Assembly: GCA_022414725.1 (NCBI GenBank)
Contig: CM039463.1
Coordinates: 31,878,579-31,942,578 of the forward strand
DNA: 64,000 nt
From: Microglena sp. YARC
Taxonomy: Eukaryota; Chlorophyta; Chlorophyceae; Chlamydomonadales; Chlamydomonadaceae
Direction: 5' to 3'
Below, piece after piece: positions 1-64,000 of the stretch. Numbering within the stretch: the stretch's first letter is position 1; each line of letters begins with the position of its first letter. The notes under the pieces were generated by a model. The model saw nothing but the letters and a program-made list of their open reading frames with translations. It had not been told where the DNA came from and did not search any database. The position numbers were made by a program, and so were the translations under genes.

Positions 1-1210
1 GACTCAGGAAGGATATTATAATTATATCATTATCATCATGCTCATCATAATATCACACCTCCCCATCCCGATTGAGGGCCTTGGAAAAGGACTCAGGAAG
101 GATATTATAATTATATCATTATCATCATGCTCATCATAATATCACACCTCCCCATCCCCATTGAGAGCCTTGGAAAAGGACTCAGGAAGGATATTATAAT
201 TATATCATTATCATCATGCTCATCATTATATCACACCTCCCCATCCCCATTGAGAGCCTTGGAAAAGGACTCAGGAAGGACATTATAATTATATCATTAT
301 CATCATGCTCATCATAATATCACACCTCCCCATCCCCATTGAGAGCCTTGGAAAAGGACTCAGGAAGGATATTATAATTATATCATTATCATCATGCTCA
401 TCATAATATCACACCTCCCCATCCCCATTGAGAGCCTTGGAAAAGGACTCAGGAAGCATCTGCTGCCGGTACAAGCACACAAGCAGGTAGGGCACAAGGA
501 AAAGTATTATTATCATCATGATCATCACAATGTCGCACCTTGCCATCCCCATTGAGAGCCTTGGAAAAGGACTCAGGAAGCATCTGCTGCCGGTACAAGC
601 ACACAAGCAGGTAAGGCACAAGGAAAAGTATTATTATCATCATGATCATCACAATGTCGCACCTTGCCATCCCCATTGAGAGCCTTGGAAAAGGACTCAG
701 GAAGCATCTGCTGCCGGTACAAGCATACAAGCAGGTAAGGCACAAGGAAAAGTATTATTGTCATCATGATCATCACAATATCTCACCTCCCCATCTTCAT
801 TAAGAGCCTCGGAAAAGGACTCAGGAAGCATCTGCTGCCGGTAGAAGCACACAAGCAGGTAAGGCACAAGGAACAAGTTATATGCAGCGTCGCAAGCGAC
901 GCGGAAAATAGGCGGAGTGTGTTGGCAACGGAACGTAAGGTGGCAACGATGGAGCTGACCGAAGCGAGTTAGTTACGCAACCGTTGCCTGACGTGTCAGG
1001 CTTCAAGTTTTTTTCGGTCGGACAAACGGACAAATGGGTCAACATGGGAGCTCCCACTCCCTTTAAGAGGGGGCTCCGCCAAAAAGTATTATTATCATCA
1101 TGATCATCACAATGTCCCACCTTGCCATCCCCATTGAGAGCCTTGGAAAAGGACTCAGGGAGCATCTGTTGGCGGTACAAGCATACAAGCAGGTAAGGCA
1201 CAAGGAAAAG
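1..1210 (-). repeat. Array of ARF-GEF exon-16 3' edges with donors
   Basis: Two sub-arrays. At 1-446 an 89-bp unit (starts 1, 90, 179, 268, 357) carries only the last ~30 coding bases, the donor and a short (ATC)n flank. At 446-1210 units of ~120 bp carry longer pieces of the exon ([20 protein letters not shown] on the minus strand) and the donor. A 213-bp element (873-1085) interrupts one unit. Confidence 0.9.
873..1085 (+). mobile_element. Repeat A, copy 1 (~220-bp interspersed element)
   Basis: Starts ACAAGTTATATGCAGCGTCG and ends GGGGGCTCCGCCAAAAA. Other copies lie at 2819-3048, 41256-41492 and, reversed, 17943-18125. Here it splits the array sequence AAGGCACAAGGA / AAAAGTATTATT, which is uninterrupted in neighbouring units, so the insertion boundaries are visible. 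No coding capacity and no clear terminal inverted repeats. Confidence 0.85.
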
Positions 1211-1244
1211 TATTATTATCATCATGATCATCACAATATCGCAC

Positions 1245-1359
1245 CTCCCCATCTCCATTGAGAGCCTTGGAAAAGGACTCAGGAAGCATCTGTTGCCGGT
1301 AGAAGCACACAAGCAGGTCCATGACATTGGTCCATCCCATTTGAAGGCTGTCCCCGTGC
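1245..1359 (-). CDS. ARF-GEF exon 16 (last one inside the window)
   Basis: Acceptor GTGCAG^GCACGG and donor GGGGAG|GTGCGA. Encodes [20 protein letters not shown] then [18 protein letters not shown], matching GNOM YGDYIRTGWRNILDCILRLH and KLGLLPA. Phase 2 to 0. The next exon is off the left edge, beyond an array of copies of this exon's 3' edge. Confidence 0.92.
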
Positions 1360-4300
1360 CTGCACTCAATTAGAGAAATACAGAATTAAATGGTTGAGGG
1401 GGGCAGCCTCTACGCTTGCGCTAGGGCCAACCACCAAACCCAATCAGATATATCTTGAAGGGGGATCAAACCTACTGGTCCAAGCAAAATGCAGGAACAA
1501 TTGAGCAGGTAAGATTAGAGAGAATGAAGGTCCCATTTGAAGGCTGCCCCCGTGCCTGCACATTGATGCACATGTTTTGTTTTCACACAAATAATTAACA
1601 GCAGTTTTCCTTTTCTAAATCTTGTACAGAGCAAGGTACTACATTTTGTCAAATTGGTCAGCGCTTTCTAATGCAAAGCGCACGAACGGTAAATTTGTCA
1701 GCGCTTTCTAGTGTAAAAAGCGCAAAAACTGCGCGCTGCGCCTACAGGAGGCTGAAAAAACTGTGCGAAACGCGCAGAGGGGCTCAAAAAGGCAGTGCGG
1801 CACCGCGCTGCCGCGCGCGCTTAGTAGTACCCTGGTCACGCATATATATACATATATACTGTCAGGCCCTGAGGAGATGAAACCTACTGTCCACGTGCCT
1901 GCACATTTATATACAAGTTTTTTTACAAGTAGATAATTAAAAATAGCTTTCCTTGTTCTGAAACTTGTAAGGAGGTGACATATATAATATATATAGTCAG
2001 GGGATCGAACCTACTGAACCAAGGAAAAGGTATGTGGGGTGTATGATGTGTGTGAGGTGATGAGGTACGTGGGGTGTATGATGTGTGTGAAGTGCGCCCT
2101 AGCTTGGACTACTGCGCATGGTCATGGACAAGTTTTAACACTGTCTAATCAGCTCAGTGAGCTTCCTGGTTTCCGTGCGTGCGTGCAGGGGGGGGGGGGG
2201 GGGGGGGCATTGATGATAAGGATTATATTTTTCCTGGTGCTCTACAGGACTCGGGCCTGGGCTTGACAGGGGGGGGGGGGGGGGCTTGGGATTGGAAGGC
2301 GTTGAGCAGCCTCAAGTTGGTTAAAAATATATACAAATAAAATAATACAGTGCATGGGCATGTAACTCACTTATTGGCAATGTTGGCGATCGTCAATGTG
2401 GTTGCCTTCATCTTAGCGTCCTTGCCAAATGCTGTTTCAGGCCGTCCGGAGGCAATGTGTGCAACCTAAGGCCACCAAAGGTAGATCCACTGTTAGAATT
2501 GGGCAGTGGCAATACAATTACAACAATTATAATTACGGGGGGGGGGGGGGGGGGGGGGAGGGGAGGGAAGGATTCCAACCATCATCAAAATCACAGGGTG
2601 CAAGCAATACAGTAATGAGCCAAAGGAGCAATACAGTGAAGCATAATATTCACCCAGTTTCTAGTCCAGCAAGATATAAGCCTGAAAATAACACATTGAG
2701 CGGGGGTGCATGAGAATTCTAAGGCCAGAAAAGTTAGGAGGGTTATTCTTGTTTGATATTCATTCCTCATTGATATGTATTCTGCGTTCAAACATGTTCA
2801 TACTCAAACACTCCTAGGACAAGTCCTAGGCAGCTTCACAAACGATGCGGAAAATCGGCGGAGAGTGTACTCGGAGCAACAGGTGGCAACGGAATCGAGC
2901 GGACCTAAGCCAATTAGTTGAGATAGTTATCTGACGTGTCAGGCTTCGTGTTGGTCACTCGGTTGTCAGTCAGTCGCACGTTGGTCAAACAGACAACTGG
3001 GTGACCCTGGGGCTCCCCCCCCCCCAGAAGGGCGGCCTTCGCCAAAAATATACACCTGCTCTGGCGGTTTTTATATTTAATTTGGTGCCAAGCTCCATGA
3101 GAAGGTATGTTTATGCTGTGCAACCAACTAGGGCTCACTGCTGAGGAGTCTTGGAAAGATTGAGGATGGTGGTGTCTGCCTCGTCGTCCAACTGATGACG
3201 TGCGGCAATATGAGCCCTTACCTCGGACCCCCCAGGATAACCTTTACTTACTTCGACAATTTCATATATTATTTTATGCAAAGCCTCATGGGAAGGGATG
3301 CTTATACTGCATGAGCGCATCCAACCAGGGCCCACCTGCTGGGGTGTCTTGGAGAGATTGAGGATGATGGTGTCAGCCACGTCGTCCAACTGATGACATG
3401 CAGCAACGTGAGCCCCCACCTCAAAGCCCCCGAGGAGAGCACTACTACTAATTCAGGTACTTGTATAATTCACTGGACGCAAGGCAGGGCAAAGGGATGT
3501 TAATGCTGTATGACAGTTTAAGTGCATCCAACCAGGGCCCACCTGCTGGGGAGTCTTGGAGAGATTGAGGATGATGGTGTCAGCCACGTCGTCCAACTGA
3601 AGACATGCAGCAACGTGAGCCCCCACCTCAAAGCCCCCGAGGAGAGCACTACTACTAATTCAGGTACTTGTATAATTCACTGGACGCAAAGCAGGGCAAA
3701 GGGATGTTAATGCTGTATGACAGTTTAAGTGCATCCAACCAGGGCCCACCTGCTGGGGAGTCTTGGAGAGATTGAGGATGATGGTGTCAGCCACGTCGTC
3801 CAACTGATGACATGCGGCAATGTGAGCCACCACCTCCAAGCCCCCAAGTGCAGCGTGCACTAGTTGCTCGTTGCTGATGCTGTCAATGATTGCGCAGATG
3901 GTGGTGACTGCTGGGTTCCAGATGAGGCGAAACATGGTGGTGTCGAATAAGTGGCGGCCAGGGTCACTGTGGATCATCTGCCCCCGAGACGTGGCAGAGG
4001 TCTGGTGGAGCTCCACAAAGGACTGCTCACTGACATCCATGCTGCTGCTCTCATTCAGGCGTAGAGGCTGTGTGGTGTGGTGGTTGCTTGTTATTGTCGG
4101 TGGTTGGCAGCTTGTGTTGGTGGGTGGTTGTTAGTGGTTGTGGTAGTTGCTTGTCATTGTTGGTGGTTGGATGCTTGTGTTTTTGGTTGGTGGTTGTGGT
4201 CGTTGTTTGTTTTTGGTGTGGATTTACACAGGCGAATTTGAGTTTAAATGAGCTGAAAAGAAACCAGTGGTGTTATGGTGCCAACTCACATGCTGCTGCT

Positions 4301-7300
4301 CTCATTTAGGCGTAGAGGCTGTGTGGTGTGGTGGTTGCTTGTCATTGTTGGTGGTTGGATGCTTGTGTTGTTGGTTGTTGGTTGTGGTCGTTGTTTGTTT
4401 TTGGTGTGGATTTACACAGGTGAATTTGAGTTTAAATGAGCTGAAAAGAAACCAGTGGTGTTATGGTGCCAACTCACATGCTGCTGCTCTCATTTAGGCG
4501 TAGAGGCTGTGTGTGTGTGTATGCGTGGTGTTGGTGGTTGGTTGCGGTCGGGGTGGTTGGTGTCGTTTGGGGGGTATTGTTGTTGTTTTTGGTGGTGGTG
4601 GTTGTTCATTCTTGGTGGTTGCGTAGAGGCTGTGTGTGTGTATGTGGTGCTGGTGGTTGGTTGCTGGTGTTGTTTGGGGGGTGGCTGTGTGGTGTGGTGG
4701 TTGCTTGTTATTGTCGGTGGTAGGCAGCTTGTGTTGGTGGGTGATTGTTGTTGGTTGTGGTGGTGGTTGTTCGCTGTTGGTGTGGATTTGCAAAGGTGAA
4801 TTTGAGTTAAAAAATGCTGGAAAAAAACCAGTGGTTCTTTGGTGCCCACTCACATCTAGGCAACAGCAACTCGTATGTGTGTATGAAAATTTATAGAGTG
4901 CAGAAAAGAAAAGAGGGGGAACGCCTTAAAGTACAGGCAGTATAAATCCTATTATTGTTAGAAAGCTCGGCCGACTTTCATTAACTAACATTCACTATAA
5001 TTAATAATTCACTACAATTAACTAACATAAACATGCCCTACTCACTTCCAAAGCGCCGCTTGCTTTGACGCATAGAGGCTGCATGTTGTAGATGTGCACA
5101 GGCGAATTTGAGTTCACATGTATGAATGTGTGCGAGTGTGCATGTGCATGTTTCGTTACTTATCTCGCTCGCAAAATGTCAACCAAATGAATGGGACGTG
5201 TCTGTCTTGCCATTTCAATTGTATGTCTGTGTGCATGTCTGTGTCATTGGGAGTGTGTACGTTACATTGCGTTACTTATCCTGCTTGCAGGCTGTCCAGA
5301 AAATGAATGGTTTGTGTTTGTCCTGCCTTCAAACCCTAAACCTGTCAACAAAATGAATGGTTTGTGTTTGTCCTGCCTTCAAACCCTAAACCTGTCAACA
5401 AAATGAATGGTTGGGGTTTTCCTGCCTATTCAAGTGGATGCATGCATGCATGTATGTGTCTGTGAGTGTGTGTACGTTACGTTACTTATCTTGCTTGCAA
5501 CCTGTCAGCAAAATGAAAGGTGCGTGTTTGTCCTGCCTTTTCAAGTGTATGTATGTAGCAGTCCAGAGGTAGCCTAGTAGGGACACATGCTAGTAGCTAA
5601 AAATAAAAGCAGTGGTGTGTAGATGGTCTGCATGTGCACATGTGGGTTAAGTGAATACATATAATATATAATTTAAAATATATCTTCAAAATAGAATTTA
5701 CAAAATAGAATTAATATATTATAAAGGAAGTGAGTTGTTAAGTTTCTTACCGTCTTGATGATGGAATAGTAGATGTCATTCAAAAACTCTTCTGGGAAAT
5801 CTGATTTCCCGGAAATCTGACACTCGTTGACGCCCCGCAAATTGCGCCTGAACGCTTCCAGGGACATCTTGTTCTTGACCTGCAAGGGGAGACATGTATG
5901 CCATGTTACATATTGTTCTTGACAAACTAAGGGGAGATATGAATGGGGCTGCTACATGAATGGGGTCCTAAGGGGTAACTACATGAATTGGGTTGGTACA
6001 TGCATGGGGTTACTAAGGGGAAACATGACTGCCATGTTACATATTGTTCTTGACAAACTAAGGGGAGATATGAATGGGGCTGCTACATGAATGGGGTCCT
6101 AAGGGGTAACTACATGAATTGGGTTGGTACATGCATGGGGTTACTAAGGGGAAACATGACTGCCATGTTACATATTGTTCTTGACAAACGAAGGGGAGAT
6201 ATGAATGGGGCTGCTACATGAATGGGGTCCTAAGGGGAGACATGCTTAGGGGTTACTATATGAATTGGGTTGGTACATGCATGGGGTTACTAAGGGGAAA
6301 CATGACTGCCATGTTACATATTGTTCTTGACTAATTAAGGGGTTCCATCTTCTTCTTGACCTCCAAGGGGAGACATGGATGGGGTTGCTACATGAATGGG
6401 GTTACTAAGGGGAGACATGCTAAGGGGTAACTACATGTTTTTGGCATCGTGTCCTTGACCTCCAAGGTGGCACATGAATCCCATGGTATTTAAATAAGGT
6501 TTAGTACAATACCTTATCGAAAATATCATATGATGTATCGTGTATGATATTGTAGGATACATCACCCAGTAACCTTGGGAGCCAGTAAGAAATTGACACC
6601 ACACCACACACACTCACAAGGCACACACGCACACACAAATGCACACACACACGCGCTAACACACACAAACACATTGTATGCTATATCACCCAGTAACCTT
6701 GGGAGCCAGTAAGAAATTGACATCTTACGTAACATGAAGGACCTTCAAAACAATTCATGGAATCAAAGCTCTGGCACAAATTCTTGTATGTAAAATTCAA
6801 TCCAACACAATCCAATCGAGCACAATCCAATCCGTTACAATGAAATGGATTGCGTTTCAATCCAGCCCAATCAGATCTTATCCAATGTATCCTAACCAAT
6901 GTATCTGTTCCATTTCGATCCGTTCAATCAAACCCAAGGTATCCTTTCAATCCGTCATTTCAATCCGTTCAATCAAACCCAAGGTATCCTTTCAATCCGT
7001 CATTTCAATCCGTTTCAATCAAACCCAAGGTATCCTTTCAATCCGTCATTTCAATCCGTTTCAATCAAATCCAAAATACATTACACCCACTCCAATGGAA
7101 ACAATACTCGATCCCCTCCAACAACATGTTCAGAGAATGTAGACACACCTAAGATTCTTTTGCGGGCTACGCATGGCAGCTATCAGCAAGTTCCATGAGA
7201 TAGCCACCGGTTCAAGACCAAAGCTTTCAGCTGCGTTGGATTGACTGTCGATGACAGCTTCCAGACGGACTAGCTAGCTTCAGGTTAGGTCGAAGAACAG

Positions 7301-10300
7301 GGGAATGAAGCTGCCTAGAAGCTGTTACGTATCCCTCAAAAAGAAAGAGTGCACACATCTGGTTATTGTGTTGATCTGTGTTGGGCGTGATGACTGAGTA
7401 GGCTATGAGCTATAAAATACATGATGTATACAGTTGACCATGTACACACTCACCCCGTCGTTGTGTCGATCAGTGTTGAGCATGCTGACTGAGTAGGCCA
7501 TGAGCTATATCATACATGATGTATACAGTTGACCATGTACACACCCACCCCGTCGTTGTGTCGATCTGTGTTGAGCATGATGACTGAGTAGGCCAAGAGC
7601 TATATCATACATGATATATACAGTTGACCATGTACACCCACCCTGTCGTTGTGTCGATCTGTGTTGAGCATGATAACTGAGTAGGCCAAGAGCTATATAA
7701 TACATGATGTATACAGTTGACCATGTACACCCACCCCGCCGTTGTGTCGATCTGTGTTGAGCATGATGACTGAGTAGGCCAGGACATATGCCGCATCTGC
7801 CGACTTGAAGATGGACTGGTTGCTTGCGTAGAAGTTGCGGCCGAAGGAGTTGATGATTCGATCAATTTTCTGAGCCTCTCCTGTGGTGGTGGTGGTGGTG
7901 GTGGTGGTGATGATGTCCGGGGTGGGGTGTGTTTGTGTGTGGTGGTGGTGGTGGTGGTGGTGCATGGGGTGATAGTGGTGGCCGAAGGAGTTGATGATGT
8001 GATCGATTTTCTGAGCCTCTCCTGTGGTGGTGGTGGTGATGATGTCCGGGGTGGGGTGTGTTTGTGTGTATGTGTGTGTGGGTGTGTGTACGTGTGTGTG
8101 TGTGTGGGTGGGGGGGAGGAGGTGGTGTTGGTGCATGGGGTGATAGTGGTGGCCGGATGAGTTGATGATGCGATCAGTTTCTGAGCCTCTCCTGCGGGCA
8201 AGGGGTAGTGACCAGGTTGATTGTGTACGGGGTGTTGAAATTAACTTACCCTGTCGCTGCACAATTAAACTAACGATTAAAAATTCGGATTCGGAATCCC
8301 ACAGTGCCTAGTTTCGATAATTAGTGCGCATTAGTTAACGGCTATCTATAGGGAAATCTTCCTGGTGCTCGCGGGAGTGGTTGGCGGAACCATTGGCATG
8401 TGGAAAGCTGAGAGGTGCGAGGGGTAGAGACCAGGTTGATCACTTAATATGGGGAGGGGTTGATGATGTGATCGATTTTCTGAGCCTCTCCTGCGGGCAA
8501 AGGGGTAGAGACCAGGTTGGTAGTGGAATATATCAAGCTTGGAATTTGCAAGCTATGCCGTGTTGAAAATATCTTTGATACCTTTAAATGTGGCCACACC
8601 GTGGTTTTTGATCATGAAATATATCCGCATATATACATACGTGGTGTATGTACGTTTTGCAGCGTGTGTGGGAAGGTAGATGGTGGGAGGGGGCCTAAAG
8701 GCGCGTAGAAGTGACGGCCACAGGACTTGATGATGTGATTGATTTAGGGGGGTATAGACAGGTGGAATATGGAGAGGAGCTGATGATGCGATCTATGTTC
8801 TGAGCCTCTCCTGCGTGCAAGGGTTGGAGACCAGGTTTGTAATGGAATATGGGGTTATGTGGGTGATGTGATTGGTTGTATGAGCTCCTCCTGTGTGCAA
8901 GGGTTAGAGACCAGGTTGGTAATGGAATGTGGGGAGGAGTGCAGGTGCGATCTATTGTCTGAGCCTCTCCTGTGTGCACGGCTTAAAGACCAGGTTGATT
9001 ATGAAATATGGGAAGGAGTGGGTGATGTGATCGATTTTCTGAGCCTCTCCTGTATGTTAGAGGTAGAGACCAGGTTTGTCATGGAATATGGGGTTACGTG
9101 GGTGATGTGATCAGTTGTATGAGCTTCTCCTGTGTGCAAGGGTTAGAGACCAGGTTGGTAATGGAACATAGAGAAGCACACAGTATAAGTCAAGGAAGTA
9201 ACTATTTTGTTTTATTTTGTGAGTGCAGTCACAAGTCTCCTAAACCCTTATAGCAATTCAGCAGATGATTTGGATTTGGGGTCTCGAAGCGCTTTGCAGT
9301 TCACAGTTTATACCTCGAAATTGAGAATATGACCCGAGAATTCTGACAATTCGGAGAAATGTCGAAACAATTGCCTGAAGAAGCAGAGGTATGAAATACA
9401 AACTACAAGATCCAAATATAAATCATCCGCTGAATTAAACCCTGGCCCTGTCATAAACCCCGGGTTCGGTCTGCTGAACTCAATTCCGTTGCCACCTGTC
9501 GCACCAGTAGCCAACATTCCCCGCCTAGGACTTGTCTCTTGTGAATGTGGTCAAAAGGCCCCTAAATACTTACCCCTAGAGATATCATGCATCTTACATT
9601 TGGTCTGAGTGCTTAGGATCAACCCCAAGCTTAATAACTACAGAGTCACCCCCCAAGCTTAATAACTACAGAGTCATCCCCCAAGCTTCATAACTACAGA
9701 GTCACCCCCCAAGCTTCATAACTACAGAGTCACCCCCCAAGCTTCATAAACTACAGAGTCACCCCCCAAGCTTCATAACTACAGAGTCACCAAGCTTCAT
9801 AACTACAGAGTCACCCCCCAAGCTTCATAACTACAGAGTCACCCCCAAGCTTCATAACTACAGAGTCACCCCCCAAGCTTCATAACTACAGAGTCACCCC
9901 CCAAGCTTCATAACTACAGAGTCACCCCCCAAGCTTCATAACTACAGAGTCACCCCCCAAGCTTAATAACTACAGAGTCACCCCCCAAGCTTAATAACTA
10001 CAGAGTCACCCCCCAAGCTTAATAACTACAGGGTCACCCCCAAGCTTAATAACTACAGAGTCAACCCCCAAGCTTAATAACTACAGAGTCAACCCCCTTG
10101 ATTCACCTGGGAGCCTGAATGACTCAAGAAACAGGTGGATGTCTGATTGCCTGTTTGTCTGCACATTCCTGTGCCTTACTGCCCCCCGGCCCTGTCGTAA
10201 ACCCTGCGTTTTGTGAGTGTGGTCAGAAGGCCCCTACTAAATACTTAACCCCCTTGTCTCACCTGGGAGCCTGAAGGACTCGAGGAACAGGCGGATGCCT

Positions 10301-11926
10301 GCATCGAATTTGATATCTCTGAAGTCGAAGGATGAGGTGTAAGCCTCTAGCACCTTGATGTAGAAGGGGTCCCCCTCGCCCAACAGTTCGCCGATGGTAT
10401 CCTTTTTCAAGCCAGGGCATACATGGAGGAAGCGACCGAGGCAACTGGACAACTCATCCTCACTGGCTATGTCCTGAGGGGAGGCTGTCGCAGCTAAGGC
10501 ACTTCCAGCAAGGACTGGCATAAGCTTCTTTTCCTGTGAGAGATTGGGTCCAATGTGTTTTGATAATAATGCTTGAGTTGAAGTTTAATTGATTATGTTC
10601 ATGCCAGAAGAAACTACCCCACCCCACCCTCCCTAACACATCCTCTGCACGCACACACCCCAACTCCTCCGCCCACTCCCACTCCCGCTCCTCTCCCCTC
10701 CGCTCAAACTCCCTGGTAGGTTCCAAGCCGCCCTACCTGAAGGTAGCGGAACCCCTTCTTGTGGTTCTGGTTGAAGTGCTGTACTGCAACCGAGAGCTTG
10801 TGTTTCAGGTGCCTCTCATACACCACAGAGCGCAAGTGCATGAAGTTCCAAACCCATCCCCACACACCCGAACACATCACCTGCACGCACACACTCCACG
10901 CAACTCCTCCACCCACTTCCTGCAACCCTCCCCCTCCGCTCAAACTTCCTGGTAGGTTCCAAGCCGCCCTACCTGGAGGTAGCGGAACCCCTTCTTGTGG
11001 TTCTCGTTGAAGTGTTGTACCGTAACCGAGAGATTGTGTTTCAGGTGCCTCTCACACATCACTGAGTGCAAGCGCATGAAGTTCCCAACCCTACTCCACC
11101 CACCCTAACACATCACATACGCCACCCAACTGCCCCACACATCTCCCCCTCTGCCCAAACTCGCTGGTAGGTTCCTAACTACCCTACCTGAAGGTAACGG
11201 AACCCCTTCTTGTGGTTCTGGTTGAAGTGCTGTACTGCGGCCGAGAGCTTGTGTTTCAGGTGCCTCTCATACACCACGGAGCGCAAGCGCATGAAGTCCG
11301 ACAGAGGAGCACCAGGCGCTGAACCTCCGCCACCACGCGCGACAGCCGGAGAAGCAGCAGTGCCTACGCTAGCAACATCTCTGGCATCCACAGCAAGGGG
11401 AGGGAGGGAGGAAGAGAGGGGGGGGGGGGGGGGGTAGGGTGGAATGTGTGTGGGCAGGGTGTGGATGGGGTGGAATGGGGTAGATAGGTGTGGATGGGTT
11501 GGAAAGGGTGGGTGTGGGTTGGAGCAGATAGGATGTGGATGGGGTGGAACGGGTGTGGAATAGGGTGGAATGGGAGTGGATGGGGGTGGATAGGGTAAAA
11601 AGGGAGGAATGGGGGCAAGAAAAAATCACCATCATCATCTTGAAACTGTCTGAAACAACCATGTTTTGAAACAACCATTTGATTACATTCTGCGATCAGG
11701 AGTGTTTGGCAGAAGTTGGTGTTGTACTTGGAAAGTGGTGGTGGTTTGTGTGTGTGTGTGTGTGTGGGGTGGGGTGGGTGGGTGGGGGGGGGGGGGAGGG
11801 GGTCTGCAGAAGTTGGTAGTGGTGTGTGAGTGTGTGGGGGGGGGATCTGCAGAAACAAGTGCTGTAACTTGGAAGGTGGTGGTGGTGGTGGTGGTGGTGG
11901 TGGTGTGTGTGTGTGCGCGTGTGTGT

Positions 11927-11957
<31 letters not shown>

Positions 11958-13552
11958 TCTGCAGTAGTAGTTGTACAACCCATGTTCAACCCGCCTGCAG
12001 ACGGTGAGCAGCCTGAAGGTTGATGAACCTTGTAACCACCAAGGACCAAGGCATGCTAACACACCAAGGCATGCAGTGCCCAGATATCAATGGAGGCATG
12101 TGAAGACAAACAATCAAATACTGTGACATACCCTCTGTAAAACGATTGTTTGGGGTTCAGTTCATCAGTGCTTTTTCTTTTTAAGCCCTTCATATACGGT
12201 TGTGCAAGTCCCTTAAGCCTATTTGACCTACCCCTGGACTGTAACATACATACGTACATACCCTCACCTCTGGGCTCGTTCTTGGCGAACTCCATGGACG
12301 CAGGCCCACCCAAGGACATTGCCATCGCGTCCCCTGCTTCCACAAGGGGCGTGAGGTCCAGGTGATTGCCATTAACCAGCGGCGTCCAGATGTCAATGAA
12401 GTAAGGGAGCTCAAGCTCGGCGGAGGGGGGCTGGAAAGCGTTGGAGCGATTCTCGGCTGCTATGGCATTGAAGATAGCCAGCAAGGCCTCCAAGCTTATG
12501 AATTGAAGAGAGCCTGGGGAGCCCTTGGCAGCAGGCATGGCTGTTTTGGATAAGAGGGTGCACATATCGGCGAACAAGTCCCCCCGTTCCAATCTGAAGA
12601 GGGAAAGTGGTGTTTTAATGTGTATATGTGTGTAGGCGCATTGCTTTTTGGATAAGAGGGAGCACACATTAGCGAACAAGTCCCCCCGTTCCAATCTGCA
12701 GTAGGACTGTGGTGTGAGTATGTGTGTATGCGCTTTTCTGTTTTGGATAAGAGGGTGCACAAATCGGCGGACAAGTCCCCCTGTCCCAATATATAGGGAG
12801 AAAAGTGATAGGTTGGGGTTGGTTAGGGTATCGGCTACAATGGCCAGCAAGGCCTCCAAGCTTATGAATTGGAGGGGCCCGGGCATGGCTGTTTTGGATA
12901 ACAGGGTGCACAACACCACCCAATCAATCTGAGGGGGGAACATGGTGTTCGTGTATATGTATATATGCATGTATGTGTTTATGTATGTGCATGTGTTGGG
13001 GTAGGTTGGAGGGTTGGAGGGTAGGAGGTAGGAAGAAAGACGAAAAGGGGGAGGGGGGGGGGGGGGGGGGGGGGGGGGCAGAATACTGTGCCAGGAATCA
13101 ACAGAAAATTATTTTTTACACAGCACACCTGCAGTCACAATTTGCGAAGATGTGATGCCCAAGTTCTTGCCAATTGGAAATAATGTACAGTTGAGATAAC
13201 ATAGGACCATTTGTTTTATTGTGCCGCACCTGCAGTCACAGTTGGCAAAGATGTCATGCACGAATCCAGGCTGGCGGCACATGTCCAGCACCCCCTCAAG
13301 GGCCGCCTCTTGCTGCTCTATTGAGTTCATGTTCTTGCCGTCAGCTAGAGGCAGCAGCACTCTGTCCATCACCACCTCTATCTGGCCGACGGAGATGCTA
13401 CCCATGAATGTGTAGACGCACAGGAGCACTTGGCAGAAGCCATTGATTATGGATACGCTAGTGAAGTTGACCTGTGTGTGTGTGTGTGTGTGAGTGTATG
13501 TGTGAGTGTGTGTGTGAGTGTGTGTGTGAGTGTGTGTGTGAGTGTGTGTGTG

Positions 13553-13636
<84 letters not shown>

Positions 13637-15928
13637 TTAAATTCCAGTCCCAGCCCCAGTTCAAATTCCAGCCCCAATTCAAATTCAAGCACCAGTTCGA
13701 ATTCAAGTTCCGGTTCAAGTTCACGTTTCAATCACAGTTCAAGTCCCAGTCAGGGTACTACATTTTGTCAAATTGGTCAGTGCTTAAAGCGCACAATCGT
13801 CAAATTGGTCAGCGCTTTGCAGTGCAAAAAGCGCGAAAACTGCGCGCTGCGCCCACATGGGGTTGAAAAACTGCGTGAAACGCGCAGTGGGGCTCAAAAA
13901 GCGTGCGCGAAATCGCGCTGACGGGCGCGCTCTGTAGTACCCTGGTTCTAGTTATAAAAGTCTAAGCCCCAGTTCAAATTCAAGTTCCAGTCTAAGTCCA
14001 ACTTGACTCACAGCTGCTTGGCACATGGCACGGCCAAGATTAAGTCCAGTCACACACACACAAAACAAATTTAAATCCAACTTCATTCACAGTTGCTTGG
14101 AAAATGGCACGGAGGAAATCAAGTCAAGTCAAGTCACACACACAAAACAAGATTGAGTCAAGTCACACACACAAAACAAGATTGAGTCAAGTCACACACA
14201 CAAAACAATATTGAGTCAAGTCACACACACAAAACAAGATTGCGTCAAGTCACACACACACAAAATCAAGTCTAACTTTACTCACAGCTGCTTGGCACAT
14301 GGCATGGAGGAGATCCACGTGGATCTGATACACCAGTACCTCAAAGTGCGCCAGATCAGGCCCCACAGCTAGCAGTGCTGCATGCACCATGTCCAGAGCA
14401 AACACAATCGTCTCCTCGACCGGCTCTCTTCCCATGGCCGGGTCTTTCAGTATCAACTCGATGAGGAAGTCCAGGATGTCTGATGCCGCTTTCACACCGT
14501 GCTTGCATGCCAGGGCGGGAGGGGCAGGGGCTCCTACACTAGCGTTGGCTGCCTGCATCTACGAGAGGGAGGTACAGATTCAATTGATGATGCTGATGAT
14601 AATGGCGATGATGACTGTGTCAACTCAATGAGGAAGTCCAGGATGTCTGATGCGGCTTTCACACCGTGCTTGCATGCCAGGGCAGGCGGGGCAGGGGCTC
14701 CTACACTAGCGTTGGCTCCCTGCATCTACGAGAGGGAGGTACAGATTCAATTGATGCTGCTGCTGCTGATGACGATGATAATGGTGATGATGACTGTGTC
14801 AATTCAGTGGGAAAGTCTAGAATGTCTGCTGCGGCTTTCACACCGTGCTTGGGTGCCAGGGCAGGGAGGTCAGGGGCTCCTACACTAGCGTTGGCTGCCT
14901 GCGTCTACAAGAGGGGGATGCAGATTCAATCGATGACGGTGACTGTATCAATTCAATTAAGGAATCCAGGATGACTGCTGCGGCTTTCACATCGTGCTGG
15001 CTAGCCAGGGCAGGGGGGGCAGGGGCTCCTACACTAGCATTGGCGTTGGTGTGAGTGCCTTTATAGTTGAATGTTCAGCATGGTCAGCCGCATTCAGCCT
15101 TGTTCAGAATGCCCAGCATGTTCAGCCAATGATCTAAGGTACTTCTTAAAAATCCAGCCTTGACAAGTGTTCAAACTGTCTGCAGCCATGTGATTACACT
15201 CTGTTCCCGATCCATAGTGCCGTGAAGTAGTTTTCATGCTAACCATGCTAATGTAGTAGTTTGTATCCTACCCATGGTGTGTAGCAGTTTTTATGCTATC
15301 CATGTTTACTGCGCCCGCAGATGGTGGGCAGCCTGGAGGCTGACAGACCATGTACTGAAAGCAAAACAATTAAACGCAGCCTCACACGAGGGGGGCAGGG
15401 GGGAGGGGGGGGGGGGGGCAAGAATAAAGTTATCAGACGTTCATCAGAAGTTGTTGTTTTCACCCACCCCCACCCACCCACCTAAACCCTGGGCCTTACC
15501 TTCTCAAAGCTGGCCAGATCACGCAATCTGCCGAAGACTGTCCTGATCATTTGTGCACATATGTGCCGGCTGTAGTATCCCATAATATCTCCATATTCCT
15601 GCTCGGGTTGTTAGACAAAGCAACTGTGTGAGCCAAGAGCTAGTTTACTCGTTTGATACATACAGTTTACACGTTTGATGCACTTCTTTCAGCAGATTAA
15701 GAGCAAGAGCAAGAGCAAGAGCAGAGAGAGAGAGAGAGAGAGAGAGTCTCAAGATTGGTCAAACATGTCTCAAGATTGGTACCTAGAGGCCCAAGACAGG
15801 TCAGGCTGGAGGGTGGACATCAAAGAGTGAGTGTGCACGTTTGATGCACTACTTTCAGCAGATTAAGAGATAGAGCAAGGGGGGGGGGGAGAGGGAGGGA
15901 GGGAGGGAGGGAGAGGGAGAGGGAGAGG

Positions 15929-15975
<47 letters not shown>

Positions 15976-18900
15976 AGAGAGAATGTCTCAAGATCGGTCA
16001 AACATGTGAAAGAGAGAGAGCTAGTCGACCCGATGATAGAGAACGTCCATTATGCCACATAATTAAGAGTAAAAAAGCTAGGGAATAAAGCATAGTGTCC
16101 AGGGTTGTGCCGGCACAATGAACAGAGGTGGTGGATGGGGATTTAGGGTTAAGAAAAGCTAGGGAATTAAGCTACCTTGGTGGCACCTTTCAGTTAACCT
16201 CCCGGTGTTGACTCCCCCACCCACCCACACCCACCCATCCACACAAAGACGTGCCCAGAATGACCTAAACATGGCTCAAAACATCGCCATGAATCATGCC
16301 ATTATAGCCCAATTCTCAGAATAAATTGATTGGGATGAGAGTAATTTTGAAGCCTGGGCACCTCCTGCATGGTGGGACCTTTCAGTGACCTTCGGGAATG
16401 TTCCTTTAACTTCACGCAACGTAGTAAGGCGTAACAATAATTTATTATTTATTTATTATTATATATACGTATTATTTATTTATTATTTATTGGTGGCACG
16501 TATCTCCCTCCTGTCAGGACTCACCTTGGGCTTAGTCACGGGATCTCCTAGCATGAAGGTTGCCTTGAAGGCTTTGCAAATAGTATCGTCAGCGAGCAGA
16601 ATTCCAGCTTCGCAATCTACCGACTGTCCCAGAACCTGTAGGAGGTTGCACAGTGCAAATGGGGTTCAGGTATACGGTTTACGGCAGAATTCCAGCTGCG
16701 CACTCAACCGACTGTCCCGGAACCTGTAGGTGGTTGCGCAGTGTGAATGGGGTTTGGGGTTGAGGGTTTATAGCAGAATTCCAGCTGCCCACTCTACTGA
16801 CTGACCCGGAACCTGTAGGTGGTTGCGCAGTGTGAATGGGGGTTTAGGTTTAGGGTTTACAGAAGAATTCTAGCTGCGCTCTCTACCCACTGTCCCAGAC
16901 CCTATAGGTGGTTGCGCAGTGTGAATGGGGTTTAGGGTTTAGGTTTAGGGATTACAGCAGGAATACAGCTGCTGACTTTACCCACTGTCCAAGGATCTAT
17001 CGGTCACACAGTGTGGCTGGGGGTGTAGAGTTGTGTTCAGGTGTGAAGGAATGGAGGGAGTGAATGGGGTCGGAGAGCCATCTGCCTGTACAAAGTGACA
17101 GGAGTGCGTTGAATGAACGAACGGAAGCAGTGAATGGGAGTGTAGAGCTGGGTGAGGGCATGAAGGAATGGGATTGGTTGTGGCCCAGGCATGACTGTAC
17201 AGAGGAAGTGACTGTACAGAAGATATGTGATATGGGATTTTGAAGATACATGGGTTTATTGTATTTCATGTATTACAAATGCCACTGGTGGTTCGCCTCC
17301 TGTACCAGCAGTCTTGCCACACGTCGCATGAAGGAGTCCCTGCCGCCTGGAGGGTGACACTTACTATGTCTGCCATGGTGACTTTCCCCAACTGCGGCAT
17401 AGAGGGTTCCCTGAACACCACGCTCCTCCTTTTTTTTTTTTTACAAATGGCATTGGTGGTTGGCCCCAGTGCAAGAAAACGGGCTGGCCCCCTCACCCTC
17501 ACCCCTGGTCATAAGGCTTACTATGTAATTGTGCATATACTTATGGAAGCCCCAATGTCTCGTGATATATATTCAGCTGTTTAAGGGTTATAGCTTTAGA
17601 AACAATAAAAGGGTGGTGGCCTTACAGGTAAAGCTATAAAGAAAAAACTTGAGAATATCAACTTAATTGTTAGGTTGGTATCAAAATATAATTAAAGCTG
17701 GTTTTATTTTGAACTAAATTTAGTTCCCTGAAGGACTCATCCATATCAGTACATAACGGCCCTTATTATTTATAGCTGCGCGTAGCAGCTTCCACCCAGC
17801 TCCATTAGCCAGCGACTGAGTCCAGCCCAAAGATTACAGCTGCATTGGAACGCCTGTCATGTTAGCTCCCAGATGCACTGGCTAGCTTCAGCTCCGACCC
17901 AGGGGTGTGTGAACGGAGCTGCACAGAATTCATTTCCAAATTTATTTTTTGGCGGAGCCCCCTCTTCAAGGGGGCAGGAGCCCCCAGGGTTACCCTGTTG
18001 CCCGTTTGTGCGTCCTACCGACCGACCGTCTGACCGAGACGACGCTTCTGTTGCTATCTGTCACTCCGTCGCAAACACTCTCTGCCAATTTGTTTCGTCG
18101 CTTGCAGCGCTGCATAGAACTTGTTTCGAAGTGGACGCACCTGTACGATATTGAGCAGCACGATTTCATCTTGTGCATGGCTTGTCGACTCAAACTTGCA
18201 CTGTGTCGCTTCCTCAATGATCTTGTTGATCGCCCCTTCCACATTTGTGGTGGTCAGGCCTAGTGGAGCAAAAGAAGAACACAGGAACAGTCAAAATCAA
18301 AGTTGCAACATTTTTAGAGAATGGGCTAGATTTGACTGAGCTAGGCAGTAGCAGCTGGTTTGGTTTGGTTCAGATCGATTTGATAGTGCTATGCAGCAGC
18401 TGCTTTGGTTTTATTTCATTTGGTAGAGCTACACAGCAGCAGCTGGTTTGGTTTGGTTCAGCTTTGTTTGATAGTGCTATGCAGCAGCAGCTTTGGTTTG
18501 GTTGCATATGGTAGAGCTACACAGGAGCTGTTTTGTTTTGTTTTGAGGTGGTTTAGGTTGGAATTGGGGTTCCCGAAGTTGGGTAGCATTGAGCGTTTGT
18601 CCTTCACTGATTTAAATATAAATTCCATGATCTGCTTGGTGGGTGGGTGGGCGGCTTGGTGGGTGGGCAGGTTCCCCCAGACCCATGCTTGACCACACCT
18701 GCCACATGAGCAGAGAACGGGAATATGATATCATATGATATGCCGGTCCCTACACATAAGTGACTTATCAGCAGTTCACACACACACACACACACACCAT
18801 TCGCCCTTGCCCACATTCCAATTAATTGACACGTCTGAACCCCCCCTTGCTCAACACAAAATGCAACAACTCTCACGGGATACTGCACATCTGTACAGAA

Positions 18901-21694
18901 GGCTCCTGTTGGTCATGGCTATATTGAAGATTTGCACAGCTAACTAAGTCTTCTCAGCTTACTCAGCTCAGCTCATTCGGTATAATTCCCAACTTGCAGA
19001 ATCCTACCTTACTATTCAGCCCCAATGAACATTTCACAGCAAACACAGTTCACTCGGCTAACGCAGTGCAGCTCATTCAGTGAAGTGTTCAAAATGCAGC
19101 TTCATCCCAAACAGATCAGCCTTCATGAACACTTGCGCAACTAACTCAGTTCACTCAGCTTTCTCAGCCCAGCTTATTCAGTCAAACATTCACAAGGCAG
19201 ATTCATCCCTAACAGATCAGCCCCAATAAACACTTGTGCATCTTACTCAGGTCATGCAGCTAACGCATATCAGCTCATTCACTAAAATGTTCAACAGGCA
19301 GAATGCTACCTAACTATTCAGCCCCAATGAGCACTTGCGCAGCTAACTCAGTTCACTGAGCTAACGCAGCTCAGCTAATTCAGAAGAGAAAAAGGTGGAT
19401 TCCTACCTAACAGATCAGCCCCAATGAACACTTGCAAAGCTATCTCAGTTCACGCACCTCAGCTCATTTGGTGAAATTTTCAAAATGCAAATTCCTCCCT
19501 ACCAATTCAGACCCAATGAACACTTGCGCAGTTAACTCAGGTCATGCAGCTAACTCTGCCCAGCTCATTCAGTAAAACGTTCTACAGGCAGAACGCTACC
19601 TAACAATCGAGCCCCAATGAACACTTGCCCAGCTTACTCAGTTCACTCAGCTTACTCGGCCCAGCTCATTCAGTAAAACCTTCAACAGGCAGAATGCTAC
19701 CTAAAATTTCAGCCCCAATGAACACTTGTGCAGCTAACTCAGTTCACCCCATCCAGTCAAATGTTCAACAGGTAAAAAAATTAGAACCCCTGGTGGGGCG
19801 TGGTATTAAGGCTAGCCTTAAGTGACTCCAGTTTGGGCTCTATCCTCTGTAACAGTCTAAGGTGGTCTTCCATAGCTAGCCTGCCCACCTTCTCAAGCTT
19901 GGTCTGGGTGGCCGCATTGTTTCAACGTGCTCTACCATTGAGCCAGTTGGGATGGGATGTTCAAATGTACAACAGGTGGAATCCTACCTAACAATTCACT
20001 GTTGATTATTCGCTGTAGGGCCACTGCAGCTGCCCCAGTGATTGGACCGCTCACATCGGAAGCCTTGATCAGAGCTAGGAAGGGCGCCAGGTAGACTAGA
20101 GGGTCGACCACAGTCCAGTCTGAGTGACAAGTAAGAGCGGCAGCAGAGCCAGTGAGATGGGAGGTGGCAACAGAACAGGTGGGCTGGGTGGTTTATATGG
20201 AAGGTTTAGGTGAAATGTGTTTGGATCGAGGCTGAGCCAATAGAAGTGGAGTATCTGGGGGAGCAGCAGAGGGTTCTAGGCAATCCTGTATGGATTGGCA
20301 GTACGGTAAGATGGGCAGTTCAGGGTATTGGCCATATGTGTTTGGATGAAGGTTGAGCCTATATAAGTGGAGAATTTGGGGGAGCAGCAGAGGGTTCAAG
20401 ACAATCCAGTAGAGATTGGCAGGTAGGGTAACATGGGTAGTTAAAGGTATTGGCCAAATGTGTTTGGATGAAGGTTGAGCCTATATAAGTGGAGTATCTG
20501 GGGGAGCAGCAGAGGGTTCACTACAATCATGTAGAGATTGGCAGATACGATAAGGTGGGCAGTTCAGGGTATTGGCCACATGTGTTCTGTTGCAGGTTGA
20601 GCCAACAGGCGTGGAGAATTTGGGTGAATAGCTGGCAGGTAAGATGGGCAGTTTGGGGGATTGGGCCAAATATGTTTGGATGAACGTGGGGCCAATATAA
20701 GTGGAGAATTTGGGGGAGCAGCTGGCAGGTAAGATGGGCAGTTTAGAGGATTGGGCCAAATGTGTTTGGATGAAGGTTGGGCCAATATAAGTAGGGAAAT
20801 GGGGGCAGCAGCTGGCGGGTAAGATGGGCAGTTTGGGGGATTGGGTGAAGTGTGTCAGGATGGAGGCCGAGCCGACCAGGGATGTTTTTCAGGGAAAGAA
20901 AAAAGTGTATATAGAGGTGCTTCTGGCTGCCTTTGGGTTGCTACTGGTAGCTTCTGTGGACCCCAAAAGCGACTCTAAAAGGCTCTACCGCAGCACTCCA
21001 ACACATGGAAGATACGTAATTTAGAACTTGCGCGTGCTACATGTAGCACCTTCTGTTGAGACAACATTGTGTTGAGCTGCCTGTAGCACCTTAAAGAAGA
21101 CCCTTGAGCCAACAGGTGCAACAGTTCGGGAGACATCTTAGGGGATGGATAAAAGTGGCATGTTCACGGTCCTAGGCTTTATGCACATTTGGAGTAACTG
21201 GCTATGCTTCTGGGTCAAATGGGCATGCTCATCTGGCAAGCCTATGGAAAAGAAATGGATAAAAGCAGCACTCTCATGCGCACTTTGGCTGAGTGTGTTT
21301 CTGCTAGGCCATCTGTACATATGAAGTAACAGTCTAAGCTTGTTAGTCAACTAGGCAAAATGATCTAGAGGAGCTATGGAAGCTGTACCTGTGTACTTGA
21401 AAATCTCAGATCGTAGAACGCGAAAGGCGTTATCATATTTGTTGGGCTCGTTCCTGTCCTCCTCCTGTCGTCGCATGTAAAGTAGACGATGGGAAAGGGA
21501 AGTTAGAACAACGGGAGGAACGCGTTCGGGCTGTTGGAACCAATTTCATGTGCACGGTCAACAAAGCTCACGTAGTATCTGGGGACTACAGCCCACTTGC
21601 TATTAAAGCGCATAGCTGTCTCCACAGCTCCGATCTCATGGTTCAGAAGCAGAGTCAAACGCCCCGCGGCACCCGAGGTGCCTAAAGATCGCAT
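1245..21694 (-). CDS. GNOM/GBF1-like: ARF guanine-nucleotide exchange factor, GNOM/GBF1 class (large Sec7 protein), 16 exons, C-terminus off the left edge
   Basis: The product should activate ARF GTPases on Golgi/ER-Golgi or endosomal membranes for coat recruitment. Exons (minus strand, 5' to 3'): 21694-21590, 21464-21389, 20119-19988, 18259-18141, 16635-16525, 15598-15500, 14558-14286, 13471-13230, 12593-12268, 11378-11188, 10533-10263, 7880-7735, 5879-5751, 4049-3750, 2465-2371, 1359-1245. They sum to 2730 nt (910 codons) and every junction keeps phase. DCB region: residues ~15-300 ([17 protein letters not shown] near the N-terminus). HUS core ~383 (ANCDC). Sec7 ~530-740 with the catalytic glutamate in [12 protein letters not shown] and the second motif [20 protein letters not shown]1 begins ~760. 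The GNOM family is about 1450 residues, so roughly a third is missing off-window. The N-terminal motif favours GNOM/GBF1 over BIG. Splice choices are by eye; the acceptor of the 11378 exon is the least certain. Nearly all introns carry tandem copies of exon edges. Confidence 0.93.
1632..1834. mobile_element. hAT-like MITE, copy 1
   Basis: Terminal inverted repeats CAAGGTACTACATTTTGTCA and GTAGTACCCTG. The interior is rich in AGCGC/GCGCT hairpins, non-coding. Same family as 13751-13944, 42531-42716, 42960-43145, 43389-43574 and 48015-48214. No clear target duplication at this copy. Confidence 0.8.
2185..2290 (+). repeat. Poly-G tracts within the ARF-GEF intron
   Basis: Two uninterrupted G runs (about 18 at 2189 and 14 at 2270). 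Another run at 2537-2560 lies on the other side of exon 15. On the transcribed (minus) strand these are C runs. The remainder of 1360-2370 holds an hAT-like MITE and exon-16 5'-edge remnants at 1530-1565 and 1880-1905. Confidence 0.8.
2371..2465 (-). CDS. ARF-GEF exon 15
   Basis: Acceptor GCCTTAG^GTTGCA and donor GCCAATAA|GTGAGT. Encodes [20 protein letters not shown] then [11 protein letters not shown], matching GNOM LAFGDDAKARMATVTIFTIANK. Phase 0 to 2, which fits both neighbours. It falls below the length of a free-standing ORF call. Confidence 0.9.
2819..3048 (+). mobile_element. Repeat A, copy 2
   Basis: Begins ACAAGTCCTAGGCAGC, shares GCGGAAAATCGGCGG and CTGACGTGTCAGGCTTC with the other copies, and ends near CCTTCGCCAAAAAT. 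A C run replaces the usual GGGAGCTCCC segment. Confidence 0.82.
3130..3650 (-). repeat. Three copies of ARF-GEF exon-14 3' edge
   Basis: Copies at about 3133-3232, 3325-3435 and 3525-3650, period ~200 bp. Each encodes the end of exon 14 ([27 protein letters not shown]), most with the donor CAGCAG|GTGGGC. They lie immediately downstream of the true exon edge at 3750. Confidence 0.92.
3750..4049 (-). CDS. ARF-GEF exon 14 (start of HDS1)
   Basis: Acceptor GAATGAG^AGCAGC and donor CAGCAG|GTGGGC, exactly 100 codons. Encodes [20 protein letters not shown] then [20 protein letters not shown] and the LSKTPQQ end. This matches GNOM DHDMFAIMSGPTIAAISVVF and the ISACHHLEDVLDDLVVSLCK stretch. Phase 0 to 0. 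Confidence 0.93.
4050..5750 (-). repeat. ARF-GEF intron 13: exon-14 5'-edge copies and GT-rich arrays
   Basis: On the plus strand, copies of GCTGCTGCTCTCATTTAGGC (the exon start and acceptor, reversed) recur at 4289 and 4476, with shorter remnants near 4620 and 5070. The spacer is GGTTGTTGGT-rich. At 5280-5410 a 58-bp unit with AAAATGAATGGTTTGTG repeats twice, with diverged copies at 5160 and 5490. Confidence 0.8.
5751..5879 (-). CDS. ARF-GEF exon 13 (end of Sec7)
   Basis: Acceptor CTTGCAG^GTCAAG and donor AAGACG|GTAAGA. 43 codons: [20 protein letters not shown] followed by [20 protein letters not shown]. Matches the last Sec7 helices (V..KM..E.F..N.RGIN). The insert QISGKSD before the PEEFL helix is slightly longer than usual. 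Phase 0 to 0. Confidence 0.96.
5880..6480 (-). repeat. Array of ARF-GEF exon-13 5' edges
   Basis: The exon start with acceptor (plus strand TGTTCTTGACCTGCAAGGGG) is repeated as TGTTCTTGACAAACTAAGGG near 5912, 6048 and 6178, and in shorter form near 6325, 6350 and 6450. Period about 130 bp, with CATGAATGGGG-type filler. Confidence 0.85.
6555..7160. repeat. Short tandem arrays in ARF-GEF intron 12
   Basis: A 39-bp segment, CACCCAGTAACCTTGGGAGC and following, occurs at 6562 and 6686. A 45-bp unit containing ATCCTTTCAATCCGTCATTT repeats three times at 6905-7070 after a looser AATCCAATC run. No coding sequence is apparent. Confidence 0.8.
7165..7345. repeat. Repeat E, copy 1 (~180-bp interspersed)
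   Basis: Shares GCAGCTATCAGCAAGTTCCA, CAAAGCTTTCAGCTGCGTTG and GAAGCTGCCTAGAAGCTG with segments at 54870-55040 and 17770-17940. Diverged and non-coding. A transposable element remnant is likely but no termini are clear. Confidence 0.65.
7370..7734 (-). repeat. Four copies of ARF-GEF exon-12 3' edge
   Basis: Copies of the end of the second Sec7 motif plus donor and flank (plus strand CGTTGTGTCGATCTGTGTTG, AGCATGATGACTGAGTAGGC), period ~90 bp, directly downstream of the true edge at 7735. Each still reads toward LNTDRHN in one frame. Confidence 0.93.
7735..7880 (-). CDS. ARF-GEF exon 12 (Sec7 catalytic motifs)
   Basis: Acceptor CCACAG^GAGAGG and donor GGCGGG|GTGGGT. Opens with the catalytic Glu in [14 protein letters not shown] and continues to [19 protein letters not shown], both signature Sec7 motifs. 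Phase 1 to 0. Edge copies flank it on both sides: four 3'-edge copies downstream and eight 5'-edge copies upstream. Confidence 0.97.
7881..9180 (-). repeat. Eight copies of ARF-GEF exon-12 5' edge
   Basis: Copies of [12 protein letters not shown] with the acceptor CAG^GAGAGGCTCA, seen on the plus strand as CTGAGCCTCTCCTG near 8010, 8180, 8478, 8800, 8958 and 9038, and as TGAGCTCCTCCTG or TGAGCTTCTCCTG near 8880 and 9120. Spacers are (GGT)n/(GT)n at 7880-8130 and GACCAGGTTGGTAATGGAAT-like at 8500-9170. Confidence 0.93.
9257..9434. mobile_element. MITE family D, copy 1
   Basis: Inverted termini TTCAGCAGATGATTTGGAT and AAATCATCCGCTGAA. 178 bp, non-coding. A second copy at 57091-57277 has the same termini. 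The target duplication is not clear (AATT or TTA possible). Confidence 0.75.
9600..10150 (-). repeat. 27-bp array and copy of ARF-GEF exon-11 3' edge
   Basis: About 18 units of ATAACTACAGAGTCACCCCC followed by CAAGCTT. At 10097-10150 there is a decayed copy of the exon-11 end (plus strand TTCACCTGGGAGCCTGAATG, versus CTCACCTGGGAGCCTGAAGG at the true edge). The array sits where the donor-proximal flank would be. Confidence 0.88.
10263..10533 (-). CDS. ARF-GEF exon 11 (Sec7 core)
   Basis: Acceptor CTCACAG^GAAAAG and donor CTCCCAG|GTGAGA. Encodes [40 protein letters not shown] and [11 protein letters not shown], a textbook Sec7 core. The codon before the catalytic Glu is split by the intron. 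Phase 0 to 1. Confidence 0.97.
10735..10850 (-). other. Third copy of ARF-GEF exon 10 core
   Basis: Third copy ([33 protein letters not shown]), open frame and intact donor CTTCAG|GTAGGG. Closest in sequence to the 11188 exon. The spacing of about 240 bp between the three copies implies tandem duplication of exon plus intron flank. Confidence 0.87.
10973..11085 (-). other. Second copy of ARF-GEF exon 10 core
   Basis: The same 37-codon core with substitutions ([33 protein letters not shown]), an open frame and an intact donor CTCCAG|GTAGGG. No convincing acceptor is seen upstream. It could be a decoy, a dead exon or an alternative exon. Confidence 0.85.
11188..11378 (-). CDS. ARF-GEF exon 10 (start of Sec7)
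   Basis: Donor TACCTTCAG|GTAGGG. The acceptor is chosen at CCAGAG^ATGTTG because it keeps phase 1. Encodes an Ala/Gly-rich stretch then [20 protein letters not shown] and [13 protein letters not shown], the first Sec7 helices (compare FN.DPKKGLEFLQ). Two further full copies of its coding core lie downstream at 10973 and 10735. Confidence 0.85.
11395..12060 (+). repeat. GT/GGT/poly-G low-complexity intron
   Basis: ARF-GEF intron 9. Runs of G at 11420 and 11943, (GT)n at 11745 and 11906, (GGT)n at 11876, and GGGTGGAATG-type repeats at 11430-11600. Repeat C (reversed) lies at 11985-12055 and a SINE-like repeat at 12135-12265. Confidence 0.8.
12135..12265 (+). mobile_element. SINE-like repeat G, copy 1
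   Basis: Contains GTAAAACGATTGTTTGGGGT, TCAGTTCATCAGTGC, CAAGTCCCTTAAGCC and CTACCCCTGGACTGTAAC, then a CATACATACGTACATAC tail. A near-complete second copy lies at 40976-41120. Partial copies lie at 33355, 35750, 45245, 55935, 56145 and 63413. A GGTTCAGTTC segment resembles a Pol III B box. The family is inferred, not known to me. Confidence 0.72.
12268..12593 (-). CDS. ARF-GEF exon 9
   Basis: Acceptor CTTCAG^ATTGGA and donor CCCAGAG|GTGAGG. Starts [20 protein letters not shown], matching the GNOM stretch NVFEELSNLLSKSTFPV after the HUS box. A glycine/alanine-rich linker to Sec7 follows. Phase 2 to 1. Copies of its 5' edge fill 12594-12960. Confidence 0.93.
12594..12960 (-). repeat. Copies of ARF-GEF exon-9 5' edge
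   Basis: Partial copies of [14 protein letters not shown] with the acceptor at 12640-12700, 12740-12790 and 12840-12930. The last one also carries a downstream piece of the exon ([12 protein letters not shown]) fused directly to [10 protein letters not shown], so this copy has an internal deletion. Confidence 0.9.
13115..13229 (-). repeat. Copy of ARF-GEF exon-8 3' edge
   Basis: The plus strand CACCTGCAGTCACAATTTGC at 13126 duplicates the true edge CACCTGCAGTCACAGTTGGC at 13227, including the donor. One clear copy. A poly-G block (13052-13078) lies beside it. Confidence 0.85.
13230..13471 (-). CDS. ARF-GEF exon 8 (HUS region)
   Basis: Acceptor CACACAG^GTCAAC and donor GACTGCAG|GTGCGG. Encodes helices ending [20 protein letters not shown] then HDIFANCDC, the HUS-box context (consensus N-Y-D-C-D/N) of large ARF-GEFs. 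The usual Tyr/Phe is Cys here. Phase 0 to 2. Confidence 0.94.
13475..13632 (+). repeat. (GT)n block followed by a ~46-base G run
   Basis: TGTGTGTGAG units then (TG)n then an uninterrupted G tract at about 13587-13632. It sits immediately upstream of ARF-GEF exon 8, so in the transcript it is a C tract next to the acceptor. The length should be treated as approximate, since such runs are hard to sequence. Confidence 0.85.
13751..13944. mobile_element. hAT-like MITE, copy 2
   Basis: Termini CAGGGTACTACATTTTGTCA and GTAGTACCCTG. Flanks GTCCCAGT and GTTCTAGT agree at 6 of 8 bases, consistent with an old 8-bp target duplication. Interior as in the other copies. Confidence 0.85.
13960..14285 (-). 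repeat. Copies of ARF-GEF exon-7 3' edge with CA-rich spacer
   Basis: The plus strand ACTCACAGCTGCTTGGCACA (donor plus exon end) at 14009 and ATTCACAGTTGCTTGG at 14086 duplicate the true edge at 14280. Between them AAGTCACACACACAAAACAA repeats four or five times. Confidence 0.88.
14286..14558 (-). CDS. ARF-GEF exon 7
   Basis: Acceptor CGTAG^ATGCAG and donor GCAGCT|GTGAGT. 91 codons including [17 protein letters not shown] and [20 protein letters not shown], aligning with GNOM YGVPCMVEIFHFLCSLL and the ALNLINSAIELGG helix before the HUS region. Phase 0 to 0. Its 5' edge is repeated upstream and its 3' edge downstream. Confidence 0.92.
14559..15060 (-). repeat. Three copies of ARF-GEF exon-7 5' edge
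   Basis: Copies at about 14630-14735, 14805-14910 and 14960-15055, period ~170 bp. Each carries the exon start ([20 protein letters not shown] on the minus strand) and the acceptor, with a GATGATGAC spacer. Confidence 0.93.
15061..16524. repeat. ARF-GEF introns 5-6: GA-rich and other low-complexity sequence
   Basis: Exon 6 lies inside this span. Otherwise (GA)n/GAGGGA blocks at 15700-16020, a TTATTTAT block at 16437-16490, and a repeat C remnant at 15305-15360. No other coding sequence was seen. Confidence 0.7.
15500..15598 (-). CDS. ARF-GEF exon 6
   Basis: Acceptor CGAGCAG^GAATAT and donor GAGAAG|GTAAGG. 33 codons, [20 protein letters not shown] then [13 protein letters not shown]. This matches the GNOM helix around RIARHTMHELVRCIFSHL that closes the DCB region. 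Phase 0 to 0. Confidence 0.9.
16525..16635 (-). CDS. ARF-GEF exon 5
   Basis: Acceptor CCTACAG^GTTCTG and donor CCCAAG|GTGAGT. Encodes [20 protein letters not shown] and 17 more residues, matching VLLACMKSKASVMLSNQHVC of GNOM. 37 codons, phase 0 to 0. Four copies of its 5' edge follow in the upstream intron. Confidence 0.93.
16636..17020 (-). repeat. Four copies of ARF-GEF exon-5 5' edge
   Basis: The plus strand CAGAATTCCAGCTGCGCACT ... TGTCCCGGAACCTGTAGG recurs near 16684, 16775, 16863 and 16958, period ~90 bp. Each keeps the acceptor followed by GTGCAGTGTGAATGGGGTTT filler. Confidence 0.92.
17430..17530 (+). repeat. Repeat H, copy (short interspersed)
   Basis: Contains GCATTGGTGGTTGGCCCCAG and CGGGCTGGCCCCCTCACCCT. 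Related pieces lie at 1390-1440, 25140-25310, 33080-33165, 35595-35660, 38445-38470, 49405-49500 and 49755-49800. Several are followed by tetranucleotide runs (TTTA or ATTG), so a SINE-type tail is plausible. Confidence 0.65.
17770..17940. repeat. Repeat E, copy 2
   Basis: Shares AGCTCCATTAGCCAGCGACT and ATTACAGCTGCATTGGAACG with the copies at 7165 and 54870. Abuts repeat A at its right end. Confidence 0.65.
17943..18125 (-). mobile_element. Repeat A, copy 3 (reversed)
   Basis: The plus strand starts near TTTTTTGGCGGAGCCCCCTC and ends GCTGCATAGAACTTGT, the reverse complement of the ends of copy 1. It lies within ARF-GEF intron 4, starting about 16 bases from the donor. Confidence 0.85.
18141..18259 (-). 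CDS. ARF-GEF exon 4
   Basis: Acceptor CCACTAG^GCCTGA and donor GTACAG|GTGCGT. Encodes [20 protein letters not shown] then [20 protein letters not shown], matching the GNOM segment with TSCRFE..D...EEVVLMKILQ. Phase 1 to 0. The 220-bp repeat A (17943-18125, reversed) begins about 16 bases past the donor. Confidence 0.94.
18330..18560 (+). repeat. 60-bp array with GGTTTGGTTCAG
   Basis: Units such as TGGTTTGGTTTGGTTCAGAT and GATAGTGCTATGCAGCAGC repeat three to four times next to ARF-GEF exon 4's acceptor. No exon match is obvious beyond the TTTGG-rich flank. Confidence 0.7.
18950..19987 (-). repeat. Eight copies of ARF-GEF exon-3 3' edge
   Basis: The plus strand GGCAGAATGCTACCTAACTA, then TTCAGCCCCAATGAACACTT and GCTCAGCTCATTCAG, repeats near 19010, 19105, 19215, 19315, 19412, 19505, 19605 and 19705, period ~100 bp. 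The CTACCTAAC core mirrors the true donor edge CCTACCTAACAATTCACTG at 19988. Confidence 0.9.
19988..20119 (-). CDS. ARF-GEF exon 3
   Basis: Acceptor CACTCAG^ACTGG and donor TTGTTAG|GTAGGA. Encodes [20 protein letters not shown] followed by [20 protein letters not shown], the DCB stretch equivalent to DPSIYLRPFLDVIRSDETGA in GNOM. Phase 1 to 1. Eight decayed copies of its 3' edge with donor lie downstream. Confidence 0.93.
20150..20860 (+). repeat. ~60-120-bp tandem array in ARF-GEF intron 2
   Basis: Units contain TGTGTTTGGATGAAGGTTGA, ATATAAGTGGAGAATTTGGG and GGTAAGATGGGCAGTTTGGG; about seven copies. I could not match the unit to either flanking exon edge. Confidence 0.85.
21389..21464 (-). 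CDS. ARF-GEF exon 2
   Basis: Acceptor CGACAG^GAGGAG and donor ACACAG|GTACAG. Encodes [20 protein letters not shown] and a few more residues, matching the acidic loop and second DCB helix that follow the RW motif in GNOM. Phase 0 to 1. Confidence 0.85.
21590..21694 (-). CDS. ARF-GEF exon 1 (start codon)
   Basis: Begins at ATG and encodes 35 residues ending RFNSKWA, with donor GCT|GTAGTC. The segment [17 protein letters not shown] resembles the first DCB helix of GNOM (NSEIGAVL..MRRN.RW). GNOM has about 35 extra residues before this helix, so the start is plausible but not proven. Phase 0 exit. Confidence 0.8.
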
Positions 21695-22517
21695 GGCAAA
21701 CTCGCAATTCGATGCACAAAGAAGTCGAACAAAAGATTCAAGGAAAGTGTGGGATCACGCTATTCAATCCAGATGGACACATCTGAACGCATTTGGAAGA
21801 TAATTGGAAGCAGCAGCACAAGCTGTCAGGCAATGCGTAGCGTTACAAAGGGCTTTTGGCCATACGCCAGGTCTTGGTGGAGTGTGTACCGGAACAGTAC
21901 GCCCCCCCTATTCTTGCCCCCTTTCCCTTCCTTACTACCCTATTTGCTAACCTCCGCGACACGCCCACCCCCGACAGACAGCTTCGTGTGTACGCTCCTT
22001 TCTCGCCCCCACTTCGTTTTCAGTGCTGTAGACAGAGATAGCCTACCCTGTTCCCCAAACCATGCCTCCTATCGCTTCTGTGTTCTTATCTTTCTCTCTT
22101 TCCGTGTTTTTTCGAGTTGACTAAACGAATTGTCAGCTCTTCATGCAAGCGCCAGTATCCTGCACCGGACTCCGAATTCAGGTCTAAGTCCTTCTACCAT
22201 TACAGACAGCCACTCCCTCAGCAAATTGGCTAGGTCCTCTCATGGTGTTGGCACCCAGGCTCTCCCCACTCTTCCCTGTTTCCTTCCCTCCTTCCATCTG
22301 GCTAATGCAAGCTCATCAGGCTCCCCTCGACTTCACCAAGCTGCCAACACATTTGGAGCTCAGTAGGGCACCACGATAATGTAACCACCACCACCATCTC
22401 CAGAAGCTGATCAATAAATAAGTCACGACACTCAGAGCTGATATATCCAACAAATCAAGCACATTCGGTGCCAAGTTATTTCCAGTCCAACCCTGGAAGG
22501 CCCCACCATCAGTTGAG
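21695..22517. promoter_or_regulatory. Shared upstream region of two head-to-head genes
   Basis: 823 bp between the start codon of the ARF-GEF gene (minus) and that of the plus-strand gene. Unlike the introns it holds no tandem array. Pyrimidine-rich stretches lie at 21900-22080. No TATA box was identified with confidence. It may include 5' UTR exons of either gene. Confidence 0.55.
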
Positions 22518-22704
22518 ATGAAAAAAGGACAGATGTACAACATGAATCCGCTCCTAAATAAGTGGGAGGAGGATTTGCACATGCGCAACATGCTGAGGAA
22601 GATTGAGAATGTGAGGGGCACCATTAAAACTGGAGTGCTTGCCTCTCCGTCAAAAAAGCCGCCCTCAGGGCGTAGGAGGATGCCGTCTGCCAACTCACCT
22701 GCTT
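22518..22704 (+). CDS. Unknown gene exon 1 (start)
   Basis: ATG at 22518, MKKGQMYNMNPLLNKWEEDL onward. Donor GCTT|GTGAGG at 22705, or GATG|GTGCGG at 22735; both leave phase 1. No edge copies are seen around this exon. Confidence 0.7.
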
Positions 22705-25700
22705 GTGAGGACGGAGGGCCAGCTGCTTTAGATGGTGCGGACTATGATTGTTTAGGGATGTCAATATCTTGAGAGTTTAGAACCACAAACTAAAGCACCG
22801 AGCGGCTTGAACGAATCAGTTCATATTTTGTCGAAATAATTGAATTATTTATTTGCCTGCAGTGCTCATCCATAAGCAACTCAGCAACCTCCTGACATTT
22901 GCTTTAGGTTGCGACTAGGGCACTCATAGCAACCACTCCACTGATCGTCACCCTTCTGACATGCATTTACCTACAGCGCTCATCAACAAACAAATCAGCA
23001 ACCTCCTGACATTCACTTTAGGCAGCGGTTAGGGCACCCATAGCAACCACTATACTGATCGTCACCCTTCTGATATGCATTTGCCTACAGCGCTCATCCA
23101 TAAGCGACTCAGCGACCTCCTGACATTCACTTTAGGCTGCGGCTAGGGCACTCATAGCAACCACTCTACTGACAGTGACCCTTCTGACATGCATTTGCCT
23201 GCAGCGCTCATCAATAAGCAACTTGGCGACGTCCTGGGAGACCCGATCATCCAGGGTGTCTGCCTGTATGTGCGCTCCAACTCTCGGAAAGCTGGTCCCA
23301 CACCCCCACTTGCATCTCCTCATAATCCAAGTCCACGCCAACCAAGCCCCCACCCTCCTCAGTCCCGGGGCAGGCTGGATTGTGGTAGCAGACTTCGAGC
23401 ACACAGTGCAAGGCAGTGCCCTGTGTGGGATGACTCAGGTACTTCCTAGAATTTGAATTTGAATTGTCACATTGTTTTTCAGCTAGGCTGGATTGTGGTA
23501 GCAGGGGGGTCGAGCAAGGCGTATCCCTGTGTGGGATGACTCAGGTACTTCCTATAATTTGAATTTGAATGATTTTATGTTTTTTTGCCAGGCTGGATAG
23601 TGGTACCAGGGGTCGAGCACGCAGTGCAAGGCGGTGCCCTGCGTGAGTGCGTGGGATTAATCAGGTACTTCCTAGAATTTGAATTTAAATTTGAATTATT
23701 GTATGTTTTTCAGCCAGGCTGGATTGTTGAAGCGGGGTTGTGGTAGCAGGGCAAAGTCCAAGGCGGTGCCTTGCGTGGGATGACTCAGGTACTTTCTAGA
23801 ATTTGAGTTTGAATTATCATATAGTTTTTCTACCAGGCTGGATTGTGGAAGCGGGGTTGTGGTAACAGGGCAAAGTGCAAGGCGGTGCCCTGCGTAGGAT
23901 GGCTCAGGTACTTCCTAGAATTTGAATTTGAATTATTACATGATATTTAAACCAGGCAAGATTGTGGAAGCAGGGTTGTGGTACCAGGGCAAAGTGCAAG
24001 GCGGTGCCCTGCGTAGGATGGCTCAGGTACTTTCTAGGACACCAAGGGATATAGGTATCACTTATAGCAAGGAATTGAGATGCTCCGTTGAGTGCATTAT
24101 GCTTGCAGTTCGTTGGGTACTTGGATTTGGCTAGTGGGTACTTGGATTTGGCTAATGCGTACTTGGATTTGGCTAATGGATACTTGGCTGGACAGTAGTA
24201 GCAGGGTTCGATCCTAAAGTGCTAGGCGGTGACCTGTGTGGGGTGACTCAGGCACTTTCTAGGATTTGAATTGCATTGTTACATGGCTCTTAAACCAACT
24301 CTGGGCTGCTCGCCGTCTTCCAATTCCAAGTCCCCACAGAAACCAGTGAGCACACTAAGCAAATTAGATGGGTTAAAGACTTGTTCAGTTCCAGGTACTG
24401 TCTAGGACACTAGGACACGTAGATAGCAAGGAGTGTGCATCATGTTGAGTACTGACAAATCATAAACCCTAGACCCTACACTTGAGCTTGGTTACATGGC
24501 TCCAGTCCATTAGGGCTGCTTGTCGTCTTTGGCAGTAACGTCAACATCAAAAGCATACTCAAACAACACTGGCATTTAAACCGTTATACTCGAGCACCAT
24601 CAGCATTCAAACTATTAGAGTCAGGCAACATCAACATTTCAATGATTATGCTTCTCCCACTTGTTGCTTGTGTGATGGCTCTAGCCTGCAAAGCTACTTG
24701 CATTATGTGGCAATAACAAAACAACAACAAAAATTACATCCAAAGCATTCATACATATCACTTAAAAGGAACTAAAGAAGCACACATCATTAGTTTACAT
24801 ATCATCAGTGTTGTCAGTACATAGCATTAGTGTTGTCAGTACATAGCATTAGTGTTGTCAGTACATATCATTAGTGTTGTCAGTACATATCATTAGTGTT
24901 GTCAGTACATATCATTAGTGTTGTCAGTACATATCATTAGTGTTGTCAGTACACATCATTAGTGATGTCAATATTGTCCTCATACCAGGATTATTGCACG
25001 ATATTGTATGAAATATGGTACGATAAAGATATCGTCACCACCCGATATTGTCCTTGACAGCCCTACATATTGACATATTGTAAATACTGCATATCAAACA
25101 TGCTACGTACAATCATTGCTAAACCAAGGTGAATGCTCACGTGCCATTGGTGGTTGGCCCCAGGGGTTGGCCCCAGGTGCACCATACAACCCAGCCCGCA
25201 CTCCAACCACCTGTTGCCCTGTTCCTGATGATTACATGATTCTGGTTGCTGTGAAATCATATGGGCTGGTCCCCTCAACCCCACACCTGGAATAAGGCGT
25301 ACCATGTACGCATTGATTAATTGATTGATTGACTTGCTGTCATGTGCCAGGTTCACCGGGAGCTGCCAAGGCAGCAGCAGCACAGACAGCAGCTGCAGCA
25401 GCACGGCGTCCTATACTCAAGTCCTCTCAGGCCACCTCTGGTGCCGTCATGCATTGTGTATTGATTGATCGATTGATTGGATGATTGATTGGCTAACTTA
25501 TTTATTTATTTACTCATTTACATACACATTTGTTTTTGTGTATTTGCTAATGTGCCAGGTTTACCGGGACCTGCCAAGGCAGCAGCACAGCGTCCTATAC
25601 TTAAGTCCTCTCACGCCGCCGCTCCACTGGTGCCTCACGCATTATTTATCGATTGACCGATTGATTGATTGATCGATTGATTGATTAAATGATTGATTGG

Positions 25701-28700
25701 TTTATTTATTTATTTATTTATTTACTCATTTACTTACTCGTTTATTTTTTGTTTGTTTGCTTATGTGCCAGGTTTACCGGGACCTGCCAAGGCAGCAGCA
25801 CAGCGTCCTATACTCAAGTCCTTTCACGCCGCCGCTCCACTGGTGCCTTCACGCATTATGTATTGATTGACTGATTGATTGACTGATTGATTGATTGATT
25901 GGATGATTGATTGGTTTATTTATTTATTTGTGTATTTATTTATTTACTCTTTTACTTGCTCGTTTATTTTTGTTTATTTGCTCATGTGCCAGGTTCACCG
26001 GGACCTGCCAAGGCAGCAGCACAGCGTCCTATACTCAAGTCCTCTCACGCCGCCGCTCCACTGGTGCCAACACGCATTAGGGGCTTCTCTGCATCCAGAC
26101 CTTCCAGCAGCCATCATACAAGTGAACACCCCCCCTACCAGCTCCCAGTTGCGCCCAAAGAACAGGGTCCTGGGCGGGTAAAATCAGGTAAACACGGATA
26201 AAAGCTATTTATAAATTATAAATGGGTAAATACAGGTTTCAAACGGGTGGAAACAGAACAGGTGACTATTCGTGTTGTTATGGTGTGTGTAACAACAGTA
26301 AGATTGTTCTTGAGTGCATCACACTTGACTTACTGCATTGCTCACATAGTCACATATATTTAGGGAACGGCAACTAATAATAGTGTTTGAAAACTAATAT
26401 TAACTCATATATATTAACTCATATATATTATAGTGTCACAATATTAGTATTGTCACAATATTAGTTTTCAAATAAATTCGAATTTCTGGTGAGACGGCTC
26501 GTCCGACTAATAATATATAATATTATTTATTCACTAATATTATATAACATAGCCAACCCGTACATATATTAAGTCCACGCCATGGAAAGTTAGTTGGCTA
26601 TCCAATTTCTGATTCACTGACTGACAAACTAACTTACTGACTTGCTAACTAAGTAACTGACTGACCTGATTTTTGACCAAACTGACCTGACTAACTGACC
26701 TGATTTCTGACTCACTGACTGGCAAGCTAACTAACTCCCAGACTAACTCATGCGCAAGCACTCACTCACACACTCATGCACCAATTAATTTATTAAGCTA
26801 TGGAATTATTGCTCACATGTGTACCATGGGCTGTTTTTTCTGTCAAAGCGTCGGCACTGCGTCGCCATTCTGTCATAGCATGGCGACGCATGAACCCCCC
26901 GGACCCCCTGGGCTCCGTGCTTACATCTTCGCCATGCGATGGCTACGCAACAAGCCTGAAATCAGGCTTGAATAGCCCAAGTAGCTACTCAACCTGGCCA
27001 ACAGAAATCTGAAATACAAAACACTGAGCCTGTGCCATGTGGTTGTGTTGTTTCTCACATGCCTCTAATCCACTACTTCTCTGATTTTCTATTTGTACCA
27101 GGCAAAGCTTGTAATTTGCCTGAATGTATGCCTAGACCGGAACTTTACTCATCGCCCCTACTTATGCTTTTGTTGTTTTCAGGAACTCAGTCAAAGAGTG
27201 ATGAAATCAAATCAACTCCAACTAAGAGTGTTAGAGCTCCATCAAAGAGTGATGAAATCAAAGCAACTCCAACAAAGAGTGACAGAGCACCATCAAAGAG
27301 CGATGAAGGACATCCTCCATCTGTCCGCCTGCTGGTGCCTATGTCCCATCCTCCATCATCCCCGGCCTACAACAACAACCCTAGAGCGACCAGCGCAGCG
27401 AGGAGGTATAGTGAAGATGGCGGCCATACAGGTTCGGGTTGCGGTCATACAGTCTTAGCACGCACACGCTCTGACATGGCCACCATCCAAGCCTTGAATC
27501 CCAACGCCCCACTGCACCCCGCCACTCAGCCTCAGCTCCACCACTGCACCCCGCCACTCAGCCCCAGCACCCAGCCTGCGCGCAGAAAGATCTCGTATTC
27601 GAATTTCTCAAATTCAAATTCGAATTGTGATGCCCCCTTGCTACAACTAGCCTCAAGCTCAGCTGCCCGGGAGGACCCCGGCAGATCCCCCGGAGCTGGA
27701 GCAAGGAGGATGTTGTCCGCAAATCCCTTTGCAGCTTTGAAGTCTCCTGGCTCTGTCCGGCCTCCCTCGGCAGCTCTGCAACGTCACAACTCTCAACCCA
27801 ACTCACCAGCTCTGCATAGGCATGTCTCCCAGCCCATTCAAGAATCCGGGCCCGCAGTACTGCATGGCTGGAGCGAAGCAGGTGGTAGGGGCACATGCAA
27901 GGGTGACTCCCAACCAAGTTCGTCATCTCTGCATAAGCATGCCTCCCAGCCCATTCCAGAATCAGATCCCGCAGTAGTACATGGCTTGAGCGAAGCAGAT
28001 GGTGGAGGCACATACAAGGGTGACTCCCAACCAAGTTCGTCAACTCTGCATAAGCATGCCTCCCAGCCCATTCCAGAATCTGCTCCCGCAGTACTGCATG
28101 GCTGGAGCGAAACTGATGGTGAGGCCACATACAAGGACGACTCCCCACCAGCTCAAAAATCTCTCCCAGCAACATTTGTCTCAGCAAAATCTGCCCCGGA
28201 AGGGTCTATCCCAGCAGAGGTGTTTGGCTTGGGTGAAAACTCTGATGAGGACGACATATATGAGGAAGATTTTGACTATGTCAGCTCAGACTCTTCTGGT
28301 TTGCTTCACTCCGACGATTCCCTGAACACTGTCCAGCCATCCCAGAGCCAGGTGCCGTACATTGTGTCCAAGCCACTCGCCGCTCCTCAAAACACTACAG
28401 CTAGTTTGAGAAGGTCACTGGTGGCTCTAAACGACCTGATCAACCTCGAGATACCCCTAGATCAGGATCCTGAGATGAATGACTATGATGCCTTGCCATC
28501 TGCCGCTCCACAGAACACTGCTGCTGTGTTGAGGAATTCAGTAGTGACTCTAAATGACCTTGTCCAGCTCAAGATCCAGAGCCTTTTGAACCAGGGGGGG
28601 GAGGACTCCAGTTGCGCTGGCACAGCGAAGTGCTTGGTGGTCCATGGAGACGCCAGTTTGAATGGAACCGCTGCCTCAGTGCCTTATGATCTGGAGGAGA

Positions 28701-31700
28701 AGGAAGAGCAAATGCTGTCGGCTCTACTCCATAGAAAGGCCACTTTGAATGGAACCGCTGCCTCTGTGCCTTATGAACTGGAGGCGCAGGAAGAGCAGAT
28801 GCTGTCGGCCCCATTTCCGCATGCATCACTTGAAAGCAGCCTAGGGCATCTGGGCGAGGATGAGGGGGGCCGGGGGTTACTCTCTGATCCAGGAAGAGGC
28901 GCCTTGCAGTCTAGATTCAGCCCCACTTCTGAGGTCCAGGAAGAGACTGAAGGGACGCATTTTAGAGGTGAGCAAGAGAGGAAGCAAACAATAATAGTGT
29001 CAGTACCATGCCCAAAAGGACCCATCTTTTAGGTATGGGACCGCGGGTCACTCTCTGACGTGCTAGTCTGAAGGGACACATTCTAGAGGTGGGTATTTTA
29101 GGCATTTTAGTGGTGGGCAGGATTATTTCCAGGTGTTGAGGGCAAGCTCAAGTGTGGGTTGCAGTGTTAGTTGGAATGACGATGGTGGTGAAGATATAGC
29201 CCCACTTCTGAGGTCCAGGAAGAGACGTGCAAGTCTGACGGGACACGTTTTAGAGGTGGGCAAAGGAGGAAGCAAAAAACAATAGTGCCTGTACCATGCC
29301 CAACAGGATCCAGAGAGAGGGTGGGGGGGGGGGCTCAAATTAAACCTTGGTGGTCAGGACTGCTCTCATATGTCAAGGGCCAGCTCGAGTGTGGTTTTCA
29401 GTGTTACTTGGAATGATGATAATGATGATGGTTGCAATTTCCTGGTGCCCTACTGGACTCCAAGTGTAGTTTTCAGTGTTACTTGGAATGATGATGATGA
29501 TGATGATGGTTGCATTTTCCTGGTGCCCTACTGGACTCCAAGTGTAGTTTTCAGTGTTACTTGGAATGATGATGATGATGGTTGCATTTTCCTGGTGCCC
29601 TACTGGACTCCAAGAGTGGTTTTCGGTGTTACTTGGAATGATGATGATGATGATGATGATGATGGTTGCATTTTCCTGGTGCCCTACTGGACTCCAAGTG
29701 TGTTTTTTTGTGTTACTTGGAATGATGATGATGATGATGGTTGCATTTTCCTGGTGCCCTACTGGACTCCAAGTGTGGTTTTCGGTGTTACTTGGAATGA
29801 TGATGATGATGATGGTTGCATTTTCCTGGTGCCCTACTGGACTCCAAGTGTGGTTTTCGGTGTTACTTGGAATGATGATGATGATGATGATGATGGTTGC
29901 ATTTTCCTGGTGTCCTACTGGACTCCAAGTGTGCCCGCAGATTGAAAGGTCAAGAGAGACTTATGATCAGCACAAACAAGAAGGGATCGGGGTTCTTGTA
30001 CCGTCTCATGTGCAGAGATATGACTGCCACAATACTGACCAACCATTTCACTTGGAATCATAACTTCGTTATACCATCCTAATCATTCCTACTGCCACAA
30101 GCAACATGATTGCTACTGCCACAAGGATTAGTTGGTTGGTTGGTTGGTTCTCACCATCCTAGCCTTGCTATTGCCACAAATGACCTGCCCTTCAATATTT
30201 CAGGAATCATAACCTTTTATAGATCCTAGCCTTGCTACTGCCACAAACAACCTGCCCTTCAACCAGCAACTGACCTTCCCTTCCAAATCGCAGGAAGCAT
30301 AACCTCTCACACCATCCTAGCCTTGCCACTGCAACAAGCATTACTGCTACTGCCACAAACAACCTGCCCTTCAACCAGCAACTGAACCTCCCTTCCAAAT
30401 TGCAGGAAGCATAACCTCTCACACCATCCTAGCCTTGCCACTGCAACAAGCATTACTGCCACTGCCACAAACAACCTGCCCTTCAACCAGCAACTGAACC
30501 TCCCTTCCAAATTGCAGGAAGCAAAACTCTCACACCATCCTAGCCTTGCCACTGCAACAAGCATTACTGCTACTGCCAAAAACAACCTGCCCTTCAACCA
30601 GCAACTGACCTTCCCTGCCATATTGCAGGAAGCAAAACCTCTTCACACCATCCTAGACATTAATACTACCACAAGCATTACTGCTGCTGCCAAAAACAAC
30701 CTGCCCTTCCATCAGCAACTGACCTTCCCTGCCATATTGCAGGAAGCAAAACCTCTTCACACCATCCTAGACATTAATACTACCACAAGCATTACTGCTG
30801 CTGCCAAAAACAACCTGCCCTTCCATCAGCAACTGACCTTCCCTGCCATATTGCAGGAAGCATAACCTCTTCACACCATCCTAGACATTAATACTACCAC
30901 AAGCATTACTGCTGCTGCCAAAAACAACCTGCCCTTCCATCAGCAACTGACCTTCCCTGCCATATTGCAGGAAGCAAAACCTCTTCACACCATCCTAGAC
31001 ATTAATACTACCACAAGCATTACTGCTGCTGCCATAAACAACCTGCCCTTCCATCAGCAACTGATTTTCCCTGCCATATTGCAGGAAGCATAACTTCTTC
31101 ACACCATCCTAGCCATTGCTACTACCACAAGCATTACTGCCACTGCCACAAACAACCTGCCCTTCCATATTGCAGGAAGCATAACGTCTCAGACGATCCT
31201 AGATATTGCGACCGCCACGAGCAAAGCCGGGACCGGACAAACCTTGTCATTAGCCGAGGCAGACGACTTGGCCAAGCAGACACAGGCACTGTTTGGAAGC
31301 TTGTTTCAACTGAACAGACTCATGAATGGACCTAGAGGGAAGGAGCTCAATCTCAAAACCCTTGTAAGTTGAGTTGAACTTACAAAACAATCAAATAAAG
31401 CTTGTTAAACAAAAAGTGAACTCGCTTATGGATGGACCTTGAGGCAAGGAGCTCAATCTCGAAACCCTTGTAAGCTGCAAAAACGTGGGCCACAAATAAT
31501 ATTGTACATTCCTACTAACATGCTGTCACCCTTATCTGAGTCACACACACAAAAACACACAAAAACACACACACACACAAAAACACACACCTTCTTGCCC
31601 GTAACTTGGCGTTTAGAAACCCATGCCCCCCGTTGCTGGCTTCTCATTGTATCTAGCCCCATCCAACCTGCAAATTGATATGCCGCACACTAGTATAAAC

Positions 31701-32863
31701 TATTTTCAACACACTATCACCTTTATCTGAGTCACACACACACTTCTTGCCCAAAACATGGAGCTCAGAAATCCATTCCCCCCCCGATGCTGACTTTACT
31801 TGTAATTAGCCCCAGCCAAGCTGCAAATAGATACGCCACAAACACTATTATACTTATATCTAGCCCCAGCCAAGCTGCAAATAGATACGCCACAAACACT
31901 ATTATACTTGTATCTAGCCCCAGCCAAGCTGCAAATAGATACGCCACAGACACTATTATACTTGTATCTAGCCCCAGCCAAGCTGCAAATAGATATCCCA
32001 TAAACGCTATTATACTTGTAACTAGCCCCATCCAAGCTGCAAATAGATATGCCACAAACACTATTCGGCATTTGTATCAAAATGTCGTCACCCTTATCTG
32101 ACTCACCCACCGACCCCCCCTCCCTCCTTTCCCTAAACTTGGCATTTAGAAACCCATGCCCCCCGTGCTTGCTTCTGCATGCCACTAGCGCCAGTCAAGC
32201 TGCAGATAGAAATGCCACAAGCACTATCCTACGCTTGTATCAACATGTTGTCCCCTTATCTGAATCACCCAACCACCGACCCCCCCTCCCTCCTTTCACA
32301 AAACTTGGCATTTAGAAACCCATGCCCCCCGTGCTAGCTTCTGCATGCCACTAGCGCCAGTCAAGCTGCAGATAGAAATGCCACAAGCACTATCCTACGC
32401 TTGTCTCAACATGTTGTCCCCTTATCTGAATCACCCAACCACCGACCCCCCCTCCCTCCTTTCACAAAACTTGGCATTTAGAAACCCATGCCCCCCCGGT
32501 GCTGGCTTCTGCATGCCACTAGCGCCAGTCAAGCTGCAGATAGATTTGCCACAAGCACTATCCTACGCTTGTATCAACATGTCGTCACCCTTATCTGAAT
32601 CACCCACCGACCCATCCACCCTCCCTTCTTTCACAAAACTTGGCATTTAGAAACCCATGCCCCCCGGTGCTGGCTTTTGCATGCCACGAGCACCAGCCAG
32701 CAGGACCCAGGAGGAGGGGCAGCAGCAGGAGCTGGAGCATGTGGCTGGGGACAGTGTAGAAGATGTGGTGAAGATAAGCCCGGATAGTAAGCTGTGTGCA
32801 GCTGATGACAAGTGGATGTCCCGACTGATGCAGAGTATGAGAGAGAGTCCACCATTAGAATAG
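22518..32863 (+). CDS. Unrecognised multi-exon gene, ~913 residues, mostly low complexity
   Basis: Exons: 22518-22704 (alternative donor at 22735), 23205-23438, 25993-26187, 27183-28967, 31176-31363, 32711-32863. Joined they give 2742 nt with no internal stop. The first four introns are phase 1, the last phase 0. The N-terminus has a basic helical segment (WEEDLHMRNMLRKIENVRG). Exon 2 carries ALINKQLGDVLGDPIIQGVC then LYVRSNSRKAG. Exon 4 (595 codons) is Ser/Pro-rich with internal repeats and an acidic patch (NSDEDDIYEEDFDYVSSDSS). The C-terminus looks helical (LFGSLFQLNRLMNG; WMSRLMQSMRESPPLE). I do not recognise the family; a cytoskeletal or scaffold protein is a guess only. All splice sites are by eye. 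Exon edges are amplified in the introns exactly as in the neighbour gene. Confidence 0.8.
22860..23204 (+). repeat. Three copies of unknown-gene exon-2 5' edge
   Basis: CTGCAGTGCTCATCCATAAG, CTACAGCGCTCATCAACAAA and CTACAGCGCTCATCCATAAG (starts about 22857, 22973, 23087) duplicate the true acceptor edge CTGCAGCGCTCATCAATAAG at 23200. Period ~115 bp, with AACCTCCTGACATT filler. Confidence 0.94.
23205..23438 (+). CDS. Unknown gene exon 2
   Basis: Acceptor CCTGCAG^CGCTCA and donor GACTCAG|GTACTT. 234 nt, phase 1 to 1. Encodes ALINKQLGDVLGDPIIQGVC, then a Pro/Ser-rich tail. Confidence 0.85.
23439..24265 (+). repeat. Six copies of unknown-gene exon-2 3' edge
   Basis: Each unit carries AGGCTGGATTGTGG, a GTGCAAGGCGGTGCCCTG segment and GATGACTCAG|GTACTTCCTA (donors near 23546, 23665, 23789, 23909, 24028 and 24252). 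A short CAGGTACTTCCTAGAATTTG flank travels with the donor. Confidence 0.94.
24450..25330 (+). repeat. Intron 2 of the unknown gene: dispersed repeats and a 22-bp array
   Basis: A repeat C copy at 24480-24540, then GTCAGTACATATCATTAGTG units (22 bp, about seven) at 24810-24970. Repeat H lies at 25140-25310. No coding sequence is apparent. Confidence 0.75.
25340..25992 (+). repeat. Three copies of unknown-gene exon-3 5' edge
   Basis: ATGTGCCAGGTTCACCGGGA (25346) and ATGTGCCAGGTTTACCGGGA (25550, 25764) precede the true edge at 25985. Each copy includes the acceptor and 80-90 coding bases (GPAKAAAQRPILKSS in frame). Spacers are (ATTG)n then (TTTA)n. Confidence 0.94.
25993..26187 (+). CDS. Unknown gene exon 3
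   Basis: Acceptor GTGCCAG^GTTCAC and donor AATCAG|GTAAAC (chosen over GGCGG|GTAAAA because it restores phase 1). 195 nt, phase 1 to 1. Encodes SPGPAKAAAQRPILKSSHAA and a Pro/Ser-rich continuation. Confidence 0.8.
26188..27182 (+). other. Intron 3 of the unknown gene
   Basis: AT-rich with ACTGACTGAC-type runs at 26590-26740 and a short interspersed piece at 26820-26960 (CATGGCGACGCATG) that recurs at 49620-49745. No tandem exon-edge copies are evident in this intron, which is an exception to the pattern. Confidence 0.6.
27183..28967 (+). CDS. Unknown gene exon 4 (large, internally repeated)
   Basis: Acceptor TTTTCAG^GAACTC and donor TTTAGAG|GTGAGC. 595 codons, phase 1 to 1. In-frame internal repeats: SKSDEIKSTPTKS-type (three), LHKHASQPIPES ... 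HGLSEADGGGTYKGDS-type (three, ~126 bp, 27800-28140), AAPQNTTASLRRSLVALNDL-type (two), LNGTAASVPYELE-type (two). Ser/Pro-rich, probably disordered. Confidence 0.85.
28968..29320 (+). repeat. Copies of unknown-gene exon-4 3' edge
   Basis: CTGAAGGGACACATTCTAGA|GGTGGG at ~29070 and, longer, GAGGTCCAGGAAGAGACGTG to TTTTAGAG|GTGGGC at 29210-29260 duplicate the true edge at 28930-28970. The second copy also repeats the intron flank (GGAAGCAAAAAACAATAGTG). Confidence 0.9.
29370..29935 (+). repeat. ~95-bp array with variable GAT tract
   Basis: Seven units of GTGTTACTTGGAATGATGAT, (GAT)n, GGTTGCATTTTCCTGGTGCC and CTACTGGACTCCAAGTGTGG. Two overlapping plus-strand ORFs cross it (WTPSVVFSVTWNDDDD-type repeats), but they enter no exon in the right phase; I read it as intron. 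Confidence 0.85.
30075..31175 (+). repeat. Nine copies of unknown-gene exon-5 5' edge
   Basis: Each unit ends CCATATTGCAG^GAAGCATAAC or similar and continues CACACCATCCTAGACATTAA. Acceptor AGs fall near 30202, 30292, 30404, 30516, 30628, 30742, 30856, 30969 and 31084; the true acceptor is at 31175. Period 112-114 bp. The last units are nearly identical, so amplification is recent. Confidence 0.96.
31176..31363 (+). CDS. Unknown gene exon 5
   Basis: Acceptor TTGCAG^GAAGCA and donor ACCCTT|GTAAGT. Encodes SITSQTILDIATATSKAGTG then QTLSLAEADDLAKQTQALFG and SLFQLNRLMNGPRGKELNLK. Phase 1 to 0. A copy of its 3' edge with donor lies at 31424-31475. Confidence 0.87.
31500..32700 (+). repeat. Array of unknown-gene exon-6 5' edges
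   Basis: 60-bp units (CTAGCCCCAGCCAAGCTGCA, AATAGATACGCCACAAACAC) at 31795-32060, then ~160-180-bp units at 32060-32690 with CCCATGCCCCCCGTGCTGGC, CACTAGCGCCAGTCAAGCTG and TATCTGAATCACCC. All resemble the true acceptor region at 32655-32715. Confidence 0.88.
32711..32863 (+). CDS. Unknown gene exon 6 (stop codon)
   Basis: 51 codons to TAG; EEGQQQELEHVAGDSVEDVV then ...DKWMSRLMQSMRESPPLE. The acceptor GACCCAG^GAGGAG was chosen to fit phase 0; other AGs a few bases upstream are possible. Copies of the end (ATGCAAAGCATGAGAGAGAG) recur at 33030-33090 and 33245-33345. Confidence 0.72.
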   Translation, partial: EEGQQQELEHVAGDSVEDVVKISPDSKLCAADDKWMSRLMQSMRESPPLE

Positions 32864-33009
32864 AAGTGCATTGGGACGTAGCCAGGGTAGAACATACTGG
32901 TCCGTATTCCAGTATTGGGGTATTTTCAGGTCGGTATACCGGAGCCCCCAAATCCCACCAAGATGTACCACTAGGATGTAGGGCTATGCGAGTGCAGTAG
33001 GGCTGGGAT

Positions 33010-33345
33010 CGGTAGAGGGTCGGCCAGGCACAAGTGGATGCCACGACTGATGCAAAGCATGAGAGAGAGTCTGCCGCTAGAATAAATAAATAGTATGCCT
33101 TGTTACGAGGCGTGAGGTTGAGGGGGCCATCCCGTTTGCTTCCACTGGAGCCAACCACCGTACGTCGCTAGAATATAAGTGCAGTAGGGACGTAGGGCTG
33201 TGCGAGTGCAGTAGGGCTGAGCTCGGGAGAGGGTCGGCCAGGCACAAGTGGATGTCCCGTCTGATGCATCGCAATTCAAGAAAAGAAGTGAAAGCGGCTC
33301 TTGGCGTTTTTTTTCACTTTCTAGATGCCGGAGCATGAGAGAGAG
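33010..33345 (+). repeat. Copies of unknown-gene terminal exon edge
   Basis: CAAGTGGATGCCACGACTGA / GAGAGAGTCTGCCGCTAG (33029-33080) and CAAGTGGATGTCCCGTCTGA plus a split GAGAGAGTCCACCGC (33247-33345) repeat the coding end and 3' flank (GGGCTGGGATCGGTAGAGGG-type). Confidence 0.85.
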
Positions 33346-33654
33346 TCCACCGCAGTCCCGGGGGTGGCCGACTAGCCAATTGGGCTGAAGGGATTTGCCC
33401 GACCTCAAATAATCATGGTAATTATGTACTATCAGGAGGAGGTATATTAATCCATGAGTGTTGAAGGGACAATTGATTTTCTCAAACTCTGGTGATGTAC
33501 AGATTGTGGTAGTTGCTGTGTACCTCTCACCTCTGTCCATAAGGAAATAAGCAATGCCGTTTCTGTATACCTGAGCCGACAACTGAGTGGAGGGTTTGGT
33601 TTTGATTACATGGTACATCAGCCTTTAGGCCGCTCCCGTCTTCCGTGGGGGAGG

Positions 33655-33840
33655 AACTCGAAGATGGGTAGTATACTAGTATGAATATATAGCCAGCACC
33701 GGGGGGCATGGGTTTCTAAACGCCAAGTTTGGGGCAAGAAGGGTGGTGTTGGTGGGTGGGTGGGTGGGTGATTCAGAGAAGGGTGACAGCGTGTTGATAC
33801 AAATGTACTTAGGCCTTCAGGCCGCTCGCCGGCTCCTCGT
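33655..33840 (-). repeat. Inverted copy of the exon-6 array unit
   Basis: GGGGGGCATGGGTTTCTAAA, CGCCAAGTTTGGGGCAAG and AGAAGGGTGACAGCGTGTTG are the reverse complement of the unit at 31510-31650. This is the only clearly inverted copy seen for any array. Confidence 0.85.
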
Positions 33841-34084
33841 CTACAGGTGTAGAACTGTGGATGGGTAGTTAAAATGAGCGCATGTAGCCGTGCTTCTCCT
33901 TCATTCATAGTTGCTTCATTTGTGCATATTCTATCAGAAAGCTCGTGTGTGTGTGGTGCGGTCTAAGGTAGGCAGATGGTTTTTAGAGACTTGCGAAACT
34001 GCAAAGGATTTATATTGACTCTTTTTTATTTTGAGGTGTTCATCAGCTGATTAGAAGCACACGATACAATGGTTCCCGACCGAT

Positions 34085-34560
34085 AGAACTTGGATTTGAT
34101 CTTGTCAACATGACTCCTTAAAGGCTGCTCGCCATCTTCGGCAGTAACATAATATAATACGGGCATGATGATCAAAATATAATTCATCCAATCTCCTCGT
34201 ACAATCATTCATAAGCAAAGGCAACTTCTCACGACCTTCCACCTCCGGATTGCACCCGACCAATAGTGTGCATGAATCCTTGGTTGTCATTTTAATTTCC
34301 CGTGTATTGATATATTATAGAATGCCCAGCTTACTTGGACTTGTTTATATAGCTCCTACCAGCAATTTGGCTGCTCTCTGTAATGCTTCCCAGGTGGCAA
34401 TGCTTTGATCTGTTTGAGTTTGTATTTTCTCAGGATTGGATTTAGTACAATGTAATTTACTTGGTATACCGTATTTGACCTTTGACTTGTTAACTTGGAT
34501 CCAGCCAGCAATTTGGCTGCTCGCCGTCTTTAGCAGTAAGAGCAATATTAATTGACAGGT
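34085..34560 (+). repeat. Three repeat C copies
   Basis: At 34090-34150, 34345-34385 and 34480-34555, sharing CAGCAATTTGGCTGCTCGCC, GTCTTTAGCAGTAA and an upstream CTTGTTTACATGGCT-like segment. Other copies: 24480, 49310, 55690, 55800, and reversed at 58770, 11990, 15310 and 62880. Confidence 0.75.
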
Positions 34561-34663
34561 ATCGATACATTAAAATATCATTCTTCACATGAACCAAAGC
34601 GTATCGTGCTGTGTCTGTATTCAAACATTATAATATCAAAAGGTACATACGGTAGATACATTT

Positions 34664-35165
34664 TATATTGATATTCGCCCTTTTTATAATGATATTCGCC
34701 TCCGCTGCCAGAAGCTGTTTATAGATATTTATAGGCGTGTCCATGAGGATACCGACTTAACCGTATGTATTCTGCGATTCCTCATTCAGAACCTTTATGG
34801 ATGGAAATGGTACTAAGACTTGTTGGAACAACCTAGCCGACTATCTTTCTACGTGTAGAAGAGCAAGACAGGAAGCCCTGGACTGCTTAGTGGCACCGTA
34901 ATTATTATCCCTTTTTTTCTTGTGACTTCTCATTTGTTAGCTCCTTACCTCCGCCACTGTTAGTGTTTGAGATCTGGGTCCTGCTCTAGGGGGTTTTATA
35001 CCTACGCCACCAAAACGGTGGTTGGGAGTTTGGTTTGTTTGTCCTCGACAGACCCCTGACGTAATGTTTTTTTTGCTTTGTGGGTGCTTTTTCTTTTTGT
35101 TTTAAGCATAGAGTCTTATACACCCTCGCGGTGTCAAGTAGACTTTAACATGTAATGTAACATGT
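34664..35165 (+). mobile_element. 5'-truncated LINE copy (3' ~500 bp)
   Basis: Aligns with the reverse complement of 58930-59410: GTCCATGAGGATACCGACTT, AGCCGACTATCTTTCTACGT, GAAGCCCTGGACTGCTTAGT, then the 3' UTR to GTCAAGTAGACTTTAACATG. Covers the last ~80 codons with a small internal deletion, plus the UTR. Same family as the long element at 58926-62362. Confidence 0.93.
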
Positions 35166-36420
35166 GACAATAAACGATTAGTTAAAATATCTGCCTAGCA
35201 CGATCTCCGCGCCCTCGTCGATTACGATTTGGTGGGGATCAGTTCATCTGTGTCAGTTCACCTATGCCTTCTTAAATCGACTCCCCTGTTTTTAAGGTTG
35301 GAAAACTCCCTTTGGCTACCCGTGGTCTGTAAAATACATACATACAATTAAATAAAATCAATTAAAATCAATTCAGAACTCTGATAATTTCATTCGGGAC
35401 AAGCCTCCAGACACCCTTAATTAAGTATACCGTATGCAGATGAAATACATGAGACAGCGCTTGTTGGAGATGTTAAAATACATACATTGGCTGGCTTTGG
35501 GCAGTAAAATGCACTTTACGAAAACGGAACTTCCCCACATAGCGTTTCGGGACGCAACAGATCCTTCGACGTTGCGTCTGCGTAGACAGTACGTCTTATT
35601 ACAAGGTGTGAGGTGAAGGGGCCAGCCCGTTTTCCTGTAATGGGGTTAACCACCAAAGTATTGTTTATCTAACCCATATTTTAAACTAAGTGCGAAGTGA
35701 ATCGCAAAATTAATTTATCACTGTAGCACGAACACAGGGCCTCAACCGGTAAAACGATTGCTTGGGGTTCTGTTCATCAGTGCCTTATAGGGGTGCTCAA
35801 AAGTAATAAGGCTTCTATAGTTATATTTCACACCCCTAGCAGATTGATTAAATAAGCATACCACGCCATGATACTTGTCTATGGCTCATGTGCTGCGTTT
35901 GAAGGGCTCTGGTTGAATGCACATGTATGCCTCTCTTTTGCTAGGGGGGACCACCAACTTTTCTGCCATTTTCATGTGGCATAAAAGTTGTTATCCAATC
36001 ATTTTGTTTTTACACTTCTGTAAGATTTGTTTAACCCACCCCTTCAGTTCCACAGTCCATTGCTATGAAAGGCGAACATTTTAAAAGCTTGGCCCTGCAG
36101 ACGTTACAGCACCTACCCCCTCGCACACACACACACTTTGTGACAAGTCACACACAATGACGCCACCAACCAGAAAGTGGTAAGGCACAACTGAGCAACA
36201 CACGAGAGAATAACCTACCCCCACCTATCATGAAAAAACAGTGGCCAAGAAAAAATAAACAGGTCCTGTATTTTTCCCAGATTTAAATGTTGTAAACCCT
36301 AAAAACTAACACAACCCCTAGTTTACAGCTCACTCACATTCATGCCAGCATCCACCCACCCAAGCTAGATATAGGGTTCCCCTATCCAGACCTGGAAGCT
36401 ATGTTACTTACTTGTTAAAT
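35166..36420. other. Intergenic stretch without recognised genes
   Basis: Contains repeat H (reversed, 35595-35660), a repeat G fragment (35750-35800), and AT-rich unique-looking sequence. A poly-C tract lies at 36427-36447. No ORF has a recognisable product. Confidence 0.5.
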
Positions 36421-36529
36421 CGAAGACCCCCCCCCCCCCCCCCCTCCCCCAAGTGACTGAAATCAGGCAAAACACGGTTTGTGTGTGAGTACAACTGGAG
36501 ATCCCCGCTACACCCTACAAAGAAATTCA

Positions 36530-36748
36530 GTCACTAGGCTTTGTACAAAGCTCGAGTCTGTGCAGCTCGCTTGCCCATCTTGTGTTCCCTAGCTCAATTT
36601 TAAATCGAGGGCCCAACCTGGCCCAACCATTTTGTTTTGCCCTCCCAGGTGACCTGTGAGTGAAAATATACAATTTTGTGTGGAACCAGGCATTGTTTGT
36701 GCCCCCCAAGTAAACGGTGAGTGAAAACAGGCAAAACAAACGGTTCGT

Positions 36749-36779
<31 letters not shown>

Positions 36780-36963
36780 GGGGGTACAGCTGAAGATCCC
36801 CACTACACCCTACAAAAATTAAGAAATTCAGTCTCTAGGCTTCGTACGAAGCACGGATCTGTGCAGCTCGCTTCTTCATCTTGTGCTCTCTAACTCTCTT
36901 TTAAATCGAGGGCCCTATCATTTTTGCTGCCCCCCCCAAGTGACCGATAACAGGCAAAAAACG

Positions 36964-37003
<40 letters not shown>

Positions 37004-37926
37004 TGGTGGTGGTGGTGGTGGTGGGGGGGGGTACAACTGAAGATCCCCACCACACCCTACAAAGAAATTCAGTCACTAGGCTTCGTACAAAGCCCTGTGC
37101 AGCTCGCTTCTTCATCTTGTGATCTCTAACTCTCTTTTAAATTGAGGGCCCAACCATTTTTTGTTGCCCCCCCAAGTGACCGAAAACAGGCAAAAAACGG
37201 TTTGTGTGTGTGTGTGTGTGTGGTGGTGGTGGTGGTGGGGGGGTACAACTGAAGATCCCCACCACACCCTACAAAGAAATTCAGTCACTAGGCTTCATAC
37301 AAAGCACTGTGCAGCTCGCTTCTTCATCTTGTGATCTCTAACTCTCTTTTAAATCGAGGGCCCAACCATTTTTGCTGCCCCCCCCAAGTGACCGAAAACA
37401 GGCAAAAAACGGTTTGTGTGTGGTGGTGGTGGTGGTGTGGGGGAGGTACAACTGAAGATCCCCACCACACCCTACAAAGAAATTCAGTCAGTAGGCTTCG
37501 TACAAAGCACTGTGCAGCTCGCTTCTTCATCTTGTGCTCTCTAACTCTCTTTTAAATTGAGGGCCCAACCATTTTTTGTTGCCCCCCCAAGTGACCGAAA
37601 ACAGGCAAAAAACGGTTTGTGTGTGTGTGTGTGTGTGGTGGTGGTGGTGGTGGTGGGGGGGGTACAACTGAAGATCCCCACCACACCCTACAAAGAAATT
37701 CAGTCACTAGGCTTCGTACAAAGCACTGTGCAGCTCGCTTCTTCATCTTGTGATCTCTAACTCTCTTTTAAATTGAGGGCCCAACCATTTTTTGTTGCCC
37801 CCCCAAGTGACCGAAAACAGGCAAAAAACGGTTTGTGTGTGTGTGGGTGTGGTGGTGATGGTGGTGGGGGAGTACAACTGAAGATCCTCGCTACACACTA
37901 CCCGGTACAAAGAAATTCAGTCACTA
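36530..37926 (-). repeat. Array of SET-gene terminal exon ends including stop codon
   Basis: About six units of ~220 bp: plus-strand CACTAGGCTTCGTACAAAGC, TGTGCAGCTCGCTTCTTCAT, CGAGGGCCCAACCATTTTTG, CAAGTGACCGAAAACAGGCA, then (GT)n(GGT)nGn and GAAGATCCCCACCACACCCT. Each reads toward MKKRAAQ on the minus strand. Most lack a 5-base GATCT-like segment present at the true end. Confidence 0.92.
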
Positions 37927-37934
37927 GGCTTCAT

Positions 37935-37999
37935 ACAAAGCACGGATCTGTGCAGCTCGCTTCTTCATCTTGTGTTCCGCAGAGCTTGCCTTAGGAAAG
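37935..37999 (-). CDS. SET gene last exon (candidate)
   Basis: Acceptor TCCTAAG^GCAAGC, then ASSAEHKMKKRAAQIRALYE, A and TAG. The ending EA...IRALY is typical of an alpha-helical C-terminus. The phase fits exon 8 only if its terminal TGA is bypassed. The amplified end and stop codon downstream mark it as an exon edge. Confidence 0.65.
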
Positions 38000-40654
38000 G
38001 ACGACCACTGAGGGATGGCTGAGAACAATTGCTTGGGTGCATTACTCAGCATGAATCCGATGCCTTGGTGTGTATCCTGCACGGTTATGGTTTATGGTTT
38101 ATGGTTTAGCGTTTAGCGTTAAGGGCTGAACAAAGTTGCTTGGGTGCATTACTCAGCATGAATCCGATGCCTTGGTGCGTATCCTGCACGGTTAGGGTTT
38201 ATGGTTTATGGTTTAGCGTTAAGGGCTGAGAATAGTTGCTTGGGTGCATTTCTCAGCATGAATCCGATGCCTTGGTGCGTATCCTGCACAATTAGGGATT
38301 AGGGTTTAGGGTTTAGCGTTAAGGGCTGAAAAAAGTTCCTTGATGCTTTTCTCAGCATGAATCCGATGCCTTGGTGCGAATCCTCAACCGTTAGGGTTTA
38401 GGATTTAGGGTTTGTGGCTGAGAAAATTGAAAATTAATACGCCCTGCCACGGTGCGTGAGGTTGAAGAGGAAAAAAATCCCACTCACATGCACCGTGCAT
38501 ACTGGAAAATGGTTGCTACATTGGGTTTTTGATTTTGCAGACCGCAACTGTGCCTGAGCTTGAACTATCGGGCGACAGCACGGAGGGAAGATCGCTACAT
38601 CTTCCAAGGCGGCAGGTCTGAAATTTGGGAAGCTGGCAAGGGCTCCAACCACAGACCCGCCTGGCTGGATTATACTAGTTTGTGGCTGATAACAGTTGCT
38701 TGGGTGCATTACTGGATGCATTACTGGGTGCATTATACTAGTTGGGTGCATTACTGGGTGCATTATACTAGTTAGGTGCATTACTTGGGTGCATTACTGG
38801 GTGCATTACTGGGTGCATTATACTAGTTGGGTGCATTACTGGGTGCATTACTGGGTGCATTATACTAGTTGGGTGCATTACTGGGTGCATTACTGGGTGC
38901 ATTATACTAGTTGGGTGCATTACTGGGTGCATTATACTAGTTGGGTGCATTACTTGGGTGCATTACTGGGTGCATTACTGGGTGCATTACTTGGGTGCAT
39001 TATACTAGTTGGGTGCATTACTTGGGTGCATTACTGGGTGCATTACTGGGTGCATTATACTTGTTGGGTGCATTACTGGGTGCATTACTGGGTGCATTAC
39101 TGGGTGCATTATACTAGTTGGGTGCATTACTGGGTGCATTACTGGGTGCATTACTGGGTGCATTATACTAGTTGGGTGCATTACTGGGTGCATTATACTA
39201 GTTGGGTGCATTACTGGATGCATTACTGGGTGCATTATACTAGTTGGGGGCATTACTGGGTGCATTATACTAGTTGGGTGCATTACTGGGTGCATTACTG
39301 GGTGCATTATACTAGTTGGGTGCATTACTTGGGTGCATTACTGGGTGCATTACTGGGTGCATTATACTAGTTGGGTGCATTACTGGGTGCATTACTGGGT
39401 GCATTATACTAGTTGGGTGCATTACTGGGTGCATTACTGGGTGCATTATACTAGTTGGGTGCATCACTTGGGTGCATTATACTAGTTGGGTGCATTACTG
39501 GGTGCATTATTGGGTGCATTATACTAGCTGGGTGCATTACTTGGGTGCATTATACTAGTTGGGTGCATTACTGGGTGCATTACTGGGTGCATTACTTGGG
39601 TGCATTATACTAGTTGGGTGCATTACTTGGGTGCATTATACTAGTTGGGTGCATTACTGGGTGCATTATACTAGTTGGGTGCATTACTGGGAGCATTACT
39701 GGGTGCATTACTGGGTGCATTACTTGGGTGCATTATACTAGTTGGGTGCATTACTGGGTGCATTACTTGGGTGCATTATACTAGTTGGGTGCATTACTGG
39801 GTGCATTACTGGGTGCATTACTTGGGTGCATTATACTAGTTGGGTGCATTACTGGGTGCATCACTGGGTGCATTATACTAGTTGGGTGCATTACTTGGGT
39901 GCATTATACTAGTTGGGTGCATTACTCAGCATGAATCCGATGCCTTAGTGCATATCCTGCATGGTAAGGGTTTAGGGTTCAGGGCTGAAAAAAGTTGATA
40001 GAGTGCATTACTCAGTATGAATCCGATGCCTACGTGCGTATCCTGCACGGTTTAGGTTTAGGGTTTAGGGCTAAAAAGGTTGCTTGGGAGCATTACTCAG
40101 CATGAAGCCGAAGCTGAAGCTGAAGCTACTTGGAGTAGTCAAGGTCACCCACGCGCATCACATCCAACAAGCTTCTTTTGGGATACCGCCAGGGTCAAAT
40201 TGTGCGGTATCAACCGCCAGGGTCAAATTGCGATGTATCAACCATCTCCACGGAGTTGTGATGATTCCTACTATTTTAACTGTTACTTCTGTATTCATCA
40301 TTGCATTCATCGCAGCTCCTCCTGACCATACTTCCAAACCCTTTTCAGGGTACCCCTCCTTTTATAGGCAAAGCCCATAAAACCATGAAAGACTGTTTGC
40401 AAGCGGCGTGTGAGATAAATCTAACAATAGCATGGAAGGAAAGGCCCACTTCTCCCCGAGGTTGTAGGCGGTACACATGCCTGAACTTATGCTCACGTAT
40501 AAGTAACAATTAATTACTCATTAATTCATACATTAACGAACTAACTAACTAATTAATTAATTAATTAATTAATTAATTAATTAAAGAAACAAATAAATAA
40601 TTAATTAATTTTCTCTAACTATTTAGAGTTAAGAGATACTCTGAATTACTCAAC

Positions 40655-40711
<57 letters not shown>

Positions 40712-43700
40712 CATCATCATCATCATCATAATAATAATAACAATACTAATAATATTATTAATAATAATAATCATAATAATGATATCTATGAATTAATTAA
40801 TCAATCAACAAATTAATTAATTCATCAATTAATCATTTACTCAGCAATTCAGCATGAAGCCGAAACTACTTGGAGAAGTCAAGAAAGGAACCAATGAGCT
40901 ATACACTGTGTCCCAGGAGAGACACTGGTCATTGTATGGCCAGTGGTGCAGGTGTGATTGGTCAGGGCACCCGTCGGTAAAACGATTGTTTGGGGTTCAG
41001 TTCATCAACGCTTTTTATTGATAAGCACTTCCTATCACGGTTGGGCAAGCCCCTTAAGCCTATTCGGCCTACCCCTGGACTGTAACCTACCTACCTACCT
41101 ACCTACCTACCTACCTACAATAATTGGTTATGGGTCGACATCTCCCGCAGACCTGCACTTGCCTACTCCCTCCTTATGTAGGAGAGACTCTGCCGACCAC
41201 ATTGACAAAATCCTTGCGTCTACGGCTAGCGCACGGAGACCCACCCTCTGAAGCGACAAGTCCTATGCAGCGTCGCAAGCAACGCGGAAAATTGGCGGAG
41301 TGTGTTGGCTACGGAATGACAGGTGGCAACTGACTGGAGCTGACCGAAGCCGGTAAGTTGCAAGACAGTTGGCTGACGTGCTTCAATCTTTTTGTCGGTC
41401 GGTCGGTCGGTCGGTCGGTCGGTCGCACGGACAAACGGACAAAGGGGGAACCCTGGGGGCTCCCGCCCCCTTGAAGAGGGGGCTTCGGCAATAATCCATC
41501 TAGTACCAAAACATGCAACAGCCTGCAATGTGATGGCTATATGAACCAACCAACCAACCACCAACCTACTATCAACCACCTACCACCAACCTGCAGTGTG
41601 ATGTCAATATCAACCAACCAACCACCAACCTACCATCAACCACCAAACTGCAGTGTGATGGCAATATCAACCAACCAACCACCAACCTACCACCAACCAC
41701 CAACCTGCAGTGTGATGGCGATATCAACCAACCAACCGACCAACCAACCAACCTGCAGTGTGTTGGCAATATCAACCAACCAACCACCAACCTACCACCA
41801 ACCAACCAACCTTAAGTGTATTGGCAATATCAACCAACCAACCGACCAACCAACCAACCTGCAGTGTGTTGGCAATATCAACCAACCAACCAACCAACCA
41901 ACCAACCTTAAGTGTATTGGCAATATCAACCAACCAACCAACCAACCTGCAGTGTGATGGCGATATCGTAGTGGTCGGGGCCCATAAACAAGTTCTGTGT
42001 CATCATCAGCTCGCTGCAAGATTTCAGCATCACCAAAGTCCGCTCCACCGACTCCTTCATATCCATCAGCTCGCTATGGAGAAGTGTCAGTCGGCAAGCT
42101 CGTATCAAGGAGCCATGGGCTCTGGCCAGTGATATGTGCCTGCCAAGTGATCAGTTTGATTGTCAGTTTATTTGTTTGTTCTAGTCCAGTAGCTCGCTAT
42201 GGAGAAGTGTAAGTCGGCAAGCTCGTATCAAGGAGCCATGGGCTCTGGCCAGTGATATTTGCCTGCAAAAAAGGGTGCTTCATTTGTTTGTTTCCTTGTT
42301 TACCTGCACACATCAAGAAGTCTTGTGCTCTGAACAGTGATATGTGCCCGCAAAGTGATTAATTTGATTGTTGGGCAAAATTAAAAAAATTTAAAATTAA
42401 AAAAAGTGATTAATTTGATTGTCAATGTGACTGCCGATATATTTGCTTGTTCTTGTCCATTAGCTCGCTATGAAGAAGTGTCAGTCGGCGATTTCATATC
42501 AAAGAACCGTGTGCTCTGAGCAGTGAAATACAGGGCACTACATGACGTGCGCTATTGCGCGCAAGGTTTTGGAGCCTGACTGCGCGATTGACAAAATTTT
42601 GTAAACCCTCTCTGGGCGCAGCGCACAGATTTCCGTTTTCAGTTGAGTCAAAAGCGCAGCCCAAAAAGAGGCAGTTGCGTCAAAAGCGCACACAAATGAC
42701 AAAATGTAGTACCCTGGTGATATGTGCCTGCCAAGTGATTCATTTGATTGGAAATTTATTTGTTTGTTTGTTTCCTTGTTTCCTTGCACAAATCAAGGAG
42801 CCATGTGCTCTGAAAAATGATATGTGCCCACAAGGTGTTTAATTAGATTGCCAATTTTACTGCCAATTTATTTGCTTGATCTTGTCCATTAGCTCGCTAT
42901 GAAGAAGTGTCGGTTGGCAAGATTGAATTAAGGAACCGTGTGCTCTGAGCAGTGAAATGCAGGGTACTACATGACGTGCGCTATTGCACGCAAGGTTTTG
43001 GAGCCTGACTGCGCGATTGACGCAATTTTTTAAACCCTCTCTGGGCGCAGCGTACAGATTTCCGTTTTCAGTTGAGTCAAAAGCGCAGCCCAAAAAGAGG
43101 CAGTTGCGTCAAAAGCGCACACAAATGACAAAATGTAGTACCCTGGTGATATGTGCCTGTCAAGTGATTCATTTGATTGGAAATTTATTTGTTTGTTTGT
43201 TTCCTTGTTTCCTTGCACAAATCAAGGAGCCATGTGCTCTGAAAAATGATATGTGCCCACAAGGTGTTTAATTAGATTGCCAATTTTACTGCCAATTTAT
43301 TTGCTTGATCTTGTCCATTAGCTCGCTATGAAGAAGTGTCGGTTGGCAAGATTGAATTAAGGAACCGTGTGCTCTGAGCAGTGAAATGCAGGGTACTACA
43401 TGACGTGCGCTATTGCACGCAAGGTTTTGGAGCCTGACTGCGCGATTGACGCAATTTTTTAAACCCTCTCTGGGCGCAGCGTACAGATTTCCGTTTTCAG
43501 TTGAGTCAAAAGCGCAGCCCAAAAAGAGGCAGTTGCGTCAAAAGCGCACACAAATGACAAAATGTAGTACCCTGGTGATATGTGCCTGTCAAGTGATTCA
43601 TTTGATTGCCATTTCATTTGTTTGCTTGCTTGTTTGTTTCCTTGTTTCCTTGCATGAATCAAGGAGCCTTGCACTCTGAAAAGTGATATGTGCCTGCAAA

Positions 43701-46700
43701 GCGTTTACTTTAATTGTATTGCAAAGCTTTCAATTTTAGTTGATTGCAAAGTGTTTAATCTAATTGTAATGCTCAGTTTTCAATTTTGTTTCATTGCCAA
43801 GCTGTTTTTTACACTCATAAAAAAATGAACAGATTAGCTGCTTGTCTAATCGTCCGGCTACACTACCTACCTACCTGGGATTCATCAAAGCCTCAAAGAG
43901 TGGTGGCACTTCCCTCATGCCATGAACAGTCTTCCGTCACGTCTCCAGCTGGCCGGCAAGCATTGCATTAGTATTTTTTCACATTCATTAAAAAAGTGAA
44001 AATAAAAATTGGAAAAATAAAATGAACAGATTAGCTGCTCGTCTGATCGTCCAGCTACACTTCCTACCTGGGATTCAGCAAAGCCTCAAATTGCGGTAGC
44101 ACCTCCCTCATGTCATGAGCAACCTTTCGTCACATTTCCAGCAGGCCAGCATATGTCAAATTAGTCTTTATTCACAGTCAAATGGACTGATTAGCTGCTC
44201 GTCTGACCGTCAGACTACACTACCCACCTGGGTTTCAATGAAGCCTTGCATTGAGGTAGCACCTCTCTCATGTCATGAACAGTCTTTCGTAGTGTATCCA
44301 GCACCTTGGCATGATTTACATTAGTCTTTTTGCACAGTCACATGAACAGACTACCTGCTTGCCTAATCGTCCGGCTACACTACCTACCTGGGATTCAGCA
44401 AAGCCTCAAATTGAGGTAGCACCTCTCTCATGTCACGAACAATCTTTCCTCACGTCTCCAGCAGCCCAGCATGCTTTGCATTAGCCTTTTTTCACATTCA
44501 TAAAAAAGTGAAAATGAAAAAATAAAATGATCTGATTAGCTGCTCGTCTGATTGTCCGGCTACTTAACCTACCTGGGATGCAGCAAAGCCTCAAATTGAG
44601 GTAGCACCTCTCTCATGTCGTGAACAATCTTTTGTAGTGTCTCCAGCACCTTGGCACGCTCCTCCTGATTGAGCCCTGCTGAGACCCCACTGCTGTCTTG
44701 CCGAGCGTCGAATTGATCAATTTTATCCTCCAGCCCGATTAGCTGCTGCGCCAACTCAGCCTCGTTCACACCCTGGCCACTCCCTGTAAGGTATTATTTC
44801 TTTATGTAAGCTATTATGTAAGCTATTATGTAAGCTATTATGTAAGGCATTATGTAAGGCATTATGTAAGCTATTATGTAAGGCATTATGTAAGGCATTA
44901 TGTAAGCTATTATGTAAGCTATTATGTAAGGCATTATGTAAGGCATTATGTAAGGCATTATGTAAGCTATTATGTAAGGCATTATGTAAGCTATTATGTA
45001 AGGCATTATGTAAGGCATTATGTAAGCTATTATGTAAGGCATTATGTAAGGCATTATGTAAGGCATTATGTAAGGCATTATGTAAGGCATTATGTAAGGC
45101 ATTATGTAAGCTATTATGTAAGGCATTATGTAAGGCATTATGTAAGGCATTATGTAAGGCATTATGTAAGGCATTGTGTAAGGTATTATGTAAGCTATTA
45201 TGTAAGGCATTATGTAAGCTATTATGGAAGGTATTATTTGAGCTATTATTATTTCCTTTAAGTCCAGGGGTAGCTGCGTTAGCTAAAGGGACTAGCCCAA
45301 ACTCAAACAATCAATCATAAGAACAAAGGTCATACTGGTAGCGCAAGTCCTAAATTATGCACCTTTGTATTTTGGGGGTGATACGTAAAGAGTCTGCGGG
45401 GATTCTTTGGGGGTTATTTTAGGGGGATAATTTGGGGTGTTACTTTGGGGGGTTATTTTAGGGCGGGGGGGGGGGGGTTATTTTAGAGGGATAATTTGGG
45501 GTGTTACTTTAGGGGGTTATTTTAGAGGGATAATTTGGGGTGTTACTTCAGGGGTTTATTTTAAGGGGGGGGGGGGTATTTTTGGGGGATAATTTGGGGT
45601 ATTACTTTGGGGGTTATTTTAGGGGGGGGGGGTTATTTTAGGGGGATAATTTGGGGTGTTACTTTAGGGGGCTATTTAAGGAGGGGGGGGGGGGTATTTT
45701 AGGGGGATAATTTGGGGTGTTACTTTAGGGGTTATTTAAGGGGGGGGGGGGGGGATTTTAGGGGGATACTTTGAGGTGTTGCTTTAGGGGTTAATTTAGG
45801 GGGGGGGGGGGGGTATTTTAGGGCGATAATTTGGGGTGTTACTTTAGGGGTTATTTAGGGGGGGGGGGGGGTATTTTAGGGGGAATTTGGGGTGTTACTT
45901 CAGGGGTTATTTTAGGGGGGGGGGGTATTTTAGGGGGATAATTTGGGGTGTTACTTTAGGGGTTATTTAAGAGGGGGGGGGGGTATTTTTAGAGGGATAA
46001 TTTGGGCTGTTACTTTAGGGGTTATTTTAGGGGGGGGGGGGGGGGGGTATTTTAAGGGGATAATTTGGGCTGTTACTTTAAGGGGTTATTTTTGGAGGGG
46101 GGGGTATTCAGGGGATAATTTGGGGTGTTACTTCAGGGGGTTATTTTAGGGGGGAGGGGGGGGTTATTTTAGGGGACAATTTGGGTGTTACTTCAGGGGG
46201 TTATTGTAAGGGGGGGGGGGGGGTATTTTAGGGGGATAATTTGGGGTGTTACTTTAGGGGGTTATTTTAGGGGGGGGGGGGGGGGGGGGGGTATTTTTAG
46301 GGGATACTTTGGGGGGTACTTTAGGGGTTATTTTAGGGGATAATTTGGGTTGTTACTTTAGGGGGTTACTTTAGGGGATAATTTGGGGTGTTACTTTGGG
46401 GGTTATTTTAGGGGGATAATTTGGGGGTCTTACGTGAAGAGCCTGCCAGGTTACTTTGGGGGTTACTTTTGGGGGTGTGGGATTATTTGGGGGGGGCAGC
46501 TGGGTGTAGGGTTATTTTTTATTTTTGTGGGGTTATTTTTGTGGGTTTATTTTGGCGGGGTGGGGTTACTTTTTTTAAATTACCCCTCTGAATGACTGCA
46601 CCTCTGCAAAGTACGGCTTCAATTATTTTCATATAATTTAATTGTAATATTAATTAATTGTAATTAGATCTTGATTTATTTTTTAAACTTCAACCTGCTT

Positions 46701-49535
46701 CAAGTTATTTTTATTTATTTTATTTTATTTGTACATACCCTGATCAGCCTATGCCTCTCCCACCCCTCTGACTGACTCCACCTCTGGAGTGTAGGGTGAG
46801 GGACCAAGGATTATATTTTAGTAGCATTCATTCTAATAATATATTCAAAATATTTAAAATATTTTAATAATACTATATTTTAGTTTACATACCCTGATCA
46901 GCCCCTGCCCTCTCCCCCCCTCTGAACGACTCCACTTGGAGTGTATGGTGAGGGGCCGAGGTCGAAGTAGTGCTGCTCCTGGATGAGGCTCACGCGTCTT
47001 GCATGGCTCTGCAGTGGAGGTGCAAGGTAGCTGATAGTACACTCCTCACCAGCGGCAATACTCCTCAACGCCCGCACCTGGAATGTTGAATTCGAATTTG
47101 AGTTTCACTTATGCATTTGAATTTGAATTTGTATTCGACTTAATGCAATTTGACTTCATGCTATTAATTTTTGCGCGATTCTCCCTAATCGCCCTGACAT
47201 GGAAATTTGAATTATAATTTGAATTTGAGTTCAGGTTTGAATTTGACTTATGCAATTTGACTTCACGCTATTTTGTTTTGGTTATTCTCCTAATCGCCCT
47301 GGCCATGGAAAGCGGAAACATACACTGCATCATGTATAGGCAGCTCCACCGACCCGACCCAACCCAAACTCAACCCAAACCCAACCTAACCTAACCCAAC
47401 CAATCCAACCCAACCAACCAACCCAACCCAACCCAACCAACCCAACCCCAACCCAACCCAACCCAACCCAACAAACACTGCATCGTAAATGGCAGATCAC
47501 ACAATATAAAACATGAAGTATAGAGTATAAAGTACATATATAAATATGAAGTATATGTATATATATATATGTTTCAGGAACTATGAATCTTATTACAAAA
47601 TTCAAGATTGATTACACAATCACACTTTAAACAATCACAACTTCAAAAATCACTACAAAACCATCACTCTCAAAACCATCGCTATTAAACACATGACTAT
47701 CAAAACCATCACTGTGAAAACAATCACATCTTAAACAATAAGATAAACATTTACATGACCCATTATCATTTGAACTCCAGTGGGCGCCATTATAATGGAA
47801 TCAGGATAATGTCTGACGCAGCTTCCTTCATTGCCAGCTTGATGCACGAAGGGTTGCAAGCATTGTTGAGCATGGCCACTTTGTTTTTCAAATAAAATAA
47901 AGATAACAAACGATCACAATTCATACACTCGCACTGTATAACATGACACAAGCGACTACCTCTGATGCGCCTCCCTTCATTGCCAGGTTGATGCCTCGAG
48001 GGGTGGTTTGCAAGCAGGTTACTTCCATTGACCAAATTGGCCAGCGCTTGTAGCGCACTTCAAAATACAAAAACTGCGCTTTGTAGTGCAAAGACGCGCA
48101 ATAAATTGCTTGCTGCCGCCCACAGGGGGTCTGCAAAAAACTGCGCGAACACCCTGTGGGGCTCAAAAAAGGCAGCGCGCCAGCGCACAAAAGCGCGCGC
48201 TTGGAAGTACCCTGGTTGAAAACATGCTTTCAACATGGCACACTGAAATGTTACACAATTGACTATACACAAATGTATTTTGAATTATATTATATATTAC
48301 AATACAGTCACATTTTGAACACTCACAGCTTCGACAACAAACAAACATAACGTGTACATGTTAATTAATAAAAAAATAATAAAAAAATAAAAAAATAACC
48401 GTTTACAAATAAATAATAAAAAATCACAATTGATACACTCCGCACTGTACAACATGACACAAGCACACTACCTCTGATGCGCCTCCCTTCATTGCCAGCT
48501 TGATATACACGAAGGGTTGCAAGCATGGTTTAGGCATGGCCACACTGGACGTAGAAGCCCGAGTAGAAAAGCGTTGCACTGGATAGCTAAGAAGGAGACG
48601 GCAACAGGGCGGCTTTCATCAAAATCTGAGGACTGAAAGGAGCGGTGTTGATTGTAAGCAGCAAATTATACCAAGAGGGATCGCAAGCATAGTTCAACAC
48701 AGCACACTGAACGCGGACGCCCGCGTAGCAAGCGTTGCACTGGATAGCTAAGAGGAGACGCAACAGGGCGCTCTCATCAAAATCTGAGGACTGAAAGGAG
48801 TGGTGTTGAATGTCGGCAGCCAATTATATCAAGAGAGATCGCAAGCATGCTTAAACAGGACACATTGAACGCAGACGCCCGCGTAGAAAGCGTTGCACTG
48901 GATAGCTAAGAGAAGACGCAACAAGGCGCTCTCATCAAAATCTGAGGACTGCAAGGGGTGGTGTTGATTTCCAGCAGCCAATTATATCAAGAGAACGTAG
49001 AAGCCTGAGTAGAAAGTGTTGAATTCGATTGCTAAGAGGAGACGGAACAACGCACTCTCATCAAAATCTGAGGACTGCAAGGAGTGGTGGTGTATGAATT
49101 TGAATTTGAAATATATATGGCTGAGGACTGCAAGGAGTGGTGGTGTTTGAAGATTAATTTGAAAAGGCAAGCAAGCAAGCAAGCAAGCAAGATTACAGCA
49201 AGCAAGCAAGATTGCAGCGAGGAAGCAAGATTGCTGCAAGCAAGCACGGTTGCTGCAAGCAAGCACGGTTGCAGAAAGTTTAATTGAAGGATCGCAAACA
49301 CAGTTGAACTCGAACTTGAACTTGGTCACATGGCTTCATCCAGCAATTTGGCTGCTCGCCATCTTTGGCAGTAAAAGCAATATTATTCAACAGGTATAGG
49401 GGGGGGGGGGGGGGAGGCTGGCCCCCTCAATTCCACGCCTCGTAATGAGGTCTACAATTATTTATGTATTTATTTATTTATTCATTTATTTATTTATTTC
49501 CCGATTTATTTATGTATTTATTGACCTATCTAGTC

Positions 49536-49568
<33 letters not shown>

Positions 49569-52500
49569 TCATGTGGCTCTGAAGATAATGGTTAATGGTA
49601 TTTACAAGCATCGCTATTTTGTTTGTGTGACGCGTTGCCATTCTGCCGCTGCATGGCGACGCATGGGTCCAACTAAACTAGTCAGAAATGCCCCCCCCCA
49701 CACACACACCCCCACCCCCACCCCACCCCCACGCTCCGTGCCTTTGTGCAAGTTAACGGGCTGAACCCTCAATCTCATGCCTCATAATAAGTCGTACTAT
49801 TTTTTGTTAATAGTTTATTTATATTTTTATTAGTTTATTTATGTTTTTATTTATTTATAAACAGTGATGCTAAACTGCACTCCTCGAGTGTTTTTAACTG
49901 ATCACGCTACCAATATTCATTGATTGATTTATATATTCATAGAATATTCAGTATTTATTTATTCATTTATAAATCGAATATTCAGTATTTATTTATTCAT
50001 TTATAAATCGAATATTCAGTATTTATTTATTCATTTATAAATCGAATATTCAGTATTTATTTATTCATTTATAAATCGAATATTCAGTATTTATTTATTC
50101 ATTTATAAATCGAATATTCAGTATTTATTTATTCATTTATTAATAGACGACCAGAAGAGGGATTACCCTAAGTTGCAGTCCAGCCGTGTGGAAATAAAAC
50201 CTAATACGAGCACTGAAAACCTAGTAAATCGTTCAAAATTCCACTGCTTTTTTGTGCCGCCCTCAATTAATTCATTTATTAATAGAAGAGCGGAAGAGGG
50301 AAGGATCTTGACAAACTGCAGTTCCCCACTATTTTCAGGTGGTATAATTTTAAGTACTCACTATTTGCAGTATTTATTATTTTCAGCACTCGCTATGTTC
50401 AGCATTTACTCTTTTCAGAATTTATTATTTTTGGCACTCACTAAGTTAAGCAGTTACTATGCTTGGCATTTCTTATTTCCAGTCATTATTTTCAGCATTT
50501 ACTATTTGCAGTACTGACTATTTACTGCACCCACTTTTTCAGCAATTAATATTTGCATCATTTATTATTTTCAGCATTTACTATTTGCAGTACTGACTAT
50601 TTACTGCACCCACTTTTTCAGCAATTAATATTTGCATCATTTATTATTTTCAGCATTTACTATTTGCAGTACTGACTATTTACTGCACCCACTTTTTCAG
50701 CAATTAATATTTGCATCATTAATTATTTTTAGCATTTACTGTTTTCAGTAATTACTATTTATAGCACCCACTATTTTCAGCAATTACTATTTGTATTACT
50801 CACTATTTCAGCAGGGCTTGTATGGATGGACCATGGTGCATGTTTGCAGATTCTATATCCCCTGAAGTTCCATACTCCCTATTTTCAGCATTTACTATTT
50901 TCAGCATTTATTATTTTCAGTACTCACTATTTTCAGCATTTATTATTTTCGGCATTTAAAAATACTCAGCATTTCCTATTTTCAGTTCTCACTATTTGCA
51001 GCATTTAATATTGCCATACATTATAATTTTCAGTGCTTTTTATTTTCAGAACTCCCATTTTCAGCATTTTTTATTTTCAGTTTTTTTGTTTTCAGCAGCG
51101 CTTATATAGCAGCAGCATAGTGAAAATATGCAGCTGCTATAGCTCTTGCAGTTGCACACTCACCATTTCAGCACTTCCTATCGCAGAACACTCTATTTTC
51201 AACACTCGCTATTTTCAGCAGCGCTTGTATAGCAGCAGCATAGTGAAAATATGCAGCTGCTATAGCTCCCGCAGTTGCACACTCACCATTTCAGCACTTC
51301 CTATCGCAGAGCACTCTATTTTCAACACTCGCTATTTTCAGCAGCGCTTGTATAGCAGCAGCATAGTGAAAATATGCAGCTGCTATAGCTCCCGCAGTTC
51401 ACACTCACCATTTCAGCCCTTCCTATCGCAGAACACTCTATTTTCAACACTCGCTATTTTCAGCAGCGCTTGTATAGCAGCAGCATAGTGAAAATATGCA
51501 GCTGCTATAGCTCCCGCAGTTGCACACTCACCATTTTTCAGCAGCTTCCAGCAGTATCGCAGAACACTCTATTTTCGACACTCGCTATTTTCAGCAGCGC
51601 TTGTATAGCAGCAGCATAGTGAAAATGCAGCTGCTATAGCTCCCGCAGTTGCACACACTCACAGCATTTCAGCAGCTTGTATAGCAGCTATCAGCAGAAC
51701 ACTCTATTTTCAACACTCGCTATTTTCAGCAGCGCTTGTATAGCAGCAGCATAGTGAAAATATGCAGCTGCTATAGCTCCCGCAGTTGCACACTCACCAT
51801 TTCAGCACTTCCTATCGCAGAACACTCTATTTTCAACACTCGCTATTTTCAGCAGCGCTTGTATAGCAGCAGCATAGTTAAAATATGCAGCTGCTATAAG
51901 CTCCCGCAGTCTGCACACAGCTCACCATTTCAGCACTTCCTATCGCAGAACACTCTATTTTCAACACTCGCTATTTTCAGCAGCGCTTGTATAGCAGCAG
52001 CATAGTGAAAATATGCAGCTGCTATAGCTCCCGCAGTTGCACACTCACCATTTCAGCACTTCCTATCGCAGAACACTCTATTTTCAACACTCGCTATTTT
52101 CAGCAGCGCTTGTATAGCAGCAGCATAGTGAAAATATGCAGCTGCTATAGCTCCTGCAGTTGCACACTCACCATTTCAGCACTTCCTATCGCAGAACATT
52201 CTATTTTCAACACTCGCTATTTTCAGCAGCGCTTGTATAGCAGCAGCATAGTGAAAATATGCAGCTGCTATAGCTCCTGCAGGTGCACACTCGTGTGCAG
52301 CGCTTGTATAGCAGCAGCATAGTGAAAATTAGCCACTATCAGCGCGCCAGTCCAACTATTTCAGTACTCACCATTTCAGCATTTACTATTTTTCTAAAAA
52401 TCTACTACTTTCAGAACTCAAAATTTCCAGCATTTACTATTTCCAATAGTTACTACTTTTAGAACTCACCATTTTCAGCATTTACTACTTCCAATATTTA

Positions 52501-55500
52501 CCACCTTCAGAACTCACCATTTTCAGCATTTACTATTTCCAATAGTTACTACTTTTAGAACTCACCATTTTCAGCATTTACTACTTCCAATATTTACCAC
52601 TTTCAGAACTCACCATTTTCAGCATTTACTATTTCCAATAGTTACTGCTTTTAGAACTCACCATTTTCAGCATTTACTACTTCCAATATTTACCACTTTC
52701 AGAACTCACCATTTTCAGCATTTACTACTCCCAATATTTACCACTTTCAGAACTCACCATTTTCAGCATTTACTACTTCCAATATTTACCACTTTCAGAA
52801 CTCACCATTTTCAGCATTTACTACTCCCAATATTTACCACTTTCAGAACTCACCATTTTCAGCATTTACTACTTCCAATATTTACCACTTTCAGAACTCA
52901 CCATTTCCAGCATTTACTACTTCCAATATTTACCACTTTCAGAACTCACCATTTTCAGCAGCGCTTGTATAGCTGCAGCATAGTGCACTTGTGCAGCTGC
53001 GATAGCGTCAGCTGGCAGGTGGTCCAGTTGAACCGGGTGCAGATGCGCTACAGCCGCCATGAGGTCCAATCGTTGAGGGCTTCCAACAAGCGCACGTGCC
53101 AGGCCGATATGCAATTCCTCCTATGTTTCCATGCGTGTTCAGGGTTTAGGGTTTAGGGTTTAGGGTTTGCGTTTAAGGTTCAGCATTTAGGGTTTCAAAG
53201 TGTTCAAGTTTTCCAATTGTTCAAATGTTTCAAAGTGTGTCCATGGACAAGCCGAATTAATTCAAATTTAAATTCAAATGTAAGCCTGTCAGTCGGTTCA
53301 AACTCAAAAATGCAAGGTCATGCCATTGAGGGCTTTCAACAAGCGCACGTGCGAGGCCGATATGCAATTCCTCCTATGTTTCCACGTGTGTTTAGGGTTT
53401 AGGGTTTGGGTTTTAGGGTTCCTGATTTAGGGTTTCAAAGCGTTCAAGTTTTCCAATTGTTCAAATGTTTCCCAGTGTGTTCAAGGTCGGGCCGATTAAA
53501 TTCAAATTCGAATTCAAGCTTGTCAGCCGGTTCAAATTCAAAAATGGAAGTTCAAGCCATTGAGGGCGTCCAAAAGGGCACACGTGCGAGGCCGTCATGC
53601 AATCTCTCCTGTATTTTTTCTTTCAGTGTTTTGCTTTTTTCCTTAATTGTGCTTCATCTTATCATGATGTTAATTGAATTCTTTGTGTTTGACAATTTTC
53701 GCAAGGTAGGGTCAAATAACAACTTGCGATTTAACTAGTTGTTAAATTGTAACAATAAGTATAACTTATTATTTGACAACAAATGACAACGATTTAGATT
53801 TCAGATGTTTAAAAAACATTATACCAGTATACAGCTGTATGTATGTATATGTATTATACATATATATAGTTTTGTTTACAACAAATAAAAAAAGTTGTAG
53901 CATCTGTTGGCACCTGCCCCAGTTGGCCAGTTGGTCATCGCTACAGGTAGCGGGAACATAAATGCCCAGCATGAAATTATCATTGAATTAAATTCAAATT
54001 AAATTAAATTAAAACTAAATTAAATTCATCAATGGTACTATTACACCTGGGTGGCTAGAGGTAGCGGGGAAATAATTATAAAATAATTACAAATAATACA
54101 ATGGCACTACAATGCTTTTGTTCCACCTGGGTGGCTGGGTATTACATGCAGTACACAAATGGTACAGTGGTACAAATAGTACAAATACACAGCTGTAAAC
54201 AAATGGTCTAGTGCCCTACCTGGGTGGCTGGGTATTACAATATTACCCATTATACCAAAAATACTGTAGGGGAAATAAATAATAAATACAGAGATTGCTG
54301 AACCAAGAAAAAAAGCCCAACTGATCCTCCGACTAACCGACCAACCAACCAACCAACCAACCAACCAACCAACCAACCAACCAAACATTGCTGACCCAAG
54401 AAAAAAGGCTATCTGATCCTCCATTCTCACCTGGGCACCTTGGCCACTTGAATGCTCTGGCGGGGCGGTCGCTGTCACCTGCGGCAGATGTTGATCATTA
54501 TACATTTATGGTGTTTTTATGGGGGGGTTATCACGAGGTTTATACAGTACAGCACGAGGTACAGCCTGCGTAATTGCGGTCAGCCAGTCCACCCCAAGAA
54601 GTTGTGTGTTTGCCACACTTAGGGTAGGGGTTGGGCACATGTTCCAGAGAGGTAGGGGGAAGCTAGACCTAAGGTAGCCAGCCCGGGGGCGGGGGGTAAG
54701 GGGTTTAGGTTTTAGGGTCCAGGGTTTAGGTTTTAGGGTCCAGGGTTTAGGTTTTAGGGTTTATGGGGGGTAGGGTTTAGGGGTAACCGGTTGCCCCCGG
54801 GCTGGCTACCTTAGGTTTAGCTTCCCCCCTCCTCCCAGAGAACCTTGCATGCGCACCAGTGTTTCTTGTTTGGGATACGCAAGGCAGCTTCCAATAAGCT
54901 CCATTAGCCAGCCACTGGTACAATCCCAAAGCTTTCAGCTGGATACGAACGCCCTTTGTGTCAGCCTTCAGGCACACTACCTAGCTCCAGGCTTGCCCCA
55001 AGGACAGGGAAAGGGAGCTGCCTAGAAGATGCTATGTGAAGGTAAAAAAAGAAACAGTGACATGCACACACACCATCACCGCCAGATGATAAAGACTTTC
55101 AGTGATTTTAGTGCTCAATAAAGACTTTAAAAACAAATAAATTAATTTGTTTCTTCACAAACACTGTATCACCTCCAGCTGATAAAGACTTCCACTGATG
55201 TTAGCGATCAGTACAGACTTTCAAAACAAATAAATTAATTTATTTCTTCACAAACACTGTATCACCTCCAGCTGATAAAGACTTCCACTGATGTTAGCGA
55301 TCAGTACAGACTTTCAAAACAAATAAATTCATTTGTTTCTTCACAAACACTGTATCACCTCCAGCTGATAAAGACTTCCACTGATGTTAGCGATCAGTAC
55401 AGACTTTAAAAACAAATAAATTCATTTGTTTCTTCACAAACACTGTATCACCTCCAGCTGATAAAGACTTCCACTGATGTTAGCGATCAGTACAGACTTT

Positions 55501-56520
55501 AAAAACAAATAAATTAATTTGTTTCTTCACAAACACTGTATCACCGCCAGATGATAAAGACTTCCACTGATGTTAGCGATCAATACAGACTTTAAAAAAC
55601 AAATAAATAAATTCGTTTCTTCACAAACACTGTATCACCTCCAGATGATACAGACTTTCATTTTGAATACCCTATGGGATGGTGTGTTTGCAGCTTGAAC
55701 TTGGTTACATAGCTTCAGACAGCAATTGGCTGCTCGCAGTCTAGTGGTGGTGCTGGTGCTGGTGCTGGTGTGGCGTGGTATGTTTGCAGCTTGAACTTGA
55801 ACTTGTTTACATAGCTTCAGCCAGCAATTTGGCTGCTCGCCGCCTAGTGGTGGTGGTGGTGGTGGTGGTGGTGTAGCGTGGTGTGTTTGCAGTACTTGGG
55901 TAGGGGTTGTGCAAGCTGCATGCAGACCTGTGTATGTTGTTACAGTCCAGGGGTAGCCAAATAGGCTCAAGGGACTTGCAAAACCATGATATTGGTAGGG
56001 GCTACAAAGAAAAGATACTGATAAAGTGCGCCCCAAACATTTTTTTTACTGAAGGAGGCCCTGAGACCTACTGGTTACTACTACTTCTATCACAGACTGT
56101 GTAGACATGTTTGTATGCGTGTATGCATGTATGTATGTTACAGTTCAGGGGGTAGACAACTAGGCTCAATGGACTTCCCCAACCTCAAATCATCGGGATA
56201 CAAATATCATGCCACATGCTGTGCATGGAGACCATGCCACATGCTGCATGCAGACCTGCTGGTTACTTAATAACACCACACACTTCTCAGACATATCCGG
56301 CCACACGCTTCATATGTACCTGATCGCCTTTGTCAGAAGGGGGTTCCACCAAAGCCCTCTCGGTTAGCACCAAACTGCCCGCTGGGATATCCACAACTGC
56401 GAACACGCCCCGCCCCCCGCCCACCGCCTCAAGCCCCGAGACGAGACGGATTTTTTCATTTGCTTCGATACCTTCATGTGGCATATCCGCAAGGTAATTG
56501 AACGATGGGAATAGCGACAA
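37935..56520 (-). CDS. SMYD-like SET-domain protein (putative lysine methyltransferase), frame damaged
   Basis: SET enzymes of the SMYD group methylate lysines using S-adenosylmethionine. Exons (minus): 56520-56320, 54478-54431, 53120-52950, 48632-48472, 47077-46893, 44783-44573, 42073-41947, 40924-40841, ~37999-37935. The N-terminal exon has the first SET strands (GRGVFAVVDIPAGSLVLTER). A helical inter-domain follows (DLMAAVAHLHPVQLDHLPAD). The cofactor motif is LNHACNPSC (family NHSCxPN). The final motif is GEECTISYL. TPR-like helices end the protein (MGPDHYDIAITLQ). No MYND finger or post-SET cysteines are seen. Breaks: a 2-base insertion in the exon at 48472, a G-run frameshift in the exon at 46893, and an in-frame TGA at 40841. 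It may be a decaying gene or contain assembly errors. Exon-edge arrays fill its introns. Confidence 0.82.
38020..38420 (-). repeat. Four copies of SET exon-8 donor edge
   Basis: The plus strand TTGCTTGGGTGCATTACTCA, GCATGAATCCGATGCCTTGG and TATCCTGCACGGTTA recurs at about 38029, 38141, 38235 and 38335, with GTTTATGGTTTAGCG filler resembling TTTAGGG heptamers. More copies at 39910-40060 and 40080. Confidence 0.85.
38440..38690 (-). repeat. Unassigned segment between arrays
   Basis: About 250 bp of non-tandem sequence with a minus-strand ORF (FRPAALEDVAIFPPCCRPIV). The left end shows a repeat H fragment. It interrupts the exon-8 edge array, so an inserted element is likely, but no termini are clear. 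Confidence 0.4.
38697..39930 (-). repeat. 1.2-kb minisatellite derived from the exon-8 donor flank
   Basis: Units GGGTGCATTACT and GGGTGCATTATACTAGTT in mixed order, about 80 in all. Minus strand: AGTAATGCACCC, i.e. the donor GTAATG with its intron flank, the same as in the adjoining exon-edge copies. All frames stay open for long stretches only because of the repeat. Confidence 0.93.
40540..40850. repeat. AT-rich microsatellites
   Basis: (AATT)n at 40550-40620, (AAT)n at 40652-40740 with an interrupting ATC run, next to SET exon 8. Confidence 0.85.
40841..40924 (-). CDS. SET gene exon 8, ends in an in-frame TGA
   Basis: Acceptor TGACCAG^TGTCTC, phase 0. CLSWDTVYSSLVPFLTSPSS then FGFMLNC and TGA directly before the only nearby donor (TGA|GTAAAT). 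The downstream copies read CATGCTGA|GTAATG and lack an 8-base ATTGCTGA-like duplication found here. The protein may end here, or the exon is broken. Confidence 0.6.
   Translation of the reverse strand, partial: CLSWDTVYSSLVPFLTSPSSFGFMLNC
40976..41120 (+). mobile_element. SINE-like repeat G, copy 2 (near complete)
   Basis: GTAAAACGATTGTTTGGGGT through CCTACCCCTGGACTGTAAC, followed by a (CTAC)n tail of eight units. Same order of segments as at 12135. Confidence 0.78.
41256..41492 (+). mobile_element. Repeat A, copy 4
   Basis: ACAAGTCCTATGCAGCGTCG to GAGGGGGCTTCGGCAATAA. Contains a (GGTC)n expansion at 41396-41425 not present in other copies. Confidence 0.87.
41540..41946 (-). repeat. Nine copies of SET exon-7 3' edge
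   Basis: The plus strand CCAACCTGCAGTGTGATGGC and AATATCAACCAACCAACC, period ~45 bp. On the minus strand each unit is the exon end ATCACACTGCAG with donor GTTGGT. Spacer (CCAA)n. Confidence 0.93.
41947..42073 (-). CDS. SET gene exon 7 (TPR-like)
   Basis: Acceptor CTCCATAG^CGAGCT and donor CTGCAG|GTTGGT, phase 2 to 0. ELMDMKESVERTLVMLKSCS then ELMMTQNLFMGPDHYDIAIT. The GPDHYDIA segment fits the TPR-like end of SMYD proteins (GP.HP..A). Confidence 0.83.
42531..42716. mobile_element. hAT-like MITE, copy 3
   Basis: 186 bp, CAGGGCACTACATGACGTGC to ACAAAATGTAGTACCCTG. Flanks GTGAAATA and GTGATATG; the uninserted site GTGATATG is visible in neighbouring units (42130, 42252, 42344). An 8-bp duplication and CAGGG termini point to hAT. 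Confidence 0.9.
42960..43145. mobile_element. hAT-like MITE, copy 4
   Basis: CAGGGTACTACATGACGTGC to GTAGTACCCTG; flanks GTGAAATG and GTGATATG (7 of 8). The same insertion event as copy 3, multiplied with the array. Confidence 0.92.
43389..43574. mobile_element. hAT-like MITE, copy 5
   Basis: Virtually identical to copy 4 including flanks, so it was duplicated with its ~429-bp host unit rather than by transposition. Confidence 0.92.
43830..44572 (-). repeat. Four copies of SET exon-6 3' edge
   Basis: Units near 43870, 44065, 44225 and 44385: plus-strand CTACCTGGGATTCAGCAAAG, CCTCAAATTGAGGTAGCACC and TCTCATGTCATGAACAATCT, matching the true edge at 44571. Spacer GATTAGCTGCTCGTCTGATC. Confidence 0.94.
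44573..44783 (-). CDS. SET gene exon 6 (C-terminal helices)
   Basis: Acceptor CTTACAG^GGAGTG and donor CATCCCAG|GTAGGT, phase 1 to 2. NEAELAQQLIGLEDKIDQFD and ERAKVLETLQKIVHDMREVL, amphipathic helices as expected for the C-terminal domain of SMYD proteins. Confidence 0.8.
44790..45240 (-). repeat. Minisatellite made of SET exon-6 acceptor flank
   Basis: About 35 units of 12-13 bp, ATTATGTAAGGC or ATTATGTAAGCT. Minus strand: GCCTTACATAAT, matching the true acceptor context ATACCTTACAG^GGAG at 44784. Confidence 0.93.
45365..46470 (+). repeat. G-rich ~60-bp array
   Basis: About 18 units of GGGGGATAATTTGGGGTGTT, ACTTTAGGGGTTATTTTAGG and a G run of 8-17. Lies in the intron between SET exons 5 and 6. 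Strong G-quadruplex potential on the plus (non-coding) strand. No exon-edge match was found. Confidence 0.9.
46893..47077 (-). pseudogene. SET gene exon 5 (GEECTISYL motif), one-base G-run frameshift
   Basis: Acceptor TTCCAG^GTGCGG and donor CAGG|GTATGT. VRALRSIAAGEECTISYLAP then HARRVSLIQEQHYFDLGPSP, the last SET strands. A run of seven G (minus strand, ~46914-46920) leads to TGA eight codons after CAG. With six G the frame stays open and the exit phase becomes 1, matching the next exon. Decayed 3'-edge copies at 46735-46800 and 46565-46605. Confidence 0.8.
47335..47475 (+). repeat. CAACC/CCAAC pentamer-type repeat
   Basis: AACCCAACCC and ACCCAACCAACC units over ~140 bp, followed by AT-rich and AATCACA-type sequence to 47780. 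No gene signal. Confidence 0.85.
48015..48214. mobile_element. hAT-like MITE, copy 6
   Basis: Diverged: CAGGTTACTTCCATTGACCA to GGAAGTACCCTG, with the shared interior (AAAACTGCGCGAACACC, GGGGCTCAAAAAAGGC). Flanks TTTGCAAG/GTTGAAAA agree at 5 of 8. Confidence 0.78.
48472..48632 (-). pseudogene. SET gene exon 4 (LNHACNPSC motif), frameshifted
   Basis: Acceptor CTTTCAG^TCCTCA and donor TCAGAG|GTAGTG, 161 nt. Relative to its copies it has several single-base insertions (net multiple of three) and an extra AT near the end that breaks the frame: ...NHACNPSCI then out of frame. Without the AT the exon would be 159 nt, phase 0 to 0, ending IKLAMKGGASE. This is the copy that reaches both splice sites. 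Confidence 0.7.
49140..50180 (+). repeat. Low-complexity and interspersed repeats
   Basis: AGCAAGCA run (49165-49265), repeat C (49310-49390), repeat H with a (TTTA)n tail (49410-49510), a (GTTA)n run (49535-49568), and a 34-bp array ATTCAGTATTTATTTATTCA at 49945-50140 (about six units). Confidence 0.8.
50330..51060 (-). repeat. Degenerate array of SET exon-3 donor flank
   Basis: TTTTCAGCATTTACTATTTG units with many variants; a 112-bp higher-order unit (ACTGACTATTTACTGCACCC) repeats three times at 50510-50720. Derived, I infer, from the ATTTTCAGCA edge at 52951. Confidence 0.8.
51080..52330 (-). repeat. Ten-odd copies of SET exon-3 3' edge
   Basis: ~125-bp units: TTTTCAGCAGCGCTTGTATA, GCAGCAGCATAGTGAAAATA, TGCAGCTGCTATAGCT, then ACTCACCATTTCAGCACTTC. 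The true edge reads TTTTCAGCAGCGCTTGTATA, GCTGCAGCATAGTGCACTTG, TGCAGCTGCGATAGC at 52953-52999. Confidence 0.95.
52370..52950 (-). repeat. ~52-bp array of SET exon-3 donor
   Basis: About ten units of TTTCAGAACTCACCATTTTC, AGCATTTACTACTTCCAATA and TTTACCAC. On the minus strand each keeps GAAAATG|GTGAGTTCTG, i.e. a full donor site, abutting the true one at 52950. Confidence 0.95.
52950..53120 (-). CDS. SET gene exon 3 (inter-SET helices)
   Basis: Acceptor AACATAG^GAGGAA and donor AAAATG|GTGAGT. 57 codons, EELHIGLARALVGSPQRLDL onward to YAAAIQALLKM. Phase 0 to 0. Pattern resembles the helical I-SET insert of SMYD-type proteins. Both edges are amplified. Confidence 0.85.
53130..53620 (-). repeat. 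Two copies of SET exon-3 5' edge with telomere-like heptamers
   Basis: Copies at 53310-53390 and 53560-53625 (plus strand AACAAGCGCACGTGCGAGGC, CGATATGCAATTCCTCCTAT). Between lie GTTTAGGGTTTAGGGTTTAG (53138-53168) and 53390-53435. Confidence 0.9.
54290..54400 (+). repeat. (AACC)n flanked by a direct repeat
   Basis: TTGCTGAACCAAGAAAAAAG at 54296 and TTGCTGACCCAAGAAAAAAG at 54388 flank (CCAA)n of ~12 units. Left of it, 53960-54290 is AT-rich with exon-2 edge copies. Confidence 0.85.
54431..54478 (-). CDS. SET gene exon 2 (micro-exon, 16 codons)
   Basis: Acceptor TGCCGCAG^GTGACA and donor GCCCAG|GTGAGA, phase 0 to 0, VTATAPPEHSSGQGAQ. Supported by splice consensus, phase fit and downstream edge copies near 54045, 54125 and 54220 (plus strand CACCTGGGTGGCTGGGTATT). 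Confidence 0.6.
54653..54830. repeat. Inverted repeat around TTTAGGG-like sequence
   Basis: Arms AAGCTAGACCTAAGGTAGCC AGCCCGGGGGC (54660-54690) and GCCCCCGGGCTGGCTACCTT AGGTTTAGCTT (54792-54823), reverse complements apart from one or two bases. The ~100-bp loop is GGGTTTAGGTTTTAGGGTCC repeats. Could be a foldback MITE. Confidence 0.8.
54870..55040. repeat. Repeat E, copy 3
   Basis: GGCAGCTTCCAATAAGCTCC, ATTAGCCAGCCACTGG, AAAGCTTTCAGCTGG and GGGAGCTGCCTAGAAG, as in the copies at 7165 and 17770. Confidence 0.7.
55075..55655 (+). repeat. ~89-bp tandem array
   Basis: Six to seven units of CTGATAAAGACTTCCACTGA, TGTTAGCGATCAGTACAGAC and TTCTTCACAAACACTGTATC within the SET gene's first intron. No match to exon 1 or 2 edges. 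Confidence 0.92.
55690..56200. repeat. Repeat C (two copies) and repeat G (two copies)
   Basis: Repeat C at 55690-55745 and 55795-55850 with (GGT)n between. Repeat G reversed at 55930-56045 and 56135-56195, each preceded by GTATGTATGTTACAG-type tails. Confidence 0.75.
56320..56520 (-). CDS. SET gene exon 1 (start, N-terminal SET strands)
   Basis: ATG at 56520, 67 codons, donor GATCAG|GTACAT, phase 0 exit. MSLFPSFNYLADMPHEGIEA, then GRGVFAVVDIPAGSLVLTER and ALVEPP, the typical opening of a SMYD SET domain. A second in-frame Met lies 12 residues on. Confidence 0.88.
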
Positions 56521-56942
56521 AATTGTGATACGGATGAAGTACTCTGTCGTCGGTACCAGAATTTCACGAAGTTCCGGGACAGCGCTGACTTGTCGTAATT
56601 GCCAACTAGGGTCGAACTTTCAGGGTTCAGTTGTCGCACCGGGGCCCCGGTGTTGAAAAGGGAGAGCCTCGAGGACGCGGATGCAGTGCTTCGTTTTTGG
56701 TACCGTCAGCATCGTTAAACTGTTTCCCTGGTACTGCCGCAGCATTACCCAATAGCTCAAAGCGGCTCACAGTGTGTATTTGTGTAAGGAACCCGAGTCT
56801 TAACGTATCACCATGCCATGATGGTGCTCCTACAAGCCTTTGGAGTGCTTTTTTCTTTTTTGGCCCCCAAAAGCAACCCCAAAAAGCTGTAACGTGGCAC
56901 CCCCAAAACAATAGGGGACAACAATTAGCACTTGTGCTGCGA

Positions 56943-57090
56943 GTAGCATCTCATTACATCACATTACATTACATTACATTACATTACATTACATTACATT
57001 ACATTACATTACATTACATTACATAACATTACATTACATTACATTACATTACATTACATGTTAAAGTCTACTTGACACCGCGAAGGTGTA
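56943..57090 (-). mobile_element. LINE 3' stub with ~110-bp TAATG tail
   Basis: On the minus strand, ACACCTTCGCGGTGTCAAGT then AGACTTTAACATGTAATG, running into about 22 TAATG units. Only ~36 bases of LINE remain. The other end abuts a MITE at 57091. Confidence 0.85.
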
Positions 57091-57277
57091 TTCAGCGGAT
57101 GATTTAAATTTTGGTACCGTAGTTCGTAGTTTGTACCCCCACTTATCCAGGCAAAATTGTAACCATTCTTGATTCGCAAGCCACAATGTCAGAATTCTTC
57201 GGCAAACTTATAAAAGAGAGATACGAACGACGATCTACGAAGGGTTTCGAAAACCCAAACACAAATCGTCTGCTGAA
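57091..57277. mobile_element. MITE family D, copy 2
   Basis: Termini TTCAGCGGATGATTTAAATT and AAATCGTCTGCTGAA, 187 bp; starts exactly where the LINE stub stops. Interior GGTACCGTAGTTCGTAGTTT mirrors TACAAACTACAAGATCC in copy 1. Confidence 0.78.
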
Positions 57278-57399
57278 TTGCTATAAACCAGGTTGGGTGC
57301 GTTTAGCAGCTTTTTGCCCAGTGGGCCTGCTGGGCTAAGCCAACAGGTTGCACTAGCTAGCACGCGGCCTGTGGGTTGGCCTGGTAGTCTTCCAGGCCG

Positions 57400-58640
57400 G
57401 CCACGCAGCTCTCACGCGTGCCTTTTAACACGTCATGGTACAGCTACATGCCGTTAGCATAACACCAACTGTCTCAGGTGGAATACGAAAGACACCCAAG
57501 AAAGTTGGCGACAAGGCTGAAGGGATCATGGAATAGCTGGAACCAGGATTGTTCAGGGGGACCTCCAAATCTGCTTCTCGAGACGCAGCCTGTTTCAAAA
57601 TCTGCTTCTTGAGGCGCAACCGGTTCCAAACTCTGCGCCTGCGATGCAATGGACCCTTCTCTGCAAATCAAAATCAAAAGCTGCGTCTTGGACGCAACCA
57701 AACCACTGGATCTGCTTTTGCAGCGCAGCGGACCCTATGTGCGCTGTAAGATGCAGCGTTCTGAACAACCCTGGCTGGGACCAGATCCTTTCATAAAGAA
57801 AACAAGTCGCTTGTCAGTTGTCGACCTGGACACGTCTTTAAACTGTCTAATCTGCTTAGTACGCTCCCTGTTTTCTGTGAGTATATCACGAGGGGAGTTG
57901 GAATTGGAAGATGGTGAGCTGCCCTGAGTTGGCTGAAACACCATGTTACAATTCAAATTCAAGTCAGTCGTCGAACTGGTGATGTTGGATCTGATGGTGA
58001 GAGCCAAGCGCACTTCAAAAAAAGGTTGTTAAAGGAATTTCACCCCACTCCAGGAGGTGGGTCTCCCGACACAAACCAGCGACACCGAGGATTCAGATCG
58101 AATGGCGCTGCCACTCCTTCAAAAGGCACACTTAGGGTCGGGGGGAGATACCGACCCTCGAGCAAATGAACGTGCACCGCTACCCCTATTGACCACTGTC
58201 AGATTCATTGCTGCTAGAGAACGCCTTCCTCCGCAGAAAATCCTGGGCATGTCTTTAAACTGTCTAGATCTGATTGTGTTCTGTGCTAAGTGTCAGCAGA
58301 TCGCCGGTAGAAGATGTCTGGCTGACCGAATAGTTCCGGAGTATGCGGGGTGTACAGGAACCTTCTAGGTGTTCCGATACCTACCAGGAAGTTGCGTCAC
58401 ACTCTGCTGTACCACAGAGTGTGCTCACCATTCCTTCCAGCTATACTCAGAGTTTACGCACTATACCCTTGACAGAGTGTATTTATAGCTACGCTCTCTC
58501 TGCTGTAATGTCCCATTTCTCTTTCTAGAGTGCCTCCCCAGACTCATTGCCTCTACGACCTTTTCAACACTCCGTTGACACTAAGGAGCGTAGTGTTGTA
58601 CTGTAGTAGTAAATGAATGTATGAAGAGACTGGATCAAGT
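57400..58640 (+). other. Region with unassigned short ORFs
   Basis: Open stretches at 57549-57749, 57649-57927 and 58057-58368 (plus) have no recognisable product. The last contains LPLLQKAHLGSGGDTDPRAN and CAKCQQIAGRRCLADRIVPE. CGTCTTTAAACTGTCTAATC (57832) and TGTCTTTAAACTGTCTAGAT (58250) share a motif that could be a duplicated exon edge. Possibly an exon of a plus-strand gene, head-to-head with the SET gene; weak. Confidence 0.3.
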
Positions 58641-58925
58641 CTTTTTTGATAGTTTTGAATAGGTTTTTTTTGTACTGTATTTTTCGTTCGAAGAAGAGGA
58701 ATATATAAAAAAATGGGAAAAAGTGATTTGTTCGAGTTTACATTTTCTGGGAATAATTTTGTACTGCCGCAGACGGCGAGCAGCCAAATTCCTGGCTGAA
58801 GCTATGTAACCAAGTTCAAGTTCAAGCGATAGTAGTATATATAGGACCGGCAAATCATATGATATTCACCAAAGGCGAGTATGATATCATATGATATCAT
58901 ACAAATTGCATCGTATACATACATA

Positions 58926-61900
58926 CATACATTACATGTTAAAGTCTACTTGACACCGCGAGGGTGTATGAGACTCTGTGCTTTAAACAAAAAGAAAAAG
59001 CACCCACAAAGCAAAAAACCCCATTACATCAGGGGTGTGTCGAGGACAAACAAACCAAACTCCCAACCACCGTTTTGGTGGCGTAGGTATTAAACCCCTT
59101 AGAGCAGGACCCAGATCTCAACCACTTACAGTGGCGGAGGTAAGAAGCTAACAAATGAGAAGTCTCAAGAAGAAAAAAAAGGGATAATAAATTACGGTGC
59201 CACTAAGCAGTCCAGGGCTTCCTGTCTTGCTCTTCTACAAGTAGAAAGATAGTCGGCTAGGTTGCTCCAAAAAGACTTAGTGCCATTTCCATTCATAAAG
59301 GTTCTGAATGTGGAATCGCAGAATTCCACATTCCATACGGTTAAGTCGGTATCCTCATGGACATGCCTATAAATATCTGTAAACAGATTCTGGTAGCGGA
59401 GGCGAATATCATTATAAAAAGGGCACTCAAACATATGCATTTCATCCTCAGTTTTTTGGAACCCACACATTTGACAGTGTCTCATTGAGCGAGGGATGTG
59501 TGCTCTATCCACCACCCTCATTCTTTCTGTGTTCAGCCAATGGGAACCCATTCTAAACTGTGCTATAGAACGAATCTGATCCTGCTTATGTAAGGCGGAT
59601 GTAAAAGGAATCAAGCCATTCTCATCATTGCTGTTGGCTGCGAACCATTTTTGGTATCGGAGGCGTTTAAAGCCAACCCTTCTCTCATCAGGGATGTCTC
59701 TAACTGCATTGGTGTCACTTGGGTACTTAAACCTCCATGACTCAAAAACTTCAGACATGATACCTTCGACATCGACAGCCTCCAAAATGTTGATGTTTTT
59801 ACTGGATCCTAGCTTGTGGAGAGCACAACGCAAGTCATGAACCCAGCCAGTGTTGGAGTCAAAAGATTCCTCAAGAGCCATTCTAATGAGATCCTCAGGT
59901 TCTTTATGTATGGTCTTGTTCCAGAAGCGCAAAGCTTGTTTAAGCCAAGCAAAACACAACGGGGTTCTACCCAGCTCTTCCATGATAATATTAGATGTAG
60001 TAGATTGGCAAACACCCAACATTTGTTTAAGTATACCTCTATGCCATTTCTCACAAGCATGGTCATTTGAGATAAGTGTGTTGTTCAGAATAGAAGGAGC
60101 CCACACCTCACAGCCAAAATTCAGGATAGGTTGTACAAGAGAATCAAACAGGTGGGTGAGAATATCAATATTGTATATCTCCATAGTATGGCATCGCCTA
60201 CGAAGCATGTGGTGTGCCTTTTGGGCCTTAGTGAGCATCCTAGAAAAAGCAGCTTTTGCACGATTGCTTGAGTCACCATCCACAAAGAGGGATCCCAAGT
60301 AGATAAAAGATAACTTTGTAGAAAGTTGTGCTCCATCATAGACAAATTTGTAATCAGGATCCATGCAGGCCTCATCACAGAATTGTTTGTTGAAAACGAC
60401 AATCTCAGTTTTCTTTATATTCACAGCCATCTTAGTAGCCTCGCAGAAATCTCTCAGGCAGTCAAGCATCGCTTGCATATCTGCCGGGGATTCTGCCATT
60501 ATAGCTAGGTCATCAGCATAAAGTAACAGTTGCAGAATCTTTCCCCTAAGCTCAGCCCCTACATTTGGGAGCTTGGATTGGAGGAACGATTCAATTCTAT
60601 CAATGAACAGACCGAATAGGAGTGGGGATAGGGGGTCACCTTGTTTAACTCCTACAAGGGATGGAAAGGAGGATCCAATGTCCCCATGTAGGCGAACTTG
60701 GAAAACAACATGATTATACATGGACTTCAGAATACTGAGATAGGGGTCCTTGACTCCTAGCCTTGCTAAGCAATCCCATAGCAAGTCTCTGTTGACCCAA
60801 TCATAAGCCTTCTTGAAATCAACAAAAGCCACAAAGAGTGGTTTTTTCTTTTCTCTATATTTATCTACAATATGGTTAAGAATGAATGATGCATCTGCAG
60901 TACCCCTACCACTTCTAAATCCATATTGGCCAGCGGCTCTGAGGTTGAATTCTTCTGACCAATCATCTAGTCTACGTAGCATGCAAAGGGAGAAGATCTT
61001 TCCTATGGAGTTGCTCACCGCAAGACCTCGATAGTTGTCCTTGTCATACACACTGCCTTTGGATTTGGGTACGGGTACCAAGGCAGCTGCAGCCCATTGG
61101 CTAGGGTAAGAAGTCTTCCAGATGAGATTAAACAGGTTAGTCATAGCTTGTACAAATCGGGAGTTGGCCTCATGGGAAGCAAATCTGTACCATTCTGCAG
61201 GGATACCATCTACCCCGGGGGAGGAGTTTTTCCGTAGGGATTGGAGAACAGAAAACACCTCCTCGGTGGTAAAGTCTTGACATAACCATGTTGGTGCGGC
61301 CTCTATCTGAGGTCCATCAGCTTGAGGGACAAAGTCCCTAGCATCCAGACTTGGATCAATACCTACTTGCACATCAAAGAGGTCTGCAAAATAATCAGTC
61401 CAATCATGAATTGTGATATCTGCCGTAGTGGCCTTGTTAGGCTCACGCACGTCTTTCCAAAAACTTTTCGGATTATGCCGAAGATTCGTATGAAGGTTCT
61501 CCATGCGTGTTTCTAGCCACTTCCTCTTCTTTCTTCTGAGAATCCTCTTGTACTCCTTGTGCATAGAACCAGCCAAGTCAGAGCTAGAGCCATGTTGATG
61601 TTCTGCTTGGCTTGCTGCCTGTCTAGCACGATTGCATTCATCATCATACCATGCGTTCACGGGCCCGTGCTTACGCTTAGCTACAGGTTTGTGACATGGT
61701 GTGCATTTGCTTATGGCTAGTTCAATAGCACTAGCAATCCCCTTCTCTGAATCTTCCATAGATGAGCTATGGAGTGCATTGTCAAGTAATCGGATAACGT
61801 CTGGATCACGCTTAATTGTGTGTGCATACATCTGGACATAGTTGTCTTTCCATTTCAGTTTGGGCGAAGGTTTACCACCAGCAGGTGTACTAATAGTACC

Positions 61901-62362
61901 TTGAGAAGGCCTGAGGGCAGCATCTGGTATGTGGAGTGTGATAGGCATGTGGTCAAACTTTCCACCCCCGGGCCTGAGAGGGCAGTCATGCTTGGGAGCC
62001 ACACTAAACTTGACTCCTGGGTGTTTGAGAAGACTAGGGGCGGCTAGCGCATAATCAATGACAGATTTCTTGTCCATGCCATCTGCAAAGAAGGTATGTG
62101 CACCTTGCATATCACCTTCTGTTCTACCGTTAAGGATGATAAGACCAGTAACTACACATAGCTGGAGTAGGGCCCCCCCCAATCGATTGGGGGGAGCTGT
62201 GTCCATGCTACACCTCGGTTGAATGGTTTGGTTGGGGGCTGTACTACTGGTTTGGGATACTGGTTCATCTCCTAACTCGGTATCATCATTGTCCACACCA
62301 AGACCAACCCGAGCGTTGAAGTCACCCATCACCACAACGTTGCCTTTTTCCTGTATGATATT
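58926..62362 (-). mobile_element. LINE (non-LTR retrotransposon), APE type, 5'-truncated
   Basis: Carries a 1047-codon ORF from ATG 62335 to TAA 59192 plus a ~260-bp 3' UTR ending GTCAAGTAGACTTTAACATG and a short ATGT-type tail. Coding similarity extends just upstream of the ATG (…QEKGNVVVMGDFNA), so the first half of the endonuclease domain is missing and the element is dead on arrival unless supplied in trans. 3'-end copies at 34664-35165 and 56943-57090 show the family is active or recently so. Confidence 0.95.
59192..62335 (-). CDS. LINE ORF2-like protein: endonuclease (partial), reverse transcriptase, zinc finger
   Basis: 1047 residues, uninterrupted. C-terminal half of an APE endonuclease at 1-140 (MGDFNARVG; IDYAL; FDHMPI). 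Reverse transcriptase ~415-650: KSKGSVYDKDNYRGLAVSNS, QYGFRSGRGTADASFI, FVDFKKAYDWVNRDLLWDCL, VGVKQGDPLSPLLFGLFIDR, and the catalytic YADD within LLLYADDLAIMA at ~606. Near 950-970 a Cys/His finger, CQMCGFQKTEDEMHMFEC. The order matches L1/CR1-like elements; I would not assign a clade. It makes cDNA by target-primed reverse transcription. The intact ORF despite 5' truncation suggests recent insertion. The Met used here is internal to the original protein. Confidence 0.96.
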   Translation of the reverse strand: MVMGDFNARVGLGVDNDDTELGDEPVSQTSSTAPNQTIQPRCSMDTAPPNRLGGALLQLCVVTGLIILNGRTEGDMQGAHTFFADGMDKKSVIDYALAAPSLLKHPGVKFSVAPKHDCPLRPGGGKFDHMPITLHIPDAALRPSQGTISTPAGGKPSPKLKWKDNYVQMYAHTIKRDPDVIRLLDNALHSSSMEDSEKGIASAIELAISKCTPCHKPVAKRKHGPVNAWYDDECNRARQAASQAEHQHGSSSDLAGSMHKEYKRILRRKKRKWLETRMENLHTNLRHNPKSFWKDVREPNKATTADITIHDWTDYFADLFDVQVGIDPSLDARDFVPQADGPQIEAAPTWLCQDFTTEEVFSVLQSLRKNSSPGVDGIPAEWYRFASHEANSRFVQAMTNLFNLIWKTSYPSQWAAAALVPVPKSKGSVYDKDNYRGLAVSNSIGKIFSLCMLRRLDDWSEEFNLRAAGQYGFRSGRGTADASFILNHIVDKYREKKKPLFVAFVDFKKAYDWVNRDLLWDCLARLGVKDPYLSILKSMYNHVVFQVRLHGDIGSSFPSLVGVKQGDPLSPLLFGLFIDRIESFLQSKLPNVGAELRGKILQLLLYADDLAIMAESPADMQAMLDCLRDFCEATKMAVNIKKTEIVVFNKQFCDEACMDPDYKFVYDGAQLSTKLSFIYLGSLFVDGDSSNRAKAAFSRMLTKAQKAHHMLRRRCHTMEIYNIDILTHLFDSLVQPILNFGCEVWAPSILNNTLISNDHACEKWHRGILKQMLGVCQSTTSNIIMEELGRTPLCFAWLKQALRFWNKTIHKEPEDLIRMALEESFDSNTGWVHDLRCALHKLGSSKNINILEAVDVEGIMSEVFESWRFKYPSDTNAVRDIPDERRVGFKRLRYQKWFAANSNDENGLIPFTSALHKQDQIRSIAQFRMGSHWLNTERMRVVDRAHIPRSMRHCQMCGFQKTEDEMHMFECPFYNDIRLRYQNLFTDIYRHVHEDTDLTVWNVEFCDSTFRTFMNGNGTKSFWSNLADYLSTCRRARQEALDCLVAP

Positions 62363-62545
62363 GTATTTAAATTTTCCTGTATGATATTGTATTTAAATTG
62401 TTTTTAAATTGTTTTTAAATTGTTTATTTAAATTTTGTTTATTTAAATTTTGTTTTGTTTTTAAATTGTTTATTTAAATTTTCCTGTATGATATTGTTTT
62501 TAAATTGTTTTTAAATTTTCCTGTATGATATTGTATTTAAATTGT
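62340..62545. repeat. Tandem repeat at the LINE 5' junction
   Basis: TTTCCTGTATGATATTGT occurs at 62347, 62373, 62480 and 62517, separated by TTTAAATTG-type filler. The first copy is LINE coding sequence (codons for YNIIQE), so the repeat was generated from the truncated end of the element. Confidence 0.9.
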
Positions 62546-62685
62546 TACTTTAGCCTGGTCAGACTGCCAGCATCATATTATATCATATGATGACATGATA
62601 TCATATGATATCATGTTGCCGTTCCCTAAGTTTAAAGTAGTATGTACTACCTACGTTTACTCCACCTAGCCCCTTTCAGTGACAT

Positions 62686-62868
62686 TCAATGGTCTAGTGG
62701 TAGACCAGATCGCTTGAGGATGAAGAGTTGGGGGTTCGACTCCCCCTTCAGTCGCTCTTGGCGTTGTAGGTCGTCGTCAACCGCGATGATTGCTTGTCCA
62801 GTAGACCGCTCCCTACCCGCGTACGACGGGCTCCCTTTACACCACGCCCCACCAGGCGTTATCATTAC
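62686..62868 (+). mobile_element. tRNA-derived SINE, copy 1
   Basis: A-box TGGTCTAGTGG at 62690 and B-box GGGTTCGACTCCC at ~62733 with tRNA-like spacing and a T-arm GGGGGTTCGACTCCCCC. Acceptor and anticodon stems are imperfect, so not a functional tRNA. The 3' part shares GTCAACCGC, CGGGCTCCC and CCCCACCAGGCGTTATCATT with copy 2. Confidence 0.82.
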
Positions 62869-62879
62869 CTTTACTCCAC

Positions 62880-63086
62880 CTGCAGACAGAGAGTAGCCTG
62901 AAAGCCGATTTATTTCGCTGGACTGAAGAAGGTGCTGGGTTCGAATCCCTAAGGGAGCGCTTTCGTGTTCGCAGTCGCTGTCAACCGCCATAGTGGCACT
63001 GCCCAGGTTAAGTAGCAGCCCGATCTCTACCGCCGTAAGGCAGGGCTCCCGTAATACCAAGCCCCACCAGGCGTTATCATTACTTG
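62880..63086 (+). mobile_element. tRNA-derived SINE, copy 2
   Basis: B-box GGGTTCGAATCCC at 62938; the A-box is degenerate and its head overlaps a repeat C-like piece (CCTGCAGACAGAGAGTAGCC). The 3' body and end, GCCCCACCAGGCGTTATCAT, match copy 1. Adjacent same-orientation SINEs. Confidence 0.78.
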
Positions 63087-63117
63087 AAAGCTGATATACC
63101 AATTAATCAATTCAATT

Positions 63118-64000
63118 CAATTACTCCCCAGCAGATGAATCTGATATTCTGATGCGGAGTCAAACTCATTATCTGATTCACTGCTACTAGACGACACCTT
63201 GCTGCTACTAGATCACACGACCAAGTAGCAGACCCACTATAATACTAAACCCTGCTGCCACTAGACCACACGACCAAGTAGCAGACCCACTATAATACTA
63301 AACCTTGCTGCCACTAGACCACACGACCTAGTAGCAGACCCACTAGACCACTATACCTGACTGCTACTAGACCACTAGACTCGTAGCTTGCTGCTACTAG
63401 TATCTAAGCATTTTACAGTCCAGGGGTAGGCCAAATAGGCTAAAGGGACTTGCCCAACCGACACCGTGTACCAGACAATACCTTGCTGCTGGACCAAACC
63501 TTGCGAGCAGACTAGTCATACAGCCCAAAACGGCAAGTGCACTGCTACTAGATGACGCCTTGCTCCTCTCCACATTTTCACAAGCCACAAAGCTGCATAA
63601 CGACACCTTATTCGCCAGAAGACGAATCTGATGCGGACTCATAGCCACTATCAGACTCATTGCTACTAGTCGACACCTTGTTTCGCTCCACATTTCCACA
63701 AGGCTGCTAAACGAGGCCTTATTCACCAGAAGAAGAATCTGATGAGGAGTCAAACCCACTATCGGGCTCACTGCTACTAGATGACATCGTGCTGCTAGAC
63801 CACACCTTGCCAGCAGACGGGCCATATTGCCCAAAACGGCAAGAGCACTGTTGCTAGGCGATACCTTGCTCCTCTCCACATTTCCACAAGCCACAAGGCT
63901 GCTAAGCGACGCCTTATTCACCAGAAGATAAATCTGATGCGGAGTCAAACCCAATATCGGACTCACTGCTACTAGACAACACCGTGCTGCTAGACCACAC
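63118..64000 (-). repeat. Tandem copies of a gene end encoding an acidic Ser-rich C-terminus
   Basis: Minus-strand units encode SSSSEPDSGFDSSSDSSSGE, SESDIGFDSASDLSSGE or SESDSGYESASDSSSGE, each followed by TAA. Units at about 63120-63175, 63610-63670, 63735-63785 and 63910-63970, with GCTGCTAGACCACACCTTGC filler. The true gene should lie to the right of the window. Repeat G is inserted at 63413-63465. Confidence 0.75.

What the first reader, a model, noticed from the sequence alone, without database searches (positions are those of the whole stretch)
1..56520. Introns built from tandem copies of their own exon edges, across three genes
In the ARF-GEF, the unknown plus-strand gene and the SET gene, most introns contain 1-10 tandem diverged copies of the neighbouring exon end, with coding end, splice site and flank. 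Donor edges are copied into the downstream intron and acceptor edges into the upstream intron, on either strand. I count this at ARF-GEF exons 3, 5, 7, 8, 9, 10, 11, 12, 13, 14 and 16, unknown-gene exons 2-6, and SET exons 2-8 plus the last. A local duplication process seems focused on exon-intron boundaries. It could explain intron growth and generate many decoy splice sites. I know of intron gain by tandem duplication, but not of systematic boundary amplification.
Basis: partly seen in the sequence, partly recalled or inferred. Interest (0 to 1): 0.95.

Follow-up and report, generated by a model that had tools for sequence, protein, structure and literature searches.

The report
Introns padded with exon-edge copies
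In this large, probably algal, genome many introns are swollen by old tandem duplications that often catch the end of the neighbouring exon and leave decoy splice sites; random duplication in introns that were once short can explain most of it, without a process aimed at exon edges.

Summary
Copies carrying exon end, splice site and intron flank lie beside 7 of 14 modelled ARF-GEF junctions, two more ARF-GEF edges, and 5 of 8 tested edges of the SET and unknown genes, all on the intron side. It is not confined to the window: in 30 introns (23 kinesin, 7 ARF-GEF) 35 of 60 junctions and 25 of 30 introns carry copies, and 69% of intron bases are local repeats. Duplication focused on boundaries is not needed. 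Repeat coverage does not peak at junctions, random stretches also carry local repeats, and the direction rule follows from any duplication crossing one junction. A neutral model gives 36±3 copied junctions of 60 if introns grew from about 120 bp and took in unique DNA, but it over-predicts donors and under-predicts acceptors. With longer ancestral introns it gives only 19-24 of 54-60. A bias of about 1.5-fold is therefore not excluded. Two leads: AG is kept in 58 of 59 acceptor copies, GT in 29 of 37 donor copies; exon overhangs cluster near 60 bp. No transcript data were available.

The parts
13230..13471 (-). ARF-GEF (Sec7 family) exon; its donor 13230 has only a 33-bp partial copy
   Evidence: Viterbi
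12258..12593 (-). ARF-GEF exon (donor 12258 keeps the frame; 12268 was used in the counts; neither is copied); its acceptor edge is copied upstream (tandem array 12535-12790; 3 spanning copies)
11188..11380 (-). ARF-GEF exon; its donor edge is copied downstream at 11032-10928 and 10796-10695 (85% and 90% identical)
10263..10533 (-). ARF-GEF exon carrying the first part of the Sec7 domain; donor edge copied at 10145-10080
7735..7880 (-). ARF-GEF exon (Sec7); acceptor edge has one spanning copy upstream, donor edge three downstream
7366..7781 (-). Tandem array (about 95 bp x 4.4) that includes the end of exon 7880-7735, its donor and intron flank
5751..5879 (-). ARF-GEF exon (Sec7 end); acceptor edge has two spanning copies upstream (131-bp array 5884-6237 lies next to it)
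3750..4067 (-). ARF-GEF exon; donor edge copied three times downstream (array 3118-3845, period 207); acceptor edge copied twice upstream (array 4134-4519, period 188)
14453..15044 (-). Tandem array (179 bp x 3.6) holding two copies of the acceptor edge at 14552 (tested at 14551; Viterbi puts the acceptor at 14558)
50400..52330 (-). Intron stretch with 10 copies of the SET-gene donor edge at 52950 (offsets 732-2508 bp; approximate limits)
44020..44473 (-). Tandem array (160 bp) in the stretch that holds four copies of the SET-gene donor edge at 44573
30233..31168 (+). Tandem array (114 bp x 8.3) with seven copies of the acceptor edge at 31176 of the unknown plus-strand gene
26972..29029 (+). 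Long open frame of the unknown gene; the tandem repeats listed in it (periods 51, 117 and 87 bp) are multiples of three; donor edge 28967 has one copy downstream

Best explanation
The genome undergoes frequent local tandem duplication of segments of roughly 70-300 bp, apparently anywhere. In introns these duplications survive; in coding sequence only those that leave the exon whole (or stay in frame) survive. A duplication that crosses a junction leaves the real exon edge in place and puts an extra copy of exon end, splice site and flank inside the intron: downstream of a donor, upstream of an acceptor. Repeated rounds, expansion of existing arrays and point mutation have grown introns from perhaps 80-200 bp to about 1 kb (median 949 bp in the 30 introns). 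If placement is random, each step from length I to I+u spares a given junction with probability I/(I+u), so the chance that it is never copied is ancestral length over present length; a tenfold grown intron is expected to have most of its edges copied. Shown here: the copies, their direction, their presence in unrelated genes, the coverage profile, and that the model gives the right total of copied junctions for short ancestors. Inferred: random placement, short ancestral introns, and the molecular step (slippage, unequal exchange or microhomology-mediated repair).
For: Introns are 69% local repeats in 30 introns. Random 2.5-kb genome chunks are 32% covered on average (median 0.24), with a spread from 0 to 0.99 (72 chunks, 8 of 80 dropped for N). 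No peak at junctions. Mean number of copies over donors (1.26) and acceptors (2.09) is below that over intron interior positions (2.92); exon interior 0.36 (kinesin introns). Nearest copies of different junctions have different unit lengths (70-481 bp) and exon overhangs (15-130 bp), as independent events would; of four kinesin donors at profile position 234-235 three are copied, with overhangs of 130, 83 and 49 bp. The simulation from 120-bp ancestors gives 35.8+-2.8 copied junctions, 35 seen. Without unique insertions, ancestors of 5-15% of present length give 0.61-0.67 copied junctions at the three lower mutation rates and 0.38 at the highest, with interior coverage of 0.88-0.97 and 0.70.
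Against: The short-ancestor model misfits in detail: it gives 21.0+-2.3 (80 bp) or 19.1+-2.3 (120 bp) donors and 17.4+-2.5 or 16.7+-2.5 acceptors where 15 and 20 are seen, and 0.60+-0.03 or 0.57+-0.04 of intron bases traced to exon edges where 0.49 is seen. With 200-bp ancestors it gives 28.0+-2.9 of 58 (35 seen, P 0.013), and with free, mostly longer ancestors 19-24 of 54-60 (P 0.002 or less; z 2.7-3.9). Ancestral length was not measured, and the short-ancestor version was built after the excess was seen. Exon overhangs are more central than random (none of 32 above 0.75 of the unit, 17% simulated, KS P 0.006; with all 35, KS P 0.033). Acceptor copies keep AG more often than neutral decay predicts. 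Introns are denser in repeats than random stretches (0.67 against 0.32), which transposon content may or may not explain.
Confidence: 0.7

Rival explanations
1. Duplication is biased to exon-intron boundaries, most of all acceptors, because of something there: pyrimidine-rich or CA-rich tracts that slip, R-loops or nucleosome edges, or a splicing-linked repair process.
For: 20 of 30 acceptors copied against about 10-11 in the neutral model with longer ancestral introns; share of intron sequence traced to exon edges 0.49-0.54 against 0.33-0.39; central overhangs; acceptors above expectation even in the short-ancestor model (20 against 16.7+-2.5, P 0.13).
Against: No coverage peak at junctions; donors only 15 of 30; the short-ancestor model removes the excess in total junction counts.
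Confidence: 0.2
2. The acceptor copies are kept because they do something, for example as stepwise (recursive) or alternative 3' splice sites, so arrays at acceptors are selected.
For: AG intact in 58 of 59 acceptor copies; averaged per junction 0.983 against 0.798 for exon dinucleotides (P 0.0014) and 0.860 for the nearest exon dinucleotides (P 0.012).
Against: Exploratory test on 20 junctions with related copies inside arrays; donor GT behaves neutrally (29 of 37; 0.861 against 0.790, P 0.22); many copies in the window carry frameshifts and stops, seen by eye.
Confidence: 0.08
3. The copies are partly real exons (alternative or mutually exclusive), so the exon map is wrong.
For: Some copies stay open in frame; 2 of 34 profile-level copies share both ends with their parent.
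Against: 31 of 34 profile-level copies have one exon edge only; part of the ARF-GEF model (exons 11380 to 3750) aligns unbroken to independent proteins using one copy of each edge.
Confidence: 0.02

Closest known systems
Tandem genomic duplication crossing an intron-exon boundary (potato RdRp gene; Ma, Lan and Niu 2016, PMC4974935; abstract and introduction read)
   Same: A tandem duplication that includes part of an exon, a splice site and intron flank; extra sequence ends up inside an intron.
   Different: There one event made a new intron by activating a cryptic donor. Here I see no new intron; existing introns lengthen, the authentic edge appears to stay in use, and it has happened at more than half of the junctions examined, often several times.
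Intron gain by tandem duplication of an AGGT-containing exon segment (Rogers 1989 and Hellsten 2011, as cited in PMC4974935; Drosophila cases in PMC2891723, abstract and passages read)
   Same: Same class of mutation; part of the duplicate becomes intron sequence.
   Different: That model needs an exonic duplication with both splice signals and makes an intron where there was none; here the unit spans an existing junction.
Minisatellites and satellite arrays in introns (recalled, general)
   Same: Tandem arrays lengthening introns.
   Different: Here the units are mostly low-copy, diverged, specific to each intron, and about 70% of the repeated intron sequence (0.49 of 0.69) traces to that intron's own exon edges.

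Membership tests
Intron growth by boundary-crossing tandem duplication | Copies contain exon end, splice site and intron flank in direct orientation beside the original | tested here: met
   96 spanning copies (37 donor, 59 acceptor) at 35 of 60 junctions
Intron growth by boundary-crossing tandem duplication | Authentic edge kept on the exon side, copies only on the intron side | tested here: met
   31 of 34 profile-level copies, none wrong-way, 2 sharing both ends, 1 neither; window edges
Intron growth by boundary-crossing tandem duplication | Transcripts use the authentic edge and skip the copies | not testable with these tools
   No RNA data; protein alignment supports one copy per exon at four ARF-GEF joins
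New-intron gain by AGGT tandem duplication | A novel intron position absent from relatives | not tested
   No relatives with known intron positions were compared; the duplicates examined lie inside existing introns
Introner elements | The same intron sequence family inserted at many unrelated gene positions | not tested
   Copies were compared only within each locus; exon coding sequence in the copies points to local duplication
   Junction coverage 28 of 46 (0.61) against 0.67 interior in kinesin introns, no peak; the interior is an imperfect control, see full report
   Excess with long or 200-bp ancestral introns, none in the total with 80-120 bp ancestors

The most novel reading that the evidence does not exclude
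Tandem duplication in this genome is biased to 3' splice junctions, and the resulting arrays of near-perfect decoy acceptors keep their AG because they are used or tolerated as stepwise 3' splice sites, so that the spliceosome reads the last copy of a ladder: a boundary-directed form of intron growth.
Probability: 0.1. Interest if true: 0.8.

Novelty: new variant of a known kind. Interest (0 to 1): 0.52.

Why it matters
Single boundary-crossing tandem duplications are known from scattered genes. Here is a genome where more than half of the sampled splice junctions (35 of 60) have been copied into their own intron, some ten times or more, with real and decoy sites sharing about 70-95% of their flanks. 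It is a natural experiment on how the spliceosome picks the upstream-most donor and downstream-most acceptor of near-identical sites (the pair that defines the shortest exon), and on how introns grow. The rule that a junction's chance of remaining uncopied equals ancestral over present intron length can be tested in any annotated genome and offers a way to estimate ancestral intron length.

Tried and rejected
Boundary focus by a coverage profile was tested and not seen. Reach and copy number from junctions against interior points showed no excess, but interior points inside boundary arrays are not independent controls, so I turned to simulation. The first simulation was too young (mean identity about 89-96% against a median of 83% seen) and was recalibrated. 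A model with short ancestors and unique insertions was added last, after I had seen the excess, so it is a post hoc rival and not a prior prediction. Selection against decoy sites was tested by splice-dinucleotide retention: not seen for donors, and the reverse for acceptors. Gene finding in the 20 random stretches gave too few sure genes and was not used. Six of 29 kinesin introns with junction score under 3.4 were dropped, and locus L041, fetched with them, was not used in the 30-intron set. One search ran on 7 donors and stopped with an error before the remaining edges, which searches then covered. Organism not identified: named green-algal hits of the ARF-GEF model include Coccomyxa (49-50%) and Helicosporidium (39%), and plant-type TTTAGGG-like runs occur; probably a green alga, by inference. 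Literature: nine searches gave single cases of tandem duplication at boundaries but no genome-wide report of the kind; that is limited to the held open-access library and those terms. Passages of PMC8226300, PMC10946897 and PMC11228838 were also seen.

Full report
What is there. The window lies on contig C2 (94.8 Mb) of a 568-Mb eukaryotic assembly with 2390 contigs. Half of the window has a similar copy of itself within 3 kb (51% of bases; 0.04 at 56-60 kb and 0.25 at 60-64 kb). The ARF-GEF runs on the minus strand: Sec7 profile pieces sit at 10458-10255, 7896-7732 and 5882-5754. A codon and splice-site Viterbi trained on kinesin exons gives, among others, exons 13471-13230, 12593-12258, 11380-11188, 10533-10263, 7880-7735, 5879-5751 and 4067-3750. 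A protein joined from the last five aligns continuously to a 416-residue metagenome protein (62%, up to the start of exon 5879) and to a 601-residue one (37%), so these four joins do not rest on the repeats themselves. For the counts I used donors 12268 and 14340; 12258 keeps the frame where 12268 does not, and neither is copied; 14286, the Viterbi choice in place of 14340, lies in a repeat.

The copies. At 7 of the 14 junctions of the seven ARF-GEF introns there is at least one copy that spans the junction by 12 bp or more on both sides. The donor at 7735 has three downstream copies at 91-95% identity and the donor at 11188 has two at 85% and 90%. Donor 3750 has three and the acceptor at 14551/14552 two; of eight edges tested in the SET and unknown genes, five have 1-10 copies and three have none within 6 kb. 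The SET donor edge at 52950 has 10 copies. The spanning copies found all lie on the intron side.

It is not confined to this window. Profile searches of the same assembly show the pattern without any gene model. One dynein gene on C1 has a match to profile positions 1-110 followed by seven shorter matches that end at 107-108. Over the kinesin and dynein tables, 34 weaker matches repeat a stronger neighbour; 21 share its end and lie downstream, 10 share its start and lie upstream, 2 share both ends, 1 neither, and none lies the wrong way round (113 of 128 kinesin and 66 of 66 dynein matches). I fetched 20 kinesin loci and placed 29 introns between abutting profile matches in 19 of them; 23 with score 3.4 or more were kept. 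With the 7 ARF-GEF introns this makes 30 introns and 36.0 kb. In them 15 of 30 donors and 20 of 30 acceptors have copies (37 and 59 copies), and 25 of 30 introns have at least one. Local repeats make up 69% of intron bases; 43% are in direct copies of units that include an exon edge, 49% counting copies of copies.

Is the boundary special? The direction rule is no evidence: a tandem duplication across one junction, with the true exon kept, can only leave its extra copy in the intron. The test is frequency. Coverage by local repeats climbs from 0.1-0.3 deep in exons to about 0.7 in introns and shows no peak at either junction (kinesin introns only). At 90% identity or more, 3 of 23 donors and 6 of 23 acceptors are covered, against 0.23 of interior bases. 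Copy depth is lower at junctions (1.26 and 2.09) than in the interior (2.92). Interior points are not a perfect control, since a duplication covers two stretches of intron but crosses a junction once, so a neutral model expects junction coverage below interior coverage.

Neutral simulation. I simulated random tandem duplication with unit lengths drawn from the measured spacing of repeats, exons kept intact and intron bases mutating, and scored the result with the same pipeline. With ancestral intron length free (5-90% of the present) and matched for coverage and, in most runs, identity, 19-24 copied junctions of 54-60 are expected where 31-35 are seen, and the share of intron bases traced to exon edges is 0.33-0.39 expected against 0.49-0.54 seen. 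Taken alone this suggests about a 1.5-fold bias, most of it at acceptors. A second version starts from 80, 120 or 200 bp, lets unique DNA (such as a transposon) enter, and requires 30 intron bases in acceptor units; it gives 38.5+-2.7, 35.8+-2.8 and 28.0+-2.9 copied junctions (the last of 58), with shares of 0.60, 0.57 and 0.47. Introns that grew about tenfold from 80-120 bp thus account for the total with no bias. The fit is not perfect: that version gives 19-21 donors and about 17 acceptors where 15 and 20 are seen, and more edge-derived sequence than is seen. I still prefer it. It was built after the excess was seen, and the ancestral length is not measured, so a modest bias stays open.

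How it follows. With random placement, a duplication of length u in an intron of length I spares a given junction with probability about I/(I+u). The product over growth telescopes to ancestral length over present length, whatever the unit size. This is my derivation, checked only by the simulations. Copied exon edges are then a by-product of intron growth by tandem duplication, filtered by selection on exons. In line with this, the arrays that Tandem Repeats Finder lists inside the long coding frame at 26972-29029 have periods 51, 117 and 87, all multiples of three (the list was cut at 150 rows by position).

Two leads that do not fit simple decay. First, the exon part of the nearest copy is 15-130 bp, median 60, and does not exceed 0.75 of the unit in 32 cases where the simulation gives 17% (KS P 0.006; with all 35 cases KS P 0.033). 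For acceptors this may reflect the need to keep branch point and pyrimidine tract upstream of the surviving AG (smallest intron part 31 bp); this is an inference, and donors show the same shortage. Second, 58 of 59 acceptor copies keep AG, although exon dinucleotides are kept at 0.80-0.86 (P 0.0014 and 0.012, per-junction resampling, 20 junctions), while donor copies keep GT at about the neutral rate (29 of 37). Selection against decoys would do the opposite. The sample is small and the test exploratory.

What is known. A tandem duplication crossing an intron-exon boundary was described in one potato gene, where it created a new intron (PMC4974935, abstract and introduction read), and tandem duplication of exonic segments with a proto-splice site has been proposed for some Drosophila introns (PMC2891723, abstract and passages read). 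Long introns in core volvocine algae are discussed without this feature in the passages I saw of PMC8226300. I found no report of the genome-wide pattern in the nine searches listed under Tried and rejected.

Noticed in passing
window 59195-62392, minus strand: A 1066-codon open frame with endonuclease-like and reverse-transcriptase-like motifs (YADD seen by eye): looks like a LINE-type retrotransposon. This part of the window has few local repeats.
   Followed up: no
L012 (G000:C1:45000001-45010000): Dense long frames on both strands including one that reads like histone H3: possibly an inserted giant-virus stretch. Recognised by eye only.
   Followed up: no
L026 (G000:C2:55000001-55010000): One repeat pair covers 86% of the stretch, and transposase-like frames recur within it: a large tandem duplication of a DNA-transposon-like element.
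   Followed up: no
kinesin match table: A set of matches spanning roughly profile positions 1-243 with about 43-54 bits and long open frames, on many contigs; they look like a dispersed multi-copy family, unlike the exon-by-exon kinesin genes.
   Followed up: no
C1:61043188-61044687 and C1:29822771-29823906: Two dynein genes carry donor-edge arrays at the same junction (profile position about 109) with similar unit starts (57-68): either one old array inherited by both genes or repeated events at one place. The letters were not fetched.
   Followed up: partly
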